Shown here in pieces: positions 1-64,000 of a stretch of 64,000 nt of DNA. This DNA is from Kofleriaceae bacterium (lineage in GTDB: Bacteria; Myxococcota_A; Polyangia; Haliangiales; Haliangiaceae), in contig JAGPCY010000002.1 in the NCBI GenBank assembly GCA_018057825.1, positions 248,001-312,000 of the forward strand, given 5' to 3'. The notes under the pieces are model-generated. The model made no database searches and was not told the origin of the DNA. It saw nothing but the letters and a program-made list of their open reading frames with translations. Made by a program: the position numbers and the translations under genes. Every line of letters begins with the position of its first letter. The stretch's first letter is position 1.

Positions 1-91
1 GCAGCGCCGATATCGTCGCCGGCTCCGCGGGCGCGGGCGGCGCATGCCAGGTCAGATCGATCGCGAGCGGTGGTGGCGGGGCGTCGGCCAT
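1..91 (-). CDS. Partial hypothetical protein, N-terminus only
   Basis: An open frame on the minus strand starts at ATG 91 and runs off the left edge of the window, giving about 30 residues that begin MADAPPPPLAIDLTW and are rich in Pro and Ala. Proline-rich N-termini of this kind are common in myxobacterial exported or signalling proteins, but no domain is visible here. No clear ribosome-binding site precedes the ATG, so the start and even the reality of the gene are uncertain. Confidence 0.3.
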   Translation of the reverse strand, partial: MADAPPPPLAIDLTWHAPPAPAEPATISAL

Positions 92-179
92 GTCGGCACA
101 GACGACGCCACGGGCCGCGACCGAACATCGCGGGCGAACGGCACCCTGCGCGCTCCGGCCGGCCGGCGCGAGGCTCAGC

Positions 180-545
180 TCACGGGTTCGTCGGGGCCGC
201 GGGCGGGGCGGCCGGCGGCTCGGCCGGCGGAGTGGGCGGCGCCGCGTCCTTGGCCTTGGCCTCGGCGGCGTCGCGGAGCTTGTCCATGCAGGCGTCGGCC
301 TCGTCCTCGACGGCCTTGTAGCTCTTCTTGAACGACTCCGACGGCTTCGAGTCCTTGAGCTTGTCGCGGTTGGCCTTGACCCACTCGCGGAACTCGTCCT
401 TGGCCTTCTTGGCGCACTCGACGTCGGCGCACTTGCAGATCTTGTCGCGCGCGGTCTTCATCTTCGACATCGCCTCCTCGGCGCCGCCGCCGCCGCAACC
501 GAGGGTGAACGCGCTGAGGGACAGGAAGAGAGCGAGTTTCTTCAT
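180..545 (-). CDS. Small lipoprotein, Lys/Glu/Cys-rich
   Basis: This encodes a 121-residue exported lipoprotein. It begins MKKLALFLSLSAFTLGC, a lysine-charged hydrophobic signal with a lipobox ending in Cys. The mature part is a charged helical stretch with Cys residues (CKCADVEC, then a later DACMDK) and ends in a Pro/Ala-rich tail. I chose ATG 545 because the signal peptide starts there; a longer frame up to 569 only adds residues before it. The spacing of the Cys pairs resembles small helical myxobacterial lipoproteins of unknown role. No partner gene is obvious. Confidence 0.7.
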   Translation of the reverse strand: MKKLALFLSLSAFTLGCGGGGAEEAMSKMKTARDKICKCADVECAKKAKDEFREWVKANRDKLKDSKPSESFKKSYKAVEDEADACMDKLRDAAEAKAKDAAPPTPPAEPPAAPPAAPTNP

Positions 546-726
546 CGCCGCGATGCTATCAGCGACCACCGGTCGGGCGGCGCCCTGTGAGGGTTCTGTG
601 GGGCGCCGCCGGGCTCCCGCAACGTCGGCACCCTGCCTGCTTGACCGCCGTCGGGAGACGGTCTAGGCGCAATGCTGGGTACCTAACGCCCGCAGCCTCG
701 GCCGGCCCCTCAGCCCCGCGAGCCGC

Positions 727-790
727 ACTCGGCCTCCGCCTCGGTCTCGGACTCGGCCTCGGCCTCGGCCTCGGTCTCGGTCTCGGCCTC
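727..790. repeat. Hexanucleotide array 1 (CTCGGY/GAGRCC units)
   Basis: About ten degenerate CTCGGC/CTCGGT hexamers in a row. On the minus strand the units read GAGRCC and lie downstream of the coding remnant at 791-972, so the orientation relative to the upstream gene matches the other four arrays in the window. Confidence 0.85.
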
Positions 791-972
791 GTGACGCCGG
801 GCTCGGCCAGCCGCAGGAGGAACGACGCCCACGATCGGTCGAGGCCGATCGCGGTGCGCGCCGCTTCGATCGCCGCGTCTTTGTGCGCGGTGGCCGCCGC
901 GGTGCCACGAGTCTCGGCGTAGGCCTGACCGTGAGCGCACGCCAGGTAGGCGAACAGGTTGGCGTCGCAACC
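791..972 (-). pseudogene. C-terminal remnant of an unknown alpha-helical protein
   Basis: On the minus strand, directly after the stop of the DUF4279 gene, an open stretch of about 60 codons reads like real protein (for example ANLFAYLACAHGQAYAET, then AARTAIGLDRSWASFLLRL) and runs straight into the hexanucleotide array. It has no start codon of its own and no stop before the array. It looks like a helical C-terminal fragment, possibly TPR-like, left by a rearrangement. Confidence 0.35.
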
Positions 973-1434
973 TCAGGGGTCCTCTGAGACGACGACGCTC
1001 AGCCCCACATCGAGTTCGAGGGCCGTGAACATCTCCAGCGACTGATGCGGAATCGTGACGCCTGCGTGATCGATGTTGCTCGAGTAGCCGAGGCACACGT
1101 CCACCGTCGCGCGCGACTTCAGGCTCCGCAGGTACTGAGCGTGGGGCTTCAGGGCCCTCCACAGCGCGTCGATGTGCTCGCGGAGCTCTTGCTCTGCGTC
1201 GACCGGGGCTCGGAACATCCAGAGGTCTTGCCGTGAGGGCGGGCTCCGTGGGTTAGCCTTCGCTCCACGGCGTCGAGACGCCGTGGGCTGCACACCTAGG
1301 CTTGTCTCGATCTCTTCGAAGTCGAGACCGCCGTCACTCATGATACGCAGGATCGCCTGATATCGAAACGACGGCTCCATCTCTTCTGGCTCGTCTCCAG
1401 CGAGAAGACCCCGCAGGGTTCGAAACGTCTTCAT
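973..1434 (-). CDS. DUF4279 family protein
   Basis: A 153-residue protein starting MKTFRTLRGLL. The start at 1434 is supported by a strong AGGAG ribosome-binding site 7 nt upstream. The middle has the pattern RIMSDGGLDFEEIETSLGVQPT, followed by a lone Trp before an acidic helix (ELREHIDALWRALKPH) and an end of the form FTALELDVGLSVVV. This succession fits the DUF4279 family, small cytosolic proteins of unknown function. It is not obviously in an operon. Confidence 0.7.
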   Translation of the reverse strand: MKTFRTLRGLLAGDEPEEMEPSFRYQAILRIMSDGGLDFEEIETSLGVQPTASRRRGAKANPRSPPSRQDLWMFRAPVDAEQELREHIDALWRALKPHAQYLRSLKSRATVDVCLGYSSNIDHAGVTIPHQSLEMFTALELDVGLSVVVSEDP

Positions 1435-1499
1435 TCGGATCTCCTCAGGCGTGACTCGGCGTGGCGACGCTGCCCTGCGCCGGTGGTGCCTCGCGAGCG

Positions 1500-1754
1500 C
1501 TACCCGACGGGCGTGGGTCGCGCGTAGACGACCCGAACGTCGGCGTCGACGATGCGTCCGCCGTGCGCCAGCGCGTGCTTGCGGGCGGCGGCACGTCCCT
1601 CGACGCGCGCGTGGTCGCCGTGCGGGTCGGCGGGGCATGGGCCGCTGTCCACTACGTTGGGATCGTCACGCAGGGTCAGCGACCACCGCGTCGTGGGGGG
1701 CGTCCTCGCCGCTTCAGCGACGGTCGTGAGGGTGAGGGTGTACTTGCGGACCAT
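1500..1754 (-). CDS. Small hypothetical protein
   Basis: A possible 84-residue product beginning MVRKYTLTLTTVAEAAR and ending near ARPTPVG, with two beta-strand-like segments (KYTLTLTT, DADVRVVYA) around a charged centre. An upstream in-frame start at 1793 is also possible, and neither start has a convincing ribosome-binding site. The composition looks like a real folded domain more than an antisense shadow, but no family was recognised. Confidence 0.4.
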   Translation of the reverse strand: MVRKYTLTLTTVAEAARTPPTTRWSLTLRDDPNVVDSGPCPADPHGDHARVEGRAAARKHALAHGGRIVDADVRVVYARPTPVG

Positions 1755-2136
1755 GCGCAAGTGTGGCCGTCGGCAACGGGTCAACATCAACACGACCTGG
1801 ACACAATCGGCGGCGCTACGCCTCGGGCTACGCCCGCCGCGGTCGCGGCGCGGTCGCTACGCGTCCCTCATCCGCTGACGCGCCACCCGCCCTCGCGATC
1901 CCAGGGGGCCTCGCCGGGGGGGCCACCTGTCCCACGGGCCGATCTGGTCGGTCGATTCGCTCACCCGGCGCCGATGCGGTCGGTCGATTCGCTCACCCGG
2001 CGCTGATCTCCTGCGACCCGCTGTCGAGGGGCGCCCAGGCCCGTGGTGAAGAACTACCGTGCTGCAGAGCGAGGGGCGGCCGCGCTTCCCCGAGAGGCCG
2101 GAGCGCGCTGGCCCGACCTTTGCGTACGCCCTTGGC
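1755..2136. other. Intergenic region with repeat remnants
   Basis: No convincing gene is seen. Positions 1858-1895 resemble, with several mismatches, the conserved 3' flank of the RAYT genes at 11912-11960. Positions 1946-2007 hold a 32-nt period tandem duplication, starting GGTCGGTCGATTCGCTCACC. Confidence 0.5.
1946..2007. repeat. Tandem duplication, two 30-nt copies at 32-nt spacing
   Basis: Copies at 1946-1975 and 1978-2007 differ at one position. The unit contains GTCGATTCGCTCACCCGGCG. Confidence 0.9.
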
Positions 2137-2613
2137 ATGCGCTCGTTGACCGCCCGCGCGTTGACCCTGGTTCTTCTCTCGAGCGGGTGCGCCAGCCGCA
2201 GCCAGGGCGTGGCACACATGGTGATCGGCGCGGCGCTGGTGGGCGTCGGCGCCGCCGTTGGGGCGAGCGACGACTCGTCGAGTTGCGTCGACAGCGAGGT
2301 CGAGTGCTGGGACTTGCCCGGCGCCGAAATCGTCGCGGCGCCCCTCGTCCTGGGCGGGGGCCTGTGGCTTCTTGGCGGCCTGGCGACGGTCGTCGCGGAC
2401 ACCGCAACGTCGACCCAGCCCGAACCGGCCGTCGTGGCGGCGCGCCCGACCTCACCCGCCGCGATCGAGCGCGACGCCGCCCGCGCCGTGACCGCGGCCC
2501 GCGCCGACGATTGCGCCACCGCGGTTCGTCTCGTCGCCGCGGTGCGCGCCTCCGACCCAGCCCTCGCCGCTTCGGTGGTCGCCAGCGAGCCGGCTCTCGA
2601 GGACTGCCTCTGA
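2137..2613 (+). CDS. Lipoprotein with glycine-rich membrane segment
   Basis: A 158-residue product starting MRSLTARALTLVLLSSGCAS, with a signal peptide and lipobox Cys. It then has two Gly/Ala-rich hydrophobic segments (around residues 30-45 and 65-85), separated by a short Ser/Cys/Asp-rich loop, and an Ala-rich helical tail with two Cys residues. The longer frame starting at 2059 is rejected because the signal peptide starts at 2137. Such lipoproteins with two short glycine-zipper-like segments are common in myxobacteria. The function is unknown. Confidence 0.65.
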   Translation: MRSLTARALTLVLLSSGCASRSQGVAHMVIGAALVGVGAAVGASDDSSSCVDSEVECWDLPGAEIVAAPLVLGGGLWLLGGLATVVADTATSTQPEPAVVAARPTSPAAIERDAARAVTAARADDCATAVRLVAAVRASDPALAASVVASEPALEDCL

Positions 2614-2964
2614 CGCGATCGGCGCGCCGGCGGCAGGCCGCGCGTGCTGGCATCGGGTCGCGGGCCGAGCTGGCCCAACGTGGCGTCGACCCGGGCCGCG
2701 TAGGTCGATGAACGCGCGCGCGCGGGCGCGCACGTCCTCGTCACTGCGCACGTCCCGCGAGGCCGCCGTTGGGCCCCGCCGATCTCATCAGGGGAACGAC
2801 GCCACCGCTGTCGGGGTCTACTGCCCGTCCTTGGGTCCCCCCTTGCGCGTCGCGGGCGATGGTATTATTGTCGTAATGCAACGGGCCGGCGGCCGATACC
2901 GCGGGATCCAGCATCCACCCACGCGCCGGCCGCAGCCGCGCACGCCTACTCGAGGGGACACACC
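2614..2964. other. Intergenic region upstream of the SDR gene
   Basis: No gene is seen. Positions 2818-2841 look like a decayed copy of repeat block B (CTACTGCCCGTCCTTGGG). An AT-rich TATTAT at 2863-2868, followed by an ATTA/TAAT inverted pair, is a candidate -10 region or operator for the SDR-TetR operon, but no good -35 is seen. Confidence 0.4.
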
Positions 2965-3798
2965 ATGGACACCAAGGTCGCGCTGGTCACCGGCGCATCA
3001 TCGGGCATCGGCCTCGCCGTCGCGACGCGGCTGGCGCAGGACGGGTTCACGGTCTTCGGGACCAGCCGCCGCGGGGCCAGCGCCGGGGCGTCGCCGTTCG
3101 CCATGCTCGCGCTCGACGTGACGGACGACGCGTCGATCGAAGCCGCGGTCGGCGAGGTCCTGCGCCGCGCCGGCCGCATCGACGTGCTCGTGAACAACGC
3201 CGGCTTCGGCGTCGGCCTCGCCGGCGATGAGGAGAGCTCGATCGCGCAGACCAAGGCGCTGTTCGAGACCAACTTCTTCGGGACCGTCCGGATGACGCGC
3301 GCCGTGGTCCCCCACATGCGGCGCCAGGGCGCCGGTCGCATCATCAACATGGGCTCGGGGCTCGGGCTGTTCCCGATGCCGTACATGGCGATCTATTCGG
3401 CGTCCAAGCACGCCCTCGAGGGCTACTCCGAGTCGCTCGACCACGAGCTGCGGACCCGGGGCATCCGGGTCGTCATCGTCGAGCCTGGCGTGACCCGGAC
3501 CGGGTTCGACGCGAAGGTCCTCGAGCCCGACGCGAAGCTCGACGAGTACCGCGCCGTGCGCGCGGCCCTGAACCAGCGGTATGCCGAGCTGCTCGCCGCT
3601 GGCGACCCGCCCGAGGCGGTCGCCGAGGTCGTGCTCAAGGCCGCCCGGGCGGCGCGGCCCAAGCTGCGGTACCCGGTCGGGAGCGTCGCGACGGTCCGAC
3701 TGCTGCGTCGCCTGGCCCCCGGGCTCGTCGACACGGGCATCCGCAAGCAGCTTCGCCTCGACGCCCCAGCCGCGGCGGCAACCGGAGCGGGCCGATGA
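2965..3798 (+). CDS. SDR family short-chain dehydrogenase/reductase
   Basis: A 277-residue classical short-chain dehydrogenase, a cytosolic NAD(P)H-dependent oxidoreductase. It has TGASSGIG (residues 9-16) for dinucleotide binding, NNAGFG in the middle, and the catalytic Ser with YSASK. The segment after YSASK ends in EPGVTRTGF, typical of the family. The sequence GAGGGG lies about 9 nt before ATG 2965. The gene is followed by an oxidoreductase gene and a TetR regulator on the same strand with little spacing, a usual arrangement for a stress- or xenobiotic-responsive operon. The substrate cannot be told. Confidence 0.92.
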   Translation: MDTKVALVTGASSGIGLAVATRLAQDGFTVFGTSRRGASAGASPFAMLALDVTDDASIEAAVGEVLRRAGRIDVLVNNAGFGVGLAGDEESSIAQTKALFETNFFGTVRMTRAVVPHMRRQGAGRIINMGSGLGLFPMPYMAIYSASKHALEGYSESLDHELRTRGIRVVIVEPGVTRTGFDAKVLEPDAKLDEYRAVRAALNQRYAELLAAGDPPEAVAEVVLKAARAARPKLRYPVGSVATVRLLRRLAPGLVDTGIRKQLRLDAPAAAATGAGR

Positions 3799-3830
3799 CG
3801 CGGCCGCCCGCACCGGTAACGGATGGCCCC

Positions 3831-4602
3831 ATGAAGGCGTTCATCCTGGATCGGTACGGACGCCAGGTCGCCCTCCGGCTCGGCGAGATCGCCACCCCGC
3901 AGGTGCGCGACGACGAGGTGCTCGTCGAGGTCCACGCGGCCGCGGTCAACCTGCTCGACGCCAAGGTGCGGAACGGCGAGTTCAAGCTGATCGGCCTGGC
4001 AGGCGCTGGTGGAGCGGGGGCAACTGCGGCGCGGCCAGCAGGTCTTCATCCAGGCCGGGTCCGGCGGCGTCGGCACCATCGCGATCCAGCTAGCGAAGCA
4101 CCTCGGGGCGACGGTCGCGACGACGACCAGCACGGCGAACCTGGACCTGGTCCGCCGCCTCGGCGCCGACGTCGTCATCGACTACAAGCAGGAGGACTTC
4201 GCGGCGAAGCTGCGGGGCTACGATCTCGTGCTGCACAGCCAGGACGCCAGGACCCTCGCGAGGTCATGGCGCGTGCTCCGACCGGGTGGGCGCCTGGTCT
4301 CGATCTCGGGACCGCCCGATCCGGCGTTCGCCGACGAGCTCGGGGCGCCGTGGTACCTGAAGCGCTTCATGCAACTGGCGAGCTACCGGGCCCGGCGAAC
4401 GGCGAAGCGGCTCGGGACCGAGTTCTCGTTTCTGTTCATGAAGGCCAGCGGTGCGCAGCTCCAGTCACTGGCCGAGCTCGTTGACGCCGGCGCGATCCGA
4501 CCGGTGGTAGACAAGGTCTTCCCGTTCGAGTCGACCAATGAGGCCATCCGCTACGTTGAGACCGGGCGCGCCAAGGGCAAGATCGTGATCACGACGAGGT
4601 AG
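3831..4602 (+). pseudogene. Zinc-free alcohol dehydrogenase/quinone oxidoreductase, internal deletion
   Basis: The N-terminal part, from ATG 3831 (MKAFILDRYG), encodes the start of the GroES-like domain up to GEFKLI. The rest continues in another frame from about 3991 with AWQALVERGQL, then FIQAGSGGVGTIAIQLAKHLGA (NADP-binding Rossmann fold), and ends GKIVITTR at 4602. Compared with the usual length of about 330-340 residues, some 70-80 residues of the catalytic domain are missing, and the deletion is not a multiple of three. A GTG at 4009 could still give the Rossmann half alone (197 aa). The gene sits between the SDR and TetR genes. Confidence 0.8.
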
Positions 4603-4604
4603 CC

Positions 4605-5174
4605 ATGCGATACGCACCAGAGCACAACGACGAGACGCGCGCGCGCATCCTGGAGGCCGCGGCGCGGCGGTTTCGGGAGGACGGCGTCGAAGGCGTTGGC
4701 CTCGCGGCGATCATGGCCGAGGCCGGGCTGACCGTCGGCACGTTTTACACGCACTTCAAGTCGAAGGAGGCGCTCCTACAGGAGGCCTTGCGCCAGTCGC
4801 TGCAGGCGCGGAACGAGGCGCTGCGGCAGGCGCTCGGCGCCGGCGACCTCGAGCTCGCGGTCCGCGCGTACCTGAGCCCCGAGCATCGCGACGCGCCCGG
4901 CACCGGGTGCCCCGCGGCCGCGCTCGCCGCCGAGGTGGCGCGGCACCCCGTGCCCACGCGCAAGAAGTTCGCGTCCGAGATGGAGCTCGGCCTTGACCTC
5001 CTGGTCGACTGCCTGGCCAAGCGGCGCGGCGCCGCGGTGACCCGCGCCGAGGCCGCGGCGTTCTTCGGCCTGCTCGTCGGCACGCTGCAGCTGGCGCGGG
5101 CGACCCCGGACCGCGCGGCATCGGCCGCCATCCTCGACGCGGGCATCCGCGCCGCGCTCGTCCTGGCGCGGTAG
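4605..5174 (+). CDS. TetR/AcrR family transcriptional regulator
   Basis: A 189-residue repressor. The N-terminal helix-turn-helix spans about residues 10-55, with TRARILEAAARRFREDG and the recognition part GLTVGTFYTHFKSKEALL. The C-terminal ligand domain carries GTGCPAAALAAEV, a motif common in the TetR subgroup next to oxidoreductase genes. It starts 2 nt after the preceding stop, so it is probably co-transcribed with the SDR gene and regulates that operon. Confidence 0.92.
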   Translation: MRYAPEHNDETRARILEAAARRFREDGVEGVGLAAIMAEAGLTVGTFYTHFKSKEALLQEALRQSLQARNEALRQALGAGDLELAVRAYLSPEHRDAPGTGCPAAALAAEVARHPVPTRKKFASEMELGLDLLVDCLAKRRGAAVTRAEAAAFFGLLVGTLQLARATPDRAASAAILDAGIRAALVLAR

Positions 5175-5241
5175 ACGGCCGGCCCGCCGGCCCGTACCCC
5201 GGGGCCGCCGCCTCGGCGCGCACCCGATCGGCGTCCGGGCC

Positions 5242-5267
5242 CAGGTCGCCGCGGGCCTGGACGACCT
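5242..5267. repeat. 26-bp direct repeat, left copy
   Basis: CAGGTCGCCGCGGGCCTGGA and the following six bases recur exactly at 6376-6401. The two copies bracket the Lys/Ala/Pro-tail gene together with its flanking A/B repeats. Confidence 0.85.
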
Positions 5268-5274
5268 CAGATCC

Positions 5275-5336
5275 CTTCACCGAGAGGTTGCTACCCGTCC
5301 TTGGCTACCCGTCCTTGGGGGTTGCTACCGGGGGCT
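5275..5336 (+). repeat. Block B repeats (one full, then partial copies)
   Basis: The first full block B copy of the window (CGAGAGGTTGCTACCCGTCC) is preceded by CTTCAC and followed by shortened copies (GGCTACCCGTCCTTGGGG, GTTGCTACC). It lies just before the start of the next gene. Confidence 0.9.
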
Positions 5337-5368
5337 TCGGAGTGACGGAACACGATACGCTGCCGCGC

Positions 5369-6145
5369 GTGAGCACGCGCCTCCACGCCATCCTGTATCG
5401 CCCAGCGAAGTTCGACCTCGCGGTGCTGAAGCGGCTGCTCGCTGGCGCCGCGCCGGTGGACCGCATGGAGTGCTTCCAGCATGCGGAGCTGCGCCGCGAT
5501 CTGCATGCCGCGCTCTACACGCCACCCGCCAAGCCGTCCCCGAAAGGTGGCTGGGGCTACGGCCTCGAGTACTTCGACGAGACGCTGTCGGGCCAGCTCA
5601 TCGACGCGATCGCCGGCTCGCCGCAGGAGGTCGTGCTGTTCGCGTGGGACGACTCCCTCGGCTGCGAGTGGACCTGGCGGCTCGGCCCCGGCGGCGATGA
5701 CCGGCGGTACATCATGGGCGACGGCGTCGGGGTCGCCGAACGCACCGACGCGCACGGCGAGCAGGTCACCAGCACCGCCTCGATCCGCGTCGGCGACGAC
5801 GTGGCCGACGTCGACGCCGCCCAGGCCCTGCTCGCCGCACCCTACGCCGCCGAGCCCGTCTTGCAGGCCGCGTTCGGCATCGGCATCGAGCCGCTCCTAG
5901 GGCTCCTCGCGAAGGCGCGCTGGGAGCTCATCTGGCCCGCCCGCGCCGCCGGGCTCCCCGCGAAGCCCGCCGCAAAGAAGCCCGCCGCAAAGAAGCCCGC
6001 TGCAAAGAAGCCCGCTGCGAAGAAGCCCGCCACAAAGAAGCCCGCTGCGAAGAAGCCCGCCGCGAAGAAGCCCGCCGCGAAGAAGCCCGCCGCAAAGAAG
6101 CCCGCCGCAAAGAAGCCCGCGCCACGGTCGATCGCCAAGCGCTAG
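5369..6145 (+). CDS. Unknown domain with histone-H1-like Lys/Ala/Pro tail
   Basis: A 258-residue protein with an N-terminal region of about 195 residues that I do not recognise (contains GGWGYGLEYFDETL and LFAWDDSLGCEWTWRLG), followed by ten KPAAK-type pentapeptides and a basic end. The tail is the histone H1/AlgP-like type, which binds DNA or polyanions in other bacteria. An in-frame ATG at 5288 lies inside a repeat, so I place the start at GTG 5369 (MSTRLHAILYRP). The gene is bracketed by block B repeats and by an exact 26-bp direct repeat. The tail is an obvious place for copy-number change. Confidence 0.75.
   Translation: MSTRLHAILYRPAKFDLAVLKRLLAGAAPVDRMECFQHAELRRDLHAALYTPPAKPSPKGGWGYGLEYFDETLSGQLIDAIAGSPQEVVLFAWDDSLGCEWTWRLGPGGDDRRYIMGDGVGVAERTDAHGEQVTSTASIRVGDDVADVDAAQALLAAPYAAEPVLQAAFGIGIEPLLGLLAKARWELIWPARAAGLPAKPAAKKPAAKKPAAKKPAAKKPATKKPAAKKPAAKKPAAKKPAAKKPAAKKPAPRSIAKR
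5963..6120. repeat. 15-bp tandem repeat coding KPAAK
   Basis: Ten or so in-frame copies of AAGCCCGCCGCAAAG, with silent changes and one Ala-to-Thr change. The synonymous differences between units argue against a very recent expansion. Confidence 0.95.
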
Positions 6146-6218
6146 CTCCGTAACCCTCCACCAACGGCGTCTTGAGCGAGGTCGCGCCGCAGCTTGACTT
6201 CGGCATCGTTGCCGTCGT

Positions 6219-6401
6219 CGAGAGGATGCTACCCGTCCTCGGGGCCGATCCCGCCGCCCCGCCGCCCGTACGTTCGATGGATTCTGCGACGCGATCCCGG
6301 GGGGCTTCGCCGAGAGGTTGCTAGCCGTCCATGGGCCTTCACCGAGAGGTTGCTACCCGTCCCTTCGGCGCGCACCAGGTCGCCGCGGGCCTGGACGACC
6401 T
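6219..6401 (+). repeat. A/B repeat cluster and right copy of 26-bp direct repeat
   Basis: A block B variant (GAGAGGATGCTACCCGTCC, 6220-6238), a diverged block A (6267-6305) joined to block B (6306-6330), and a further block B (6337-6361). The 26-bp direct repeat shared with 5242-5267 follows at 6376-6401. Confidence 0.9.
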
Positions 6402-6436
6402 GCGCCTGGACGATGTTTCCCGAGGGACGATAGGGC

Positions 6437-6748
6437 TCAGCGGGTGCGGCGCACCCAATACCCTGGGCGCCGGTGGGTGTGCGCGACGGCCTCGATACGA
6501 ATCAGGTCGCCGACCACGCGATACGCGAGCGCGTAGGGGAACCCGCGCACCAGGCACCGCCGTATCGCACGTGCGGGCTGGACGCCTGGAAATAGCGGCG
6601 ATGCAGTTGGCATCGCGTCGATCAAGCGAAGCGCTCGCTCGACCGCGTCGTAGAAGCGAACGCCACGCCCAGGGAAATCTGCCTCGTAGTGATCAGCCGC
6701 AGCGTCGAGCTCGACACGCGCTTCGCGGCTGAACTCGATCGCTGTCAC
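6437..6748 (-). CDS. ParE/RelE-superfamily toxin
   Basis: A toxin of 103 residues, near the family's usual 90-105. It begins VTAIEFSREARVELDAAADH and continues with FPGRGVRFYDAVERALRLI, a basic centre (RRCLVRGFPYALAYRVVGD) and IRIEAVAHTHRRPGYWVRR. This order is typical of the ParE-type fold (plasmid stabilisation proteins). ParE members poison gyrase and RelE members cut mRNA; which applies cannot be told here. The start is GTG 6748, chosen because it overlaps the antitoxin stop by 4 nt (GTGA). Confidence 0.88.
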   Translation of the reverse strand: MTAIEFSREARVELDAAADHYEADFPGRGVRFYDAVERALRLIDAMPTASPLFPGVQPARAIRRCLVRGFPYALAYRVVGDLIRIEAVAHTHRRPGYWVRRTR

Positions 6749-6975
6749 GGTCGCGCGCGCAACCGCCGCCGCCCCTCGTCGAGGACCGTCGTCGCAGGGA
6801 CGCCGGGCGTCGGATGCGCGACGCGCCGCTCCAGTTCGGCAGCCCATGCGACGCGGGGGTCGGAACCTTCGGCGTCGGCCTCCTCCAAGCTGCGCAGGAG
6901 CTCCTCGGCCGCCGCGGAGCGGTCGGCCGCGGGCAGGCGCAGTAGTTCGTCGAGCTGGCTGGGACGCGCCACCAT
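6745..6975 (-). CDS. Addiction-module antitoxin component
   Basis: A 76-residue protein starting MVARPSQLDELLRLPAADRS, with the pattern ELLRSLEE and then AWAAELERRVA, as in the putative addiction-module component family that pairs with ParE-type toxins. It precedes the toxin and overlaps it by 4 nt, the usual antitoxin-first order. A palindromic element at 7075-7112, about 100 nt upstream, is shared with the AbiE promoter region and may be an operator. Confidence 0.85.
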   Translation of the reverse strand: MVARPSQLDELLRLPAADRSAAAEELLRSLEEADAEGSDPRVAWAAELERRVAHPTPGVPATTVLDEGRRRLRARP

Positions 6976-7074
6976 GGCACCAGGGTACGTCGACCCCGCC
7001 GAAGCGACAACTGGGATCTGGGCGACGCTTGGCGAACCGGGCGCCCGATCGACGTCCACTGCGTTCTCGCCGCC

Positions 7075-7112
7075 CACGATTGGGAACCCTGGGTTCCGTT
7101 TCGTGCGCCCAG
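7075..7112. promoter_or_regulatory. Palindromic element shared with the AbiE region
   Basis: It contains the perfect palindrome GGAACCCTGGGTTCC followed by GTTTCGTGC. A near-identical 38-nt copy is at 10573-10610, and a diverged form lies across the abiEi start. It is about 100 nt upstream of the antitoxin gene. Confidence 0.6.
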
Positions 7113-7338
7113 CCTGGGCGACGTCTGCCTGAGCTCGGCCTCGGGCCGTGGGTGCTTCGCCACAGGGTCGTCGGTGACCCAGGGGGCGATCAGCAGCATC
7201 AGCTTCACCACGCCGATCGGCAACGGGCGCGTGCTGCGCGTCATCGCCACGTCGACGATCAGCGGTCAGGTGGTCGAGTTCGCGCGGCTGCTGATGGTGC
7301 CGACCACGCGCGAGCAATGTCAGATGCTGCCGAAGTAG
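7111..7338 (+). pseudogene. C-terminal remnant of an unknown exported protein
   Basis: An open stretch of 75 codons without a start reads like protein: SLGDVCLSSASGRGCFATG, then a strand-rich part (GNGRVLRVIATSTISGQVVE) and an end QCQMLPK before TAG 7338. Its 5' side merges with the palindromic element at 7075-7112, as if the beginning of the gene was removed by a rearrangement there. The three cysteines and beta-rich pattern suggest a secreted protein. No family was recognised. Confidence 0.4.
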
Positions 7339-7379
7339 CGGCGCGCGGCGGCGCACCAGGCGTCGGGCGTGGGCGACCC

Positions 7380-7403
7380 TTCACCGAGAGGTTCCTGCCG
7401 TCC
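7380..7403 (+). repeat. Solo block B repeat, variant
   Basis: TTCACCGAGAGGTTCCTGCC and the next bases match block B with two changes. It stands alone between the toxin-antitoxin region and the next operon. Confidence 0.8.
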
Positions 7404-7468
7404 ATCGGGCACCTGCGAATCCACTCCGTCTCTCCCCGCCTGAACGCGCGGCAGCCGCCTTCGGAGCC

Positions 7469-8140
7469 TCAGGGGAGGTGTCCTGTCGAGTCCGCGTCGG
7501 TAGATTCCATCAGCGGAGGCCGGCCCGCACGAACGTTGTCGGCGATCTGACGCTCGACTTGGTCAACCCGCTGCCGAACCTCGACGGGTACGGCCACCGG
7601 CACGTCCAGGACGAGCGAGAGGGTCAAGGCGGGTAGCCCTCCACCGAGCTCCTCCGCGGAGGCGCGCAGACCCTTGCGAAGTGCTTCACGAGCACAGGCT
7701 CCGCCTGGCTCTGGAACAGGCGTGAGGAGCTCAGGCGACCGCAGGGAAAGCCCGTCATCGTCTCCCACGGCAGACCAGCGAACCCGAAGGTGCGCTCCTC
7801 CGATGGCTTCGGCCAGCGAGCATCGCTCAAGGTCGTCCAAGGTGAAGACTCGCAGGTCCGCGATCAGGTTCACGGCGGTCTTCCAACGCTCCGCCTCATC
7901 CAGCGTCATCTCTCCTTCGAGGTACTCCGCCAGGCGATCTCTCCCCGCTGTGGGGGTCGCTATCGCGCCGCCCGCAGGGCGCGGCGCCGGCGCATGCCGC
8001 CGAGTGCCGACCGCCGCGACGTGCTTGGTGGCAACCGTCGAGCGTTCCTCAGGCGAGCTCCGCGTTATGAGCAGCCCGATGGCGCCATAGCCCAACGCCA
8101 TCCCTGCGATGAACGCAACGAGCCCGCGCGCAAGGGTCAT
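7469..8140 (-). CDS. Membrane-anchored hypothetical protein
   Basis: A 223-residue protein with an N-terminal hydrophobic helix (GLVAFIAGMALGYGAIGLLI) and a soluble domain containing EMTLDEAERWKTAVNLIADLR and two Cys residues (DDLERCSLAEA and GGACAREALRKG). The layout suggests a single membrane anchor with a periplasmic domain. It overlaps the upstream gene by 4 nt (ATGA), so the two are translated together. No family was recognised. Confidence 0.65.
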   Translation of the reverse strand: MTLARGLVAFIAGMALGYGAIGLLITRSSPEERSTVATKHVAAVGTRRHAPAPRPAGGAIATPTAGRDRLAEYLEGEMTLDEAERWKTAVNLIADLRVFTLDDLERCSLAEAIGGAHLRVRWSAVGDDDGLSLRSPELLTPVPEPGGACAREALRKGLRASAEELGGGLPALTLSLVLDVPVAVPVEVRQRVDQVERQIADNVRAGRPPLMESTDADSTGHLP

Positions 8141-8817
8141 CGCGATCGACTCTCCGACAGCACGGCCTTCACGCTCTCGTATCGCTCCGGGTGGTTCAAC
8201 GCGAAGTCGTTCTGCATCGCCGTGAACTCGGCAGCCGTGAGACGAGCCTGCGACCCACGATCAGCGACCCACACGCGAAACTGATAGTGCACCAGCCCTT
8301 CGGCCACTCGCTCTGGCTCTCGCTGGCGCGAGACCCCAACCCCCGAAAACAGGAACGGAAAGTCGCTCGCGACGGCGGCGTCGGCGACCGGGATCGCGAA
8401 GGAGACGTCGCACGAGGTCGAGTAGCACTCGCTGCCGTACCACTCAGATCCAGGAAACAGATCTCGCAGATTCCCCTGCGCGTATGCGCCAATGGCTTCC
8501 TCCATCTCCGCGGCCCATGCGGAGTCACGAACATCGTCTCGCCCGTCGTGGGACAGGGTGGGCTCTGCTGACATCGTGAGATCGAACTCGACGCGCCGGC
8601 CCCGCCGCGTCGCCAAGCTGACCGGCCTGCCAGGCAACATGCCCGCGATCGGACTTGTGACGTCTCCGGGAAGCGCCCCATCGGCCCTCGTCGCCGCTGC
8701 TGGTGTCGTGGGCGGCGTGGTCCGCACCTCCGCGAGCCCCCACCGAAGCCTCCCGCCAACCAGAAGCCCTGCCACCAAGGCCACAACGATCCATCGACTG
8801 TCGGCGGAGATCCTCAC
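8137..8817 (-). CDS. Exported hypothetical protein with SECYSTSC motif
   Basis: A 226-residue protein with an N-terminal hydrophobic helix (WIVVALVAGLLVGGRL), then a Pro/Ala-rich linker and a globular domain. The Cys pair in the segment GSECYSTSCDVSFAIP resembles a Cys-x4-Cys pair often seen in myxobacterial exported proteins, where it probably forms a disulfide. It is the first gene of a two-gene operon with 7469-8140. The function is unknown. Confidence 0.65.
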   Translation of the reverse strand: MRISADSRWIVVALVAGLLVGGRLRWGLAEVRTTPPTTPAAATRADGALPGDVTSPIAGMLPGRPVSLATRRGRRVEFDLTMSAEPTLSHDGRDDVRDSAWAAEMEEAIGAYAQGNLRDLFPGSEWYGSECYSTSCDVSFAIPVADAAVASDFPFLFSGVGVSRQREPERVAEGLVHYQFRVWVADRGSQARLTAAEFTAMQNDFALNHPERYESVKAVLSESRSR

Positions 8818-8902
8818 GTTCCTGCTCGCATGTCGGTCCTCACGTCATCGAGCATATCGACGTCGGCGCCGAGGTAGTCAGCGAGCGACCAAACAGACCG
8901 AC

Positions 8903-9038
8903 GGAGGGGGAGCACCTCTCGGCGAAGCTCGACTCGGACCGGCGCGTGGGCTTCGTGGTCCCGGTCGCGACGGTCCTCGGGCGCGGCGGCGCGCAGGAGG
9001 AGCCAGTCATGTCGCACTGTCCGCGGTGGTATCTGACG
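8903..9038 (+). pseudogene. 5' remnant of a RAYT unit
   Basis: The sequence matches the conserved leader upstream of the two complete RAYT genes (GTGGGCTTCGTGGTCCCGGT and neighbours) and then the first nine codons (MSHCPRWYL). It ends at 9038, two bases before the abiEii stop codon on the other strand. Part of the leader is also missing, so at least two deletions have occurred. Confidence 0.85.
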
Positions 9039-9039
9039 G

Positions 9040-9936
9040 TCAGCGCCACAGCCACTTGGCGGGCAGCCACGTTGCATCGAGCCCTGCGGCGAGCACCGGA
9101 TCAAGGAACGCCTTGGCCGCCGCTGTGACCTGTTCGAGCGTCGCCCAGTGGAGTTGGTCTTCGCGCGCCATCGCCTCGTAGGGCGTACGCCATGCTTCGG
9201 CTGGCGCGGGTACGGATTCGGGCAGCGGGTGCGTCTTGCGGAAGGCGAAGGTCAACTCGAGGGCCGCGCGCAGGCGCCTGGCGTCCAGCTCCTGCGCCGT
9301 CGCCAGAAGCGCGAGGTCGGGCAGGTCCTTCACGCGCGAGTTCGGACGCGCGCGAGGCATCGTGTAGGCGTGCAGCTTCTCCGCGATGTGCGTCTCGATC
9401 GGGTAGAGCCTCAGCGTCGGCGGGGCGATGCCGGCAAAGGCCAGCACGTCCTCCGCGACCACGACCTCGGGGTCGCCGAGGATCGGATCGCCGAACGCGA
9501 CATCGACACCGAAGGGCTGCCCATAGAGCTTGCCCGCGAGCCTACATTCGGCGCGAAACCGGAGGCCGTCGTACTGCATCCCGTCGTTCTGGATCTCCGG
9601 GTGGTCGTCGTCCGGCCCGATCTCGAACGCCATGAAGTCGCCGAGGTCCTTGCGACCGGCCTCCTGCAGCTTCGCAAGCAGATCCTCCGGCGAGCCCACC
9701 ATGCGGAGGTCGACGTCCTTCGTCGTGCGTGCTCGGTCGAGGCGTAGCTCAAGGACGAGGCCGCCCTTCAGCGTGGCCGCATCGCCGAGGACCGCGACGA
9801 TGCGGGCAAGGAAGCGATCGAAGACGAGGAGCTGACGCTTGCGCGCGAACTCGGCGCCCTTCTTGGCGGACGAACGCAAGCGCTGCTCGAGCGCCTGCTT
9901 GAAGGCCTCGGGCGAAGCGTACGTGCGTGGGGTCAT
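9040..9936 (-). CDS. abiEii: AbiEii nucleotidyltransferase toxin
   Basis: A 298-residue protein of the AbiEii/MenT family. The nucleotidyltransferase signature is visible: LKGGLVLELR (Gly58, Gly59) followed by KDVDL (Asp74, Asp76), the metal-binding acids. In characterised members the enzyme adds nucleotides to RNA and stops growth, in phage abortive infection or plasmid maintenance. The start at ATG 9936 overlaps the antitoxin gene by 4 nt; a longer frame beyond it is the shadow of abiEi. The gene's 3' end abuts a truncated RAYT copy. Confidence 0.9.
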   Translation of the reverse strand: MTPRTYASPEAFKQALEQRLRSSAKKGAEFARKRQLLVFDRFLARIVAVLGDAATLKGGLVLELRLDRARTTKDVDLRMVGSPEDLLAKLQEAGRKDLGDFMAFEIGPDDDHPEIQNDGMQYDGLRFRAECRLAGKLYGQPFGVDVAFGDPILGDPEVVVAEDVLAFAGIAPPTLRLYPIETHIAEKLHAYTMPRARPNSRVKDLPDLALLATAQELDARRLRAALELTFAFRKTHPLPESVPAPAEAWRTPYEAMAREDQLHWATLEQVTAAAKAFLDPVLAAGLDATWLPAKWLWR

Positions 9937-10517
9937 TGTGCGAGGCCTCCGAACGGCTCGAGCGCGGTTGCGACATCGGCGAGCTCGCTGCGCGTGACCA
10001 GGCCGCGCCGAAGCGCTTGCTGTGCGGCCTGCAGCAGCAGCTCCGGGGAGAGGCCGCTCTTGGCGCAGTCGCTCAGCGTGCGGCTGGCGCTCGTCGCCGG
10101 CACGGGGCCGAACCACGATCGCTCTTCGGAGGCCACGTCAGCGTGGTGGAGCACGACACCGGCCGGAACGCGAAACCGCCGCCGCCGCCAGGCCTCCGGC
10201 AGCGTGAGGTGCACCTGGGCCGGAAGGACGTCAGAGAGGCCGTGGAGCGACAGCGCCGTCTGGTGTGAGATCACGCCCGCCTGCTCGGACCAGAGCCAGG
10301 CGGTGACCAGCTCTTCGTGCTCGCCGGCCAGGAAGTGCACGAGCCGGTAGATTCCGCGCTGAGGCCTCGCCACACGGCCGGCGTGGATGTGCTTGCGGAG
10401 CAGGTGGGTGGAGTAGCCCGCAGCTGCAGCCTGCTTCGTCGTGACGTACCCGGACTGGCCAGCGGCGGTCTCGAACAGCCGGTCCCAGTGCGGTCGCCTG
10501 GCTTCGGGCGTCGCCAT
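9933..10517 (-). CDS. abiEi: AbiEi antitoxin, winged-helix repressor
   Basis: A 194-residue antitoxin. The N-terminal winged-helix part (about residues 10-60, with GYVTTKQAAAAGYSTHLLRK and PQRGIYRL) is the AbiEi_4-type DNA-binding domain. The C-terminal domain contains HQTALSLHGLSDVLP, typical of the family. Characterised AbiEi proteins neutralise AbiEii and repress their own promoter through inverted repeats. The start was taken at ATG 10517, because the few extra upstream codons fall inside a candidate operator. Confidence 0.9.
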   Translation of the reverse strand: MATPEARRPHWDRLFETAAGQSGYVTTKQAAAAGYSTHLLRKHIHAGRVARPQRGIYRLVHFLAGEHEELVTAWLWSEQAGVISHQTALSLHGLSDVLPAQVHLTLPEAWRRRRFRVPAGVVLHHADVASEERSWFGPVPATSASRTLSDCAKSGLSPELLLQAAQQALRRGLVTRSELADVATALEPFGGLAQ

Positions 10518-10550
10518 GCACGAAACGTAACCCACGGTTCCGTTTTGTGC
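10516..10550. promoter_or_regulatory. Candidate AbiEi operator, inverted repeat
   Basis: The arms GCACGAAAC and GTTTTGTGC form an imperfect inverted repeat that overlaps the abiEi start codon. The arms share the GTTTCGTGC half of the palindromic elements at 7075-7112 and 10573-10610. Autorepression through such sites is known for AbiE systems; the binding here is inferred. Confidence 0.55.
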
Positions 10551-10572
10551 AATGCCGGGCCGGCCTCGCCCT

Positions 10573-10610
10573 CACGATTAGGAACCCTGGGTTCCGTTTC
10601 GTGCGTCCAG
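10573..10610. promoter_or_regulatory. Second copy of the palindromic element
   Basis: It matches 7075-7112 over 38 nt with only a few differences and contains GGAACCCTGGGTTCC and GTTTCGTGCG. It lies about 60 nt upstream of abiEi. Confidence 0.65.
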
Positions 10611-10689
10611 TCTGACCCTTGGCCCGGAAGTCAGCGAGGTGGGAACGGCGGGCGGGCCCCAAGGGGCCGGTAGCCAAGGGACGGTCCCG

Positions 10690-10927
10690 GGGACTTCACC
10701 GATAGGTTGTTCCGGGGGCGGCGCGCGTCGCCATGGCACGCGGTTGAGCGCCGGCGGCCCCCGGCGAAGGGGAGCGGCGTCTCGGCGAAGCCCGACTCGA
10801 CTCGGACCGGCTCGTGGGCTTCGTGGTCCCGGTCGCGAGGGTCCTCGGGCGCAGCCCGCAACCGCGGCGAGGGGCGGGCCGATAGGGCAGGCATGCGCGT
10901 CACGGCGGCGCGCAGGAGGAGCCCGTC
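10690..10927 (+). repeat. Conserved leader of RAYT unit 1
   Basis: It begins with a decayed block B (CTTCACCGATAGGTTGTTCC) and carries the leader that also precedes the second RAYT (12180-12411) and the remnant at 8903-9038. No promoter was recognised in it. The conservation suggests that the leader moves with the gene or is bound by it. Confidence 0.8.
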
Positions 10928-11911
10928 ATGTCGCACTGTCCGCGGTGGTATCTGCCCAAGCTGGTCTACGAGGTCACGATTCGCACCCTGCAAGGGACGT
11001 TCTGGATGCGTCCGGATCCCGAGTGCGCCGCCATTGTGGCCGGGGTCTTCGGCCGGGCGCTGCGGCGGTATCCTGGGGTGCGGCTCCACGGCTTCGATGC
11101 GCAATCGAACCACCTGCACTACCTGTTGTCGGCGACCGAGCCGGCGCAGATCCCGCGGTTCGTCGGGTTCGCCCACAGCAACATCGCGCGGCAGATCAAC
11201 AAGTTGCGGGGACGAACCGGGGTCTTCTGGAGCCGGCGCAGCAAGGTGATCGCCGTGCTCGACGACGAGGCCCAGCTCGACCGCATGACGTACCTCTTGA
11301 GCCAGGGGCCCAAGAGCAAGCTGGTCGCCTCGCCCAAGGACTGGCCCGGCGCCTGCTCGACCCCGGGGCTGCTCGGCGACATGACCGTGCCCGCTCGGTA
11401 CAAGGGCCTCGACGCCTGCCGGCGCAACCGCTTGCGCCGCAACCCGCGGCCCGAGGCCGCGCTCGAGGAGGACGTGCAGATCACGCTCACGCCGCTGCCC
11501 GCTATCGAGGGCCTCCCGCCCGACGAGCTGCGCGCCGCCCACGCCGCCCTGGTCGCCGCGACTGAGGCGAGGTATGCGGGCCAGAAGGTCCTGGGCGCCA
11601 GGTTCCTGGTCGAGCAGGACCCCGAGACCCGCCCCGAGAACTTCGTCCCCACACCCGCACCGCGGTGCCACGCCCGGTCGACCCCGGTCCGCCTTCGGTA
11701 CAAGAAGTGTTACCGAACCTTTCAAGATCTCTACCGGGGCGCTTCCGGCCGCGTCCTTGGGCGACCCGCCGACCAGCCCGTCGCGATCATGGCTGAGTAC
11801 CCACCCGGGGCCATGATCCGTGCCCACTGGTACAAGCCCGCGCCCGCCGAGCTCGCCAACGCCTGGCTCCACGGCACGGACGACCTCGACGCGTTCGAGG
11901 TGCCCTTCTGA
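10928..11911 (+). CDS. RAYT/Y1-type transposase-like protein, copy 1
   Basis: A 327-residue protein of the REP-associated tyrosine transposase (IS200-like Y1) superfamily. The HUH motif is H62-L63-H64 in NHLHYLL, and a likely catalytic tyrosine is Y122 in DRMTYLLSQGPKSKLV, with Gln126 at the metal-ligand position (Y-x3-Q). A RAYT is usually about 150-220 residues; this one has an extra C-terminal region of about 190 residues with no recognised domain. Such proteins nick single-stranded DNA at palindromic REP sequences. It lies directly between copies of the A/B repeats, its probable substrates. Copy 2 (12412-13395) differs at about ten residues. Confidence 0.85.
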   Translation: MSHCPRWYLPKLVYEVTIRTLQGTFWMRPDPECAAIVAGVFGRALRRYPGVRLHGFDAQSNHLHYLLSATEPAQIPRFVGFAHSNIARQINKLRGRTGVFWSRRSKVIAVLDDEAQLDRMTYLLSQGPKSKLVASPKDWPGACSTPGLLGDMTVPARYKGLDACRRNRLRRNPRPEAALEEDVQITLTPLPAIEGLPPDELRAAHAALVAATEARYAGQKVLGARFLVEQDPETRPENFVPTPAPRCHARSTPVRLRYKKCYRTFQDLYRGASGRVLGRPADQPVAIMAEYPPGAMIRAHWYKPAPAELANAWLHGTDDLDAFEVPF

Positions 11912-12186
11912 CGCGCGCCGCCGCGTCCCTCCTGCGCTGACGCGCCAACCACCCCTCGCCCCCGCCTGCTCCACCCGACCCGCCCAGCGCCCCTGGACCG
12001 GCCGGGCGGCGGCGCTTTCGGCCGGGCCAATCCCGCCGCCCCGCGGCCCGAACGGTCTATGGATTCTGCGACGCGATCCACGGGGGCTTCGCCGAGAGGT
12101 TGCTACCCGTCCTTGGGCCCGAACGGTCTATGGATTCTGCGACGCGATCCAGGAGGGACTAACCGAGAGGTTGCTACCCGTCCGAG
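11912..12186 (+). repeat. RAYT 3' flank and two A+B repeats
   Basis: A conserved GC-rich flank begins at the RAYT stop codon and includes GCGCTGACGCGCCAACCACC and GGCCAATCCCGCCGCCCCGC. Two complete A+B units follow (about 12053-12120 and 12123-12181). The same flank follows RAYT copy 2. Confidence 0.9.
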
Positions 12187-12411
12187 GGGTTGTTCCGGGC
12201 GGCGGCGGGCGTCGCCATGGCACGCGGTTGAGCGCCGGCGGGCCCCCGGCGAAGGGGAGCGGCGTCTCGGCGAAGCCCGACTCGACTCGGACCGGCTCGT
12301 GGGCTTCGTGGTCCCGGTCGCGAGGGTCCTCGGGCGCAGCCCGCAACCGCGGCGAGGGGTGGGCCGATAGGGCAGGCATGCGCGTCATGGCGGCGCGCAG
12401 AGGAGCCCGTC
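12187..12411 (+). repeat. Conserved leader of RAYT unit 2
   Basis: Near-identical to 10700-10927. It starts directly after a block B copy, so the two RAYT units form a tandem with a period of 1484 bp measured start codon to start codon. Confidence 0.85.
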
Positions 12412-13395
12412 ATGTCGCACTGTCCGCGGTGGTATCTGCCCAAGCTGGTCTACGAGGTCACGATCCGCACGCTGCATGGGACGTTCTGGCTGCGTCCGGA
12501 TCCGGAGTGCGCCGCCATTGTGGCCGGGGTCTTCGGCCGGGCGCTGCGGCGGTATCCCGGGGTGCGGCTCCACGGCTTCGATGCGCAATCGAACCACCTG
12601 CACTACCTGTTGTCGGCGACCGAGCCGGCGCAGATCCCGCTGTTCGTCGGGTTCGCGCACAGCAACATCGCGCGGCAGATCAACAAGTTGCGGGGGCGAA
12701 CCGGGGTCTTCTGGAGCCGGCGCAGCAAGGTGATCGCGGTCCTCGACGACGAGGCCCAGCTCGACCGCATGACGTACCTCTTGAGCCAGGGGCCCAAGAG
12801 CAAGCTGGTGGCCTCGCCCAAGGACTGGCCCGGCGCCTGCTCGACCCCGGGGCTCCTCGGGGACATGACCGTGCCTGCTCGGTACAAGGGCCTCGACGCC
12901 TGCCGGCGCAACCGCCTGCGCCGCATCCCGCGGCCCGAGGCAGAGCTCGAGGAGGACGTGCAGATCACGCTCACGCCGCTGCCCGCTATCGAGGGGCTCG
13001 CGCCCGATGAGCTGCGCGCCGCCCACGCCGCCCTGGTCGCCGCGACCGAGGCGACGTACGCGGGCCAGAAGGTCCTGGGCGCCAGGTTCCTGGTCGAGCA
13101 GGACCCCGAGACCCGCCCCGAGAACTTCGTCCCCACGCCCGCCCCGCGGTGCCACGCCCGGTCGACCGCGGTCCGCCTTCGGTACAAGAAGTGTTACCGA
13201 ACCTTTCAAGATCTCTACCGGGGCGCTTCCGGCCGCGTCCTTGGGCGACCCGCCGATCAGCCCGTGGCGATCATGGCTGAGTACCCACCCGGGGCCATGA
13301 TCCGCGCCCACTGGTACAAGCCCGCGCCCGCCGAGATCTCCAACGCTTGGCTCCACGGCACGGACGACCTCGACGCGTTCGAGGTGCCCTTCTGA
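12412..13395 (+). CDS. RAYT/Y1-type transposase-like protein, copy 2
   Basis: A 327-residue near-copy of the protein at 10928-11911, with the same HUH motif (NHLHYLL) and Y122-x3-Q126. I count ten amino-acid differences by eye, among them Q22H, M27L and R77L, and a two-residue change near the end (LANA to ISNA); none falls in the catalytic motifs. Both copies are intact, so the duplication is recent or both are kept functional. A RAYT is normally single-copy per genome and not self-mobile, so a tandem pair plus a third truncated copy (8903-9038) within 4.5 kb is unusual. Confidence 0.85.
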   Translation: MSHCPRWYLPKLVYEVTIRTLHGTFWLRPDPECAAIVAGVFGRALRRYPGVRLHGFDAQSNHLHYLLSATEPAQIPLFVGFAHSNIARQINKLRGRTGVFWSRRSKVIAVLDDEAQLDRMTYLLSQGPKSKLVASPKDWPGACSTPGLLGDMTVPARYKGLDACRRNRLRRIPRPEAELEEDVQITLTPLPAIEGLAPDELRAAHAALVAATEATYAGQKVLGARFLVEQDPETRPENFVPTPAPRCHARSTAVRLRYKKCYRTFQDLYRGASGRVLGRPADQPVAIMAEYPPGAMIRAHWYKPAPAEISNAWLHGTDDLDAFEVPF

Positions 13396-14116
13396 CGCGC
13401 GCCGCCGCGTCCCTCCTGCGCTGACGCGCCAACCACCCCTCGCCCCCGGCTGCTCCACCCGACCCGCCCAGCGCCCCCTGGGCCGGCCGGGCAGCGGCGC
13501 TTTCGGCCGGGCCAATCCCGCCGCCCCGCGGCCCGGACGGTCTATGGATTCTGCGACGCGATCCACGGGGGCTTCGCCGAGAGGTTGCTACCCGTCCTGC
13601 GGCGGGCCAATCCCGCCGCCCCGCGACCCGAACGGTCTATGGATTCTGCGACGTGATCCAGCGGGGTTTCACCGAGAGGTTGCCCTTCACCGAGAGGTTG
13701 CTACCCGTCCCTTGGGCCCGAACGGTCTATGGATTCTGCGACGTGATCCAGCGGGGCTTCACCGAGAGGTTGCTACCCGTCCTTGGGGGTTTCACCGAGA
13801 GGATGCTACCCTTCACCGAGAGGTTGCTACCCGTCCTTGGGGCTCCACCCGACCCGCCCAGCGCCCCTGGGCCGGCCGGGCAGCGGCGCTTTCGGCCGGG
13901 CCCAATCCCGCCGCCCCGCGGCCCGAACGGTCTATGGATTCTGCGACGTAGTCCAGCGGGGCTTCGCCGAGAGGTTGCTACCCTTCCCCGAGAGGGGCGA
14001 CGCGATCCAGGGGGCTTCGCCGAGAGGTTGCTACCCGTCCCCGTCCTGGTGGAGCAGGCGGGGGCGAGGGGTGGTTGCGCGTCAGCGCAGGGGGACGCAG
14101 CGGCGCGCGTCAGAAG
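13396..14116 (+). repeat. Large A/B repeat array with inverted RAYT flanks at its ends
   Basis: The left end is the RAYT copy 2 3' flank. The middle has at least four block A copies, about eight full or partial block B copies and a second copy of the CCAATCCCGCCGCCCCGC segment. The right end, 14049-14116, is a reverse-complement copy of the first 70 or so bases of the RAYT 3' flank, starting with the TTCTGA that ends the RAYT. The array is thus bounded by inverted repeats of about 70 nt and could fold into a long hairpin. Confidence 0.9.
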
Positions 14117-15927
14117 ATGCCCCCCCGCAGCAACAGCGCGATAAGCACGCCAGTTGCCGCAGCGGCAAGCGCCACCGCTGCCGCCGCTGCCACTGAGAGC
14201 TTCGCAAGAGGCGCAGCATCGGGCTCGACTGGAACGACTTCGATTTTTGCGTCGCGCCTCAACTGAAAGTCCTCGCCCGATTCCACAAATCGCATCCTAA
14301 TCAGCCCCAGATCGATCACGTCGCCGCGCAGCAACTTCGCAGAACCCGCAAGAACCAGCCCATTGACGCGCACCGCATTCGTTGACTGCAAGTCGGATAT
14401 TGAATAGGATTCACTTTCCGAAAGGCGTGAGATCTTTGCATGATTGCGGCTGACCGAATAGTGATTAATTACAATGTCGTTCTCATCCGTTCGCCCAATA
14501 GTCATCGACGTTTCCGTAAGATAGATCTCGCGAATGTATCCAGATGACAGAACGAACAAGCGCGCCGGCTTCGATGGCGTCACAGTGGCCGCGAGTGATG
14601 TGTCAGACACTGGGCTGTCAGACACTGGGCTGGGCCGCTGCGATGTCATCTCCTGCGTGGCTGAAAAGTCTCTCTCAAGCGCATCTACCTTAGCCTGCGC
14701 TCGCGATACAAGGCCTGACAGATCGTCAGGCTCTAATGCGTTCTTGTTTTCGCGAATGAGCGTCAATTCACTTGCCAGTGCATTGGCCGCCTTGTAGAGA
14801 ACCCCAAACTCGGCAAGCGGCTTACGCACGCTCGCAAGCTTTCGCTCAGCCTTCTCCAGCGATCGAGCAACACGCTCTAGCGTGGCAGTTCGCGCTGCTG
14901 CCAGATTCGAGAGAAATCCGGCAAGTGCAGCTTTCATTGCCTCGGCGTCGCTGAACCTGTCCTCGGGCTTAAACGCGAGCGCGCGCTTCAGCACATCGAA
15001 CATCTGCAGATGCATCGACGCCGGTCGAACGAGCGCGCCTTTGCTAGCTTCGTACCGTGCGGCGAGTGCGATATTTAGATCTGCGCCGACCGCTTGAAAC
15101 GGAACCGTTCCAACGGCCGCATGCCATAGAATTGACCCGACGGCGTGAATGTCGGCTCGACACGTCACTGGCTCGCGATTCAGTTGCTCTGGGCTCATGT
15201 AGTCCGGCGTTCCGCCGAACGGGAGAATATCTGCGCTGCCACGAATTGAGCCGCCGCCGGGAGCATCGGCGGCTTCCTGCCACAGGCCAAGGTCTGCAAT
15301 GCGGATACGCCAGCTCGTTGACGAGCCTGCGGTGCGAGAGGCAAATATGTTGTCAGGCTTCAGGTCCCTATGAACCCAGTGCTTGCTGTGCATGCGTGAC
15401 AATGCATCGAGAATCTGGACACCTAATGTCGCCACGTCAACCGCAGCGATACTGCCTCCAGTCTCAAGCAATAGGCGAGTAAGAGTTGGGTCGTCGATAA
15501 CACGCATCGACAGATACGGCGGATCTGCGGCATCGAAGCCCATTACCTCAACATATTGTTTCGACTGTGCCAGCATCTTCGCTGCAGACGCTTCACTGTC
15601 GAACAGGCGCAGCGCGAGACTGACCGTGTCGGGGCCACCCTGACGCTGAACAACCTTGATGGCGCGCCGCCCGTCGTCCATGCCCGGCTTGACGGCGTCT
15701 TCGTCAATAGCCAAGAATACTGCGCCCATACCGCCACCACCTAGACGCTTCTGAAATACAAACCGACGGCGAAAGCGGAACGGAAGGAGCGGCCAGCCGC
15801 CGTCGGGCATGGAAGTTCCGCATCGGATTCCATCCAATGGCATACCAGGGCAGCGCTTGTGCTGCACCTCGAATACACTCCAACACATTTCACATAGATA
15901 CTTTGTATCGGATGGATCGATGCTCAC
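14110..15927 (-). CDS. Ser/Thr kinase with zinc ribbon, FHA and C-terminal membrane helix
   Basis: A 605-residue protein. The N-terminus has a likely zinc ribbon (Cys12, Cys15, Cys26, Cys36). The kinase domain spans about 52-330, with GGGGMGAVF, AIKVV, HRDLKPDN and GTPDYMSPEQ; the DFG position reads ADLGL. A coiled-coil region follows, then an FHA domain at about 460-535 (MTIGRTDENDIVI, SVSRNHAKIS) that binds phosphothreonine, and a membrane helix at about 575-600. Codon use is visibly less GC-rich than in the flanks, which suggests transfer. The last codon and stop (TTC TGA) coincide with the inverted RAYT-flank copy, so that insertion may have supplied the stop. Confidence 0.88.
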   Translation of the reverse strand: MSIDPSDTKYLCEMCWSVFEVQHKRCPGMPLDGIRCGTSMPDGGWPLLPFRFRRRFVFQKRLGGGGMGAVFLAIDEDAVKPGMDDGRRAIKVVQRQGGPDTVSLALRLFDSEASAAKMLAQSKQYVEVMGFDAADPPYLSMRVIDDPTLTRLLLETGGSIAAVDVATLGVQILDALSRMHSKHWVHRDLKPDNIFASRTAGSSTSWRIRIADLGLWQEAADAPGGGSIRGSADILPFGGTPDYMSPEQLNREPVTCRADIHAVGSILWHAAVGTVPFQAVGADLNIALAARYEASKGALVRPASMHLQMFDVLKRALAFKPEDRFSDAEAMKAALAGFLSNLAAARTATLERVARSLEKAERKLASVRKPLAEFGVLYKAANALASELTLIRENKNALEPDDLSGLVSRAQAKVDALERDFSATQEMTSQRPSPVSDSPVSDTSLAATVTPSKPARLFVLSSGYIREIYLTETSMTIGRTDENDIVINHYSVSRNHAKISRLSESESYSISDLQSTNAVRVNGLVLAGSAKLLRGDVIDLGLIRMRFVESGEDFQLRRDAKIEVVPVEPDAAPLAKLSVAAAAAVALAAAATGVLIALLLRGGIF

Positions 15928-16026
15928 AACTTCCCCTGGCTGGGCCTGCGCATACGCAACGGACGGGGAGAGCGTCCGCCGTGTGTGATCCTAGCGTCGA
16001 CGCCACCCGACGATCAAGGCTCAGGT

Positions 16027-16150
16027 CGTGCCCAAGGTCGGGTAGCAACCTCTCGGCCCCCAAGGACGGGTAGCAACCTCTCGGGGAAGCCCCCCTGGAT
16101 CACGTCGCAGAATCCATAGACCGTTCGGGCCGCGGGGCGACGAGATTGGC
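16027..16150 (-). repeat. A/B repeats in reverse orientation
   Basis: Two block B copies (GGGTAGCAACCTCTCGG form) and one block A run on the minus strand, then a diverged GATTGGCCGGGCCGCC segment. The cluster lies upstream of the FHA kinase start and is opposite in orientation to the array at 13.4-14.1 kb. Confidence 0.9.
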
Positions 16151-16208
16151 CGGGCCGCCCCGGGGGCGGTTGGCTTTGTCGCGGGTGGGCTGGGGGGGTG
16201 GCGCGGCC

Positions 16209-16245
16209 GCCCAGCCCCCGTAGATCTCAAGGCTTTCGACCCAGT
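16209..16245 (+). promoter_or_regulatory. Copy of the MoxR-operon leader element
   Basis: TAGATCTCAAGGCTTTCGA, with flanking CCAGCCCC and CAGTTC, matches the sequence just before the moxR-like gene (20213-20247). A third, looser match is at 56358-56380 before the Wzz/tyrosine kinase gene. Its function is unknown; it could be a regulator site or transcript leader. Confidence 0.5.
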
Positions 16246-16256
16246 TCTTTTCTGGC

Positions 16257-16285
16257 CCGCCGAGAGGTTGCTACCCGTCGTTGGG
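16257..16285 (+). repeat. Solo block B repeat
   Basis: CCGCCGAGAGGTTGCTACCC followed by GTCGTTGGGG, in plus orientation. Confidence 0.85.
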
Positions 16286-16540
16286 GGAAGGGTGTCTACG
16301 ACGGTGGCGCTGGCTCCCACAACACCTTCGCGAAGGCTGAACCAGGGGCGTCCGCGTCCAAGTCGGCCTCGCGCCCGCCATGGACCAGCAATCCCGGGCG
16401 CCGGTGTTGGTCCCAGGCCGAGCCCGGCTGGCTGAGGCCGGGGAGAAATTTTCGCATTTGCGGGGCTTTGCGCGGCGGGGGTCGTTCGAGGCCGCCGGGC
16501 AGTGGACGCGGCCCGGTGCCTCCTCTAGCCTAAAGGAAAC

Positions 16541-17302
16541 ATGCCGGGCTTTGATCGCAACGACACCTACACCGCCACCATCTTCCTACACGATGGGCGC
16601 CAGGAGCGCGAGATGGTCTTGCGCCTCGGCGAATCCTTTGCTGATCGCGCGGATCTCCCATCGCGCCTTAAATACAAGGGCGAAGGACAAGTCGGTGTTC
16701 TCGGCCTGGCATCGGAACTCGACGCACACATCTGGCAATCTACTGGTAATCTCCTAACTCTTGTCGTCGCGACTGATCGCGTCATTCTCCAACTCGACGC
16801 ACTCGCGGTTCGCGAACTGAAGAACTACGAGACGACATCGGTGCACTTTGCTTCCCTTGCAGCAGAGCTAAGCAATTCTGGCTCAGTACTCGAGCAAGAC
16901 GTAAAGCGACTTGCATTGGCGACACAGCGAGCCGGCGCGGTGAACGATCCACGCGCAGTAAGACGTTGGATTATTGAGCACTGCTGCGGTGGGTCGCTTG
17001 ATGCGCTCGCGGATACCTCATTGGTGGACGACGTTACGATTCGAATCAACGAGCGAACGAGCGAGATCTTGTCGGGGCGCGAGACGGCACTTAACAAGGT
17101 ACAGTCCTTGGGGCTTGAGTGGCAGCTCCGCGCTTACACCGCAGAGGAGTTTCTGCTCAAGTGGTCAGTCGATGTGAACACTGCGCTTCTATCGACGAAC
17201 ACCGGTGTGTATTCAGAACCAGAATGCCGCGCGTTCTTTCAGCACGCTGGGCGAGTCGCCGATTCCTCGAGACTGAAGCTCCAGTCCCTTGAGGCGCTCT
17301 GA
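16541..17302 (+). CDS. Unknown protein, first gene of a three-gene accessory operon
   Basis: A 253-residue cytosolic protein starting MPGFDRNDTYTATIFLHDGR, with AAGGAAAC as a good ribosome-binding site. The N-terminal half looks beta-rich (TATIFLHDG, EMVLRLGES, QVGVLGLAS); the rest is helical, with RRWIIEHCCGG and a Trp/Lys-rich stretch (AYTAEEFLLKWSVDVN). No signal peptide is seen and no family was recognised. It overlaps the next gene by one base. The base composition is lower in GC than the housekeeping regions. The kinase-FHA gene is divergently oriented 0.6 kb upstream. Confidence 0.75.
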   Translation: MPGFDRNDTYTATIFLHDGRQEREMVLRLGESFADRADLPSRLKYKGEGQVGVLGLASELDAHIWQSTGNLLTLVVATDRVILQLDALAVRELKNYETTSVHFASLAAELSNSGSVLEQDVKRLALATQRAGAVNDPRAVRRWIIEHCCGGSLDALADTSLVDDVTIRINERTSEILSGRETALNKVQSLGLEWQLRAYTAEEFLLKWSVDVNTALLSTNTGVYSEPECRAFFQHAGRVADSSRLKLQSLEAL

Positions 17303-17946
17303 TGATCATCGTCGAATTGAATCAGTCGTCCGCGGGGCATCCGGCGCTGATGGGCGGCAATGTTTGTGAAAACGAGCCCACGCCGGCAGCAGCCATGGGG
17401 AAGCTAGCAATCCGAAGCACGCCGCTGCGCATCGCGAGAAGACTCGCCGCGACGTGTCGGAGCGTTCGCAATGACACAGAGGACAATGTTGCTGAAGTTT
17501 GCGCAGAGGGCAGCGCAACTCTCAGGCCGTTCGTAGTGCTTACTGAACGCACCGAACTTCGCACGGAACGGACAGACGTTTCCCCTGGCGAACTAGCTTC
17601 TCCCCAGGCCTCGCCGCCCCGTCACCGACACCATCTGCGTGCGCCTGATTGGGTTCTGCAAGTCGAGAGACACGCAACGGCCGGACTGCACGACCGTGCG
17701 CTGGACGTTCTATTCGAGCGCGTGGACGCCATGTTCGCACGCGGCGCGTTCGCCGAATGCGACGCGCACCTCTCCTCCTTCAAGTTGGCAATGTTGGACA
17801 CGGACGTGCTTGTTGGCCTAGCTGCGTCGACGGCGCCGGCCGCGGACAAATTGCCACATCGTGCTGTCATGCTGGAGGCAATCAAGATGCGATTGGCAAA
17901 AATCGCGCCAGAGCGCGCTCCAGCTATCGTGAAGCATCTAAGGTGA
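17302..17946 (+). CDS. Unknown protein with C-terminal helical domain
   Basis: A 214-residue protein. The first 110 or so residues are Arg/Thr/Pro-rich and look poorly ordered. The C-terminal 90 form a recognisable small helical domain: LHDRALDVLFERVDAMFARG, then FAECDAHLSS and LLPHRAVMLEAI-like helices. I have seen this pattern as a stand-alone protein of unknown function in many actinobacterial and proteobacterial accessory regions. It starts at ATG 17302, which overlaps the stop of the previous gene. An internal start that gives only the helical domain cannot be excluded. Confidence 0.65.
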   Translation: MIIVELNQSSAGHPALMGGNVCENEPTPAAAMGKLAIRSTPLRIARRLAATCRSVRNDTEDNVAEVCAEGSATLRPFVVLTERTELRTERTDVSPGELASPQASPPRHRHHLRAPDWVLQVERHATAGLHDRALDVLFERVDAMFARGAFAECDAHLSSFKLAMLDTDVLVGLAASTAPAADKLPHRAVMLEAIKMRLAKIAPERAPAIVKHLR

Positions 17947-17950
17947 CTTC

Positions 17951-18631
17951 GTGCTGACACGACTTGAACGCGAGATTCCAGTTGATGTCGCGGTTCACGC
18001 CGTGACGGTGCTTCTGTGCCAGACTGAGCAGGGCAATCTCCACATGGGGGTCGCTTACCGGGACCAGGCAGGGGGGAGAGCGAACTTGCATCTCGGATGG
18101 GAGGACAACATGAGTAATCGATGGAACTGGAGGGGGGCGTGGGTCGCCCCGTCTCTGGATCCGTCCATCCTCACGAGCGTCGCGGCACGGTGTAGAGCGG
18201 TGTGGAAGCACTACGAACGTGAACGCAAGTTCACTTACTCGCTTTGTTGGGGCGGAACGTCATTTGCAGCGGACGGGGCGTTGCTTCTCGAAGCTGGTGC
18301 GGCCGGTCTCTCCTGCGCAACCCTTGTCCTAGCGCTGTTTCGATCTATCGGAGTCGACCTGTTGGTCGAAAACGAGTGGCCCGATCGCACAGCAATGAAC
18401 CGAGAATTCTTGGCATTCCTGGAGAGAGTTGCTGGCGAGGGAAATGAAGCTGTTATTCAGCGACTGACCGCGGAGGTGGAAGGGGGGGTGAGGCGCATCC
18501 TGCCACAAGAAGTCGCGGCAGCGTGTGAACAGCAACTCCCGGCGAAGTATGCAGCGTGTGAGACCCGTGGTGGGGAGATCGCTGCGATGGTGGCGCGCGG
18601 GCCCCGAGAACGAGTAGCAACCTCTCGGTGA
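17951..18631 (+). CDS. Unknown protein, possible papain-like or NlpC/P60-type fold
   Basis: A 226-residue protein from GTG 17951. A His in the segment ANLHLGWEDNM precedes a Cys at the start of a helix, GLSCATLVLALFRSIGVDLL. This His-then-Cys order is that of permuted papain-like (YiiX/LRAT-type) domains, so a cysteine hydrolase or acyltransferase is possible, but this is a tentative reading. The last codons (RERVATSR and stop) are encoded by a reversed block B repeat, so the original C-terminus has probably been replaced by repeat insertion. Confidence 0.65.
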   Translation: MLTRLEREIPVDVAVHAVTVLLCQTEQGNLHMGVAYRDQAGGRANLHLGWEDNMSNRWNWRGAWVAPSLDPSILTSVAARCRAVWKHYERERKFTYSLCWGGTSFAADGALLLEAGAAGLSCATLVLALFRSIGVDLLVENEWPDRTAMNREFLAFLERVAGEGNEAVIQRLTAEVEGGVRRILPQEVAAACEQQLPAKYAACETRGGEIAAMVARGPRERVATSR

Positions 18632-18729
18632 AGCAACCCAAGGACGGGTAGCAACCCCGAAGGACGGGTAGCAACCTCTCGGTGAAAACCCGCTGGATCA
18701 CGTCGCCCCGTGGACGGGTAGCAACCTCT
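18603..18729 (-). repeat. Reverse-oriented A/B repeats between convergent genes
   Basis: Four block B copies (one shortened) and a partial block A on the minus strand fill the whole space between the stop codon of 17951-18631 and that of the DUF4238 gene. Both stop codons lie inside or at the edge of block B copies. Confidence 0.9.
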
Positions 18730-19708
18730 ATTCCGACTTTGGTACGTCAGGTGACTTGCCCGCTAGAGTCACGAGCAAGTCCTTGTTCGACGCATACAAC
18801 TGCCGGTGCGCGGTCGCTGCCATTGCTTCGTTGTAGAAGGAGACTTCGGCGACTGTCAGGGCTCTTGTAAGAACCGAAGGTTCAGGGTGATTAAATTCGA
18901 GCAAAACGCTGCGTTGAGGGGACAGTGGATAGAACAGGTTAAGTGCCGTGGGCGGCGGGCCGGACTTCGTGGCGCGCAAGTTGATGGCCGGCTGATCACT
19001 GGTAATAAATGCAGTTCCTGACGGAGCCTCCAGAAGCGCGGCTCTCATCACGCCACCGTGCTTCGCTAGTCCGAAGGCAAGACTCGTGGAAAAAATGACG
19101 CGAAGTACGCCAGCAGAGGCGCCGACGTTAAGCGAGAGCCTATCCGCTGTTGTCAGCCCGTTTACCAAGCGGTCAAGGATCCCTGGCGTGCGGAGATACT
19201 GGAACGCTATGAACAGGGCAAATTGATCGAATCGCGCGGGATCTCTGAACAGTGTTACATCGCCTAGCCTCAGCTCCGCGAGAATATGGGCAGAGTCAAC
19301 TTCGATACGCGAGTGAATCTCCTCTTCCAAGTTCTGGATGGCAGCTTCGATCGTCCGCTCTATGCTTTCGTCCTCCTTGGAACGCAGGCTGTAGAGCTTC
19401 TGCACATTGAATATCGAGCGGAACAGCTGCAGCCAGCCCGTTGCGACATTGACGAGTCCGGGATCGGAAAATCTGGAAATGAGCAAGGCGACAATTTCAT
19501 AGTCGCGCTCCGACATCTGTTTCAATTTGTAGAAATCCCGACCGACAGCAATGTTGTTGGGGCTGGCGGGAAAGGGTTCTCCACCCATCGAGCACCACAG
19601 CGTCCCCCCGTCCGTCCACGCCTGAAGGTAGTGCTTCCAGACGTAGTGTTGACGGCGCTTGAGATCGGCGTCTTTGAACATCAGTTGCTCCGGTTCTTGT
19701 TCTGCCAC
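18728..19708 (-). CDS. DUF4238 family protein
   Basis: A 326-residue protein with the DUF4238 hallmarks: RRQHYVWKHYLQAWTDGG near the N-terminus (family pattern H-Y-V...Y-L) and TAFITSDQPAINLRA in the second half, then FYPLSPQRSVLLEF. DUF4238 proteins are found in accessory and defence neighbourhoods; their activity is not known to me. GTG 19708, preceded by a G-rich stretch, gives the longest product; ATG 19681 is an alternative. The stop codon TAG runs directly into AGGTTGCTACCC, block B. Confidence 0.8.
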   Translation of the reverse strand: MAEQEPEQLMFKDADLKRRQHYVWKHYLQAWTDGGTLWCSMGGEPFPASPNNIAVGRDFYKLKQMSERDYEIVALLISRFSDPGLVNVATGWLQLFRSIFNVQKLYSLRSKEDESIERTIEAAIQNLEEEIHSRIEVDSAHILAELRLGDVTLFRDPARFDQFALFIAFQYLRTPGILDRLVNGLTTADRLSLNVGASAGVLRVIFSTSLAFGLAKHGGVMRAALLEAPSGTAFITSDQPAINLRATKSGPPPTALNLFYPLSPQRSVLLEFNHPEPSVLTRALTVAEVSFYNEAMAATAHRQLYASNKDLLVTLAGKSPDVPKSE

Positions 19709-19710
19709 GT

Positions 19711-20010
19711 CCCCCCAAGGACGGGTAGCAACCTCTCGGTGAATCCCCCAAGGACGCGTAGCAACCTCTCGGTGAAGCCCCGCTGGATCGCGTCGAAGAA
19801 TCCCCGGTGAAGGGTAGCAACCTCTCGGTGAAACCCCGCTGGATCACGTCGCAGAATCCATAGACCGTCCGGGCTGCGGGTCGGCGGGATTGGCCCCAAG
19901 GACGGTAGCAACCTCTCGGCGAAGCCCAGGATCGCGTCCTCGAAATCCATATGGCGTCCGCAGATCGCGTGGCCGAGATTGGCCCCGCCGAAGGCGCCGC
20001 CGCCAGGCCG
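19711..20010 (-). repeat. Reverse-oriented A/B repeat cluster at the right island border
   Basis: At least four block B copies and three block A copies or part-copies on the minus strand, with the GATTGGCCCC/GGCGGG segment. They run from the DUF4238 start towards the moxR promoter. The last copies are more diverged. No A/B copies were seen to the right of about 20.05 kb. Confidence 0.9.
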
Positions 20011-20166
20011 GCCCGAGATTGGCGGGGCGGATAGCGGCGCCGCCGCCCCGCCCGCCGCCGCCGGCAGCCCGGCCCTTCCAGCCGCGCCCCCCATCCCACC
20101 CGCGCCCCCGTCCCACCCCGTCGCAGCTCGCTGCCCCCCCCGGGAATAGCCTCCGCCCCGGCCCGG

Positions 20167-20195
20167 TTGACAGCGCGGCCGGGGCGACTTACATC
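20167..20195 (+). promoter_or_regulatory. Sigma70-type promoter for the Bat operon
   Basis: TTGACA (20167-20172), a 17-nt spacer and TACATC (20190-20195). The 19-nt element TAGATCTCAAGGCTTTCGA (20221-20239) lies between it and the moxR start. Confidence 0.6.
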
Positions 20196-20247
20196 CGCCG
20201 GCGCTCGCATCCAGCCCCGCTAGATCTCAAGGCTTTCGAGGCAGTTC

Positions 20248-21231
<984 letters not shown>

Positions 21232-21243
21232 GCGAGCCCGCGG

Positions 21244-23221
<1,978 letters not shown>

Positions 23222-23225
<4 letters not shown>

Positions 23226-24247
23226 CGCTTCTCGGCATCGAGCTCGCGCACCCGTGGGCGCTCCTCGGCGCGCTCCTGGTGGTGCCGGTGATCCTGCTGG
23301 CGCGGCGGGCCGCCGGCCGCGTGCAGTTCTCGTCGCTGGCGACCCTGGCGCCGAGCGCGACCTGGCGGACCTACCTGGCCTGGGTGCCCGACGCGCTCCT
23401 GGGCGTGGCGGTCCTGGCGCTGGTCGTGGCGCTGGCGCAGCCGCAGCGCTACGACGGCGAGCACCGCATCAAGCGCCGCGGCATCGCGATCATGATGGTG
23501 GTCGATCGCTCGGGCTCGATGCGCGCCCTGGATCTGTCGGAGCGCACCCGCGAACAGACTCGCCTCGACGCGGTCAAGCGGGTGTTCGAGCAGTTCGTGG
23601 CCGGTGGCCCCGGTCTGAGCGGTCGGCCCGACGACGCGGTTGGCCTGATCGGCTTCGCCCGCTACGCCGACACGCTGAGCCCGCTCACCCTCGATCACGC
23701 CAACCTGATCACCGCGGCGCGCCAGCTCGCGCTGGTCACCGAGGCCGGCGAGGACGGCACCGCGGTCGGCGACGGCCTGGCCCTGGCGGTGAGCCGGCTG
23801 GCCGCGACGCGCCAGGTGTCGAAGGTGGCGATCCTTCTGACCGACGGTGTGTCGAACGCCGGTGAGGTCGCGCCGCTGGCCGCCGCCGACCTGGCCAAGG
23901 AGGCCGGGGTCCGGGTCTACACGATCGGCGCCGGCACCAACGGCCGCGCGCCGATGCGCGTCGAGGGGCCGTTCGGCAACACCGAGCTGGTGAGCGTGCC
24001 GGTGCAGATCGACGAGGACACCCTGACCAAGGTCGCGGAGGCCACGGGCGGGCGCTACTTCCGCGCCACCGACCTGGCCGGGCTGCGCGAGATCTACGGC
24101 GCGATCAATCGCCTCGAGCGCACCGAGATCGACGAGACGCAGTCGGCCGAGCCGGCGCAGCTCTACCCGTACCTGGTGGCGCTGGCGATGCTGGCGATCG
24201 CCTTGGCCGTGACCCTGCGCCTGACCGCGCTGCGGAGGTTGCCGTGA
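23222..24247 (+). CDS. VWA membrane protein (BatA type)
   Basis: A 341-residue protein with N-terminal hydrophobic segments (aa 12-25 and 55-75), a VWA domain whose MIDAS reads DRSGSM, then a later LLTDGVSNAG, and a C-terminal membrane helix. This is the BatA arrangement. The MIDAS residues are intact, so metal-dependent binding is expected. Start and stop overlap its neighbours by 4 nt. Confidence 0.93.
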
Positions 24248-25269
24248 TCCCCGACTGGGTCCACCGCGAGCCGGGCTGGATCTGGGGCCTGTGGGGCGTG
24301 GCCGCGCTCCTCGGCGTCTGGATCGTGCTGGCGCTGCGCGGGCGCGACGCCCTGGGCCGGTTCTTGTCGCCGGCGATGGCGGCCCGGCTGGTGACCCGCG
24401 CGACCACCGCCCGCGCGATCACGACCCTGGTCTTGTTCGCGGTCGCGCTCGGCGCCGGGGTGTGGGCCCTCATGCGGCCCCAGACCCGCGGGCAAGATCA
24501 GGCGGTCCTGGCGTCTCAGTTCTCGGCCGACGTGATGATCGTCCTCGACGTGTCGAAGAGCATGCTGGCCGAGGACGTCGCGCCCAACCGGCTGACCCGG
24601 GCCAAGGCCGAGATCAGCGAGATGGTGCGCCAGCTCCCCGGGCATCGCGTCGGCCTGGTGGTGTTCGCTGGCCGCGCGGTGCAGCTCTGTCCGCTGACTC
24701 CTGACCACAGCTACTTCAACCTGGTGCTGCGCGGCGTCGACGTCGGCAGCGTCAGCCGCGGTGGCACGCGCATCGGCGAGGCGCTGCGGGTCGCGACCCA
24801 GGGCTTCCCGGCCGGGCCCGGCGCCAAGCTGGTGGTGCTCATCACCGACGGTGAGGATCACGAGAGCTACCCGCTCGAGGCGGCCGAGGTGGCCAACCGC
24901 GAGGGCGTGAAGCTGATCGCGGTCGGCCTGGGCAGCGAGGCCGGCAGCCCGATCACGCTGACCGATCCGAAGACCGGGGCCAAGACCCAGGTCACCTACG
25001 ATGGCCAGCCGGTGATCTCGAAGCTCGACGGCGAGACCCTGCGCCAGATGGCGACCACGACCGGCGGCGCGTACGTCCCGGCCGGGACCTCGGCGCTGGA
25101 CCTCGAGTCGATCGTGCGCTCGAACGTCACGCCGATCCTGCGCGCCGAGGCCGATCGCATGTCGGTGCGCCGGGTCCGCGGCGAGCGGTTCGCGTGGCCG
25201 GTGGCGCTGGCCCTGGCCGCGCTCTTGGCGGCGCTGGTGGTCGGCGCCCGCGCTCGGAGGCCCTCATGA
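24244..25269 (+). CDS. VWA membrane protein (BatB type)
   Basis: A 341-residue protein from GTG 24244, with two N-terminal membrane helices, a VWA domain with intact MIDAS (DVSKSM, then GGTRIGEAL and ITDGEDHE), and a final membrane helix. Together with the previous gene it forms a BatA/BatB pair. The phrase MLAEDVAPNRLTRAK is typical of BatB. It overlaps both neighbours. Confidence 0.93.
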   Translation: MIPDWVHREPGWIWGLWGVAALLGVWIVLALRGRDALGRFLSPAMAARLVTRATTARAITTLVLFAVALGAGVWALMRPQTRGQDQAVLASQFSADVMIVLDVSKSMLAEDVAPNRLTRAKAEISEMVRQLPGHRVGLVVFAGRAVQLCPLTPDHSYFNLVLRGVDVGSVSRGGTRIGEALRVATQGFPAGPGAKLVVLITDGEDHESYPLEAAEVANREGVKLIAVGLGSEAGSPITLTDPKTGAKTQVTYDGQPVISKLDGETLRQMATTTGGAYVPAGTSALDLESIVRSNVTPILRAEADRMSVRRVRGERFAWPVALALAALLAALVVGARARRPS

Positions 25270-27680
25270 GAGCCTGGGTCCGCTGGCTGATCCTCGGGGT
25301 GATGGTGGCGCTGGTGGTCGCCGGGTGTGGCGACGATCGCGGGCGCGCCGCGCGCGAGCGCTACAACGCCGGCGTCGCCAAGCTCGAGGCCGGCGCCCTC
25401 GACGAGGCCGAGCGCGAGTTCCTGGCCGCGCGCGATCTGGCGCGCTTCGACGACGAGGTGCGGTTCCGCGCCACGTTCGATCTGGCGTCGGTCGCGATCG
25501 CGCGGGCCGAGGCCGCGGCCAACGCGCAGCCGCCCAAGTCGGCGGAGGCGATCGCCGCCTACGATCGGGCCCGGACCTGGCTGACCGACGCGGTCCGGCG
25601 CCGGCCCGACGACGCCGATGCGCGCGCCAACCTCGAGCGGGTCGAGGCGCGGCTCCTGGCGCTGGTCGACGCCGCCGGCGCCGGGGCCAACAAGCTCGAG
25701 GCGCGGCTCGATCGGGCGATCGCGACCCAGCGATCGCTGCGCGACGCGACGCGCGGGCTGTGGAACAACCAGGCCGCGGCGGGCGGCGATCCGCTGGCGG
25801 GCAAGGACGAGTTCGAGGCCGCGGCGGTGCGGCAGCGGACCCTGGCGGCCGAGGTCGGCGAGGTCGCCGATCTGGCCGGCGACGAGATCACCGCGATCGG
25901 CGGCAAGGCCGAGGACGAGCGCTCCGACGAGGAGAAGGTCCGCCTGGTCCAGCTCCAGAACCTCGATCTGTACGTGGCTGACGCGCGCAAGGCGATGACC
26001 GACGCGCGCCGCAACCTCCACGAGCTGCAGGGCGAGCTGGCCCACGGCCGGACCGCGGCCGCCCTCGAGTCGCTCAAGCGGGCGCGCGAGCAGCTCCTCG
26101 ATCCGATCACGGTGCTGCAGGGCGTGGCCCGCGAGCAGCTCGAGCTGGTCGGGTACCTCGAGGTCCTGGCGGCGCCGGCCGACCAGCGCCGCGCGCTGCC
26201 GACCTGGCTGACGGCGCGGGCGCAAGGCGGGGAGCAGATCGATCTGCGGGCGCGGCTCGAGGAGGTCAAGGCCAGGCTCGACGCGGTGCCGCCGCCGGCG
26301 CCAGCGCCGACGCCAACGCCGGCGAACCAGGCAGACCCGGCGAGTCCGGCGGCTCCGGTGGACCCGGCGAACCCGGCGAATCCGCCGGCCCCCGCGGCCC
26401 CGGCCGATCCCCAGGCCGCCCAGGCCGCCAAGCTGGCGGCGCAGATCGCCGCGGCCCGCCCGGCCCTCGAGGAGGCCTCGGCGGCGATGAAGCAGGCCGC
26501 CGACCGCCTGGGTGGCGACGACATCGCCGGCGGGACCGCCGCCGCCCGCGCGGCCGTGCTGGCCCTGGCCCGGGCCATCGAGCAGTTCCTGCCGCTGCGG
26601 CAGCTCGTCGACCTGACCCTCGAGGAGCAGCGCGGCGTGGTCGCGGCCCTGGCGCCGGCCACCGACGGCACGCCGGAGTCGGCCGCGCAGTCGCGCGGTC
26701 GGCTGGCCCGGGTCACCGACGGCACCGCCAAGAACCGCGCGCGCCTGGCCCGGATGACCGGGCTCATCGCCGACGAGCTGGCGGCGGCCGAAGCCGCCGC
26801 CCAGGCGCCCGCCGACCCGAACGCCCCCGCCAACCCCGATCCGAACGCCGCCCCGTCCGAGGCCTCTCAGGCGCTCGAGCGCGCCAAGCAGCTCTACGGT
26901 CAGGCCGAGGCCCTGCGCGCCGAGGCCGAGCGCGCGCTGGCCGACTTGGCGACGGTGGCGGCCGGCGGCAAGGGCGCGCCGCCCCTCGACAGCGCGCGCG
27001 CCGCCGAGGCCAAGCTGGTCGAGCTGCAGCGCCTGTTCTTCTCGGTGGTCGAGCACCTCCGCGAGCTTGTCCGCGAGCAGGGCGAGACCCGCGACGACAC
27101 CACCGCGGCCCAGGGCGAGGACGACGCCGGGCGCGCGGCGCGCTTGCCCGGCCTGGTCGATCGTCAGGCCGGTCACGTCCAGCTCGCCGAGGCGATCGCC
27201 AGCGCGCTGGCGGCCCAGGCCGACGCCGCGGCCCAGGGGGGCGCCGCCCAGCCCGCGCCGGGGTCCCCCAGCCCGGAGACCTTCGGTCAGGCCGCGACCG
27301 AGGTGCGCACCGCCCTGGGAGCGATGCAAGATGCCAGCGCGACCTTGACCCAGGCCCGCGACCAGGCCCAGCAGATGAGCTTCGACATGAACCCCGCGCT
27401 CGCGTCCCAGGCCACCGCGCTCGAGCACCTCGAGAACGCGCTGCGGCTCCTGCAACCGCCGCCGCCCGAGCAGGACCAGCAAGATCAGCAGCAAGACCGG
27501 CAGCAGCAGGACCAAGAGCAGCAAGACCAGCAGCAGCAAGACCAGCAACAGCAACAGCAGCAGCAGAGCACCGAGCAGCAGCTCCAGCAGCTCCGCGAGC
27601 GCGAGGCCGAGCGTCAGCGCGAGCGGCGCGAGCGCGAGCAACAGCGCGGCGGCGACGCCCCGGTGGACAAGGACTGGTGA
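25266..27680 (+). CDS. TPR/coiled-coil lipoprotein of the Bat operon (BatC-like position)
   Basis: An 804-residue exported lipoprotein starting MRAWVRWLILGVMVALVVAGC. After a TPR-like first 100 residues come long Ala/Arg-rich helices, Pro/Ala linkers (about 340-380 and 510-530) and a C-terminal Gln-rich stretch of about 35 Gln/Asp residues followed by an Arg/Glu helix. The position in the operon matches that of BatC, but the protein is far longer than a normal BatC. The Gln-rich tail is low-complexity and likely to vary in length. ATG 25266 overlaps the previous stop; a longer frame upstream is rejected. Confidence 0.8.
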   Translation: MRAWVRWLILGVMVALVVAGCGDDRGRAARERYNAGVAKLEAGALDEAEREFLAARDLARFDDEVRFRATFDLASVAIARAEAAANAQPPKSAEAIAAYDRARTWLTDAVRRRPDDADARANLERVEARLLALVDAAGAGANKLEARLDRAIATQRSLRDATRGLWNNQAAAGGDPLAGKDEFEAAAVRQRTLAAEVGEVADLAGDEITAIGGKAEDERSDEEKVRLVQLQNLDLYVADARKAMTDARRNLHELQGELAHGRTAAALESLKRAREQLLDPITVLQGVAREQLELVGYLEVLAAPADQRRALPTWLTARAQGGEQIDLRARLEEVKARLDAVPPPAPAPTPTPANQADPASPAAPVDPANPANPPAPAAPADPQAAQAAKLAAQIAAARPALEEASAAMKQAADRLGGDDIAGGTAAARAAVLALARAIEQFLPLRQLVDLTLEEQRGVVAALAPATDGTPESAAQSRGRLARVTDGTAKNRARLARMTGLIADELAAAEAAAQAPADPNAPANPDPNAAPSEASQALERAKQLYGQAEALRAEAERALADLATVAAGGKGAPPLDSARAAEAKLVELQRLFFSVVEHLRELVREQGETRDDTTAAQGEDDAGRAARLPGLVDRQAGHVQLAEAIASALAAQADAAAQGGAAQPAPGSPSPETFGQAATEVRTALGAMQDASATLTQARDQAQQMSFDMNPALASQATALEHLENALRLLQPPPPEQDQQDQQQDRQQQDQEQQDQQQQDQQQQQQQQSTEQQLQQLREREAERQRERREREQQRGGDAPVDKDW

Positions 27681-30232
27681 TGGCCCCCGCACGCGCACGC
27701 TGGCTGATCGCGGCGACCGTCGCGCTCTTCGCCGTGCTCCTCGGGATCGGCGGCGCCGTCGCCCAGCCCGGGCCGACCGCGCGCTATCAGCTCGGCTCCA
27801 AGGCCTTCGTCGGCTCGCCGTTCATCCTGGCGATCGTCGTCGACGGGCTCGAGGAGACGCCCGCGGTCAAGGCGCCCGATCTGGCGGTGCCCGGGCTCGA
27901 CGTGGTGCGCGGCGACGCCGACTACCGCCAGGGCTTCCAGGTCACCTTCAACGGGCGCCGGGTCCAGCAAGGCGGCGGGACCTGGATCTTCACCTACCGC
28001 GTGACCGCCGCCGCCGCCGGCACCTTCCCCTTGCCGAGCCTGACGATCGCCCAGGGCGCGGTGACCGCGACCCTGCGCGCCGCCAACCTCGAGGTCGTCG
28101 ATCTGCCGTCGACGAAGGACATGGCGATCACCGTCGAGCTGCCGACCCGCCCGGTCTACATCGGCGAGACCTTCACCGCCGAGGTCCACTGGCTCCTGCG
28201 CAAGAACCCGCAGGGCCAGCAGTTCGGCGTGCCGCTCCTGGCCATGGACGGCGTCCTCGGTGTCGCGGTGCCGACGCCGACCGATCCGCGCCAGGTGCTG
28301 GCCTTCGCCACCGACAAGGGCGAGCAGGAGCTCGGCTTCACGCAGGATCGCGTGACCCAGGACGGCGTGACCTACGATCGCCTGCGCTTCCCGCTGCGGG
28401 TGACCGCGCGCAAGTCGGGCAAGCTGACCATCCCGGCGGCGTCGGTGGTGGCCGACCTCGAGATCGGCTCCGGTCGCGACGCCCTGGGCTTCCCGGTCCG
28501 GCGGACCGAGACCTTCCGCGCCCTCGATCAGGTCCGCACCCTGGAGGTGCGCCCGGTGCCCGAGACCGGCAAGCCGCCGCAGTTCGCCGGCGCGGTCGGC
28601 TCGACCTTCGCGGTCAGCGCTAGGGCCTCGCGCTCGGTGGTCCAGCTCGGCGAGCCCCTCGAGCTCGAGCTGACCTTGAAGAGCGACCAGCGCCTCGACG
28701 CGGTGCACCTGGCGCCGCTCGACGGGCCGGGCGGGCTGCCCAAGGGCAAGTTCGCGGTGCCGACCGAGGCGCCGATCGGCGAGCTGTCGGCCGATGGCTT
28801 GACCAAGACCTGGAAGGTCGCGATCCAGGTGACCGCCGCCGACACCACCGAGATCCCGGGGATCGGGTTCTCGTACTTCGACCCGACCAAGGCGGTCTAC
28901 CAGACCATCCACACTGAGCCGATCGCGTTGTCGGTCAAGGGCGGCGCGGTGGTCGGCGCCGCGGATGTCGTCGGCGCGCGACCGGTCGATCCGTCGGCGC
29001 CGGCGGCGCCCAGCGAGCCGACGGTGTCGTCGTTGGCCGGGGTCGATCTGGCGCTGTCGCCGCCCGGCGCCGGCCCCGGTGGACTGGCGCGCTCGACGAC
29101 CTTGGCGTTGGTCGCGTTTCTGTATCTCGTGCCCCTGGCGATCTTGCTCGGCGCTCACGTGCGGCGGAGGAGCGCGGCGCGGCGCGAGCTCGCGGGCGAG
29201 ACCAAGGCCGCGCTCAAGGCCCTGGCCGGCGCGATCGACCGCGCCCGCACCGACCCCGCCAAGGAGGCCGCCCTCGGGGTGTCGCGTCAGCTCGTCGCCG
29301 CCGGGCGCGCCCTCGGCCGTCGCCCCGACGAGGCCCTGATCGCGCGGATCGAGAACGCCGGCTTTGCCCCCGACGCCGCCGGTCAGCCGCTGCCGTCGGA
29401 GCTGCGGGCCGAGCTGGCCGAGCTGCTCGAGACCTGGACCCGCGACGCGCGGCGCGGGCCACGCCCCGGCGCGGGCGCGGGCGCCGTTGCGCTGCTCCTG
29501 GCCGCGGTGGCGGCTCCCGACACGGCGCGGGCCGACGAGAGCCGCAGCGCCGGCCGCGCCGCGTATCAGGACGCGATGGCCGCCACCGATCCGGCGGTCA
29601 AGCAGCGCGGCTTCGCGGCCGCAGCGGCGGCCTTCGCGCGCGCCGTCGAGGCCATGCCGTCGGCGGGGCTCTACGCCGATCTCGGCAACGCCGCGCTCGG
29701 CGCTGGCGATGTCGGCGCGGCGGTCCTGGCCTACCGCCGGGCGTTGACCCTCGCGCCCGACGATCGGCGGTCGGCGCGCAACCTGGCCTGGGTGCGGGGG
29801 CGCTTGCCGCCGGAGCTGCGACCCGCGGGCGCGTCGGCGGCGGACACCTTGTGGTTCTTCCACACCTGGCCGCGGTCGCGGCGGCTGATCGTCGGCGCGC
29901 TGGCGTTCGCGGTCGCGATCCTCGTGCTGGTGCCGTGGCGCGGGCGCCGCGCTCGTGGCCTGACCCCGGTCGCGGCGCTGGGCGGGTTGATCTGGCTGGC
30001 GATGTCGCTGTCGCTGGTCCTCGAGCGCGATCGCCCCGATGACGCGGTCGTGATGCAGGCCCTGGTCCTGCGCACCGCCGATCACGCGGGCGCGCCGGCG
30101 GCGCGAGCCACGCCGCTGCCGGCCGGCGTCGAGGTCGCGATCAGCGAGCGGCGCGGCGACTGGGTTCGCATCCGAGCCGGCGCGGTGACCGGCTGGCTGC
30201 CGGCCGCCGCCGTCGAGCCGGTCGCGCGCTGA
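27680..30232 (+). CDS. BatD-BatE fusion protein
   Basis: An 850-residue membrane protein. The N-terminal 430 residues form the BatD-like exported beta-sandwich part, including RPVYIGETFTAEVHWLLRKN and a KSGKLTIPA segment, with a membrane helix near 475-495. From about 610 the protein resembles BatE: a second hydrophobic helix, TPR repeats (AGLYADLGNAALGAGDVGAA, then AYRRALTLAPDDRRSARNLA), two membrane helices and a C-terminal SH3-like domain (ERRGDWVRIRAGAVTGWLP). BatD and BatE are usually separate genes. The start can be ATG 27680 or GTG 27677. Confidence 0.88.
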   Translation: MAPARARWLIAATVALFAVLLGIGGAVAQPGPTARYQLGSKAFVGSPFILAIVVDGLEETPAVKAPDLAVPGLDVVRGDADYRQGFQVTFNGRRVQQGGGTWIFTYRVTAAAAGTFPLPSLTIAQGAVTATLRAANLEVVDLPSTKDMAITVELPTRPVYIGETFTAEVHWLLRKNPQGQQFGVPLLAMDGVLGVAVPTPTDPRQVLAFATDKGEQELGFTQDRVTQDGVTYDRLRFPLRVTARKSGKLTIPAASVVADLEIGSGRDALGFPVRRTETFRALDQVRTLEVRPVPETGKPPQFAGAVGSTFAVSARASRSVVQLGEPLELELTLKSDQRLDAVHLAPLDGPGGLPKGKFAVPTEAPIGELSADGLTKTWKVAIQVTAADTTEIPGIGFSYFDPTKAVYQTIHTEPIALSVKGGAVVGAADVVGARPVDPSAPAAPSEPTVSSLAGVDLALSPPGAGPGGLARSTTLALVAFLYLVPLAILLGAHVRRRSAARRELAGETKAALKALAGAIDRARTDPAKEAALGVSRQLVAAGRALGRRPDEALIARIENAGFAPDAAGQPLPSELRAELAELLETWTRDARRGPRPGAGAGAVALLLAAVAAPDTARADESRSAGRAAYQDAMAATDPAVKQRGFAAAAAAFARAVEAMPSAGLYADLGNAALGAGDVGAAVLAYRRALTLAPDDRRSARNLAWVRGRLPPELRPAGASAADTLWFFHTWPRSRRLIVGALAFAVAILVLVPWRGRRARGLTPVAALGGLIWLAMSLSLVLERDRPDDAVVMQALVLRTADHAGAPAARATPLPAGVEVAISERRGDWVRIRAGAVTGWLPAAAVEPVAR

Positions 30233-30241
30233 GCGCGCGGC

Positions 30242-30592
30242 TCACGCCGCGGTCAGGCGCCGCACCATCCGCCGCAACCACGGCAGCGGGTGCTGGGCCA
30301 GGGCGAGGCGGGCGTCGTCGAGGCTGGGATCGAGGGTCAGCGCGCGCTCCCACTCGCTGCGCGCGCGGGCCAGCTCGCCTTGCTCGGCGGCCTCGTGACC
30401 TCGCGCGAAGGCCATGAGCGCGCGCCGCCGGGTCACCTGGGGCGTCAAGAGCGCGAGCTGGTGGAGCGCCGTCCGGGCCTCGGTCCACTTGCGGAGCTGG
30501 AGCAGCCGCTGCGCGTAGGTCTCGAGGGCGGCCTCGCTGGTGATGGCGTGGGCGGTGGCGGTGGGCGAGGGCGAGCGGACGGGCGCGGTCAT
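30242..30592 (-). CDS. Small TPR protein
   Basis: A 116-residue soluble protein with two TPR-like repeats: YAQRLLQLRKWTEARTALHQ and RGHEAAEQGELARARSEWER, then ALTLDPSLDDARLAL. No signal peptide is visible. It is convergent with the Bat operon and ends 9 nt from it. A role as a protein-protein adaptor is inferred only from the TPR fold. Confidence 0.75.
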   Translation of the reverse strand: MTAPVRSPSPTATAHAITSEAALETYAQRLLQLRKWTEARTALHQLALLTPQVTRRRALMAFARGHEAAEQGELARARSEWERALTLDPSLDDARLALAQHPLPWLRRMVRRLTAA

Positions 30593-30678
30593 ACAGCGCG
30601 GGCTTCGTACCGCGCCGTCGACGACGATGTGAGGGCGCGGTCCCGTAGCGCCCCGGTAGGCGCCGGGTAGGTCTCCGA

Positions 30679-30931
30679 CCTCCGCCTCCGCCTCGGCCTC
30701 GGTCTCGGTCTCGGCCTCGGTCTCGGTCTCGGTCTCGGTCTCGGCCTCCGTCTCCGCCTCCGCCTCGGACTCGGACTCGGTCTCGGTCTCGGCCTCGGTC
30801 TCCGCCTCGGCCTCGGTCTCCGCCTCGGCCTCGGTCTCGGTCTCGGTCTCGGTCTCCGCCTCGGTCTCGGTCTCCGCCTCGGTCTCGGTCTCGGTCTCCG
30901 CCTCGGCCTCGGTCTCCGCCTCGGCCTCCGA
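30679..30931. repeat. Hexanucleotide array 2 (about 40 units)
   Basis: A 250-nt array of CTCGGC, CTCGGT and CTCCGC units. On the minus strand it begins about 45 nt after the stop codon of the cytochrome gene at 30976, in the GAGRCC sense. Confidence 0.95.
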
Positions 30932-30975
30932 GATCTGACGTCACCCGCCCCGCGTCGCCCCGCCCTCGTCCCCGC

Positions 30976-31347
30976 TCACGGCGCCATACACGCCAGCCAC
31001 TCGCCGAGCTGCTGGCGCTCGGCCGGCGTTGGCCGCGGATCCTCGGGCGGCATGCCGGTGTTGACGGCGTTGGGCCCGGCGGCGGCGTACTCGTCGATGT
31101 GGTCGCGGACCGCGCGGATGCCGATCACGGTGTCGTAGTCGTGGAAGGCCGGCGCGCCGTTGCGAGCCGAGCCCGACTTGGCGCTGTCGTGGCACTCGAC
31201 GCAGTAGGTCGTCATGAACTGCCGACCGAAGTTCTCGTAGGTCAGGGTCGAGCCGGTTGGGCACACCCAGCCCGTGGGCTCGCCGTGGGAGTGATCGTGA
31301 CAGGCGGCGGCCAAGACCAGCGCGAGGAAGGCAGCGCGATACGTCAT
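30976..31347 (-). CDS. Haem c-binding lipoprotein
   Basis: A 123-residue exported lipoprotein with an N-terminal hydrophobic stretch and lipobox ([12 protein letters not shown]) followed by a single CVECH haem-attachment motif and a conserved [23 protein letters not shown] end. This end, with a Met available as the distal ligand, is that of small mono-haem c-type cytochromes. An in-frame GTG lies one codon upstream. It follows the porin-cytochrome operon at 31442-32904 on the same strand with 95 nt between, so all three could serve one electron-transfer chain. Confidence 0.8.
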
Positions 31348-31441
31348 CACCCGACCGTATCACCGGCGCGCCGCGGGGCGCGACCTTCGCGCCCTCACCG
31401 CCCCTGACCGAGCGAGGCGCGCCGCCCGTCCGCGACCTGGA

Positions 31442-32539
31442 TCACAAGCGGTAATGGAATTGCAACAGGCCGTAGCCCGAGTTCGGTCCGCCGCTGCCGA
31501 AGCCGATGGTCTGGAGCCGACCCATGAGCACCAGCTCGAAGTGCGGCTTGGGGAACCAGTGCAGGTTGACCTCGACGGTGTCGCGATCGACGTCCGCCAC
31601 CTTCACGTCTTGATCGTAGTGACCGAGGCCGACGTTCAGCATGTAGGCCTTGTGCGGGAACCAGGTGGTCATGAGGTAGCCGACGAGCTGATTGCGCGTC
31701 GGCCCGACCTCGAGGTTCTGCCGGACGTACTGGGCCTCGGCCTGGAACAGGAGCGCCGGCCCCTCGAGCCACAGCTTGCCGTTGACGCCGCCATGGGTGC
31801 GGACGTCCTCGTCGCCGTTGGCGTAGCGAGCCTGCACGCCGACCGAGGCGCGGCCGAAGCGCTTCTCGGCGTGGAGCGCGGCGCCGTCGGCGTCCTCGAC
31901 GCTCGACCGCAGGCGATCGCGTGAGAACCCGGTCAGGTGAACCTCGCCGGCGGCGCCGACCCAGCCCAGGGCGGCGGCGTAGCCCTCGCCGAAGAGCGGC
32001 GTGCCGCCGTAGCGCCGGGTGTACGCGGTGTGCTCGGCCAGGCGCAGGCCGAAGGTCGGCATGAAGCGGCCGATCCGGCCGTACCAGCCGTCGTCGCCGG
32101 GGTGCTGGGTCCACTGCACGTAGTGCTGGCGCGACAGGATCGCCGACGCCGGCTCGCCCTCCTTGGGGATGGTCACGCCCAGGTCGGCGACGATCTGCAC
32201 CGGGCCCTGATCGACCTGGCCGTGGAGCTCGACCTGCATCGGGAAGGCGGCCGGGCCGAGGCCACCGCCGCGGTCCGACGCGCCGGCCGCGAACCGGACG
32301 TCGCCGCCCAGGTGGAGCCAGTCGGGCAGGGTGGCGGCGCCGTGGAGGAACGTCGGATCGCCGCTCCAGGTGGCGTCGTCTTCCTCGGCCAGCTCGCCGT
32401 TGACGTTGAGCAGCCCGCCGCCGGTCGGCGACAGGTGGCACGCGCCGCAGGTCTGCTCGCGGGAGAGCTGGTACTGCGGGTAGGCGTGGGCGACGGTGGC
32501 GGTGGCCGCGAGGGCCGCGGCGATGAGGAGGGCGCGCAT
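31442..32539 (-). CDS. Outer-membrane beta-barrel protein with N-terminal CxxCH
   Basis: A 365-residue protein with a cleavable signal (ending AHAYP), then TCGACHLSPTGGGLLN, a haem-binding CxxCH, and long runs of alternating polar/hydrophobic residues ending in a hydrophobic strand with aromatic residues (LLQFHYRL), as in outer-membrane barrels. It could be an outer-membrane conduit that holds one haem at its periplasmic end. The start at 32539 overlaps the TAA of the upstream cytochrome gene (TAATG). Confidence 0.82.
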   Translation of the reverse strand: MRALLIAAALAATATVAHAYPQYQLSREQTCGACHLSPTGGGLLNVNGELAEEDDATWSGDPTFLHGAATLPDWLHLGGDVRFAAGASDRGGGLGPAAFPMQVELHGQVDQGPVQIVADLGVTIPKEGEPASAILSRQHYVQWTQHPGDDGWYGRIGRFMPTFGLRLAEHTAYTRRYGGTPLFGEGYAAALGWVGAAGEVHLTGFSRDRLRSSVEDADGAALHAEKRFGRASVGVQARYANGDEDVRTHGGVNGKLWLEGPALLFQAEAQYVRQNLEVGPTRNQLVGYLMTTWFPHKAYMLNVGLGHYDQDVKVADVDRDTVEVNLHWFPKPHFELVLMGRLQTIGFGSGGPNSGYGLLQFHYRL

Positions 32540-32904
32540 TACTCGAGCTCCGCGCCGTTGATGATCCAGCGCTCGATCAGGGCGATGTCGGCGTCGGGCA
32601 GCGGGCCGTCGATCGGCATGCGCTCCTCGCCGCTGGTGGTGAGGATGAAGATGATCGGGTTCGCGGGCGGATCGTCGGGCTGCACGACCAGGCCGTTGCG
32701 CCGGAAGGTCTCGCGCGACGCCTCGACGCTCGAGAAGTCGTAGCCCTCGCGCGCGGTGGCGTCGTTGTGGCACGTCGCGGTCGCGCAGTTGGGCTCGAGG
32801 ATCGTCTTGCTGATGTAGGCGAAGTCAGCCGGGCGGTCGTCGGTGTCGGCGGCGCAGGCGGCGGCCGCGAGGGCCAGGGTCGCGAACAGAAGGGGCGGGC
32901 GCAT
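32539..32904 (-). CDS. Haem c lipoprotein with CX4CH motif
   Basis: A 121-residue lipoprotein (signal ending LAAAACAAD). It contains ILEPNCATATCHND, that is C-x4-C-H, the spacing of planctomycete-type cytochrome c domains, and a later GEERMPIDGPLPDADIALIERWI, which supplies the Met ligand. The gene heads the operon with the barrel protein; the two products probably interact at the outer membrane. There is no evident heme lyase gene nearby. Confidence 0.82.
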   Translation of the reverse strand: MRPPLLFATLALAAAACAADTDDRPADFAYISKTILEPNCATATCHNDATAREGYDFSSVEASRETFRRNGLVVQPDDPPANPIIFILTTSGEERMPIDGPLPDADIALIERWIINGAELE

Positions 32905-33019
32905 ACAGCCTCCAGCCGTCGGCGACGGCCGACGTGGGCGCAGGTGTACCAGGATGGCGCGCCGGCCGCGAGATCTCGGCGGTCGTGGGTCGCGCGCGGG
33001 TGACCCGGGTCGCGCGCGG

Positions 33020-33048
33020 TTGACAGCGCGGCCGGCGATCGGTACGAA
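33020..33048 (+). promoter_or_regulatory. Sigma70-type promoter before the riboswitch
   Basis: TTGACA (33020-33025), a 17-nt spacer and TACGAA (33043-33048). The start of transcription would fall just before the riboswitch. Confidence 0.6.
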
Positions 33049-33057
33049 GCGCGCCGG

Positions 33058-33278
33058 AGGTCTCTAGCGAAGCGACGCAACCGAACCGCGATGGGTGACG
33101 GGAAGCCGGTGTGAATCCGGCACAGCCCCCGCTACTGTAACCGAGGACGAACGCGGCTCTCTCGCCACCGGGTCAAACCGGGAAGGCGCCGCCAGTAGGG
33201 TGAATCGGAAGTCAGGAGACCGGCCCACGCACAACCTCGAGGCGCGGCACGGCCGACGCCTCGGTCACGTGGGGTGAC
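33058..33278 (+). ncRNA. Cobalamin (B12) riboswitch with SD-sequestering hairpin
   Basis: The B12 box is clear: GGGAAGCCGGTGTGAATCCG, CAGCCCCCGCTACTGTAA, and downstream GAAGTCAGGAGACCGGCC. The expression platform appears to be translational: arms GTCAC (33264-33268) and GTGAC (33274-33278) close a small hairpin over GTGGGG just before ATG 33282. A further possible stem CGAGGCG/CGCCTCG (33238-33244 with 33257-33263) lies upstream. In known cases adenosylcobalamin binding turns expression off. Confidence 0.95.
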
Positions 33279-33281
33279 ACC

Positions 33282-34415
33282 ATGAAGCGACTGTGTTCGA
33301 TCTCTCTTGTCCTGTTCTCGTGGGGCCTGGCGGCGTGTGGCGACAACCTCGGCTCGGCCGAGCCCGACGCAACGACGGCGCCCGACGGCGGCCTCGACGC
33401 GACGCCGGCGCGCCGCACCGGGTTCGTGGCCTCGGGCGACTTCGGGACCACCGGCGTGTTCTCGACGGTCGACGTGGCCGCTGGGACGGTCATGGCCAAC
33501 GCCCTGGCCGGGGTCGCCGGCGGCGATCCCTACGTCCGGGCGCTGGGCGACGAGGTCCTGATCATCAACCGCGACCGCGGCGAGAACATCACGATCCTCG
33601 GCGGCAGCCCGCTGGCGCTGATCGATCAATACGGCACGGGCGGCGGCTCGAACCCGCAGGACGTCGCGGTGGCCGGCGGCAAGCTCTATGTGCCGGCCCT
33701 CGGCACCGCCGGCGTGGTCGTGATCGATCGCGCGACCCGGGCCCTGCGCACGATCGCGATCGCCGGCGATCCCGACGGTCGCCCCGACTGCGTCTCGGCC
33801 TTCGCCGTCGACGGCAAGGTGTTCGTGGCCTGTGGTCTCCTCGACAACTTCGCCGCCACCCGGCCGGGCAAGGTCGCGGTGATCGACGTCGCGACCGACA
33901 CCGTCACCACCAGCTTCGATCTGCCGGCGCGCAATCCGATCGGCCTGTTCGCGCGTGGCGGCGCGGCGCTCGGCGGCGATCTGCTGCTCGGCACCGCGCC
34001 GTCGTTCACCGACTACACCAGCGGCTGCGTGGTCCGGGTCACGACCGGCGCGACCCCGGCGGCCAACGGCTGCCTGGTCAGCAACCAGGACCTCGGCGGC
34101 CTGGCCAACCACATCGCCGTCGATCCCGACGACGGCACGCCGTGGGTCGCGGTCACCGGCTATGCCGGCCCGGGCTTCGACAACCCCTACGGTCGGCTGC
34201 GCGCCCTCGACCGCGCGTCGGGGGTGCCCGGGGTGGTGCGCTCGACCGCCGGCCAGCAGATCGACGACGTCGCCGCGTGTGGCGACGGCTACCTGATCAC
34301 CGCCGACGGCGCCGCCGGCGGCGTGCGGATCTGGAAGGACGGCGTCGAGCGGACCACCGCCGCCCTCGACATCGGCCGGCCGACCGGGTTCGGCAACAAC
34401 ATGGCGTGTCGGTAG
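33282..34415 (+). CDS. Surface beta-propeller lipoprotein under B12 control
   Basis: A 377-residue protein with signal and lipobox (LVLFSWGLAACGDN), an Asp/Ala/Pro linker to about residue 45 and then repeats of strand-rich units (VRALGDEVLIINRDRGENIT, PQDVAVAGGKLYVPALGTAG, VSAFAVDGKVFVACG), the pattern of a YncE/NHL-type beta-propeller. It is the only gene directly downstream of a cobalamin riboswitch. In Bacteroides the B12-capturing lipoprotein BtuG is also a beta-propeller, so a role in cobalamin binding at the cell surface is a fair inference, not shown. Confidence 0.8.
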   Translation: MKRLCSISLVLFSWGLAACGDNLGSAEPDATTAPDGGLDATPARRTGFVASGDFGTTGVFSTVDVAAGTVMANALAGVAGGDPYVRALGDEVLIINRDRGENITILGGSPLALIDQYGTGGGSNPQDVAVAGGKLYVPALGTAGVVVIDRATRALRTIAIAGDPDGRPDCVSAFAVDGKVFVACGLLDNFAATRPGKVAVIDVATDTVTTSFDLPARNPIGLFARGGAALGGDLLLGTAPSFTDYTSGCVVRVTTGATPAANGCLVSNQDLGGLANHIAVDPDDGTPWVAVTGYAGPGFDNPYGRLRALDRASGVPGVVRSTAGQQIDDVAACGDGYLITADGAAGGVRIWKDGVERTTAALDIGRPTGFGNNMACR

Positions 34416-34420
34416 CACGG

Positions 34421-34434
34421 CCGCCGATCGGCGG
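34421..34434 (+). terminator. Perfect 14-bp palindrome after the B12-controlled gene
   Basis: CCGCCGATCGGCGG lies 5 nt after the stop codon. There is no T-run, so it would have to work without one; the hexanucleotide array follows immediately. Confidence 0.4.
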
Positions 34435-34578
34435 GAGAGACCGAGACCGAGACCGAGGCGGAGACCGAGACCGAGACCGAGGCGGAGACCGAGGCCGAGG
34501 CGGAGACCGAGACCGAGGCGGAGACCGAGACCGAGACCGAGGCGGAGACCGAGGCCGAGGCGGAGACCGAGACCGAGG
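34435..34578. repeat. Hexanucleotide array 3 (GAGRCC units)
   Basis: About 24 units of GAGACC/GAGGCG type on the plus strand, that is in the sense direction of the gene at 33282-34415 and just downstream of its stop. A convergent gene ends 15 nt further on. Confidence 0.95.
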
Positions 34579-34593
34579 GCGAGTGCTCGGCGA

Positions 34594-36132
34594 TTACCGA
34601 CACACGTAGGGGCGGCGCTGGGCGCAGTGGCCGTCGCTCCAGGTGCCGCGGCCCTTGGGACGGAGCGCCGCGCAGTCCTCGCCGCAGGCGGCGTCGTCGG
34701 GCTGGCCCTTGCGCCAGCGGGTGAACCCGACGGGCGCGCCGTCGGCCCAGGCCCAAGTGCCCTCGGCGGTGCGATCCGACAGGCCGATCCACCAGCGCTC
34801 GCTCGAGATCGCGCGGGCCGCCTCGGCGATCGCCGCGACCTGCTCGGCGTCGTCGAGGCGCGCGAGCTGCAGGCCGTCCTGGCGACAGGCGGCCGCGGCG
34901 TCGTCCCAGGTCCGCGGCGTCGGGCACAGCGCGAAGGTCGTGGCGCCGACGGTGGTCGGCACACACGGCGCGGTCGGCGGCGCGCACGAGGCTGGTGGGG
35001 TCGGCCCGAGGCACGCCAGCTCGGCGCGGATCTCGGCGGGGCGCTCGGCGACGAAGCGGCGCAGGGCGGCCCGGGCATCGGCGACCTCGTCGGCGTCGGC
35101 CGGTCGCCGCGGATCGACCCGACCGGCGGCGTCGACCAGGATGAACCAGCGATCGAGGGTGCCGTCGCGGATCAGGGCGTCGAGGCGGGCCGCGGCCGCC
35201 ACCACCGCCAGCGCGAAGGTCGCGCGGCACGGCGCGTCGGCGAAGCACAGCTTGGCGACCAGGCCGCCGGAGTCGGTGAGGCGCAGCCGCGACTTGAAGG
35301 TCCGGTCCTGGCCCCACGGCAGGAGCGACCACCGGCCGGAGTCGCGATCGCGGTAGAGCCGGTAGTTATGGCCGTGGCGATAGCCATCGAAGTCGCCGAT
35401 GACCGCGGCCACCGCCAGGTAGCCCAGGACCCGCGGCAGATCGAGGGGCCCGTCGGGCGCCAAGAGCGCGTCGGGGCGGCGCGCCACCTCGGCCAGCGCG
35501 ATCAGATCGGTGTGGCCGACGTCGTCGCCGCCGTCCTGCTCGAAGCGCGGCGCGTCCTCCGGGTACAGGTCGCAGCCGAACTCGCCCTCGTACAGCGTGC
35601 CGTCGTCGTCGCCGAACACCCGCTTGAGCGGACCGCGATCGATGGCCTCGAGGTTGAGATACAGGCCCAGGTTGGCGCCGTCGACCACGAGCTGGGCCCA
35701 GCCGGTGCGCGGAGCCGGGACGCCGGCGCCGCGGTACAGCCGATACGCCAGGGCCTCGCGCACCGCGGTCGGATCCTCGACCAGGTTGTTCAACACCAGC
35801 TCGCGCTGCCCGAGGAAGCGCTGCTTGGGGACGAACTTGTCGAAGCGCAGCTTCCACGACGGCTTGCCGTCGAGGCCCTGGCGCGAGCGGTTGCCCTTCC
35901 ACCGCACGCCGACGTCGCCGAGCGTGGTGCCGGCGTAGCGGAACTCGGCCCGGACCCAGTCCTTGGGCCGCGCCGCCAGCGACGCGCGGGCGTCGTCGTC
36001 GAGGATGAGCTCGAAGCGCGGCACCAGGTGCTCGCCGAACAGATCGTCGGCCGAGGTCGCGAGCCCGGTCGGCGCCGGGGCTTCGGCGCAGCCCAGGGCG
36101 ACGGCGATCGCTGCGGCGAGGGCGCGGCGCAC
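34594..36132 (-). CDS. CotH-type kinase-like lipoprotein with C-type lectin domain
   Basis: A 512-residue protein from GTG 36132 with a lipoprotein signal (AAAIAVALGCAEAP). The CotH domain (about 40-330) has RAEFRYAGTTLGDVGVRWKGN, the LYEGEFGCDLY segment and the closing NYRLYRDRDSGRWSLLPWGQD, as in the spore coat CotH/atypical kinase family. The C-terminal 110 residues are a C-type-lectin-like domain (WDDAAAACRQDGLQLARL, WWIGLSDRTAEGTWAWADG, CAQRRPYVCR). A long open frame continues far upstream of this start but is the shadow of other genes. The protein is probably surface-exposed. Confidence 0.85.
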   Translation of the reverse strand: MRRALAAAIAVALGCAEAPAPTGLATSADDLFGEHLVPRFELILDDDARASLAARPKDWVRAEFRYAGTTLGDVGVRWKGNRSRQGLDGKPSWKLRFDKFVPKQRFLGQRELVLNNLVEDPTAVREALAYRLYRGAGVPAPRTGWAQLVVDGANLGLYLNLEAIDRGPLKRVFGDDDGTLYEGEFGCDLYPEDAPRFEQDGGDDVGHTDLIALAEVARRPDALLAPDGPLDLPRVLGYLAVAAVIGDFDGYRHGHNYRLYRDRDSGRWSLLPWGQDRTFKSRLRLTDSGGLVAKLCFADAPCRATFALAVVAAAARLDALIRDGTLDRWFILVDAAGRVDPRRPADADEVADARAALRRFVAERPAEIRAELACLGPTPPASCAPPTAPCVPTTVGATTFALCPTPRTWDDAAAACRQDGLQLARLDDAEQVAAIAEAARAISSERWWIGLSDRTAEGTWAWADGAPVGFTRWRKGQPDDAACGEDCAALRPKGRGTWSDGHCAQRRPYVCR

Positions 36133-36133
36133 G

Positions 36134-36673
36134 TCAGGCCGGGGTGCCGGGCGGCGGGGGCACGCAGTCGCAGTCGTCGCCGTCGGCGGTGCCATCGTCG
36201 TCGCCGTCGGACACCGAGTCGTCGCCGGCGCTGTCGGCCGAGTCGACCGTCGAGTCGGACTGCGACGGGTCGTCCGAGGCCGAGTCGTGGCTGGCGCAGT
36301 CGGCGTTCGAGGTCGAGTCGCTGTCGGCGTCGTCGGAGTCCGACATCGCCAGGGTGGCGCCGTCGTCGGTGCCGCCGTCATCATCGCCGCCGTCATCGTC
36401 GCCCGGGCCGTCGTCGTCGCCGCCGCTGGTCGGGTCGTCGCCGTTGGAGTCCGAGACGCTGTCCGAGGCGCTGGTGGTGTCGCCGCACACGTAGGCGTCG
36501 CGGCGGCCGTCGCCGTCGACGTCGACCGACTCCTTCGAGCCGGTGGCCTGCTTGCAGACCACGCCGTTGGCGGTGTCGTAGCAAGCGAGCGACTGAGCGG
36601 CGGTGCCGGTGTCGGTGGTGCAGGCGCCCGCGAAGGCGAGGCCGAGGAACGAGGCGAGGAGAGAAAGACGCAT
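36134..36673 (-). CDS. Asp/Ser-rich secreted lipoprotein
   Basis: A 179-residue product starting MRLSLLASFLGLAFAGACTT (lipobox Cys). After a short domain with three Cys residues and SVDVDGDGRRDAYVCGD (a calcium-binding-like DxDxDG motif) the rest is almost only Asp, Ser, Gly and Thr, ending in DCDCVPPPPG. It is strongly acidic and likely disordered or calcium-binding. The stop is 1 nt before the CotH start, so the pair is an operon. Acidic Ser-rich partners are known targets of CotH-type secretory kinases, so it could be the CotH substrate (inference). Confidence 0.75.
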   Translation of the reverse strand: MRLSLLASFLGLAFAGACTTDTGTAAQSLACYDTANGVVCKQATGSKESVDVDGDGRRDAYVCGDTTSASDSVSDSNGDDPTSGGDDDGPGDDDGGDDDGGTDDGATLAMSDSDDADSDSTSNADCASHDSASDDPSQSDSTVDSADSAGDDSVSDGDDDGTADGDDCDCVPPPPGTPA

Positions 36674-36854
36674 GAGAACCTCCGGCAGCGGGTTAAGCAG
36701 CCGGTGTGCCAGCGTAAGCGCTCGAGATCACGAAGCGTGGAGGGCGAGTGTGCAAGGGCCGTCCGTCGGCGATTGTGCAAGGTCCTGCATACGAGGTGAG
36801 CCAGCCCACCATCGCGAGCCTCGGGCGTGACCGCATCGGACCCGACCTCCGGCG

Positions 36855-38825
36855 CTACGGCGTCTCGGTGCGATCGCGGAACGGCCGGGCCTGCTTGATG
36901 AGCAGGCGCCGCCCGGGCAGGAGCTTCCACTCGACGTCGGCGGCGGCCCCCGGGTAGCGCACGCGCAGGCGGGCGTTGATGTCGGTCAGGTAGCCGGCGA
37001 GCTCGTCGAGCTCGGCGTCGGTCAGGACCCCGACCGGCGACGGCCAGTCGACCGCCCAGCCCATGAGCGACGACCGGGTGATGACCTCGTACTCGGGCTC
37101 CTCGTACCAGGTGTAGTAGAGGAGCTGCTCGGGCGTGGCGCCGCCGGTCGGGTTGGTGACCGAGACCTCGCCGAGCTGGCTGTTGATGTAGAACGCCGGG
37201 CGGCGCTCGGAGAACTGGTTGATCGTGAGCGCGACGCCGTTGGCCAGCTCGTCGTCCTGGGCCGGGTGGATGAGCACCGCCATGCGCACCTCGCGCTGGG
37301 CGACCCGGTAGAAGTCGCGCTCGACGAAGGCCTGGGCGTTCCACGCCGAGGCCCACACGACCTTGATCGCGTTGGCGAGCGCGGCCTCGCCGTCGACGAG
37401 CGCGGCGCCGGCCGAGGTGTAGAGGCCAGCGCCGGTGAACTCGGCCAGGTCCTCGACGTTGGTCGACGACCGGAAGCGCAGGCGGGTCGGCTCGGGCCAG
37501 CGGGCCCGGGCCAGGGTCGCGACCTGGGTGACCAGGGCGGGATCGATCGGCGCGGTGTAGATGCGCCAGCGGATCGCGAACAGCCGGGTCTCGAGCTGGG
37601 CCGGGGTCAGGGTCCCGGCGGCGTAGTCGGTGAGCACGGCGTCGAGGAGCGGCCCGACGCCCGCGGCCGCCAGGTGGTTGGCGTAGTGGGCGAACGGGAT
37701 CGCCAGCGGGCGCTCGGGCAGCGGCAGCTCGTGGCCGGTGCCGACGCCGATCGTGTACAGCTCGCCGAGGTTGGACGCCTTGGCGCCGATCTGCACGACG
37801 TTGGCGACCGTCGCGCGGGTGACGTCGAACAGCGGCAAGGTGGTCGAGTCGTGGACCGGGAGCTGGAGCGCCGGTGGCCGCAGCGAGTCCCAGTAGGCCT
37901 GGGCCTCGGCGGGATCGCCGACCGCGATCGTGAAGGCCTGGGGCCCGACCTCGAGGCGGACGAGCTGATCGGCGAGGACGCGCAAGCGCGGATCGGTCCA
38001 GGCGTCGCGCAGCGCCATGTTGGGCGTGCCGCGGGTCTGGGCCAGCACCGCGACGTGGGCCAGCGGGGTCTGGAACTCGCCGGTGATGATGCCGGCGACC
38101 ATCGCGACGTCGTTGGGCACGCGATCGAGGACCACCAGATCGGTCGGCGACAGCGGCGTGCCCTCGAGGGTCGCGGTCTGGCGGAAGCGCAGGACGCCGT
38201 AGGCCACGCCGGGGTTGAGCGGCTGGTAGGTCTGGTTGCGGAAGACCTCGTCGGTGGCGATCGTCGGGATGCGATCGCGCAGGGCCGGCAGGTGGCGCTC
38301 TTGCTCGGCCGACACCGCGCGGTAGCGCAGGCGATCGCCGTCGTAGAGCGCGCCGCGCACCCGCTCGAAGGCGGCGATGATCATCGCGGCGTCGGCGGTG
38401 TCGCCGGCCGCCAGCTCGTAGGTCAGGAGGTCCTGATCGACGTAGGCCACCAGCTTGCCGAGGACGAAGCGGCGGTTGGGTCGGCGGTAGTTGAGGATGT
38501 TGAAGTCGGCCAGGGAGCCGACCGCGGTCTTGCCCGGCAGGTTCAGGTGGGCCGAGGCGTAGTCGTAGTGCAGCGCGTAGCGCTCGCTGTCGATGAAGTG
38601 GAGCGCGTCGCCGTCCTCGCGATCGATGATCACCAGGACGGTCTCGGTGTGGGCGAACACCGAGTCGTCCTTGGCGGTGGCCAGCGCCGCGAAGTCGGTC
38701 GGGCAGCCGAGGCGATCGACGGCGACCGCGGTCTCGCCCGGCGCCAGCGCGCAGGTCGCGGGATCGGTGCAGGCGGCGAGCGCGAGCAGCACGGCCACGG
38801 CGGAGCCGAGCGCGGCGCGGATCAT
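36855..38825 (-). CDS. PEP/pyruvate-binding domain lipoprotein
   Basis: A 656-residue protein with a lipoprotein signal (VAVLLALAACTD). The middle contains GIITGEFQTPLAHVAVLAQ, matching the phosphohistidine swivel domain of PEP synthase/PPDK. It is followed by a C-terminal part of the ATP-grasp pyruvate-binding type (RFRSSTNVEDLAEFTGAG). The order His-domain then ATP-grasp is the reverse of PEP synthase, and the PEP-binding barrel is missing. An extracytoplasmic location for such an enzyme is odd, as no ATP is expected there. ATG 38825 overlaps the previous stop. Confidence 0.82.
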   Translation of the reverse strand: MIRAALGSAVAVLLALAACTDPATCALAPGETAVAVDRLGCPTDFAALATAKDDSVFAHTETVLVIIDREDGDALHFIDSERYALHYDYASAHLNLPGKTAVGSLADFNILNYRRPNRRFVLGKLVAYVDQDLLTYELAAGDTADAAMIIAAFERVRGALYDGDRLRYRAVSAEQERHLPALRDRIPTIATDEVFRNQTYQPLNPGVAYGVLRFRQTATLEGTPLSPTDLVVLDRVPNDVAMVAGIITGEFQTPLAHVAVLAQTRGTPNMALRDAWTDPRLRVLADQLVRLEVGPQAFTIAVGDPAEAQAYWDSLRPPALQLPVHDSTTLPLFDVTRATVANVVQIGAKASNLGELYTIGVGTGHELPLPERPLAIPFAHYANHLAAAGVGPLLDAVLTDYAAGTLTPAQLETRLFAIRWRIYTAPIDPALVTQVATLARARWPEPTRLRFRSSTNVEDLAEFTGAGLYTSAGAALVDGEAALANAIKVVWASAWNAQAFVERDFYRVAQREVRMAVLIHPAQDDELANGVALTINQFSERRPAFYINSQLGEVSVTNPTGGATPEQLLYYTWYEEPEYEVITRSSLMGWAVDWPSPVGVLTDAELDELAGYLTDINARLRVRYPGAAADVEWKLLPGRRLLIKQARPFRDRTETP

Positions 38826-39412
38826 GGCGCCACCGCCGGGTTGGCGGCGCCCGGGGTCGGGGCGACCGCGAAGAACAGCCCGGCGCCGTCGGGGACCCGG
38901 GCCAGGGACACATCGGCTGGCTGGCTCGGCGCGCGCGGGTACAGGTACGAGACGCCGTCGACGTTGGCGCCGTCGATCGTGAGGACGTGGACCTGATCCG
39001 AGGCGGCCAGGGAGAACGGCGCGTGGGTCGGATCGATCGGGCCGGTGGTGGGCAGCGGCGTGTCGTCGATGGCGATCACCAGATAGGCGCCGGCCGCCAG
39101 CGGCCGCGGTGGACATGGCGCCGGCGGCAGCACGCCGCCGAGCGGCAGGTAGTGATCGAGGCGATCGCTGGCGTCGGTCAGGAAGTAGCCGCACAGATCG
39201 ATCGGCGCGGCGCCGCGGTTGTGCAGCTCGATCCAGTCGCTGCCCGGGCCCCGCGGCATGACCTCGTTGATGACCAGGTCGGTGGTCGCCTCGCTGCCCT
39301 GGCCGGCGGGCGCGTCGATCGGAGCATCGACGCCGGCGTCGGCCGCGGCCGGCGGTTCGTCGCAGGCGGCGGCGAGGAGGGCGAGGAGGGCGAGGAGGGC
39401 GCGGCGCGGCAT
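38822..39412 (-). CDS. Lamin-tail domain lipoprotein
   Basis: A 196-residue lipoprotein (LLALLALLAAACDE). An Ala/Asp/Pro linker is followed by the lamin-tail domain, recognised by LVINEVMPRGPGSDWIELHN, then IDLCGYFLTD and the AAGAYLVIAIDDT strand. In bacteria such Ig-like domains occur on surface proteins and often together with CotH kinases, as in this locus. It is the first gene of a pair with the PEP-binding protein and overlaps it by 4 nt. Confidence 0.88.
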   Translation of the reverse strand: MPRRALLALLALLAAACDEPPAAADAGVDAPIDAPAGQGSEATTDLVINEVMPRGPGSDWIELHNRGAAPIDLCGYFLTDASDRLDHYLPLGGVLPPAPCPPRPLAAGAYLVIAIDDTPLPTTGPIDPTHAPFSLAASDQVHVLTIDGANVDGVSYLYPRAPSQPADVSLARVPDGAGLFFAVAPTPGAANPAVAP

Positions 39413-39554
39413 CGGGGCGAGCTCGGGGACACGTCGGGGAGAGCAACCAGCATGCCACGCGCGCCGGCGCGCTAACCGAGCGACCGCGCACGGGCCGCCG
39501 GTCGCTGGTCCTCAGAAAACTGGCGCTGCGGGGGCGCGCGGCCGCGGATCGCGG

Positions 39555-42500
39555 TCAGCGCGGCGAGCCATCGCGCGCGCGCAGCCGGCCATCGTCGTCG
39601 ACCGCGAACGGGGCGCCGATCGCGACGGCGGCGGCCACCGCGTCCGGCGACCGCCCTTCGGGGGCGACTCGCCACAGCCGGACCTGGCCGGTCTCGTCGA
39701 GGGTCGCGACCGCGCCGCCGTCGGGGGCGACCGCGATCCCGGCGATCGACGCCGTCGGTCCCGCGAGCGTGGTCAGGACCCGGCCGGTGGCGACGTCCCA
39801 GATCCGCAGCTCGCCGTGGCGGGTGCCGGCGAACACCCGGGCTCCGCTCGCCTCGCCGGCCAGGGCGGTGATGATCGCGCCCGCGCTGGGGAGCCGCCGC
39901 AGCGACGGCGAGGTCGTCGACCACAGCCAGATCGTGCCGCTGGTGTCGCCGCTGGCGATGTGATCGTCGCCGCTCGGCGTCACCGCGCTGATCCACGCGG
40001 TGTGATCGCCGCACTGCGCGCGCACCTTGCCGTCCAGGGTCACGGCGACCGCGTGGCGGCCGTTGGTCAGGGCGAGCGCGTCGCCGGGCAGGACCTCGAG
40101 GGCGACCACGTCGACCAGCGGCGCGGTCGGCACCGGCGTCGCGGCGCCGGTCGCGGGCTCCCACACCGTCACCGCGCTGGCGGCGATCGCGATCCGGCCG
40201 TCGCTGAGGACGCCGAGGCTGCGCACCATCCCGTCGGTCGGGTGGCGATGGCTCGCCGGGCCACCGTCGATCGGAACCATCACCACCGCGGCCGCCTCGC
40301 CGACCACGACCGCGCGGCCGTCGGCGGTGAAGTCGAGCGACACGGTCGGCGCGGTCGACAGCCGCCGCACCAGCGCGCCGCGGCGATCGTAGAGCGCGGC
40401 GCCGTCCGTGGTCGCGATCGCCAGGTGGCGCCCGTCGGGGCTCCACCGCAGCACGGCGCCGCGGCCGGCGGGCCAGGTCTCGGGCACGACCTGGTCGAGC
40501 CGCCATCGCCGCGCCGTACCGTCGCCGCTGAAGGTCACGACCGCCTCGCCGTCGGCGGTCGCCGCGGCGCCGTAGACCTCGCCGTCGTGGCCGGCCAGGG
40601 CGCCGACCGCGTGGCCGGTCGCGCGATCGAAGACCCGGACCACGCCGTCGCCGCCGGCCACCAGCACCCGCGTGGCGGTGGCCGAGAGCCCGCGGACCTG
40701 GGTCTCGCCCAGGCTCGCGGTCCAGCGCACGGCGTTGGCGCTGGGGTCCCAGCGCTCGAGGGTGCCGTCCTGGTACGCGAGCAAGAGGTCGTCCGCGAGC
40801 CAGCGGTGGTGCGAGATCGTGACCCCGCGCGCGCGCGCCGCGAGCCGCTGGCCGCCGGCGCTCCACACCGCGACCGAGTCCTCGTCGCGCAACCCGAGTC
40901 GACCGTCGTCGGCGACCTCGATGTTCGGTCGGTGGTCGGCCAGCTCGTCGAGCAGGCGTCCGGTCGCGAGGTCCCAGCGAGCCAGCCGCGGCCCCGGCAC
41001 CAGGAGCAGCGCGCCGTCGGCCGACAACCGCGCCGGGCTGCCGCGCACCGGGCCGGCGACGGTCAAGCGCGGCCGGCCGGTCGCGATCTCGAACACCGTG
41101 GTCGTGCCGCCGAACGCGGTGGCCGCGAGGTGGCGACCGTCGCGGCTCTGCTCGAGCCACAGCGCGATCGACGGCAACTGGCCCCACTCGATCGGCGGAC
41201 CGCCGCCGTCGAGGTCCCAGCGGGTGATGCGCCCGGCGTGATCGCCGGTGACCGCGCTGCCGTCGGGCAGGACCTCGACCTGCGCCAGCTTCTCGGGGCC
41301 GGTCAGGGTCGCGCGTCGCGCGCCGGTCGCGGCGTCCCACACCCCGAGGGTCAGGTCCCACGACGCGGTGACGATCCGACCGCGGGCGGGATCGAGGGCG
41401 ACGTCGGCGACGGTCTGGGTCGGGCCGTCGCCGTGGCGCAGCACCGCCGCGTCGACGGTCGGCATGGCCAGGCCGAGCAGGGCGCGCACGGTCGGCGAGT
41501 CGTCGCCGAGCTGGTAAGCGCGGGCCAGGTACGCGGCGGCCTCGAGGGGGCGGCCGGCGGCCAGGCGCTGTCGACCGTGCTCGGTCAAGAGCGTGCGGGT
41601 CTGGGCCTCGGCGCGGCGGGCCTCGGCCTCGGCGCGGCCGCGCTCCTCGATCGCCGCCGCCCGCTGCGCCGCGGTGCGCGCGCGCTCGACCCGCAGGCCG
41701 CGGACGTAGATCGCCGCGGCCACCACGCTGGCGACCGCGACCGCGCCGGCCACCGCCAGGGCCAGGCGATGGCGACGGGCCCAACGCGCCAGGAGCGTGC
41801 CCAGACTGTAGCGGTGGGCGCCGACCAGGCGGCCCTCGCCGAAGCGGCGCAGATCGCCGGCCAGCTCGCTGGCGGTGCGGTAGCGCTCGGCGGGCTCGCG
41901 CGCCATCGCCTTGTCGACGATCGCCGCGAGCTCGGGCGGCACGCCCTCGACCATCACGGCGAGCGGCGTCGGTGGGCCGTCGGCCACCAGCTCGACCAGG
42001 GCGTGGGCCCGGGCCGCGGTGTCGTCGTAGGGCGCGCGTCCGGCCAGCACGTGATAGAGGAGCGCGCCCAGGGCGTAGACGTCGGTGCGCTCGTCGACGA
42101 TCCCACCGCGCGCCTGCTCGGGCGCCATGTACGCCGGCGTCCCCACCGCGCCGCCGGCCAGGGTCACGGTCGGCTCGCCGCTGGCGCCACTGCCGCGCTC
42201 GCGCTCGGCCGCGCCGACCCGCCGGGCCAGCCCCCAGTCGATCACCACGGTCTCGCCGTAGGCGCCGACGAGCACGTTGTGCGGCTTGAGATCGCGGTGG
42301 ACGATGCCGCGGACGTGGGCGTAGGCCAGGGCCTCGCACACCGCGATCGTCGTCGACAGGAGCGGCAGGCGCTCGGCCAGGGTCGGGCGCTCGCGGATCA
42401 CCTGATCGAGGGCGCGGCCGTCGACCCGGCGCATCGCGAAGAACGGTCGGCCGTCGGGCCACAGCCCGGCCTCGTAGATCGGCACGATCGCCGGGTGCTG

Positions 42501-42827
42501 CAGGCGCGCGGTGATGAGGGCCTCGCGGCGGAACCGCGCCACCAGCTCGTCGTCGCTGGTCAGCGGCTCCTTGAGCGCGACCGGTCGATCGTGGCGGACG
42601 TCGTGGGCGGCCACGATGCGGCCCATCCCGCCGCGCGCGATCTCCTCGCCGCGCTCGTAGTTGGCCGGATCGATCACCCGGAACTCGCCGGGCAGGGCCG
42701 CGACCGGCGGCGCTGCGCCGGCCGCTAGCGTCAGGGTCTCGCCGTCGGTGTCGACCGCCGGCGCCAGCTCGACCGTGGCCGCGTGGTCGAGCGGATCGGA
42801 CGGTTCGCGCGGATCGTGAGAGCCCAT
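39555..42827 (-). CDS. Ser/Thr protein kinase with WD40/PQQ-like propeller
   Basis: A protein of about 1090 residues. The kinase domain (about 55-330) has GGMGRIVAAHD, VALKEP, HRDLKPHNVL, WGLARR (DWG for DFG) and GTPAYMAPEQARGG. A membrane helix near 370-390 is followed by a coiled coil and then many WD40-like repeats (VWDAATGARRATL, RVFDRATGHAVGALAGHDGE, IWDVATGRVLTTLAG). This is the usual layout of a transmembrane kinase with an external sensor. ATG 42827 was chosen because it lies in the short element shared with 45998-46029; upstream in-frame codons look non-coding. Confidence 0.92.
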   Translation of the reverse strand: MGSHDPREPSDPLDHAATVELAPAVDTDGETLTLAAGAAPPVAALPGEFRVIDPANYERGEEIARGGMGRIVAAHDVRHDRPVALKEPLTSDDELVARFRREALITARLQHPAIVPIYEAGLWPDGRPFFAMRRVDGRALDQVIRERPTLAERLPLLSTTIAVCEALAYAHVRGIVHRDLKPHNVLVGAYGETVVIDWGLARRVGAAERERGSGASGEPTVTLAGGAVGTPAYMAPEQARGGIVDERTDVYALGALLYHVLAGRAPYDDTAARAHALVELVADGPPTPLAVMVEGVPPELAAIVDKAMAREPAERYRTASELAGDLRRFGEGRLVGAHRYSLGTLLARWARRHRLALAVAGAVAVASVVAAAIYVRGLRVERARTAAQRAAAIEERGRAEAEARRAEAQTRTLLTEHGRQRLAAGRPLEAAAYLARAYQLGDDSPTVRALLGLAMPTVDAAVLRHGDGPTQTVADVALDPARGRIVTASWDLTLGVWDAATGARRATLTGPEKLAQVEVLPDGSAVTGDHAGRITRWDLDGGGPPIEWGQLPSIALWLEQSRDGRHLAATAFGGTTTVFEIATGRPRLTVAGPVRGSPARLSADGALLLVPGPRLARWDLATGRLLDELADHRPNIEVADDGRLGLRDEDSVAVWSAGGQRLAARARGVTISHHRWLADDLLLAYQDGTLERWDPSANAVRWTASLGETQVRGLSATATRVLVAGGDGVVRVFDRATGHAVGALAGHDGEVYGAAATADGEAVVTFSGDGTARRWRLDQVVPETWPAGRGAVLRWSPDGRHLAIATTDGAALYDRRGALVRRLSTAPTVSLDFTADGRAVVVGEAAAVVMVPIDGGPASHRHPTDGMVRSLGVLSDGRIAIAASAVTVWEPATGAATPVPTAPLVDVVALEVLPGDALALTNGRHAVAVTLDGKVRAQCGDHTAWISAVTPSGDDHIASGDTSGTIWLWSTTSPSLRRLPSAGAIITALAGEASGARVFAGTRHGELRIWDVATGRVLTTLAGPTASIAGIAVAPDGGAVATLDETGQVRLWRVAPEGRSPDAVAAAVAIGAPFAVDDDGRLRARDGSPR

Positions 42828-42855
42828 GTCGACGCTACCGCCATCGTACCGCGCG
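42823..42855 (-). repeat. Short repeat at a gene start, copy 1
   Basis: The minus strand reads ATGGCGGTAGCGTCGACATG with GGTAC upstream. A copy with two mismatches lies at 45998-46029, where it also covers the start of a minus-strand gene. Confidence 0.75.
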
Positions 42856-42908
42856 CCGGAGCCATTGGGTCCCAAGGCCGCTCGGTTCGCGCGGCCCCCC
42901 GACGCCTT

Positions 42909-43130
<222 letters not shown>

Positions 43131-43153
43131 CCGCGATCCGATCGGCCCTCGCC

Positions 43154-43774
43154 CTACGCCAGCGCGCGCAGCTCGTCGCAGACCTGCCGCAGCTTGGCGA
43201 AGCTCGGCGAGCGGTTGCGCGCCGGGTCGAGGTGCGGCGCGATGGTCTGCGCGGCCTCGAGCTTCCGCAGGCCGGTCCGGAAGTACCCGGCCTCTGACAG
43301 CACGCGAGCGAAGGCCTCGGCGGTCCCGCCCGCGATCTGATCGGGGTCCCGGTACGCGCTCTTCTTGTCGATCGTCGCTCCGACGCGCGGGTAGGCGGCG
43401 CGGACCGCGGCCCAGTCCCCGAAGTACCAGGCCTCGAGCTCCTCGATCGCGAGCCGGTTGACGACCTGGAACTGGCCGCTGGCGTCGCTTCGCACGGTGA
43501 GCCCGGCGTCGCGGGCAAACCCATCGAGCGTGGCCTTCAGGCGCGCGCAGTCGTCGCGATCGCGGTCGACGATCACCACGATCCGGTGGTCGGCTGGCAG
43601 GTAACGCGCGTAGCCGCGCAGCCGGACCGGCAGATCTCTGAGCAGCGCGGGCTTGCCGTTGTGCAGGAAGATCTGGAACGTGAGATCGGTGCCGAGGAGC
43701 TTCGGGAGGAGGTGGCGGAGGGCGGCCTCCATCGACGGCTCCTCGACGTGGACCAGGACGTGCCCGACCGTCAC
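43154..43774 (-). CDS. DUF4276 (Toprim-like) protein
   Basis: A 206-residue protein from GTG 43774. It has the DUF4276 pattern: a first strand and Glu (HVLVHVEEPSMEAAL), a DxD-type motif in VIVDRDRDDC, and IEELEAWYFGDW. The arrangement matches a Toprim-like fold with acidic metal-binding residues. The gene overlaps the ATPase gene by 4 nt (GTGA), as in two-gene ATPase/Toprim systems such as OLD-type and PARIS-type defence. That it is a nuclease is inferred. Confidence 0.85.
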   Translation of the reverse strand: MTVGHVLVHVEEPSMEAALRHLLPKLLGTDLTFQIFLHNGKPALLRDLPVRLRGYARYLPADHRIVVIVDRDRDDCARLKATLDGFARDAGLTVRSDASGQFQVVNRLAIEELEAWYFGDWAAVRAAYPRVGATIDKKSAYRDPDQIAGGTAEAFARVLSEAGYFRTGLRKLEAAQTIAPHLDPARNRSPSFAKLRQVCDELRALA

Positions 43775-45036
43775 CGGCGGCGCCCCGGTCGCGTCGGTCC
43801 GCCGTGCTCGACCAGCGGGTCGCCGACCCCGAGCTGCCCCTCGAGCCACAGCTCGCCGAGCTTGGCCCCTTCCGCGAGGTGGTGGGCGATCCCGTCGACG
43901 TCGGCGGCGCGCTGGGCCTGGGTGTAGCCGTCGGTGTCGCGATACAGGATCCGGACCTGCTCGGGGGCCAGGCCGTTCAGGAGGAACGGCGAGTGGGTCG
44001 TGACCAGGAGCTGAGATCGCTCGGTCGCGGCCCGGCACTCCTCGGCGAGCACCGGCAACAGGCGCGGGTGCAGGAAGTTCTCGGGCTCCTCGACGCCGAT
44101 GAAGGGGGGCGGCGTCGGGTCGTGCAGCACGATCAGGTAGGCCAGCATCTTGAGCGTGCCGTCCGACGCGAACCGCGCCAGGACCGGCTCTTCGAAGGGC
44201 GCGTCCTTGACGGTCAAGAGCAGGCGGCCATCGGGCATCGGCGTCGAGTCGATCCGCTCGATCCGCGGCACCCGCTGCTGCATGCGCGTGTAGATCTCCG
44301 CCAGGTGCTGCGGGTGGCGCTCTTTCAGGAACTGGATGACGTTGGCCAGGTTGTGGCCGGTCCGACTCAGGCGCTCCTGAGCGCCAGCCTCGGGCTGGCC
44401 GCGGGTGTCGTCGATCGACAGGTACGAGACGTACCAGCTCGAGATGAAGCGACGGAGCGCGGCGACGCGCGGGTTGTTGCGCAGGCGGCCCAGGGTGCTG
44501 ACCGCCAGCAGATCGCGCTCGTCGAGGGTCTCCCACACCTTCTGGTCGTTCTTGATCGGGCGCTCGCCGGAGATCACCCAGCCCTTGCCCTTGTTGAAGC
44601 TGAGGATGTTGAAGGGCGCGCCGGGCTTGTTCCGCTCCATCCGGCGCCACTTCAGCGATTCCTGTTCGACAAACGGCCCGCGGTGGTCTTCGTTGATCGT
44701 CAGGCGATACGTGGCGGGTTGATCGTCCGCGGTCTCCTGGTACGTCAGCTCGAAGACGATCGGGCCAGTGGCGCCGCGGGTGCGGAGCTCCTTGAAGCGA
44801 CCGCGCTTCTCCCATGCTGCGCGCAAGGAGCCGGTGAAGCACTCGGCGAGAAAGCTGAACACGTCGAAGACCGTCGACTTACCGCTGCCGTTGGGCCCGA
44901 GCAGCACGGTCAAGGGCGTCACGTCGGCGAGCTCGAGGGACCGCAGCGCCCGGTAGTTCTCGACCTTGAGGCGGAGGATGCGCATGGGCATCTCGGCCTT
45001 GGGTCGGCGCGGGCGAGCGGAGCTCCGGAGGGCCAT
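43771..45036 (-). CDS. AAA_21/RecF-like ATPase partner of DUF4276
   Basis: A 421-residue SMC/RecF-type ATPase: MRILRLKVENYRALRSLELA, P-loop GPNGSGKST, signature region LARFASDGTLKMLAYL, Walker B FIGVEEPENFLHP, and the switch LLVTTHSPFLLNGL. These are the features of the AAA_21 family found in OLD nucleases, retron and PARIS ATPases. ATG 45036 is preceded by GGTGGAGG; ATG 44991 is an alternative. A two-gene antiphage module with 43154-43774 is likely. Confidence 0.88.
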   Translation of the reverse strand: MALRSSARPRRPKAEMPMRILRLKVENYRALRSLELADVTPLTVLLGPNGSGKSTVFDVFSFLAECFTGSLRAAWEKRGRFKELRTRGATGPIVFELTYQETADDQPATYRLTINEDHRGPFVEQESLKWRRMERNKPGAPFNILSFNKGKGWVISGERPIKNDQKVWETLDERDLLAVSTLGRLRNNPRVAALRRFISSWYVSYLSIDDTRGQPEAGAQERLSRTGHNLANVIQFLKERHPQHLAEIYTRMQQRVPRIERIDSTPMPDGRLLLTVKDAPFEEPVLARFASDGTLKMLAYLIVLHDPTPPPFIGVEEPENFLHPRLLPVLAEECRAATERSQLLVTTHSPFLLNGLAPEQVRILYRDTDGYTQAQRAADVDGIAHHLAEGAKLGELWLEGQLGVGDPLVEHGGPTRPGRRR

Positions 45037-45153
45037 CGGCCTCCACCTTACGGCAAGTCCAGGCCGCCTCGTGCCCGGCCCGGCACGACAGCCGTCTGAA
45101 CAAATGCCCAGTCAGCGCACGAGCTGTCCCGACGCAGCGCGCGTTCCCGCCAG

Positions 45154-45807
45154 TCAGGGCAGCTCGACCGCCGAGGTCTGGGTCACGGTGGTCTGCTTGG
45201 CGTCGACGTCGATGGTCCAGCGCAGCGGCGCGGTGACGCCGGGCTTGGCGAACCACGCAGCGAAGCGGCCGCCGTCGGCGGTCTTGGTCAGCTCCGGGGC
45301 CCGCACCTTGGCGCGATGGGGCGGTTCGATCGCGGGATCGCCGGGCGCCAGCACCAGGGTCGGCCGCCGGATCGTCGGGCCGTGGGTCGCGGGGCCGTCA
45401 TCGCTCGCCAGCCACGCGAGCCACGCTGCCATCGCAGCCGCGTCGGGCGCGGCCGCCAAGAGCCCGGCCCAGTCGTCGCCGACGCCGCGCGGGTTGGTCC
45501 CGGGCCGGAAGCCCTCGCGCACCAGCCCGGTCGGCGTGACGCAGGCCTTCTGGCGCAGGCCATCGCCTTCGCGCAGCGCGAAGCAGCGCACCGCGCCGCG
45601 GGCCTGGCCGTCGTAGTCGACGACGCGGTCTCCGGGGTCGGCGATGCGCATGCGCTGGAGGAAGTCGCGATACGCGGCGGCGTGATCGAAGGCGGTCGGC
45701 ACGGCGGGCTCCTGCAGAGGGTCACCACCCGCGCCCAGCGATCCGGTGCGGCGCGGCGGGTCGCACGCCAGGGCGGCGAGCGCGAGGAAGGCGAGGCGAC
45801 GCGTCAT
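45154..45807 (-). CDS. Lipoprotein, hypothetical
   Basis: A 217-residue lipoprotein starting MTRRLAFLALAALACDPP. The mature part contains AAAYRDFLQRMRIADPGDRVV and WAGLLAAAPDAAAMAAWLAWLA, and a final strand-rich part. No family was recognised. It overlaps the small LysM gene by 4 nt. Confidence 0.7.
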   Translation of the reverse strand: MTRRLAFLALAALACDPPRRTGSLGAGGDPLQEPAVPTAFDHAAAYRDFLQRMRIADPGDRVVDYDGQARGAVRCFALREGDGLRQKACVTPTGLVREGFRPGTNPRGVGDDWAGLLAAAPDAAAMAAWLAWLASDDGPATHGPTIRRPTLVLAPGDPAIEPPHRAKVRAPELTKTADGGRFAAWFAKPGVTAPLRWTIDVDAKQTTVTQTSAVELP

Positions 45808-46019
45808 GGGTGGGGGATGAGGATCTTCTGCCCGAGGGTCAAGGTCGGCCAGGCGTTGGTCGCCGGATCGAGCGCGAGATCCGGGTTGGCGCGCGCGAGC
45901 GCCGCCTCCGACACGCCGTGCTGCGCCGCGATCCCTGCGCGCGTCTCGGCCTCGGTCGTGACGACGCCGGTCGACGCCGTCGAGGTCGCGGTGACGACCC
46001 ATGTCGACGCTACCGCCAT
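45804..46019 (-). CDS. Small LysM-domain protein
   Basis: A 71-residue product whose second half matches a LysM domain (TRAGIAAQHGVSEAALARANPDL, WPTLTLGQKILIPHP), a peptidoglycan-binding module of about 45 residues. The first codons lie in the short repeat shared with 42823-42855, so the native start may differ. There is no signal peptide in this reading. Confidence 0.65.
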   Translation of the reverse strand: MAVASTWVVTATSTASTGVVTTEAETRAGIAAQHGVSEAALARANPDLALDPATNAWPTLTLGQKILIPHP

Positions 46020-46029
46020 GGTAGCGCGG
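45998..46029 (-). repeat. Short repeat at a gene start, copy 2
   Basis: It matches 42823-42855 with two mismatches. Its minus strand has the hairpin-forming CGCTACCATGGCGGTAGCG, a perfect inverted repeat with 7-nt arms around the ATG. Confidence 0.75.
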
Positions 46030-46034
46030 TGGTG

Positions 46035-47336
46035 TCACTGGTTGTGGTGTGCGATCTGTTCGTTCGTCTCGTCGGCAAACAACCGCGCGCGGAAGCGGGC
46101 TAGGTGATCGTCCCAGGCCGTGGGCTCGCCATCCGGCCAGAGCGGGCGCTCGAAGAACGCGGCCGGCACGGGGCCGGTCACCGGTATCAACGCTCGACTA
46201 TCTGCCGCGATCGCACGTCGCGGCGCGACCGCCAGATGCCGCCACAATGACGGTAGCGGTCGCCAGGTCAGCTCTGGGTACATGGTCTCGGCCACACCGT
46301 GGATCGAGGCGTCCGTCGCTTGGCCGGTGTGAGGATCCGCCGGAGCGCGCTCCGCGCCGAACAAGGCGCTCTCGACCGCGTGCAGCGCCGATGGGCGGAT
46401 ATGGCTGCTGATCCGCACCTCCCGCCACGCCCTGTGGACGCTCAGCAGGGCGCGACGGACCTCCTCGACCCGCCGGCGGTCAGCCGGTCGCGCGGTGAGC
46501 GCGGCGTCGCGGGCAAGGGCGATCGCGCGCGCGACTGGGCTACGATCGTCACCTGGCGCAGGATCGATCGCGGGGGCCATGCGTTCAGCGCAGCGTGTGG
46601 CCAAGGCGACCTCGGCCCACGGTGCCCGCGGCGCCATTGCCGATTGCGACGGACCATGCCAATCCAGAAACGTGGCGCCACAGACCGCATCGATCCTGGC
46701 GATCAAGGCGTCAGGGCCGGGCTCACCCAGACCGGCGTCGCGATCGTGGCGAGCCCACCATGACAGGTAGCGGTTGCGCTCGTCTTCAGGAGCGGTGATG
46801 AACAGGGCGGCGCGGGTCTCGGTTCGCTCCGGCGACACTCGGTTCATCAGCTTCGCGATCTCGCGGCTGCCTCGGTCGACCGCCGCGACGAAGGCCTGAC
46901 GCAGCCAACGATCCAGCGCGGCGTAGACGGTCGCTGGCGCATCGAGGCGGAAGCGACCGTGGTTCCCGGCGGCGCGCAGCTCATCGCGCGTGAAGGGCAA
47001 GGTCGGCGCGTCGGCGTCGTCGGCGCCGTGCTCGAAGGCGCGTCCGACCCAGAACGCGCACAACGGACCGACCGCGTTGTCATCGACCACGTCGTCGACC
47101 TCGGTCGCATGACCACCGTCGAGGAGCTGCTCCAGGTCGGAAGACGAGATGGGGGTTGGTCCCCGGGTCAAGCCGTGGATCCGCAGCTCATCGCCGAACG
47201 CCAGCACTACCGGATAGAGCCCCATGGAGGCGGTCCCCGGGCGATCCAGGATGGCGCGGAGTTGCACCTGGTCGAGGCGGGTGATCCGGATCCGCGGGCG
47301 CCTGTAACCGTAACGGGGACGCGACGAATCACTCAT
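46035..47336 (-). CDS. Unknown 433-residue protein
   Basis: A soluble protein starting MSDSSRPRYGYRRPRIRITR, a basic N-terminus, then GLYPVVLAFGDELRIHGLTRG and long helical stretches with DRWLRQAFVAAVDRGSREIAKLMNRV. I see no signal peptide, no membrane helix and no family pattern. It follows a frameshifted gene by 3 nt and is probably in one operon with it. The codon use looks like that of the region. Confidence 0.7.
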   Translation of the reverse strand: MSDSSRPRYGYRRPRIRITRLDQVQLRAILDRPGTASMGLYPVVLAFGDELRIHGLTRGPTPISSSDLEQLLDGGHATEVDDVVDDNAVGPLCAFWVGRAFEHGADDADAPTLPFTRDELRAAGNHGRFRLDAPATVYAALDRWLRQAFVAAVDRGSREIAKLMNRVSPERTETRAALFITAPEDERNRYLSWWARHDRDAGLGEPGPDALIARIDAVCGATFLDWHGPSQSAMAPRAPWAEVALATRCAERMAPAIDPAPGDDRSPVARAIALARDAALTARPADRRRVEEVRRALLSVHRAWREVRISSHIRPSALHAVESALFGAERAPADPHTGQATDASIHGVAETMYPELTWRPLPSLWRHLAVAPRRAIAADSRALIPVTGPVPAAFFERPLWPDGEPTAWDDHLARFRARLFADETNEQIAHHNQ

Positions 47337-47339
47337 GGG

Positions 47340-48102
47340 TCACCGACCTCCTGCCAGGAAGTCTCTCACCCGCGGGTGGTGGAAGTGGACGCCGATCGCG
47401 GTGGCGCTTCCTCGGATCACCGGGATCGGTGGCAGTCGGGCGGGATCGTGATCAACCAGGTCATCGAGCTCTCGGCCAGCCTCGGGAGACAGCGAGAGCG
47501 CCACGCTGTTCCGGCTGTGGGCCACGATCGAGGCGTACCTCCCAGGTCCAAAGTCGTCGATCTGGGTCTGATAGACCGCGGATGAGACGGTCGCGGAGAT
47601 CCGGGAGCGTGGTTGGAGGGTCGCCATCGACGTAGTGGCGATGCGATGGGTACGCCGTCTGGAGCTCGTCTCTGAAATGCTGCTCCCAGTCGGCGAGTCT
47701 CCCGGCGGTCGCTCCACCGTAGGACAGCTCGTGGAGCGCTTGATCGGCTTCGTCCGAGGACAACGCGGAGAAGCGGCCGCGTCGGCCCCCGAGGCCGCCG
47801 GAGTCACAGCGCGTCACTCCCTGGGCGTAGTCGGCCCAGGTTCGCTCTACCACCAGACCGATCGCGCCGAGCGCGGGGTTCAGGTCTCCAAGATATGCGT
47901 ACACCGGTCGCCCATCGCGATCGATGCCCAGCCGTTCTTCCGTGCGCTCGACCGCCGAAGGATCGCGCGGCGGACGGGCGTTGATCGTCTGTTTGCCGAG
48001 GGAGATCTCGAGGGCCTCCGCGACGGCGCCGGGGCCGCCGTGCAGGGCGTGCCCGAGCCGGATCCGGTCAGCGCTCACGTCTTTGACCCTAGCATGCATC
48101 AT
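47340..48102 (-). pseudogene. Unknown gene, apparently frameshifted
   Basis: From ATG 48102 a protein-like reading runs through IRLGHALHGGPGAVAEAL, RPVYAYLGDLNPALGAIGL and AYPSHRHYVDGDPPTTLPDL to about 47570. There a second frame takes over with AVYQTQIDDFGPGRYASIVA and NSVALSLSPEAGRELDDLVD, and ends FLAGGR at 47340, four bases before the start of the next gene. Each frame alone is open past the change but looks poor there. A single-base change near 47565-47600, or a sequencing error, would join them to about 250 residues. No family was recognised. Confidence 0.55.
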
Positions 48103-48204
48103 CGCAACGCTGGCGCGGCGCGGAAGGGCGGGTCGAGATCGGCTCCGGAGTGATGGTGCGGCGCGCGCTTGCGCGATCGCGGTGGAGTGCGCGCGCGATC
48201 GGCG

Positions 48205-48242
48205 TTGACAGGGCGACGTGCGATAGCTGAACGTATGTCCAG
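48205..48242 (+). promoter_or_regulatory. imuA promoter with LexA-like box
   Basis: TTGACA at 48205-48210 is followed 15 nt later by GCTGAACGTATGTCCAG (48226-48242). In reverse complement this agrees at 15 of 17 positions with the Myxococcus xanthus LexA box CTRHAMRYBYGTTCAGS as I remember it. The box covers the expected -10 region. Confidence 0.65.
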
Positions 48243-48284
48243 CCATCGCATGTTTCGTCCTCGCGCCGCGCGCGCGCCCCTGCC

Positions 48285-48953
48285 ATGAGCCGCCACCTCG
48301 ACGCCAAGGACTTCGTCGATCGCGCCCGGGCCCGCTCGACCGCGGCCGCCGGGGCGCGGGTGATCTCCCTCGACGAGGTTCGCGCCGCGGCGGTGGCCGC
48401 CGGTCCGCGCTGGCGCCTCGACGATCTGACCGGGCGGCTGGCCGAGCTGTCGGGGCAGGGCGCGGTGGCGTCCTTGACCGCGGCCGCGGCGCTGGTCCTC
48501 GAGGTCCAGGCGCGACGCGAGCCGTGCGCGTGGATCGCCACGCCCGGATCGAGCTTCTTCCCGCCCGATCTGGCCGACGGCGGCGTCGATCTCGAGGCGC
48601 TGGTCGTGGTCCGCGCGCGCGACGCGCTGATCGCGGCCCGCGCCGCCGACACGCTGTTGCGCTCGGGCGGCTTCGCGCTGCTCGTGCTCGATCTCGGCGC
48701 TGGCGAGCTGGCCACCGCGACCCAGGGCCGCCTGGTCAGCCTGGCCCAGCGTCACGACGCCGCGCTGGTCGCGATCACCGAGCGCGCGCGCGACGCCGGC
48801 TCCCTCGGCTCGATCGTGTCGCTGCGCGCCGAGGCGGTGCGCGAGCGGCGCGGCGGGCAGTTCGCGGTGACGGTGCGCGCGCTCAAGGACAAGCGCCGCG
48901 GTCCCGGCTGGAGCGATCCGGTCGAGGTCGTGCCACCAGCGGGGTTGCGCTAG
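48285..48953 (+). CDS. imuA: ImuA, mutasome accessory protein
   Basis: A 222-residue RecA/SulA-like protein with the ImuA pattern: GRLAELSGQGAVASLTAAAALV, then EPCAWIATPGSSFFPPDLADGGVDLEALVVVR, and SLGSIVSLRAEAVRE. The first motif is a P-loop remnant. ImuA works with ImuB and the error-prone polymerase DnaE2 in SOS mutagenesis. It starts 43 nt after the LexA-like box and 7 nt before imuB. Confidence 0.9.
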   Translation: MSRHLDAKDFVDRARARSTAAAGARVISLDEVRAAAVAAGPRWRLDDLTGRLAELSGQGAVASLTAAAALVLEVQARREPCAWIATPGSSFFPPDLADGGVDLEALVVVRARDALIAARAADTLLRSGGFALLVLDLGAGELATATQGRLVSLAQRHDAALVAITERARDAGSLGSIVSLRAEAVRERRGGQFAVTVRALKDKRRGPGWSDPVEVVPPAGLR

Positions 48954-48960
48954 GCGCGTC

Positions 48961-50544
48961 GTGCGGGTGGCGTGTGTCGATCTGCCGGCCCTGCCGCTGC
49001 AGCTCCTGTGGCGGCGCGAGCCGAGCTGGCGGGCGCTACCGACCGTGGTCGTCGACGAGGATCGCCCGCAAGGCACGGTCGCGTGGGCGTGCGAGCGGGC
49101 GCGCGCCGGCGGGGTGTTGCCCGGTCAGCGCTACGCCCACGCCCTGGCCCTGGTGCGCGAGCTGCGCGCCGGGGTGATCGCGCCGGCCGAGCGCGCTGCC
49201 GCCGAGGACGCGGTCGCGCGTCGCCTGCACACGCGCTCGCCCGAGATCACCCGCGGCGACGACGCCAGCTTCTGGCTCGGCGGCGCCGGCCTGGGCAGCC
49301 TCTACCCGTCGGCCACCGCCTGGGGCCGAGCCCTGGTCGACGAGCTGGCCGCGCTCGGGCTGCGCGGCGCGGTGGTGATCGGCTTCTCGCGCTTCGCCAC
49401 CTACGGCCTGGCCCGGGCCCTGGGCGCCGGCCTGGGCGACGCCGATCCGACCGCGCTGCGGGTGTTCGCGTGCGACGCCGACGAGCGCGCTGCGGTTCGC
49501 GCGGTGCCCCTCGATCGCCTGGCGCTGCCGCCGCGGCTGCGCGACGAGCTGGCGCGCCTCGGCGTGACCACCCTGGGGCAGCTCGTGCGGTTGCCGGGCG
49601 GCGGCGTCCTCGAGCGGTTCGGTCCGGTGGCCCACCGGCTGTACACCCTGGCCGCCGGCGAGGGCTGGGATCCCCTCGCCCCCGAGCCGCCGCCCGAGGC
49701 CATCGATGAGCGGGTCGACCTCGACGAGCCCGAGGTCGACGCCGAGCGGCTGGTGTTCGCGACCAAGGCTGCCCTCGATCGCCTGCTGGTCCGGCTGGCC
49801 GCCAAGCGGCGCGCCCTGGTGGCGCTGTCGCTCGAGTGGAACCTCCAGCTCGCGGTCGGCCGTCACCAACGCCGGGTCGACTGCGTCAAGCCGGCGGCCC
49901 CGACCCTCGACGGCCGGGCCCTGCTCGGGTTGGTCCGCTTGCGCCTCGAGCATCAGCCGCCGGTCGCTGGCGTGGTGGCGATCCGGGTGTGGGCCGACGA
50001 CGTCGCCGCGACCCGCGAGCAGCTCGCGCTGTTCGCCGAGCGGCCGCGCCGCGATCTGCGCGCCGCCGACGTCGCCCTGGCCAAGCTGCGGGCCGAGCTC
50101 GGCGACGACGCGGTGGTGCGGCCGGTCTTGCGCGACGCCCACCTGCCCGAGCATCAGTTCGGCTGGGAGCCGATCGCGCGGGTGGTCTTGCCAGCGCCGC
50201 GCCGCGATCGACCGCTGGTCCTGGTCCGGCGGGTCTTGACCCGACCGCGGCTCTTGCCGCCGCAGTCGCCGCGGGTCCGCGACGACGGCTGGGTGCTGTC
50301 GGGCCTCGAGCACGGCACCGTCACCCACATCGTCGGCCCCTACGTCGTGAGCGGCGGCTGGTGGCTGGCCGGGCAGCGCGCGATCGCCGAGCCGCTCCTG
50401 GCCAGCGTCGACGATCCCACCGCGCCTCTGGCTGCCGGGATCTGCCGCGAGTACCACTTCGCCGACACCCGCCGCGGCGACTGCCTGTGGCTGTTCCACG
50501 ATCCGGCGCGGCGACGGTGGTTCCTGCAGGGCACGGTGGCCTGA
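48961..50544 (+). CDS. imuB: ImuB, inactive Y-family polymerase-like protein
   Basis: A 527-residue protein from GTG 48961. The N-terminal VRVACVDLPALPLQLLWRR corresponds to the start of Y-family polymerases, but the catalytic acids are missing (CVDLPALP in place of a DxD motif), as is normal for ImuB. A helix-hairpin-helix part (LARLGVTTLGQLVRLPGGGV) and the conserved C-terminal RRGDCLWLFHDPARRRWFLQG follow. ImuB links DnaE2 to the sliding clamp. No dnaE2 follows; the next gene is unrelated and convergent. Confidence 0.92.
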   Translation: MRVACVDLPALPLQLLWRREPSWRALPTVVVDEDRPQGTVAWACERARAGGVLPGQRYAHALALVRELRAGVIAPAERAAAEDAVARRLHTRSPEITRGDDASFWLGGAGLGSLYPSATAWGRALVDELAALGLRGAVVIGFSRFATYGLARALGAGLGDADPTALRVFACDADERAAVRAVPLDRLALPPRLRDELARLGVTTLGQLVRLPGGGVLERFGPVAHRLYTLAAGEGWDPLAPEPPPEAIDERVDLDEPEVDAERLVFATKAALDRLLVRLAAKRRALVALSLEWNLQLAVGRHQRRVDCVKPAAPTLDGRALLGLVRLRLEHQPPVAGVVAIRVWADDVAATREQLALFAERPRRDLRAADVALAKLRAELGDDAVVRPVLRDAHLPEHQFGWEPIARVVLPAPRRDRPLVLVRRVLTRPRLLPPQSPRVRDDGWVLSGLEHGTVTHIVGPYVVSGGWWLAGQRAIAEPLLASVDDPTAPLAAGICREYHFADTRRGDCLWLFHDPARRRWFLQGTVA

Positions 50545-50615
50545 GCGCGATCGATCATCGGCCCGCCGGATCCGTACCTGGTCGAGTTCGCCAGCGTCGA
50601 GTTGCTGCCGTAACC

Positions 50616-50753
50616 CTCGGCCTCGGCTTCGTACTCGGTCTCGGACTCGGACTCGGTCTCGGCCTCCGCCTCGGACTCGGTCTCGGTCTCGGCCTCCGCC
50701 TCAGTCTCGGTCTCGGCCTCCGTCTCCGTCTCGGCCTCGGTCTCTGTCTCGGC
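50616..50753. repeat. Hexanucleotide array 5 (about 22 units)
   Basis: The array ends 2-3 nt from the stop codon of the lipoprotein at 50756 and is in the GAGRCC sense of that gene. Confidence 0.95.
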
Positions 50754-50755
50754 CC

Positions 50756-50995
50756 TCAGTTCCGCGGCTCGGCGTCGCCTGGGCCGATGTCGCAGGCGTC
50801 GACCGGGTTGCGATTCTCCTCGGGACACTCGGCGACCGGGACGATCTCATGGGACGGGTTGCCGTCGCCGTCGACCGCGATGCAGCAGGTCACCTCCTGG
50901 GGCACGTCGTCGGGGCGGGGGCCGTCGTCGAGCTTCTTGGGCGGAGCGCCGCAGGCGATGGCGGCGAGGGCGAGGGCGGCGAGGAGCGAGCGCAT
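50756..50995 (-). CDS. Small lipoprotein
   Basis: A 79-residue lipoprotein starting MRSLLAALALAAIACGAPP. The mature part holds a Cys pair (EVTCCIAVDGDGNPS) and a late Cys (VDACDIGPGD), with many Pro, Asp and Glu residues. Two more in-frame ATGs lie just upstream. It is divergent from the kinase gene at 51050, with 54 nt between the starts. The function is unknown. Confidence 0.6.
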   Translation of the reverse strand: MRSLLAALALAAIACGAPPKKLDDGPRPDDVPQEVTCCIAVDGDGNPSHEIVPVAECPEENRNPVDACDIGPGDAEPRN

Positions 50996-51049
50996 GGTTG
51001 GCATCATCGCCACGAACCCGGGCCGCGCGCAAATGTACACTCGGCCGCG

Positions 51050-53311
51050 GTGACTCCCGGTGCCAGCCTTGGCCCCTACCGCCTGATCGACCGCCTCGGG
51101 CGCGGCGCGATGGGGGAGGTCTGGCGCGCCCACGACGCGCGCCTCGATCGCGAGGTGGCGATCAAGGTCTTGCCCGCCGAGGTCGCCGCCGACGCCGACC
51201 GCCGCGCCCGCATGTTGCGCGAGGCCCGGGCCGCCGCCGCGATCCCGCATCCCAACGTCGTCACGGTCTTCGACATCGACACCGTCGACGATCGCGATCT
51301 CCTGGTGATGGAGCTGGTGGCCGGCGAGACCGTGGCCCAGCACCTGCGCGGCCGCGGCGCGCCGCCGTTGGCGACCGGCCTGGCCTGGCTGATCGCGATC
51401 ACCGACGCGCTGGCCCACGCCCACGAGCGCGGCGTCCTCCATCGCGACATCAAGGCCGCCAACGTGATGGTCACCACCGCCGGCGTCATCAAGGTCCTCG
51501 ACTTCGGTCTGGCCAAGCGCGGCGGCCTCGAGGTCGTGGTGGCGCCCGCGCCCGCGCCGGCGCCGGTCGAGGGGGCCCTCGACGCCACCCTGCCGAGCCC
51601 GACGTCCCTCGACGGCACCGTCGCCGGCTCCCTGGTCGGCACCCCGATGTACATGGCGCCCGAGCAGATCGCCGGCGCGCCACCCGATGCCCGCACCGAG
51701 GTCTTCGCGGTCGGCGTCCTGGCCTACGAGATCCTGTCCGGCGGTCCGCCGTTTCGCGCCGCCACCCTCGACGCGCTGTTCGTCGAGATCACCACCACCG
51801 ACGCGCCGCGCCTGTCGCCGCCGATCCCGCCCGACGTCGCCGCCCTGGTGGCCGCCGCGCTGGCCCGCGATCCCGCGGCGCGCACGCCGACGATGGCCGC
51901 GCTCCACGGCGCCCTGGTCGCGGCGGCGGCTCGCCACGCCGGTGCGCGGGCTCGGCGGCGCTGGCCGCTCGCGGTCGCCGCGGCGGTCGCGGTCGCCGCG
52001 GTCGCCGCGCTCGTCGTCGGGGCCCTCGCGCTTCGCGGCGGCGACGCGCGCCCGGCGCCCCGACCGGGGGACGCCCTGGTGGCCCGCGCCCTCGACGAGT
52101 ACGACCTGTTCTACACCGACAAGGCCCTCAGCTCGATCCGCGCTGCGCTCACCGCTGATCCCACCCACCCGCGGGCCCTGGCCTACGCCGTCTTGTTCGG
52201 CGGCACCGACGCCGATCGCGCCGCGGTCGTGGCGCGCGCCGCGACCCTGCCAGCGGCCGTCCGCGGCGAGCCGCTCCTGGCCGCGGCGCTGGCCCTGATC
52301 GAGCGCGGTCCGGCCGCGGCCCGCGAGCTGCTCGCCGACGCTGGCGATCGCGAGCGCGGGTTCTGGGCCGCCGAGCTGGCGTTCCGCGCCGGCGACTACC
52401 GCGCCGCGCTCACCGAGTACCGCGCGCTGGCCGCCGCCGAGGCGCCGCGCTTTCGCGGCCGGATCTACGACCACTACACCGCGGTGCTCCTGTGGGCCGA
52501 CGAGGTCGACGCCGCGCGCGCCATCGGCGAGCGCTACCACCAGGCGTTCCCCGGCGAGGCCGACGCGGTCGGGGTCCACGCCACCACCCTGGCCGCCGCC
52601 GGCGATTACCCCCGCGCCACCGCGCTGGCCGAGGAGGCCCTGGGCCTCCACCGCAGCGAGGACACCCTGGCCGGCCTGGGCAAGGTGGTCGCCTTGCGCG
52701 GCGAGCCGGCCGCCGCGATCTCGCTCTACGAGCAGTCGCTGGCCCTCGCGCCGCCGGCCCGCCGCCCGGTCCGCCGCGCCGCCCTGGCGCTCCTGCAGTG
52801 GCTCGCCGGCGACGACGCCGCGGCCGCCGCCACCGTCGCGCCATGCCTGACCGGCTCCGACGCCGCGGCTCCCGAGCGCGGGCTATGCCTGTGGGCCGCG
52901 GCGGTGCTCGACCCGACGCGCGCCGACGAGCTGGCCGCCGCCCTCGACGGTCTGGCCGCCGCCGCGACCCCGACCCGCCCGGCCTACGGCGACCCCGCGG
53001 CGCTGGCGGCGCTGGTGCGCGCCCGGGCCGGCTTCTTCGGCGGCGGCTGCGTCGGTCGCCGGCGGCCGGGCTGGGTCCCACCGGCCGCGCCCGCCGAGGA
53101 CGCGGTCGCCACCCTCGAGCGGGCCCTGGCCCAGCCCCTCGACTTCTACGGCGCCTACCACGTCCCGTTCTTCGCGACCTGGGCGCTGTGCGAACAGGCC
53201 GCCCTGGCCCGGGCCCTGGGCGAGCGCGATCGAGCCCGGGCGCTCTTGGCCCCGGCGCGGACCCGCGCTCCCGGTCGCTGGTGGCTGGCCGACGAGGCCG
53301 AGGCCGAATGA
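51050..53311 (+). CDS. Ser/Thr protein kinase with membrane helix and TPR-like domain
   Basis: A 753-residue protein from GTG 51050. The kinase (about 8-280) has RLGRGAMGEVWRAHD, VAIKVLP, HRDIKAANVM, DFGLAK and GTPMYMAPEQ. A membrane helix at about 310-330 is followed by a domain of repeated Ala-rich helices (ALDEYDLFYTDKALSSIRAA, AGDYRAALTEYRALAAAEA) of the TPR type. The open frame before the GTG extends to 50849 but overlaps the divergent lipoprotein and lacks kinase sequence. Confidence 0.93.
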   Translation: MTPGASLGPYRLIDRLGRGAMGEVWRAHDARLDREVAIKVLPAEVAADADRRARMLREARAAAAIPHPNVVTVFDIDTVDDRDLLVMELVAGETVAQHLRGRGAPPLATGLAWLIAITDALAHAHERGVLHRDIKAANVMVTTAGVIKVLDFGLAKRGGLEVVVAPAPAPAPVEGALDATLPSPTSLDGTVAGSLVGTPMYMAPEQIAGAPPDARTEVFAVGVLAYEILSGGPPFRAATLDALFVEITTTDAPRLSPPIPPDVAALVAAALARDPAARTPTMAALHGALVAAAARHAGARARRRWPLAVAAAVAVAAVAALVVGALALRGGDARPAPRPGDALVARALDEYDLFYTDKALSSIRAALTADPTHPRALAYAVLFGGTDADRAAVVARAATLPAAVRGEPLLAAALALIERGPAAARELLADAGDRERGFWAAELAFRAGDYRAALTEYRALAAAEAPRFRGRIYDHYTAVLLWADEVDAARAIGERYHQAFPGEADAVGVHATTLAAAGDYPRATALAEEALGLHRSEDTLAGLGKVVALRGEPAAAISLYEQSLALAPPARRPVRRAALALLQWLAGDDAAAAATVAPCLTGSDAAAPERGLCLWAAAVLDPTRADELAAALDGLAAAATPTRPAYGDPAALAALVRARAGFFGGGCVGRRRPGWVPPAAPAEDAVATLERALAQPLDFYGAYHVPFFATWALCEQAALARALGERDRARALLAPARTRAPGRWWLADEAEAE

Positions 53312-53390
53312 ACGTCGCCCGCGGTCGCGACGTCCAACCGCTGTCCTACCGTTGCGCCCCTCCATGGTCGTCCCTACGCTCCGCCATCCC

Positions 53391-53999
53391 ATGCCCCGGT
53401 CCGTCGTCTGGTCCTTGCTCGTCGTCCTGGCCGCCGTCGCCTGCGGCGATCCTCCGCCCAGCCGCTACCCGACCCAGAGCTTCTACGCCGAGGACACTCG
53501 CCTGGGCCCCGACGATCAGCTCGACATCGCCGTGTACCTGGGCGGCGGGTCGCAGAAGGTCGACAACGTGAGCCAGGTCTACGGCGTGTCGGCCGACGGC
53601 ACGATCTCCTTCCCGATGATCGGCACCGTCGCGGTCAGCGGTCGCGCCCCGGCCGACGTCGAGGCCGAGATCCGCACCAAGCTCGCCGACGGCTACATCG
53701 TCAACCCCAACGTGACGGTGCAGGTCAAAGAGTACAAGAGCAAGAAGGTCTCGATCACCGGCGAGGTGCGCAAGCCCGGCACCCTGACCTGGCGACCGCA
53801 GATGACGATCAACGAGGCGGTGTCCGAGGCCAACGGCTTCACCGCGATGGCCAAGCCCAACGCCGTGGTCGTCACCCGCCGCGACGGCGAGGACACGATC
53901 AAGTACACCGTCCCCGTCGAGCGCATCTTCAACAACCAGTACGCGCAGTTCTACATGCGCCCGGGCGACTCGGTGTACGTGCCCAAGCGAACCTGGTGA
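53391..53999 (+). CDS. Wza-like polysaccharide export lipoprotein
   Basis: A 202-residue exporter with a lipoprotein signal (VVLAAVACGDPP). It has LGPDDQLDIAVYL and ISFPMIGTVAVSGRAPADVE, a poly_export domain, then KVSITGEVRKPGTLTWRPQ, an SLBB domain, and FYMRPGDSVYVPKR. It forms the outer-membrane exit of a capsule or exopolysaccharide and is the first gene of an operon with a ligase, a chain-length regulator/tyrosine kinase and an epimerase. The frame extends back to a TTG at 53352, but the signal starts at 53391. Confidence 0.93.
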   Translation: MPRSVVWSLLVVLAAVACGDPPPSRYPTQSFYAEDTRLGPDDQLDIAVYLGGGSQKVDNVSQVYGVSADGTISFPMIGTVAVSGRAPADVEAEIRTKLADGYIVNPNVTVQVKEYKSKKVSITGEVRKPGTLTWRPQMTINEAVSEANGFTAMAKPNAVVVTRRDGEDTIKYTVPVERIFNNQYAQFYMRPGDSVYVPKRTW

Positions 54000-54006
54000 C
54001 CCGGCG

Positions 54007-56328
54007 GTGCGCAGCCGGGATCGAATCGCCGTCGCGGCGGTGGCGGTGGCGCTGGGCTTCGCCGGGGTGGCCTTCGGCGGCGCGACCCGGTGGGCGGCGT
54101 GCCTGGCGGCGCTCCTCGCGGTCGGCTCCGCGCTGCCCCACCTGACCTCGCGGCGCACCGCCTCGCGCCTGAGCCCGCTGGTCGTCCTGGTGCTGATCGC
54201 GGTCGTCGGCACCGCCCTCCAGCTCGTGCCGCTGCCGATGGCGATCGCCGAGATCGTCGCCGCCGAGAAGCTCGCGCTCGTCCGCGATCACGCCCGCGCC
54301 CTCGGCGAGACGCCGCCGATCTGGACCGTGGCGTCCCACGATCCGCCGGCCACCCTGGTCGAGCTGGCCAAGCTGATCGGCTACCTCGGGCTGGCCTGGG
54401 GCGCGACCCGGATCGCCGCCCAGCGGCGCGCGCGGCCGTGGCTGGCCGCGGCGGTGGTCGGCGCCGCGGCCCTGATCGCGCTGGTCACCCTGGCCCACCG
54501 CCTCGTCGGCGCGACCGCGGTCTACGGCAGCTTCACGATGCCCGAGCGCGGCGGCGCCCCGGGGCCGATCATCAACCCCAACCACCTGGCCAGCCTGACC
54601 GCGCTGGCCGCGCCCCTGGCCTTCGCTCTCGGGCTGCACTGGCGCGGTCGGCTGCGCGCCGCCGCGCTCCTGGCCGCGCTGATGCTGGCGGCGACCGCGT
54701 TCCTGACCGGCTCGCGCGGCGGTGCCGTCGGGCTCCTGGCCGGCGCCGTCGTCACCGGGATCGTCCTGGTGGCCCAGCGCCGAGCTGGCGTCGTCGACGA
54801 CGACCGCCGGGCCCCGGTGGCGATCACGATCCCGGCGGCCATCGTCGCCGCGTGCGCGGTGGCGCTCCTCGGCACGGTCGCGGCCCGGGACGTCGTCCAC
54901 CAGGTCGGCTCGACCGAGCTGACCGAGCTGTCCGAGCGCGGCTCGAAGTACCAGGTGTGGGGCCAGGCCGCGCCGATGATCGCCGAGCACCGCTGGCTCG
55001 GGGTCGGCCGCGGCAGCTTCGAGCCGGCCTTCACCCGCCGCTCGCCGATCGCCGAGCTGACCTACTCCCACGTCGAGAACAGCTACCTGCAGGCCGCGGT
55101 CGACTGGGGCGTGCCGATCGCCCTGGCGCTGGCCCTGGCGGTGCTGGCCCTGGGCCGCGCGGCGCTGCGCCGCTGGCGTCACGGCCCGCTCGAGGCCGGC
55201 GCCCTGGGCGCGCTGACCGCGGTCGCGGTCCACGAGCTGGCCGACTTCAGCCTCGAGCTGCCGGTGGTGGCGATGGCGACCTTGGCGACCGCCGCGGTGC
55301 TGGCCCCCAGCCGCCTCGGCACCGGCGAAGATCGCCACGCCCCGGTGTCCCGCCCGGTGCTGCTGCGCCGCCTCGCGGCGGTGGTCGTCGCCGTCGCGAT
55401 CATCGGGCTGGCCGCGCTGCCGCTCGGCCGGGCCGCCGCCGTCGAGCGCGCCGCCCTCCCGCCGGCCGCCAGCGACGGTGCGGTCGCGGCCGCCACCCGG
55501 GTCCTCCACCGCCATCCCACCGACGCCCTGGCCGCCGGTCATCTGGCCGCGGCGCTGTGGGCCCGTCGCGATCCCCGGGCTCCGGCGGTCATCGGCCGCG
55601 CCCTGTATCTGCGCCCGACCCACGGCGGCCTTCATCTCCTGGCCGCCCGTATGCTCGCGGCCTCGCAGCGCCCGCGCCAGGCCGCGGTCGAGTACGCCCT
55701 GGCGGTGGCCGGCGCCCGCGACGTCGCCCCGATCATCGACGAGCTCTTGACGCGCCTGCCGACCGTCGACGATCGCGCGCGGGCGCTGCCCGACGATCCG
55801 CGCCAGATCTGGCGGGTGTGCGGCGCCCTGACCGCCCGCGGCCGCTTCGACGTGATCCTCGCCTACACCCGCCGGCTGGTGGAGCGCGATCCCGGCCTGG
55901 CCGCGGCCCAGCAACACCGGGCCCTGGCCGCCGCCGCCCTCGACCTCCCCGACGAGGCCCTGGCCGCCGCCGCCGCTGCTCACCGCCTGGGGCCGACCGC
56001 GATCACCGCGCTCATCCACGCCCGGGCCCTGGCCCGCGTCGGTCGCCGGGCCGAGGCCATCGCCGCCCTGCGGGCCGCCCCCGAGACCGCCATCGCCGCC
56101 CAGGTCCGCGAGGTCGCCTTCGAGCTGGCCGCGCTCACCCGGGCCACCGGCGACCTGGCCGGGGCCCGCGAGGTCCTGGCCGCCGCCGCCGCCGCCGTGC
56201 CCGGCGCCCCCGACATCGAGGCCGAGCTCCGCCGCCGCCTGGCCGAGGTCGAGGACGCCCTGGGTCACCCCAATCAGGCGGCCTGGGAGCGGGCCCGGGC
56301 CGCCGAACTCGCCCCGCCGCCACCGTGA
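54007..56328 (+). CDS. O-antigen ligase/polymerase (Wzy_C type) with TPR tail
   Basis: A 773-residue membrane protein from GTG 54007. It has about ten hydrophobic helices, the Wzy_C/O-antigen-ligase signature (NPNHLASLTALAAPLAFALG, then FLTGSRGGAVGLL and HRWLGVGRGSFEPAF, with VENSYLQAAVDWGVP) and a C-terminal half of TPR-like helices (AAGHLAAALWARRDPRAPAV, AGAREVLAAAAAAVPGAPDI). It probably polymerises or ligates the polysaccharide. The gene starts 8 nt after the exporter. Confidence 0.9.
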   Translation: MRSRDRIAVAAVAVALGFAGVAFGGATRWAACLAALLAVGSALPHLTSRRTASRLSPLVVLVLIAVVGTALQLVPLPMAIAEIVAAEKLALVRDHARALGETPPIWTVASHDPPATLVELAKLIGYLGLAWGATRIAAQRRARPWLAAAVVGAAALIALVTLAHRLVGATAVYGSFTMPERGGAPGPIINPNHLASLTALAAPLAFALGLHWRGRLRAAALLAALMLAATAFLTGSRGGAVGLLAGAVVTGIVLVAQRRAGVVDDDRRAPVAITIPAAIVAACAVALLGTVAARDVVHQVGSTELTELSERGSKYQVWGQAAPMIAEHRWLGVGRGSFEPAFTRRSPIAELTYSHVENSYLQAAVDWGVPIALALALAVLALGRAALRRWRHGPLEAGALGALTAVAVHELADFSLELPVVAMATLATAAVLAPSRLGTGEDRHAPVSRPVLLRRLAAVVVAVAIIGLAALPLGRAAAVERAALPPAASDGAVAAATRVLHRHPTDALAAGHLAAALWARRDPRAPAVIGRALYLRPTHGGLHLLAARMLAASQRPRQAAVEYALAVAGARDVAPIIDELLTRLPTVDDRARALPDDPRQIWRVCGALTARGRFDVILAYTRRLVERDPGLAAAQQHRALAAAALDLPDEALAAAAAAHRLGPTAITALIHARALARVGRRAEAIAALRAAPETAIAAQVREVAFELAALTRATGDLAGAREVLAAAAAAVPGAPDIEAELRRRLAEVEDALGHPNQAAWERARAAELAPPPP

Positions 56329-56433
56329 GCCGCCTCGCGTCAGAAACGCGAAAGATCCTAGATCTCTAAGGGCTTTCGCGGGCAAGCTGCGCCCCTGAAC
56401 GCGGCGGACCCCGCCGACGTCTAAGGATCCACC

Positions 56434-58625
56434 GTGTCGAAGTCCGAGCAACCTGCCAGCGGCGAACCCGAGGCCCTGTCCGCGAGCCTCCGCCGGTACC
56501 TCGAGGTCCTGCGCAAGCGGGTGTGGGTGGTGATCGCGTGCGTCGCGGTCGGCGTCACCGGCGCCGTCCTGTACACGATGCGGCTGCCCAAGATCTATCA
56601 GGCCACCGCGACCATCGTCGTGAACCCTCAGGCGCCGCGGGTGTTCGGCAACCAGGTCGACGAGGTCTTCGAGCTCGGCACCGGGAGCTACTGGTCGAAT
56701 CAGGAGTACTACAACACCCAGCTCGACATCATCACCAGCTTCCCGCTGGCCCGCGAGACCGTGCAGAAGAAGGTCGGCGACGTCACCTTCGTCGACAAGC
56801 TGGCGCCCAAGGCCCGCCACCCGCAGCTGTCCGACGGTGAGCGCCTCGAGCTGGCCGCGGATCTCCTGAAGGGCAAGCTGTCGGCGAACCAGGCCAAGGA
56901 GAGCCGGATCGTCTCGATCAGCGTCAAGGACGTCGACGGCACCCTGGCCCAGGCCCTCGCCAACGAGCACGTGAAGTCGTACCTCGGCTACATGCGCGGC
57001 AAGCGGGTCAAGGGCACGGACAAGGTCTCCAAGTTCCTCGCCACCGAGGGCGACGCCGCCGAGGCCGACCTGCGGGCCGCCGAGGAGGCGCTCTACGAGT
57101 TCCGCCGCTCCCACGACATCCTGTCGGTGTCCCTCGAGGACAAGCAGTCGATCCTGGCGTCCGACATCACCCGCTACAGCTCGGCCCTGGGCGACGCCCG
57201 GGTCAAGCGCACCGAGCTCGGCAGCCAGCTCAAGAAGGCGCAGTCGCTCAAGGGCGAAGAGGTGATCGAGTCGCCGGTCTTCGCGCTGGTCGGCTCGTCG
57301 GAGGCCTACGACACGCTCAAGAACCAGTACCAGCTCGAGCAGCAGAAGCTCGACGAGATCAAGAGCCTGTGGGGGCCCAAGAGCGACAACTACACCCAGC
57401 AGCAGCGCAAGGTCGACCAGATCTACGCCGGCCTGCAGGCCGAGGCCCGGCGCGCGGTCCGCGAGCTCGAGGTCCGGCACTCGGCCGCGATCGCCACCGA
57501 GGGCGCGCTCAACGCCGAGCTCGAGCGCCTGAAGAAGGAGGCGATCGCCCTCGGTCCGCTGGCCATCGAGTACAACCGCCTAGCCCGCCAGCAGAAGGCC
57601 GCCGAGGACAACGCCACGATGTTGCGCGGTCGGCTGCGCACCAGCGAGCAAGAGGGTCGCAACGAGCAGACCAACGTCGACGAGCACGAGTACTCGCGCG
57701 GCGCCTACCTGGTCTACCCGCGGATGAAGGTCAACGTCTTCCTGGCGTTCATGGCCACGCTGCTCCTCGGGGTCGGCGTCGCGTTCTTCCTCGACTACCT
57801 CGACCGCACGATCAAGACCGCCGAGGACGTCGAGCGCCTGGTCGGGGCGCCGCTGCTCGGCATCATCCCGATCGTCACCGAGGTCCCGACCGGCGACGAT
57901 CCCAAGGCGCAGAAGGATCGCGACCTCTACGTCTTCCGCAATCCCACCTCGCAGGCCGCCGAGTGTTGCCGGTCGATCCGCACCAACATCCTGTTCTCGG
58001 CCGCCGACCGGCCGATGAAGACCATCACGGTGTCGAGCCCGCGGCCGCGCGAGGGCAAGACCACGTCGACGATCTACACCGGGACGATCATGGCTCAGAG
58101 CGGCCAGCGCGTGCTCCTGGTCGACACCGACCTGCGCCGGCCGCGCCTGCACAAGTCGCTCGGCGTGTCGAAGAACCGCGGCCTGACCAACCTGATCCTG
58201 GGTGACGCCACCGTCGACGACGTCATCAAGTCGACCGACATCCCCAACCTCTACGTCCTGCCCTGTGGCCCGCAGCCGCCCAACCCGGCGGAGCTCCTGC
58301 TCACCAACCGCTTCAAGCAGGTGCTGGCCGAGCTCGAGAGCAAGTTCGACCGCATCCTCCTCGACTCGCCGCCGGTCCTGGCGGTGACCGACGCGGTCGT
58401 CTTGGCCCGGCTGTCGTCGGGCGTGATGCTGATCGCCCAGGCCGGCAAGACGCTCCTCGACGACGTCGCCTACTCGGCGCGGCAGTTCCGCGACGTCGAC
58501 GCCCCCATCCTCGGCGTGATCCTGAACGACATGGACATCACCGACCGCCGCTACGGCGGCTACTACTACGCCTACGGCGGGTACGGCGAGCACGCGCCGA
58601 GCAAGTCGGCGGAGGCCGAGGCGTC

Positions 58626-58629
<4 letters not shown>
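56434..58629 (+). CDS. Wzz/bacterial tyrosine kinase (chain-length and export control)
   Basis: A 731-residue protein from GTG 56434. It has two membrane helices (about 28-48 and 430-450) around a long coiled-coil Wzz domain, and a C-terminal cytosolic BY-kinase with the P-loop SSPRPREGKTTST, Walker A' VLLVDTDLRRPRLH and Walker B FDRILLDSPPVLAVTD. The C-terminus is Tyr-rich (RRYGGYYYAYGGYG), the usual autophosphorylation cluster. The 105-nt gap before it holds a third, looser copy of the TAGATCTC-type element. Confidence 0.95.
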
Positions 58630-60554
<1,925 letters not shown>

Positions 60555-60874
60555 AGCGCCCTAGAGAGCCCCGAACGGTCGGAGCTGCCGGCTGCGACGC
60601 GGCCGTGCGGGCACCTCCGGGTGAACGTCCAGCGGCTGCGCGCTCCCACATATATAGGTGCGCCATCGCAAGCCCCGCCCACGGCGGCACCGGCCGCGCG
60701 ATGACGCGGCGCGTCTTTGCGGCGGCGCAACGCGGTGCGGCGTCGCCGGCCCGCGCGCGTAACCATCCGAATATACGCTGACCATGGCGGCTCAGAAAAG
60801 GCTTGCGTCCTGGGGACGCTCTCCTGCACTGTGGTGACAGGTCGGCTGACTGGCCGGCCGGTCAGGATCCTTCA
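60555..60874. other. Intergenic region upstream of the TetR gene
   Basis: No gene is seen. It contains an AT-rich patch (CACATATATAGG, 60649-60660) and a 20-bp near-palindrome at 60846-60865, just before the TetR start. Confidence 0.5.
60846..60865. promoter_or_regulatory. Near-palindrome, candidate TetR operator
   Basis: CTGACTGGCCGGCCGGTCAG, with one mismatched pair, lies 9 nt before the start codon. Self-regulation by the downstream TetR protein is inferred. Confidence 0.45.
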
Positions 60875-61510
60875 ATGGCGTCGCCCTCGCTCAAGTCCGT
60901 CAACCTCGACAACGAGTCGGTCCGCCAGATCCTGCGCGCGGCCTTCGACCAATGGTCGCGCCACGGGTTTCACGGCGTCTCGCTGCGGGAGATCGCCAGC
61001 GCGGCCGGGGTCAGCAAGTCCCTGGTCCACTACCACTTCACCTCCAAGGAGCATCTGCTCCTCGAGCTCCAGGTCGACTGGAGCCGGAAGGTCGCGCTCG
61101 AGGTCCGCGAGCAGCTCTCCGCTCTGCCGCCCTCGCCAGCGGCCGCGCTGACCGCGGTCGAGCAGGTCTGGGACTCCATGGTCGCGGCCCGGGCTCACTT
61201 CCCGTTCCGCCTCGAGCTGTGGCGTCAGAGCGTCGGCAACGCCGTGGTCCTCGAGCGCTTGCGCGAGGCCGACCTGCAGCTCCGCGAGATCTACAGCGAC
61301 GGGATCTCGGCGGCGCTTGGGCCCTTCGCCGCGTACTTGGCGGTGCCGGTTCCGCGGGCCGCGGCCTTGCTCCACACGGTCCTCGAGGGGATCGCGCTGC
61401 GCTTGTTCATCGAGCCGGACCTCGCCAGCGTCCGGACGATCTTCGACGACGCCAAGGCCTTCTTCATCCCCGCGGTGCTGCCGGTGATGCGCGGGAGCCC
61501 GGCGCCGTGA
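60875..61510 (+). CDS. TetR family transcriptional regulator
   Basis: A 211-residue regulator starting MASPSLKSVNLDNESVRQIL. The helix-turn-helix is plain (GFHGVSLREIASAAGVSKSL, VHYHFTSKEHLLLELQVDW). The C-terminal ligand domain resembles that of TetR_C_6-type members. The start is at ATG 60875, close to the palindromic site. The kinase gene begins within its stop codon, so the two are co-expressed. Confidence 0.92.
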   Translation: MASPSLKSVNLDNESVRQILRAAFDQWSRHGFHGVSLREIASAAGVSKSLVHYHFTSKEHLLLELQVDWSRKVALEVREQLSALPPSPAAALTAVEQVWDSMVAARAHFPFRLELWRQSVGNAVVLERLREADLQLREIYSDGISAALGPFAAYLAVPVPRAAALLHTVLEGIALRLFIEPDLASVRTIFDDAKAFFIPAVLPVMRGSPAP

Positions 61511-64000
61511 CCGCGGCGCGCGTGGCCTCACCGGACGAGTCGGTCACCGCCCCGGCGTCGCCCGGCGCGGCGCCCAGGCCGGCCCCGCGCCTCGACGCGC
61601 GCCCGCTCGCCGAGGCCGAGGTGCTCGCGGTCCAGGTCGGCGAGACCGTCGGTCGCTACCTGCTAGTCGCCGAGCTCGGACGCGGCGGCATGGGCACGGT
61701 CTTCGCCGCCCACGATCGCGAGCTCGATCGCCAGGTCGCGATCAAGTTCGTCACGGTCGCCGACGCCGCGATGACCGAGCGGTTCCTGGCCGAGGCGCGG
61801 GTCACCGCGCGTTGCACCCACCCCAACATCGTCGGGGTCCACGAGATCGGTCGGCATCGCGACGCGCCGTATCTGGTCCTCGAGTACCTGGCGGGCGAAC
61901 CGCTGACGCGGCTGGCCCGGGGACCGCGGCTGCCGGTGGCGCGCGTGCTCACGATCATGACCGCGGTCGGCCGCGCCCTGGCGTGCGCTCACTCCCACGG
62001 CATCGTGCATCGCGATCTCACCCCCGGCAACGTCATGGTCCTGGCCGATGACGAGGTCAAGGTGCTCGACTTCGGCATCGCGGCCTACGCGCCGATCGAG
62101 CTCGTCGACGACGACCTCGGGCGCACCACCGGTCGGCGCGTCGAGCACGCCGGGACCTTGCCGTACATGGCGCCCGAGCAGCTCCTGGGCGGGCGCCTCG
62201 ACGGTCGCGCCGACCTGTGGTCGTTCGGGGTCGTGCTCTACGAGCTGCTGGTCGGGCGCCGACCATTCGAGGGCGCCGACGACGACGCGCTGCGGGCCGC
62301 GATCCTCGATCCTGCGCGGCCGGCGCCGGCCCTCGCGCGCGCGCGCCCCGACCTGCCGGCCGAGCTCTTCGCGCTGGTGGCGCGCTGCCTCGAGAAGTCG
62401 CGGTCGCGGCGCTATCGCACGGCCAATGAGCTGGTGGCGACGCTCCAGCGCCTGGCCAGCGGTCGGATGGCCAGCGAGCTGCCGGCCTGGCTGGCGTCAC
62501 GACCGTCGGCGGCCGAGAGCGATCGCGTCGCCCTGGGGCTGGTGCGGGCGCTAGCCGATCGCACCGACCGCGAGGGCATCGATCTCCGCCGCACGCGGGT
62601 GTGGTCCGACGGCCGGGTCGAGCTCGCGGTCGGCGCCGTCGGCGCGTCGCCGGAGGAGGCCGTGCAGGTGGTCGCGCAGCTCGCCAGCCAGGCCATCGCC
62701 GCCGCCGGTGGGCCCCGCGACGGCCGCGAGCGCCGGCGCGCCCGGCGGATGCTCGGCACCCTCACCGCCGCCGCCCACCCCGAGCCGTCCCGACGACCGT
62801 CGGCCCGCGCGCTCGCAGGGCGCCTGGCCACCGCCCACGACGGACCTTCGCGCCGCACCGCGCTGGTCGCCTTGCTCGTCGTCGCGGTGACCAGCGGGTT
62901 CATGCTCGGGTGGCCGCGGCGCGGCGCGGCCCGTACCACCACGCCCATCGCCGCGCCGGTCGCCGCCCTCCAGCTCGAGCGGCTCGATCGATCGCTGGAG
63001 CGCTTGCGCGTCGCCGGCGATCCGGCGGCCGCCGAGGCGCTGTTCGCGCGCTTCGTCGCGCAGCCCGAGAACATCGCCGTGGCCTCGACGGCGTGGCTGC
63101 GGCGCGCGGCGCGCGAGCTCGCCGGCCGCGACCTCGAGGCGGCGCTGGCCAGCGCCGGCGCCGCCTACCTCGCCGCCCCCGACGAGCGCACCGCGACGCG
63201 CGCCCTGGCCGCGGTGGTCGAGGTCCAGCTCGCGCGCCAGCGATGGTTCGAGGTCGCCGCGGCCCTCGCCACGATCGGTCGGTCCGACGATCCCGCCCTC
63301 GCGCGCGCGGCGACCGCGGTCGCGCTGGCGACGCGGCGCCCGCTGCCCGACCAACCCCGCTCGGCCAGCGACGCGGCGGCGACCGCCCTGCGCCTGGGGC
63401 AGCGCGAGCCGCGCGCCGTCACCGCCGCGGTCACCCTCGACCTCGACGGCGACGGCCGCGACGAGATCGTCGCGCTCGACGGGCAGGTCGTGCGCGCGTG
63501 GCGACCCGGGGGCGAGACCCTGTGGCAGCGGCCGTGGCCACGCGCCGGCGACGCGCTGTGCGCAGGCCGCGACCCTCGCGGCGCGTGGCTCGCGATCGCG
63601 GGGCTCGCGGGCACCTCGCTATTCCAGGTCGAGACGCGCGCCACGACCGCGGTCCAGGACACCGTCGACGCCAGCGCCTGCGCGTTCGGCGACCTCGACG
63701 ACGACGGCGCCGTCGAGCTCTACCTGACCCGGCGCGACGAGCTGGTGCGGCTCGCCCCCGACGCCGCCGGCGTCTGGCGCGCCACTCGGCGATCCCTCGG
63801 GTCGGAGGCGACGGCGCTGGCCATCGCCGACCTCGACGGCGACGGGATCGACGAGCTGGCCCTCGCGGTCGGGGAGTGGCGCGCCTACGACGTTCGGGTC
63901 CTCGCCGGTCCGGAGCTGACGCTGGTCGATCGCGTGCGCCTCGGTCGGGTCGCCAAGCTCGCCGCCCTCGCGCGGGGGTCGGGGCGGGGCGCGGCCCTGC
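61507..64000 (+). CDS. Ser/Thr protein kinase with FG-GAP-like repeats, cut at window end
   Basis: A kinase from GTG 61507 (GTGA overlap with tetR), open to the window end (more than 830 residues). The kinase has AELGRGGMGTVFAAHD, VAIKFV, HRDLTPGNVM (Thr in place of the usual Lys of HRDLK), LDFGIA and GTLPYMAPEQ. A hydrophobic membrane segment (LVALLVVAVTSGFMLG) follows, then an Ala-rich helical part, and then DxDGDG repeats (VTLDLDGDGRDEIVAL, FGDLDDDGAVELYLT, IADLDGDGIDELALAV), typical of FG-GAP/VCBS calcium-binding beta-propellers. The Thr substitution in the catalytic loop is seen in some active myxobacterial kinases. Confidence 0.9.
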   Translation, partial: MTAARVASPDESVTAPASPGAAPRPAPRLDARPLAEAEVLAVQVGETVGRYLLVAELGRGGMGTVFAAHDRELDRQVAIKFVTVADAAMTERFLAEARVTARCTHPNIVGVHEIGRHRDAPYLVLEYLAGEPLTRLARGPRLPVARVLTIMTAVGRALACAHSHGIVHRDLTPGNVMVLADDEVKVLDFGIAAYAPIELVDDDLGRTTGRRVEHAGTLPYMAPEQLLGGRLDGRADLWSFGVVLYELLVGRRPFEGADDDALRAAILDPARPAPALARARPDLPAELFALVARCLEKSRSRRYRTANELVATLQRLASGRMASELPAWLASRPSAAESDRVALGLVRALADRTDREGIDLRRTRVWSDGRVELAVGAVGASPEEAVQVVAQLASQAIAAAGGPRDGRERRRARRMLGTLTAAAHPEPSRRPSARALAGRLATAHDGPSRRTALVALLVVAVTSGFMLGWPRRGAARTTTPIAAPVAALQLERLDRSLERLRVAGDPAAAEALFARFVAQPENIAVASTAWLRRAARELAGRDLEAALASAGAAYLAAPDERTATRALAAVVEVQLARQRWFEVAAALATIGRSDDPALARAATAVALATRRPLPDQPRSASDAAATALRLGQREPRAVTAAVTLDLDGDGRDEIVALDGQVVRAWRPGGETLWQRPWPRAGDALCAGRDPRGAWLAIAGLAGTSLFQVETRATTAVQDTVDASACAFGDLDDDGAVELYLTRRDELVRLAPDAAGVWRATRRSLGSEATALAIADLDGDGIDELALAVGEWRAYDVRVLAGPELTLVDRVRLGRVAKLAALARGSGRGAAL

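Follow-up and report, generated by a model that had tools for sequence, protein, structure and literature searches.

The window, which is the whole stretch of DNA analysed here, comprises 64,000 nt of a Kofleriaceae bacterium (assembly GCA_018057825.1, contig JAGPCY010000002.1, positions 248,001-312,000, forward strand). It contains an island in which two short repeats, block A and block B, lie among RAYT transposase genes, toxin genes and other cargo. Matches to A and B in the window were sought with up to three mismatches, the expectation was taken from shuffles, and defence genes were called by PADLOC and Pfam. The features of the island are listed below in window coordinates.

5241-5267, no strand: perfect 27-bp direct repeat, left copy, part of an eCIS_core-type gene; its two copies lie on either side of the first B-bounded block; 27/27 identical to 6375-6401, maximum score in shuffles 14
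5281-5300, plus: B repeat, left island edge (exact match)
5324-6145, plus: gene with a histone H1/HC2-like lysine-alanine tail, start codon uncertain (PF07382, E 2.3e-7, below the curated cut-off)
6219-6362, plus: B-A-B-B cluster (B 6219, A 6271, B 6311, B 6343; repeat matches)
6375-6401, no strand: right copy of the 27-bp direct repeat (identity to 5241-5267)
6437-6799, minus: ParE-family toxin gene (PF05016, E 3.9e-8)
7469-8817, minus: two overlapping exported-protein genes (7469-8140 and 8137-8817; ORFs, no Pfam match)
8904-9035, plus: fragment of a RAYT 5' region reaching about codon 9, next to the AbiEii stop (blastn, 87-96% to RAYT copy 2)
9040-10535, minus: AbiEii toxin and AbiEi antitoxin genes (PF08843, E 1e-35; PF13338, E 8.8e-15; PADLOC AbiEii, 3.3e-91)
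10928-11911, plus: RAYT copy 1, HUH/Y1 transposase (sequence and profile matches)
12053-12183, plus: two A+B units that end RAYT copy 1 on its 3' side (repeat matches)
12412-13395, plus: RAYT copy 2, 97% identical to copy 1, with H62-x-H64 and Y122-x3-Q126; predicted fold matches 4er8
13538-14040, plus: A/B array of four A and seven B that ends RAYT copy 2 on its 3' side (repeat matches)
14110-15927, minus: Ser/Thr kinase-FHA gene with 69 bp between it and the A/B array, GC 0.574 (PF00069, 5.9e-26; PF00498, 1e-13)
16036-16123, minus: B-B-A cluster, opposite in direction to the RAYT array (repeat matches)
16261-16280, plus: solo B, the sole plus-strand copy right of 16 kb (repeat match)
16541-18631, plus: three-gene operon with a weak DUF6527 match in its last gene, GC 0.57-0.61 (ORFs, Pfam)
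18608-18731, minus: B cluster, partly degenerate (repeat matches)
18728-19708, minus: DUF4238 gene, GC 0.555 (PF14022, E 2e-22)
19719-19918, minus: B/A array, right island edge (repeat matches)

The RAYT 5' fragment comes to within 5 bases of the AbiEii stop, and a B copy overlaps the 3' end of the last gene of the three-gene operon. The PADLOC match of the kinase-FHA gene (PD-T4-6, 2.3e-44) is a generic kinase match. The first gene to the right of the island, at 20248, encodes a MoxR ATPase and is a core gene, 87-92% conserved in five relatives. Upstream of this conserved MoxR operon every relative differs from the left flank of the island; therefore, no empty site of the island was found among them and only its right border is fixed.

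Block A has nine matches in the window against 0.01 expected, and block B has 22 against 0.00; the repeats are real and far above chance. All of these matches are confined to 5281-19867. As originally noted, the repeats point one way on the left, where all copies left of 14.04 kb are on the plus strand, and mostly the other way on the right, where 10 of the 11 copies beyond 16.0 kb are on the minus strand, the exception being that at 16261. The differences in base composition between the gene groups are also confirmed: GC is 0.555-0.61 in the kinase-FHA gene, the three-gene operon and the DUF4238 gene, 0.66-0.715 in the left groups and 0.72 in the window. The claim that the repeats separate every gene group, however, applies to only part of the island. 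At up to three mismatches, no copy of A or B occurs between 6362 and 12053, so that the successive groups from the ParE gene through the exported pair and the AbiE genes to the first RAYT have no A/B between them. A different, palindrome-bearing repeat of 42 bp is present in this stretch, at 7075 and 10573.

The genome encodes nine RAYT copies of at least 231 residues, 75-97% identical, plus remnants. Across 13 sequences, H64 and Y122 are invariant, H62 is nearly so, and Q126 occurs in most. The AlphaFold model (pLDDT 89) gave 4er8 as top PDB match (E 2.2e-5, about 144 columns), and it also matches the ISDra2 and IS608 transposases; the catalytic residues are intact, and so is the predicted fold. 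The NCBIfam RAYT model NF047646 matches the window RAYT with E 1.7e-7 and 31.2 bits, under its curated cut-off of 80. In most copies, homology among the RAYT elements ends within about 5 bases of the outer end of B; the left end of the homology varies by tens of bases, whereas the right end is sharp. Because homology stops there, sequence comparison identifies block B as the right terminus of a mobile, RAYT-like HUH/Y1 element. B lies at the 3' end of nearly every RAYT copy, and 5' copies, in direct orientation, occur at some loci only. An A+B end of the RAYT 3' flank, which had been noted for this locus, is present in both window copies and in most other genome copies. B has no clear palindrome, the complementary strand of B as written carries GTAG, and the A+B unit folds as single-stranded DNA no better than shuffles. 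No close relative of the RAYT was found among the PLSDB plasmids, and exact B was absent from the viral contigs searched.

When the whole genome (8.89 Mb) was searched for B with up to three mismatches, 65 sites were obtained, compared to eight for a reversed-sequence control. The sites are not spread evenly: 63 of them fall in six loci, and every one of these loci contains RAYT copies or fragments, which answers the question of whether the repeats mark other islands. Defence systems were detected by PADLOC or Pfam in all six loci. The PADLOC content comprises AbiE, DndC/DndD-PbeC, Drt6 (a DRT reverse transcriptase), SspB/C/D and an LmuA-type NTPase, and an SIR2_2-STAND gene (SIR2-STAND) is also present. 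The RAYT/B loci are defence islands, in which several unrelated defence systems lie close together at variable sites. In five of them, 23-129 bp separate the A/B end of a RAYT from a defence-type gene or operon. The orientations of B and of the cargo are both mixed. A gene for a 481-residue ATPase adjoins the Ssp genes and is a candidate defence gene. Defence genes occur outside the B islands too (AbiEii on contig C65, SIR2_2 on C29), and repeats are also found within debris such as truncated DUF3224 genes and IS fragments.

This co-location could be neutral, in that RAYTs and their repeats would survive only in dispensable DNA. Since much of this DNA consists of defence islands, RAYT and defence genes would both pile up there, and B would lie between genes because insertions in genes are lost. 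The repeats in debris fit this explanation, as do the known build-up of REPs near their rayt gene in four genomes (Nunvar 2010, PMC2817692) and the general clustering of mobile elements and defence genes in islands (PMC10121019). However, a second RAYT-like family in the same genome had no PADLOC match among ten neighbour genes tested, and the short distances in five loci likewise argue against neutrality. Moreover, the pattern recurs in the closest relative, G003, with other cargo and other repeats. Its RAYTs, 51-57% identical, carry the hairpin repeat GAGTCG-N8-CGACTC and abut the defence genes PRTase_III-A (a retron-type PRTase) and DzbA (Dazbog). Passive build-up alone also leaves unexplained a B-bounded block inside a gene, described below. 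We consider neutral co-location rather unlikely; the defence linkage is strong in this RAYT subfamily. Distant RAYTs (35-48%) lie mostly beside core genes. They were considered as further defence-linked cases and rejected: among the genes beside them are those for an Lhr helicase, a sulfate permease and a metallophosphatase with a PQQ propeller, the PADLOC matches nearby (kinases, Lhr) are generic, and none of the neighbouring genes tested was a convincing defence gene. Regarding the window cargo, the one gene sought in relatives, the first of the three-gene operon, was absent from all 55, and the same cargo in the same order without repeats was thus not encountered.

The block inside a gene consists of B-B-peptidase-like gene-B-B-B-ORF-B and splits a nucleotidyltransferase gene, of which an intact duplicate lies about 3 kb away. 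The two parts are 97.5% and 96.7% identical to the intact copy, 113 bp of the target were lost, and the junctions lie within a few bases of B. It is the only clear split-gene case. On contigs C39 and C72, blocks of 3.6 kb containing a RAYT and an eCIS protein are 97.65% identical and diverge right after B. One B-bounded block of the window is flanked by the 27-bp direct repeat. An insertion on C41, for which five relatives show the empty site, is bordered by B on a single side. The right-flank protein of the C72 island had only distant, probably paralogous matches in relatives. The right flank of locus C12a was located in relatives, but contig C12 begins inside a RAYT, so that no link to the far side of the locus could be made. 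B-bounded blocks seem to have been inserted as modules, with at least one clear case, and we infer that DNA was exchanged at B.

Such exchange might require homologous recombination only: past RAYT activity would have scattered B and A/B, and RecA-type recombination would now duplicate, delete and swap the DNA between them, with no further role for RAYT. The A/B tracts, 70-140 bp long and 85-95% identical within and between islands, are consistent with this possibility. So are the C39/C72 block, with one breakpoint at B, and the tandem RAYT duplication in the window (C8:258699-260174 and 260182-261683, 94.7%), whose junctions lie in or beside A/B. On the other hand, a solo B core spans about 30 nt, a short length for homologous recombination, and the B cores at the split nucleotidyltransferase junctions lack A. 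We regard recombination alone as possible, at less than even odds. Alternatively, an integron-like or other site-specific recombinase could act on B, with RAYT as a bystander, and cargo between direct B repeats is the trace expected from it. This is highly improbable: no gene for an integrase or recombinase turned up in Pfam scans of part of the island ORFs, nearly all copies of the RAYT element terminate in B, and G003 carries a different repeat beside its own RAYT.

We favour an explanation in which a RAYT-type HUH/Y1 element with the right end A+B multiplied in the genome and left solo copies of B, its right-end repeat of approximately 30 nt, in the vicinity. B-bounded blocks of DNA would then have been inserted at or between B copies, and B would consequently mark cassette edges. 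RAYT would make and spread B, and cargo would be added or swapped by RAYT strand transfer on single-stranded B copies, by homologous recombination between B copies, or by both. We assign a probability of roughly 0.55 to this explanation, in which the element multiplied, B-bounded blocks entered at B and the RAYT/B loci are defence islands. Against it stand the groups lacking B bounds, as in the 6.36-12.05 kb stretch of the window, the one-sided B at the C41 insertion, the mixed orientations of cargo and B, the single clear split-gene case, the A+B unit that folds no better than shuffles and the defence genes outside these islands. The original idea of a modular island formed by RAYT action or repeat recombination gains from the uneven, defence-tied distribution of the repeats, from B as the RAYT end and from the insertable-looking blocks. 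It is weakened by the window groups without A/B bounds, and homologous recombination could give the same end state as RAYT. A broader proposal, that the RAYT-type HUH transposase is a gene-cassette system which moves or receives B-bounded blocks via its right-end repeat and built several defence islands in this Myxococcota lineage, as a counterpart of the integron without an integrase, appears doubtful.

The assembly and reshuffling of defence genes in islands is largely an open question, and the host role of RAYTs and REPs has been one since their discovery. The RAYT/B pattern provides a testable link between the two; in the open-access literature, we found nothing connecting RAYT or REP to defence cassettes. 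The near confinement of RAYT copies and B to defence-rich islands, with marked edges and one block inside a gene, suggests a little-studied route to defence arsenals, and a second species shows such linkage with cargo and repeats of its own. B can also be used to find candidate defence genes, such as the three-gene operon, the DUF4238 gene and the ATPase beside Ssp.

Among known systems, the element resembles RAYT/TnpAREP with REP repeats (REPtrons; PMC8266576) in its HUH/Y1 transposase with H-x-H and Y-x3-Q, in its best PDB match, a RAYT bound to REP, and in a short family-specific repeat beside the gene that varies with the transposase and has GTAG on one strand; a build-up of repeats close to the gene is likewise known from REPtrons. 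It differs in that the gene is multicopy instead of a single full-length gene per REP type, and in that the repeat occupies a few islands instead of hundreds of dispersed sites. Furthermore, the flanking repeats examined are direct, not inverted, B lacks a clear palindrome, the NCBIfam score is 31 against a cut-off of 80 bits, and there are tight defence-gene linkage and B-bounded cargo. With IS200/IS605 it shares a single Y1 transposase gene, a multicopy element and the fold match, but its left end is ill-defined, its right end spreads as solo repeats and blocks of other genes lie between ends. Integron cassettes carry defence and toxin-antitoxin cargo. Like chromosomal integron arrays, the loci have repeats at cassette edges, direct repeats around cargo and cargo of this type; unlike them, they have no integrase among the island genes scanned, no attC-type fold was found, and cargo occurs in both orientations and at several loci instead of one array. 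As in other defence islands and hotspots, varied defence systems lie at sites that differ between relatives, but here one repeat family and its transposase mark the blocks.

Block B of the short A/B repeat family was searched for in the whole source genome (8.89 Mb, 84 contigs) with at most three mismatches, and 65 sites were found versus 8 for the reversed control. On this assembly the window occupies C8:248001-312000. The proposal that the repeat might mark other islands was borne out, as 63 of the 65 sites fall in six RAYT loci with defence genes in each. RAYT copies and B sites occupy the same loci; the window RAYT, an HUH/Y1-type transposase, has nine genome copies of at least 231 residues (75-97% identity) as well as fragments. 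Contigs C12 and C39 start inside RAYT copies, indicating that the assembly breaks there and that these two loci may adjoin each other. None of 55 relatives contains exact B.

The six B loci (contig and position) and their defence content
C8:253-268k (window locus): AbiE, ParE, kinase-FHA
C12:0-2k: DpdB-like, DndH-like, DndD/PbeC, DndC
C12:180-188k: Drt6-type reverse transcriptase, C5 methylase
C39:4-30k: SspB, part of SspC, SspD, Fic protein
C41:24k: 1326-residue protein with an LmuA-like N-terminus
C72:166-187k: SIR2_2 with STAND NTPase; eCIS_core proteins with variable C-termini (assignment tested on the C39 copy)

At five of these loci, the distance from the RAYT's A/B end to a gene or operon of defence type is 23-129 bp. 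The cargo occurs in both orientations relative to the RAYT, and this proximity is therefore not explained by shared transcription.

The Ssp phosphorothioation system of C39 (10583-21129 of the extracted stretch L035) seems to be in partial decay, with SspB missing its N-terminus and SspC reduced to a C-terminal half that follows a stretch without a good frame. Three large proteins of 946-1111 residues adjoin RAYTs (C72:177307-180147 and 183607-186942 on stretches L038/L039; L036:4113-6953). They share N-termini and differ in their C-termini, the one tested contains eCIS_core (PF13699), and repeated copies of a 92-residue ORF (MPYNLMAQSQWEV...) lie downstream. This arrangement resembles a polymorphic-toxin locus accompanied by orphan partner genes.

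The same genome contains a second RAYT-like family (about 12 copies, about 33% identical to the window RAYT), and PADLOC matched none of ten genes adjoining it. Defence genes were found among the 3' neighbours of A/B-type RAYTs in roughly 8/10 cases versus 0/10 for the second family (Fisher p 0.0007), a comparison of a small sample with heuristic gene calling and a generic kinase match, in which our own tally counts SIR2-STAND and operon neighbours as defence. RAYTs at 35-48% identity have mostly core genes as neighbours. Outside the six loci, defence genes were found on C29 (SIR2_2) and C65 (AbiEii). The latter, a second and strong AbiEii (C65:64278-64943, about 3278-3943 of stretch L141), is separated by 5-6 kb from a member of the second family, which may therefore not be free of defence linkage. 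Second-family members lie at or near contig ends (C3, C21, C51, C79, C65, C35, C42), which fits an element whose many near-identical copies interrupt the assembly.

In the closest relative, G003, two RAYTs (51-57% identical to the window RAYT) each lie at a contig end. In their 3' flanks the A-like GATTCCGCGACGTGAT is retained, and the B-like repeats are different ones. On C96 the flank contains the hairpin GAGTCG-N8-CGACTC in four copies, followed by an AAA protein with PRTase_III-A (5e-26); on C100 two small genes and then DzbA (1.9e-57) follow. Much of the repeat debris could possibly reflect passive accumulation in dispensable DNA, but it is hard to account in this way for the difference between RAYT families or for the return of the pattern in G003.

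In most loci, homology among RAYT copies stops within about 5 bases of the outer end of B, indicating that B is the right end of the element. The left end is not sharp. Block A is optional, since the copy at C39:7060 and many solo sites carry B alone; the minimal conserved repeat is TTCRCCGAGAGGTTGCTACCCGTCSTTGGG (about 30 nt). At the C12 RAYT copy at 921, A/B is degenerate. As a single strand, A+B was predicted to fold no better than shuffles. The protein has the motifs H62-x-H64 and Y122-x3-Q126, and its structure model is confident (pLDDT 89), with a RAYT bound to a REP hairpin (4er8) as best PDB match; its score falls below the curated NCBIfam RAYT cut-off.

Within the window, 9 matches to A and 22 to B (at most three mismatches; 0.01 and 0.00 expected by chance) confirmed the repeats described in the original prediction. 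The reported switch in orientation was likewise recovered, with all copies on the plus strand left of 14.04 kb and 10 of 11 on the minus strand right of 16.0 kb, and so was the difference in base composition (GC 0.555-0.61 in the right-hand groups versus 0.72 for the window). The claim that A/B copies separate all gene groups was overstated, as 6362-12053 contains none.

Features within the A/B-free stretch
7075-7116 and 10573-10614: 42-bp repeat unlike A/B, containing the perfect palindrome GGAACCCTGGGTTCC
8904-9035: RAYT 5' fragment, just ahead of the AbiEii stop

The palindromic repeat brackets the exported pair plus AbiE with one copy per side, and none was seen in the other extracted loci of the genome.

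Evidence for block insertion came from C12:180-188k, where a DUF3224-type gene, a small gene and a nucleotidyltransferase (first and last named by eye from sequence, without family search) are tandemly duplicated, with two B at the joint. The nucleotidyltransferase of copy 1 is broken into two parts.

Parts of the split nucleotidyltransferase on C12
180870-181107: 5' part, 97.5% identical to intact copy 184390-184627
183337-183758: 3' part, 96.7% identical to intact copy 184741-185167

The intervening DNA reads B-B, M48-peptidase-like gene, B-B-B, second ORF, B, and every B copy has the same orientation. The junctions are a few bases at most from a B copy, and the target has lost 113 bp. DUF3224-type genes are cut at B in two loci, C72:170341-170560 (L038:5341-5560) and C12:183808-184032 (second copy). 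The RAYT+eCIS blocks of C39 and C72 share 3.6 kb at 97.65% identity, and their similarity ends directly after B. The block of the window that carries the HC2-like gene between B copies is bordered on each side by a 27-bp direct repeat; its two copies match perfectly and belong to a fragment of an eCIS_core gene. The genes that border the C41 block are neighbours in five relatives, with a gap of 17 bp in G003, indicating that its 7.7 kb, which include a RAYT remnant, A/B and the gene for the 1326-residue protein, are an insertion, with B on one side only.

At the sequence level, these data demonstrate both the defence linkage and B as a block edge. From the split gene and the shared breakpoints we infer that exchange takes place at B. 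RAYT strand transfer could exchange blocks there; TnpAREP cleaves and rejoins single-stranded REP in vitro (PMC8266576). Alternatively, homologous recombination between the repeats could exchange them.

RAYT genes have been described with two inverted REPs flanking them and REPs dispersed in high copy (PMC2817692), and REPtrons apparently do not transpose as a unit (PMC6006769). Here, in contrast, the gene is multicopy and the repeats are direct and local. RAYT-linked defence cassettes were not found reported in the open-access literature, which does not prove their absence. Like the REPs that accumulate locally near rayt in four genomes (PMC2817692), the repeats here accumulate near the gene. 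Given the multicopy gene, the direct and local repeats and the lack of an earlier report, we filed the element as a RAYT-like variant rather than a canonical REPtron.
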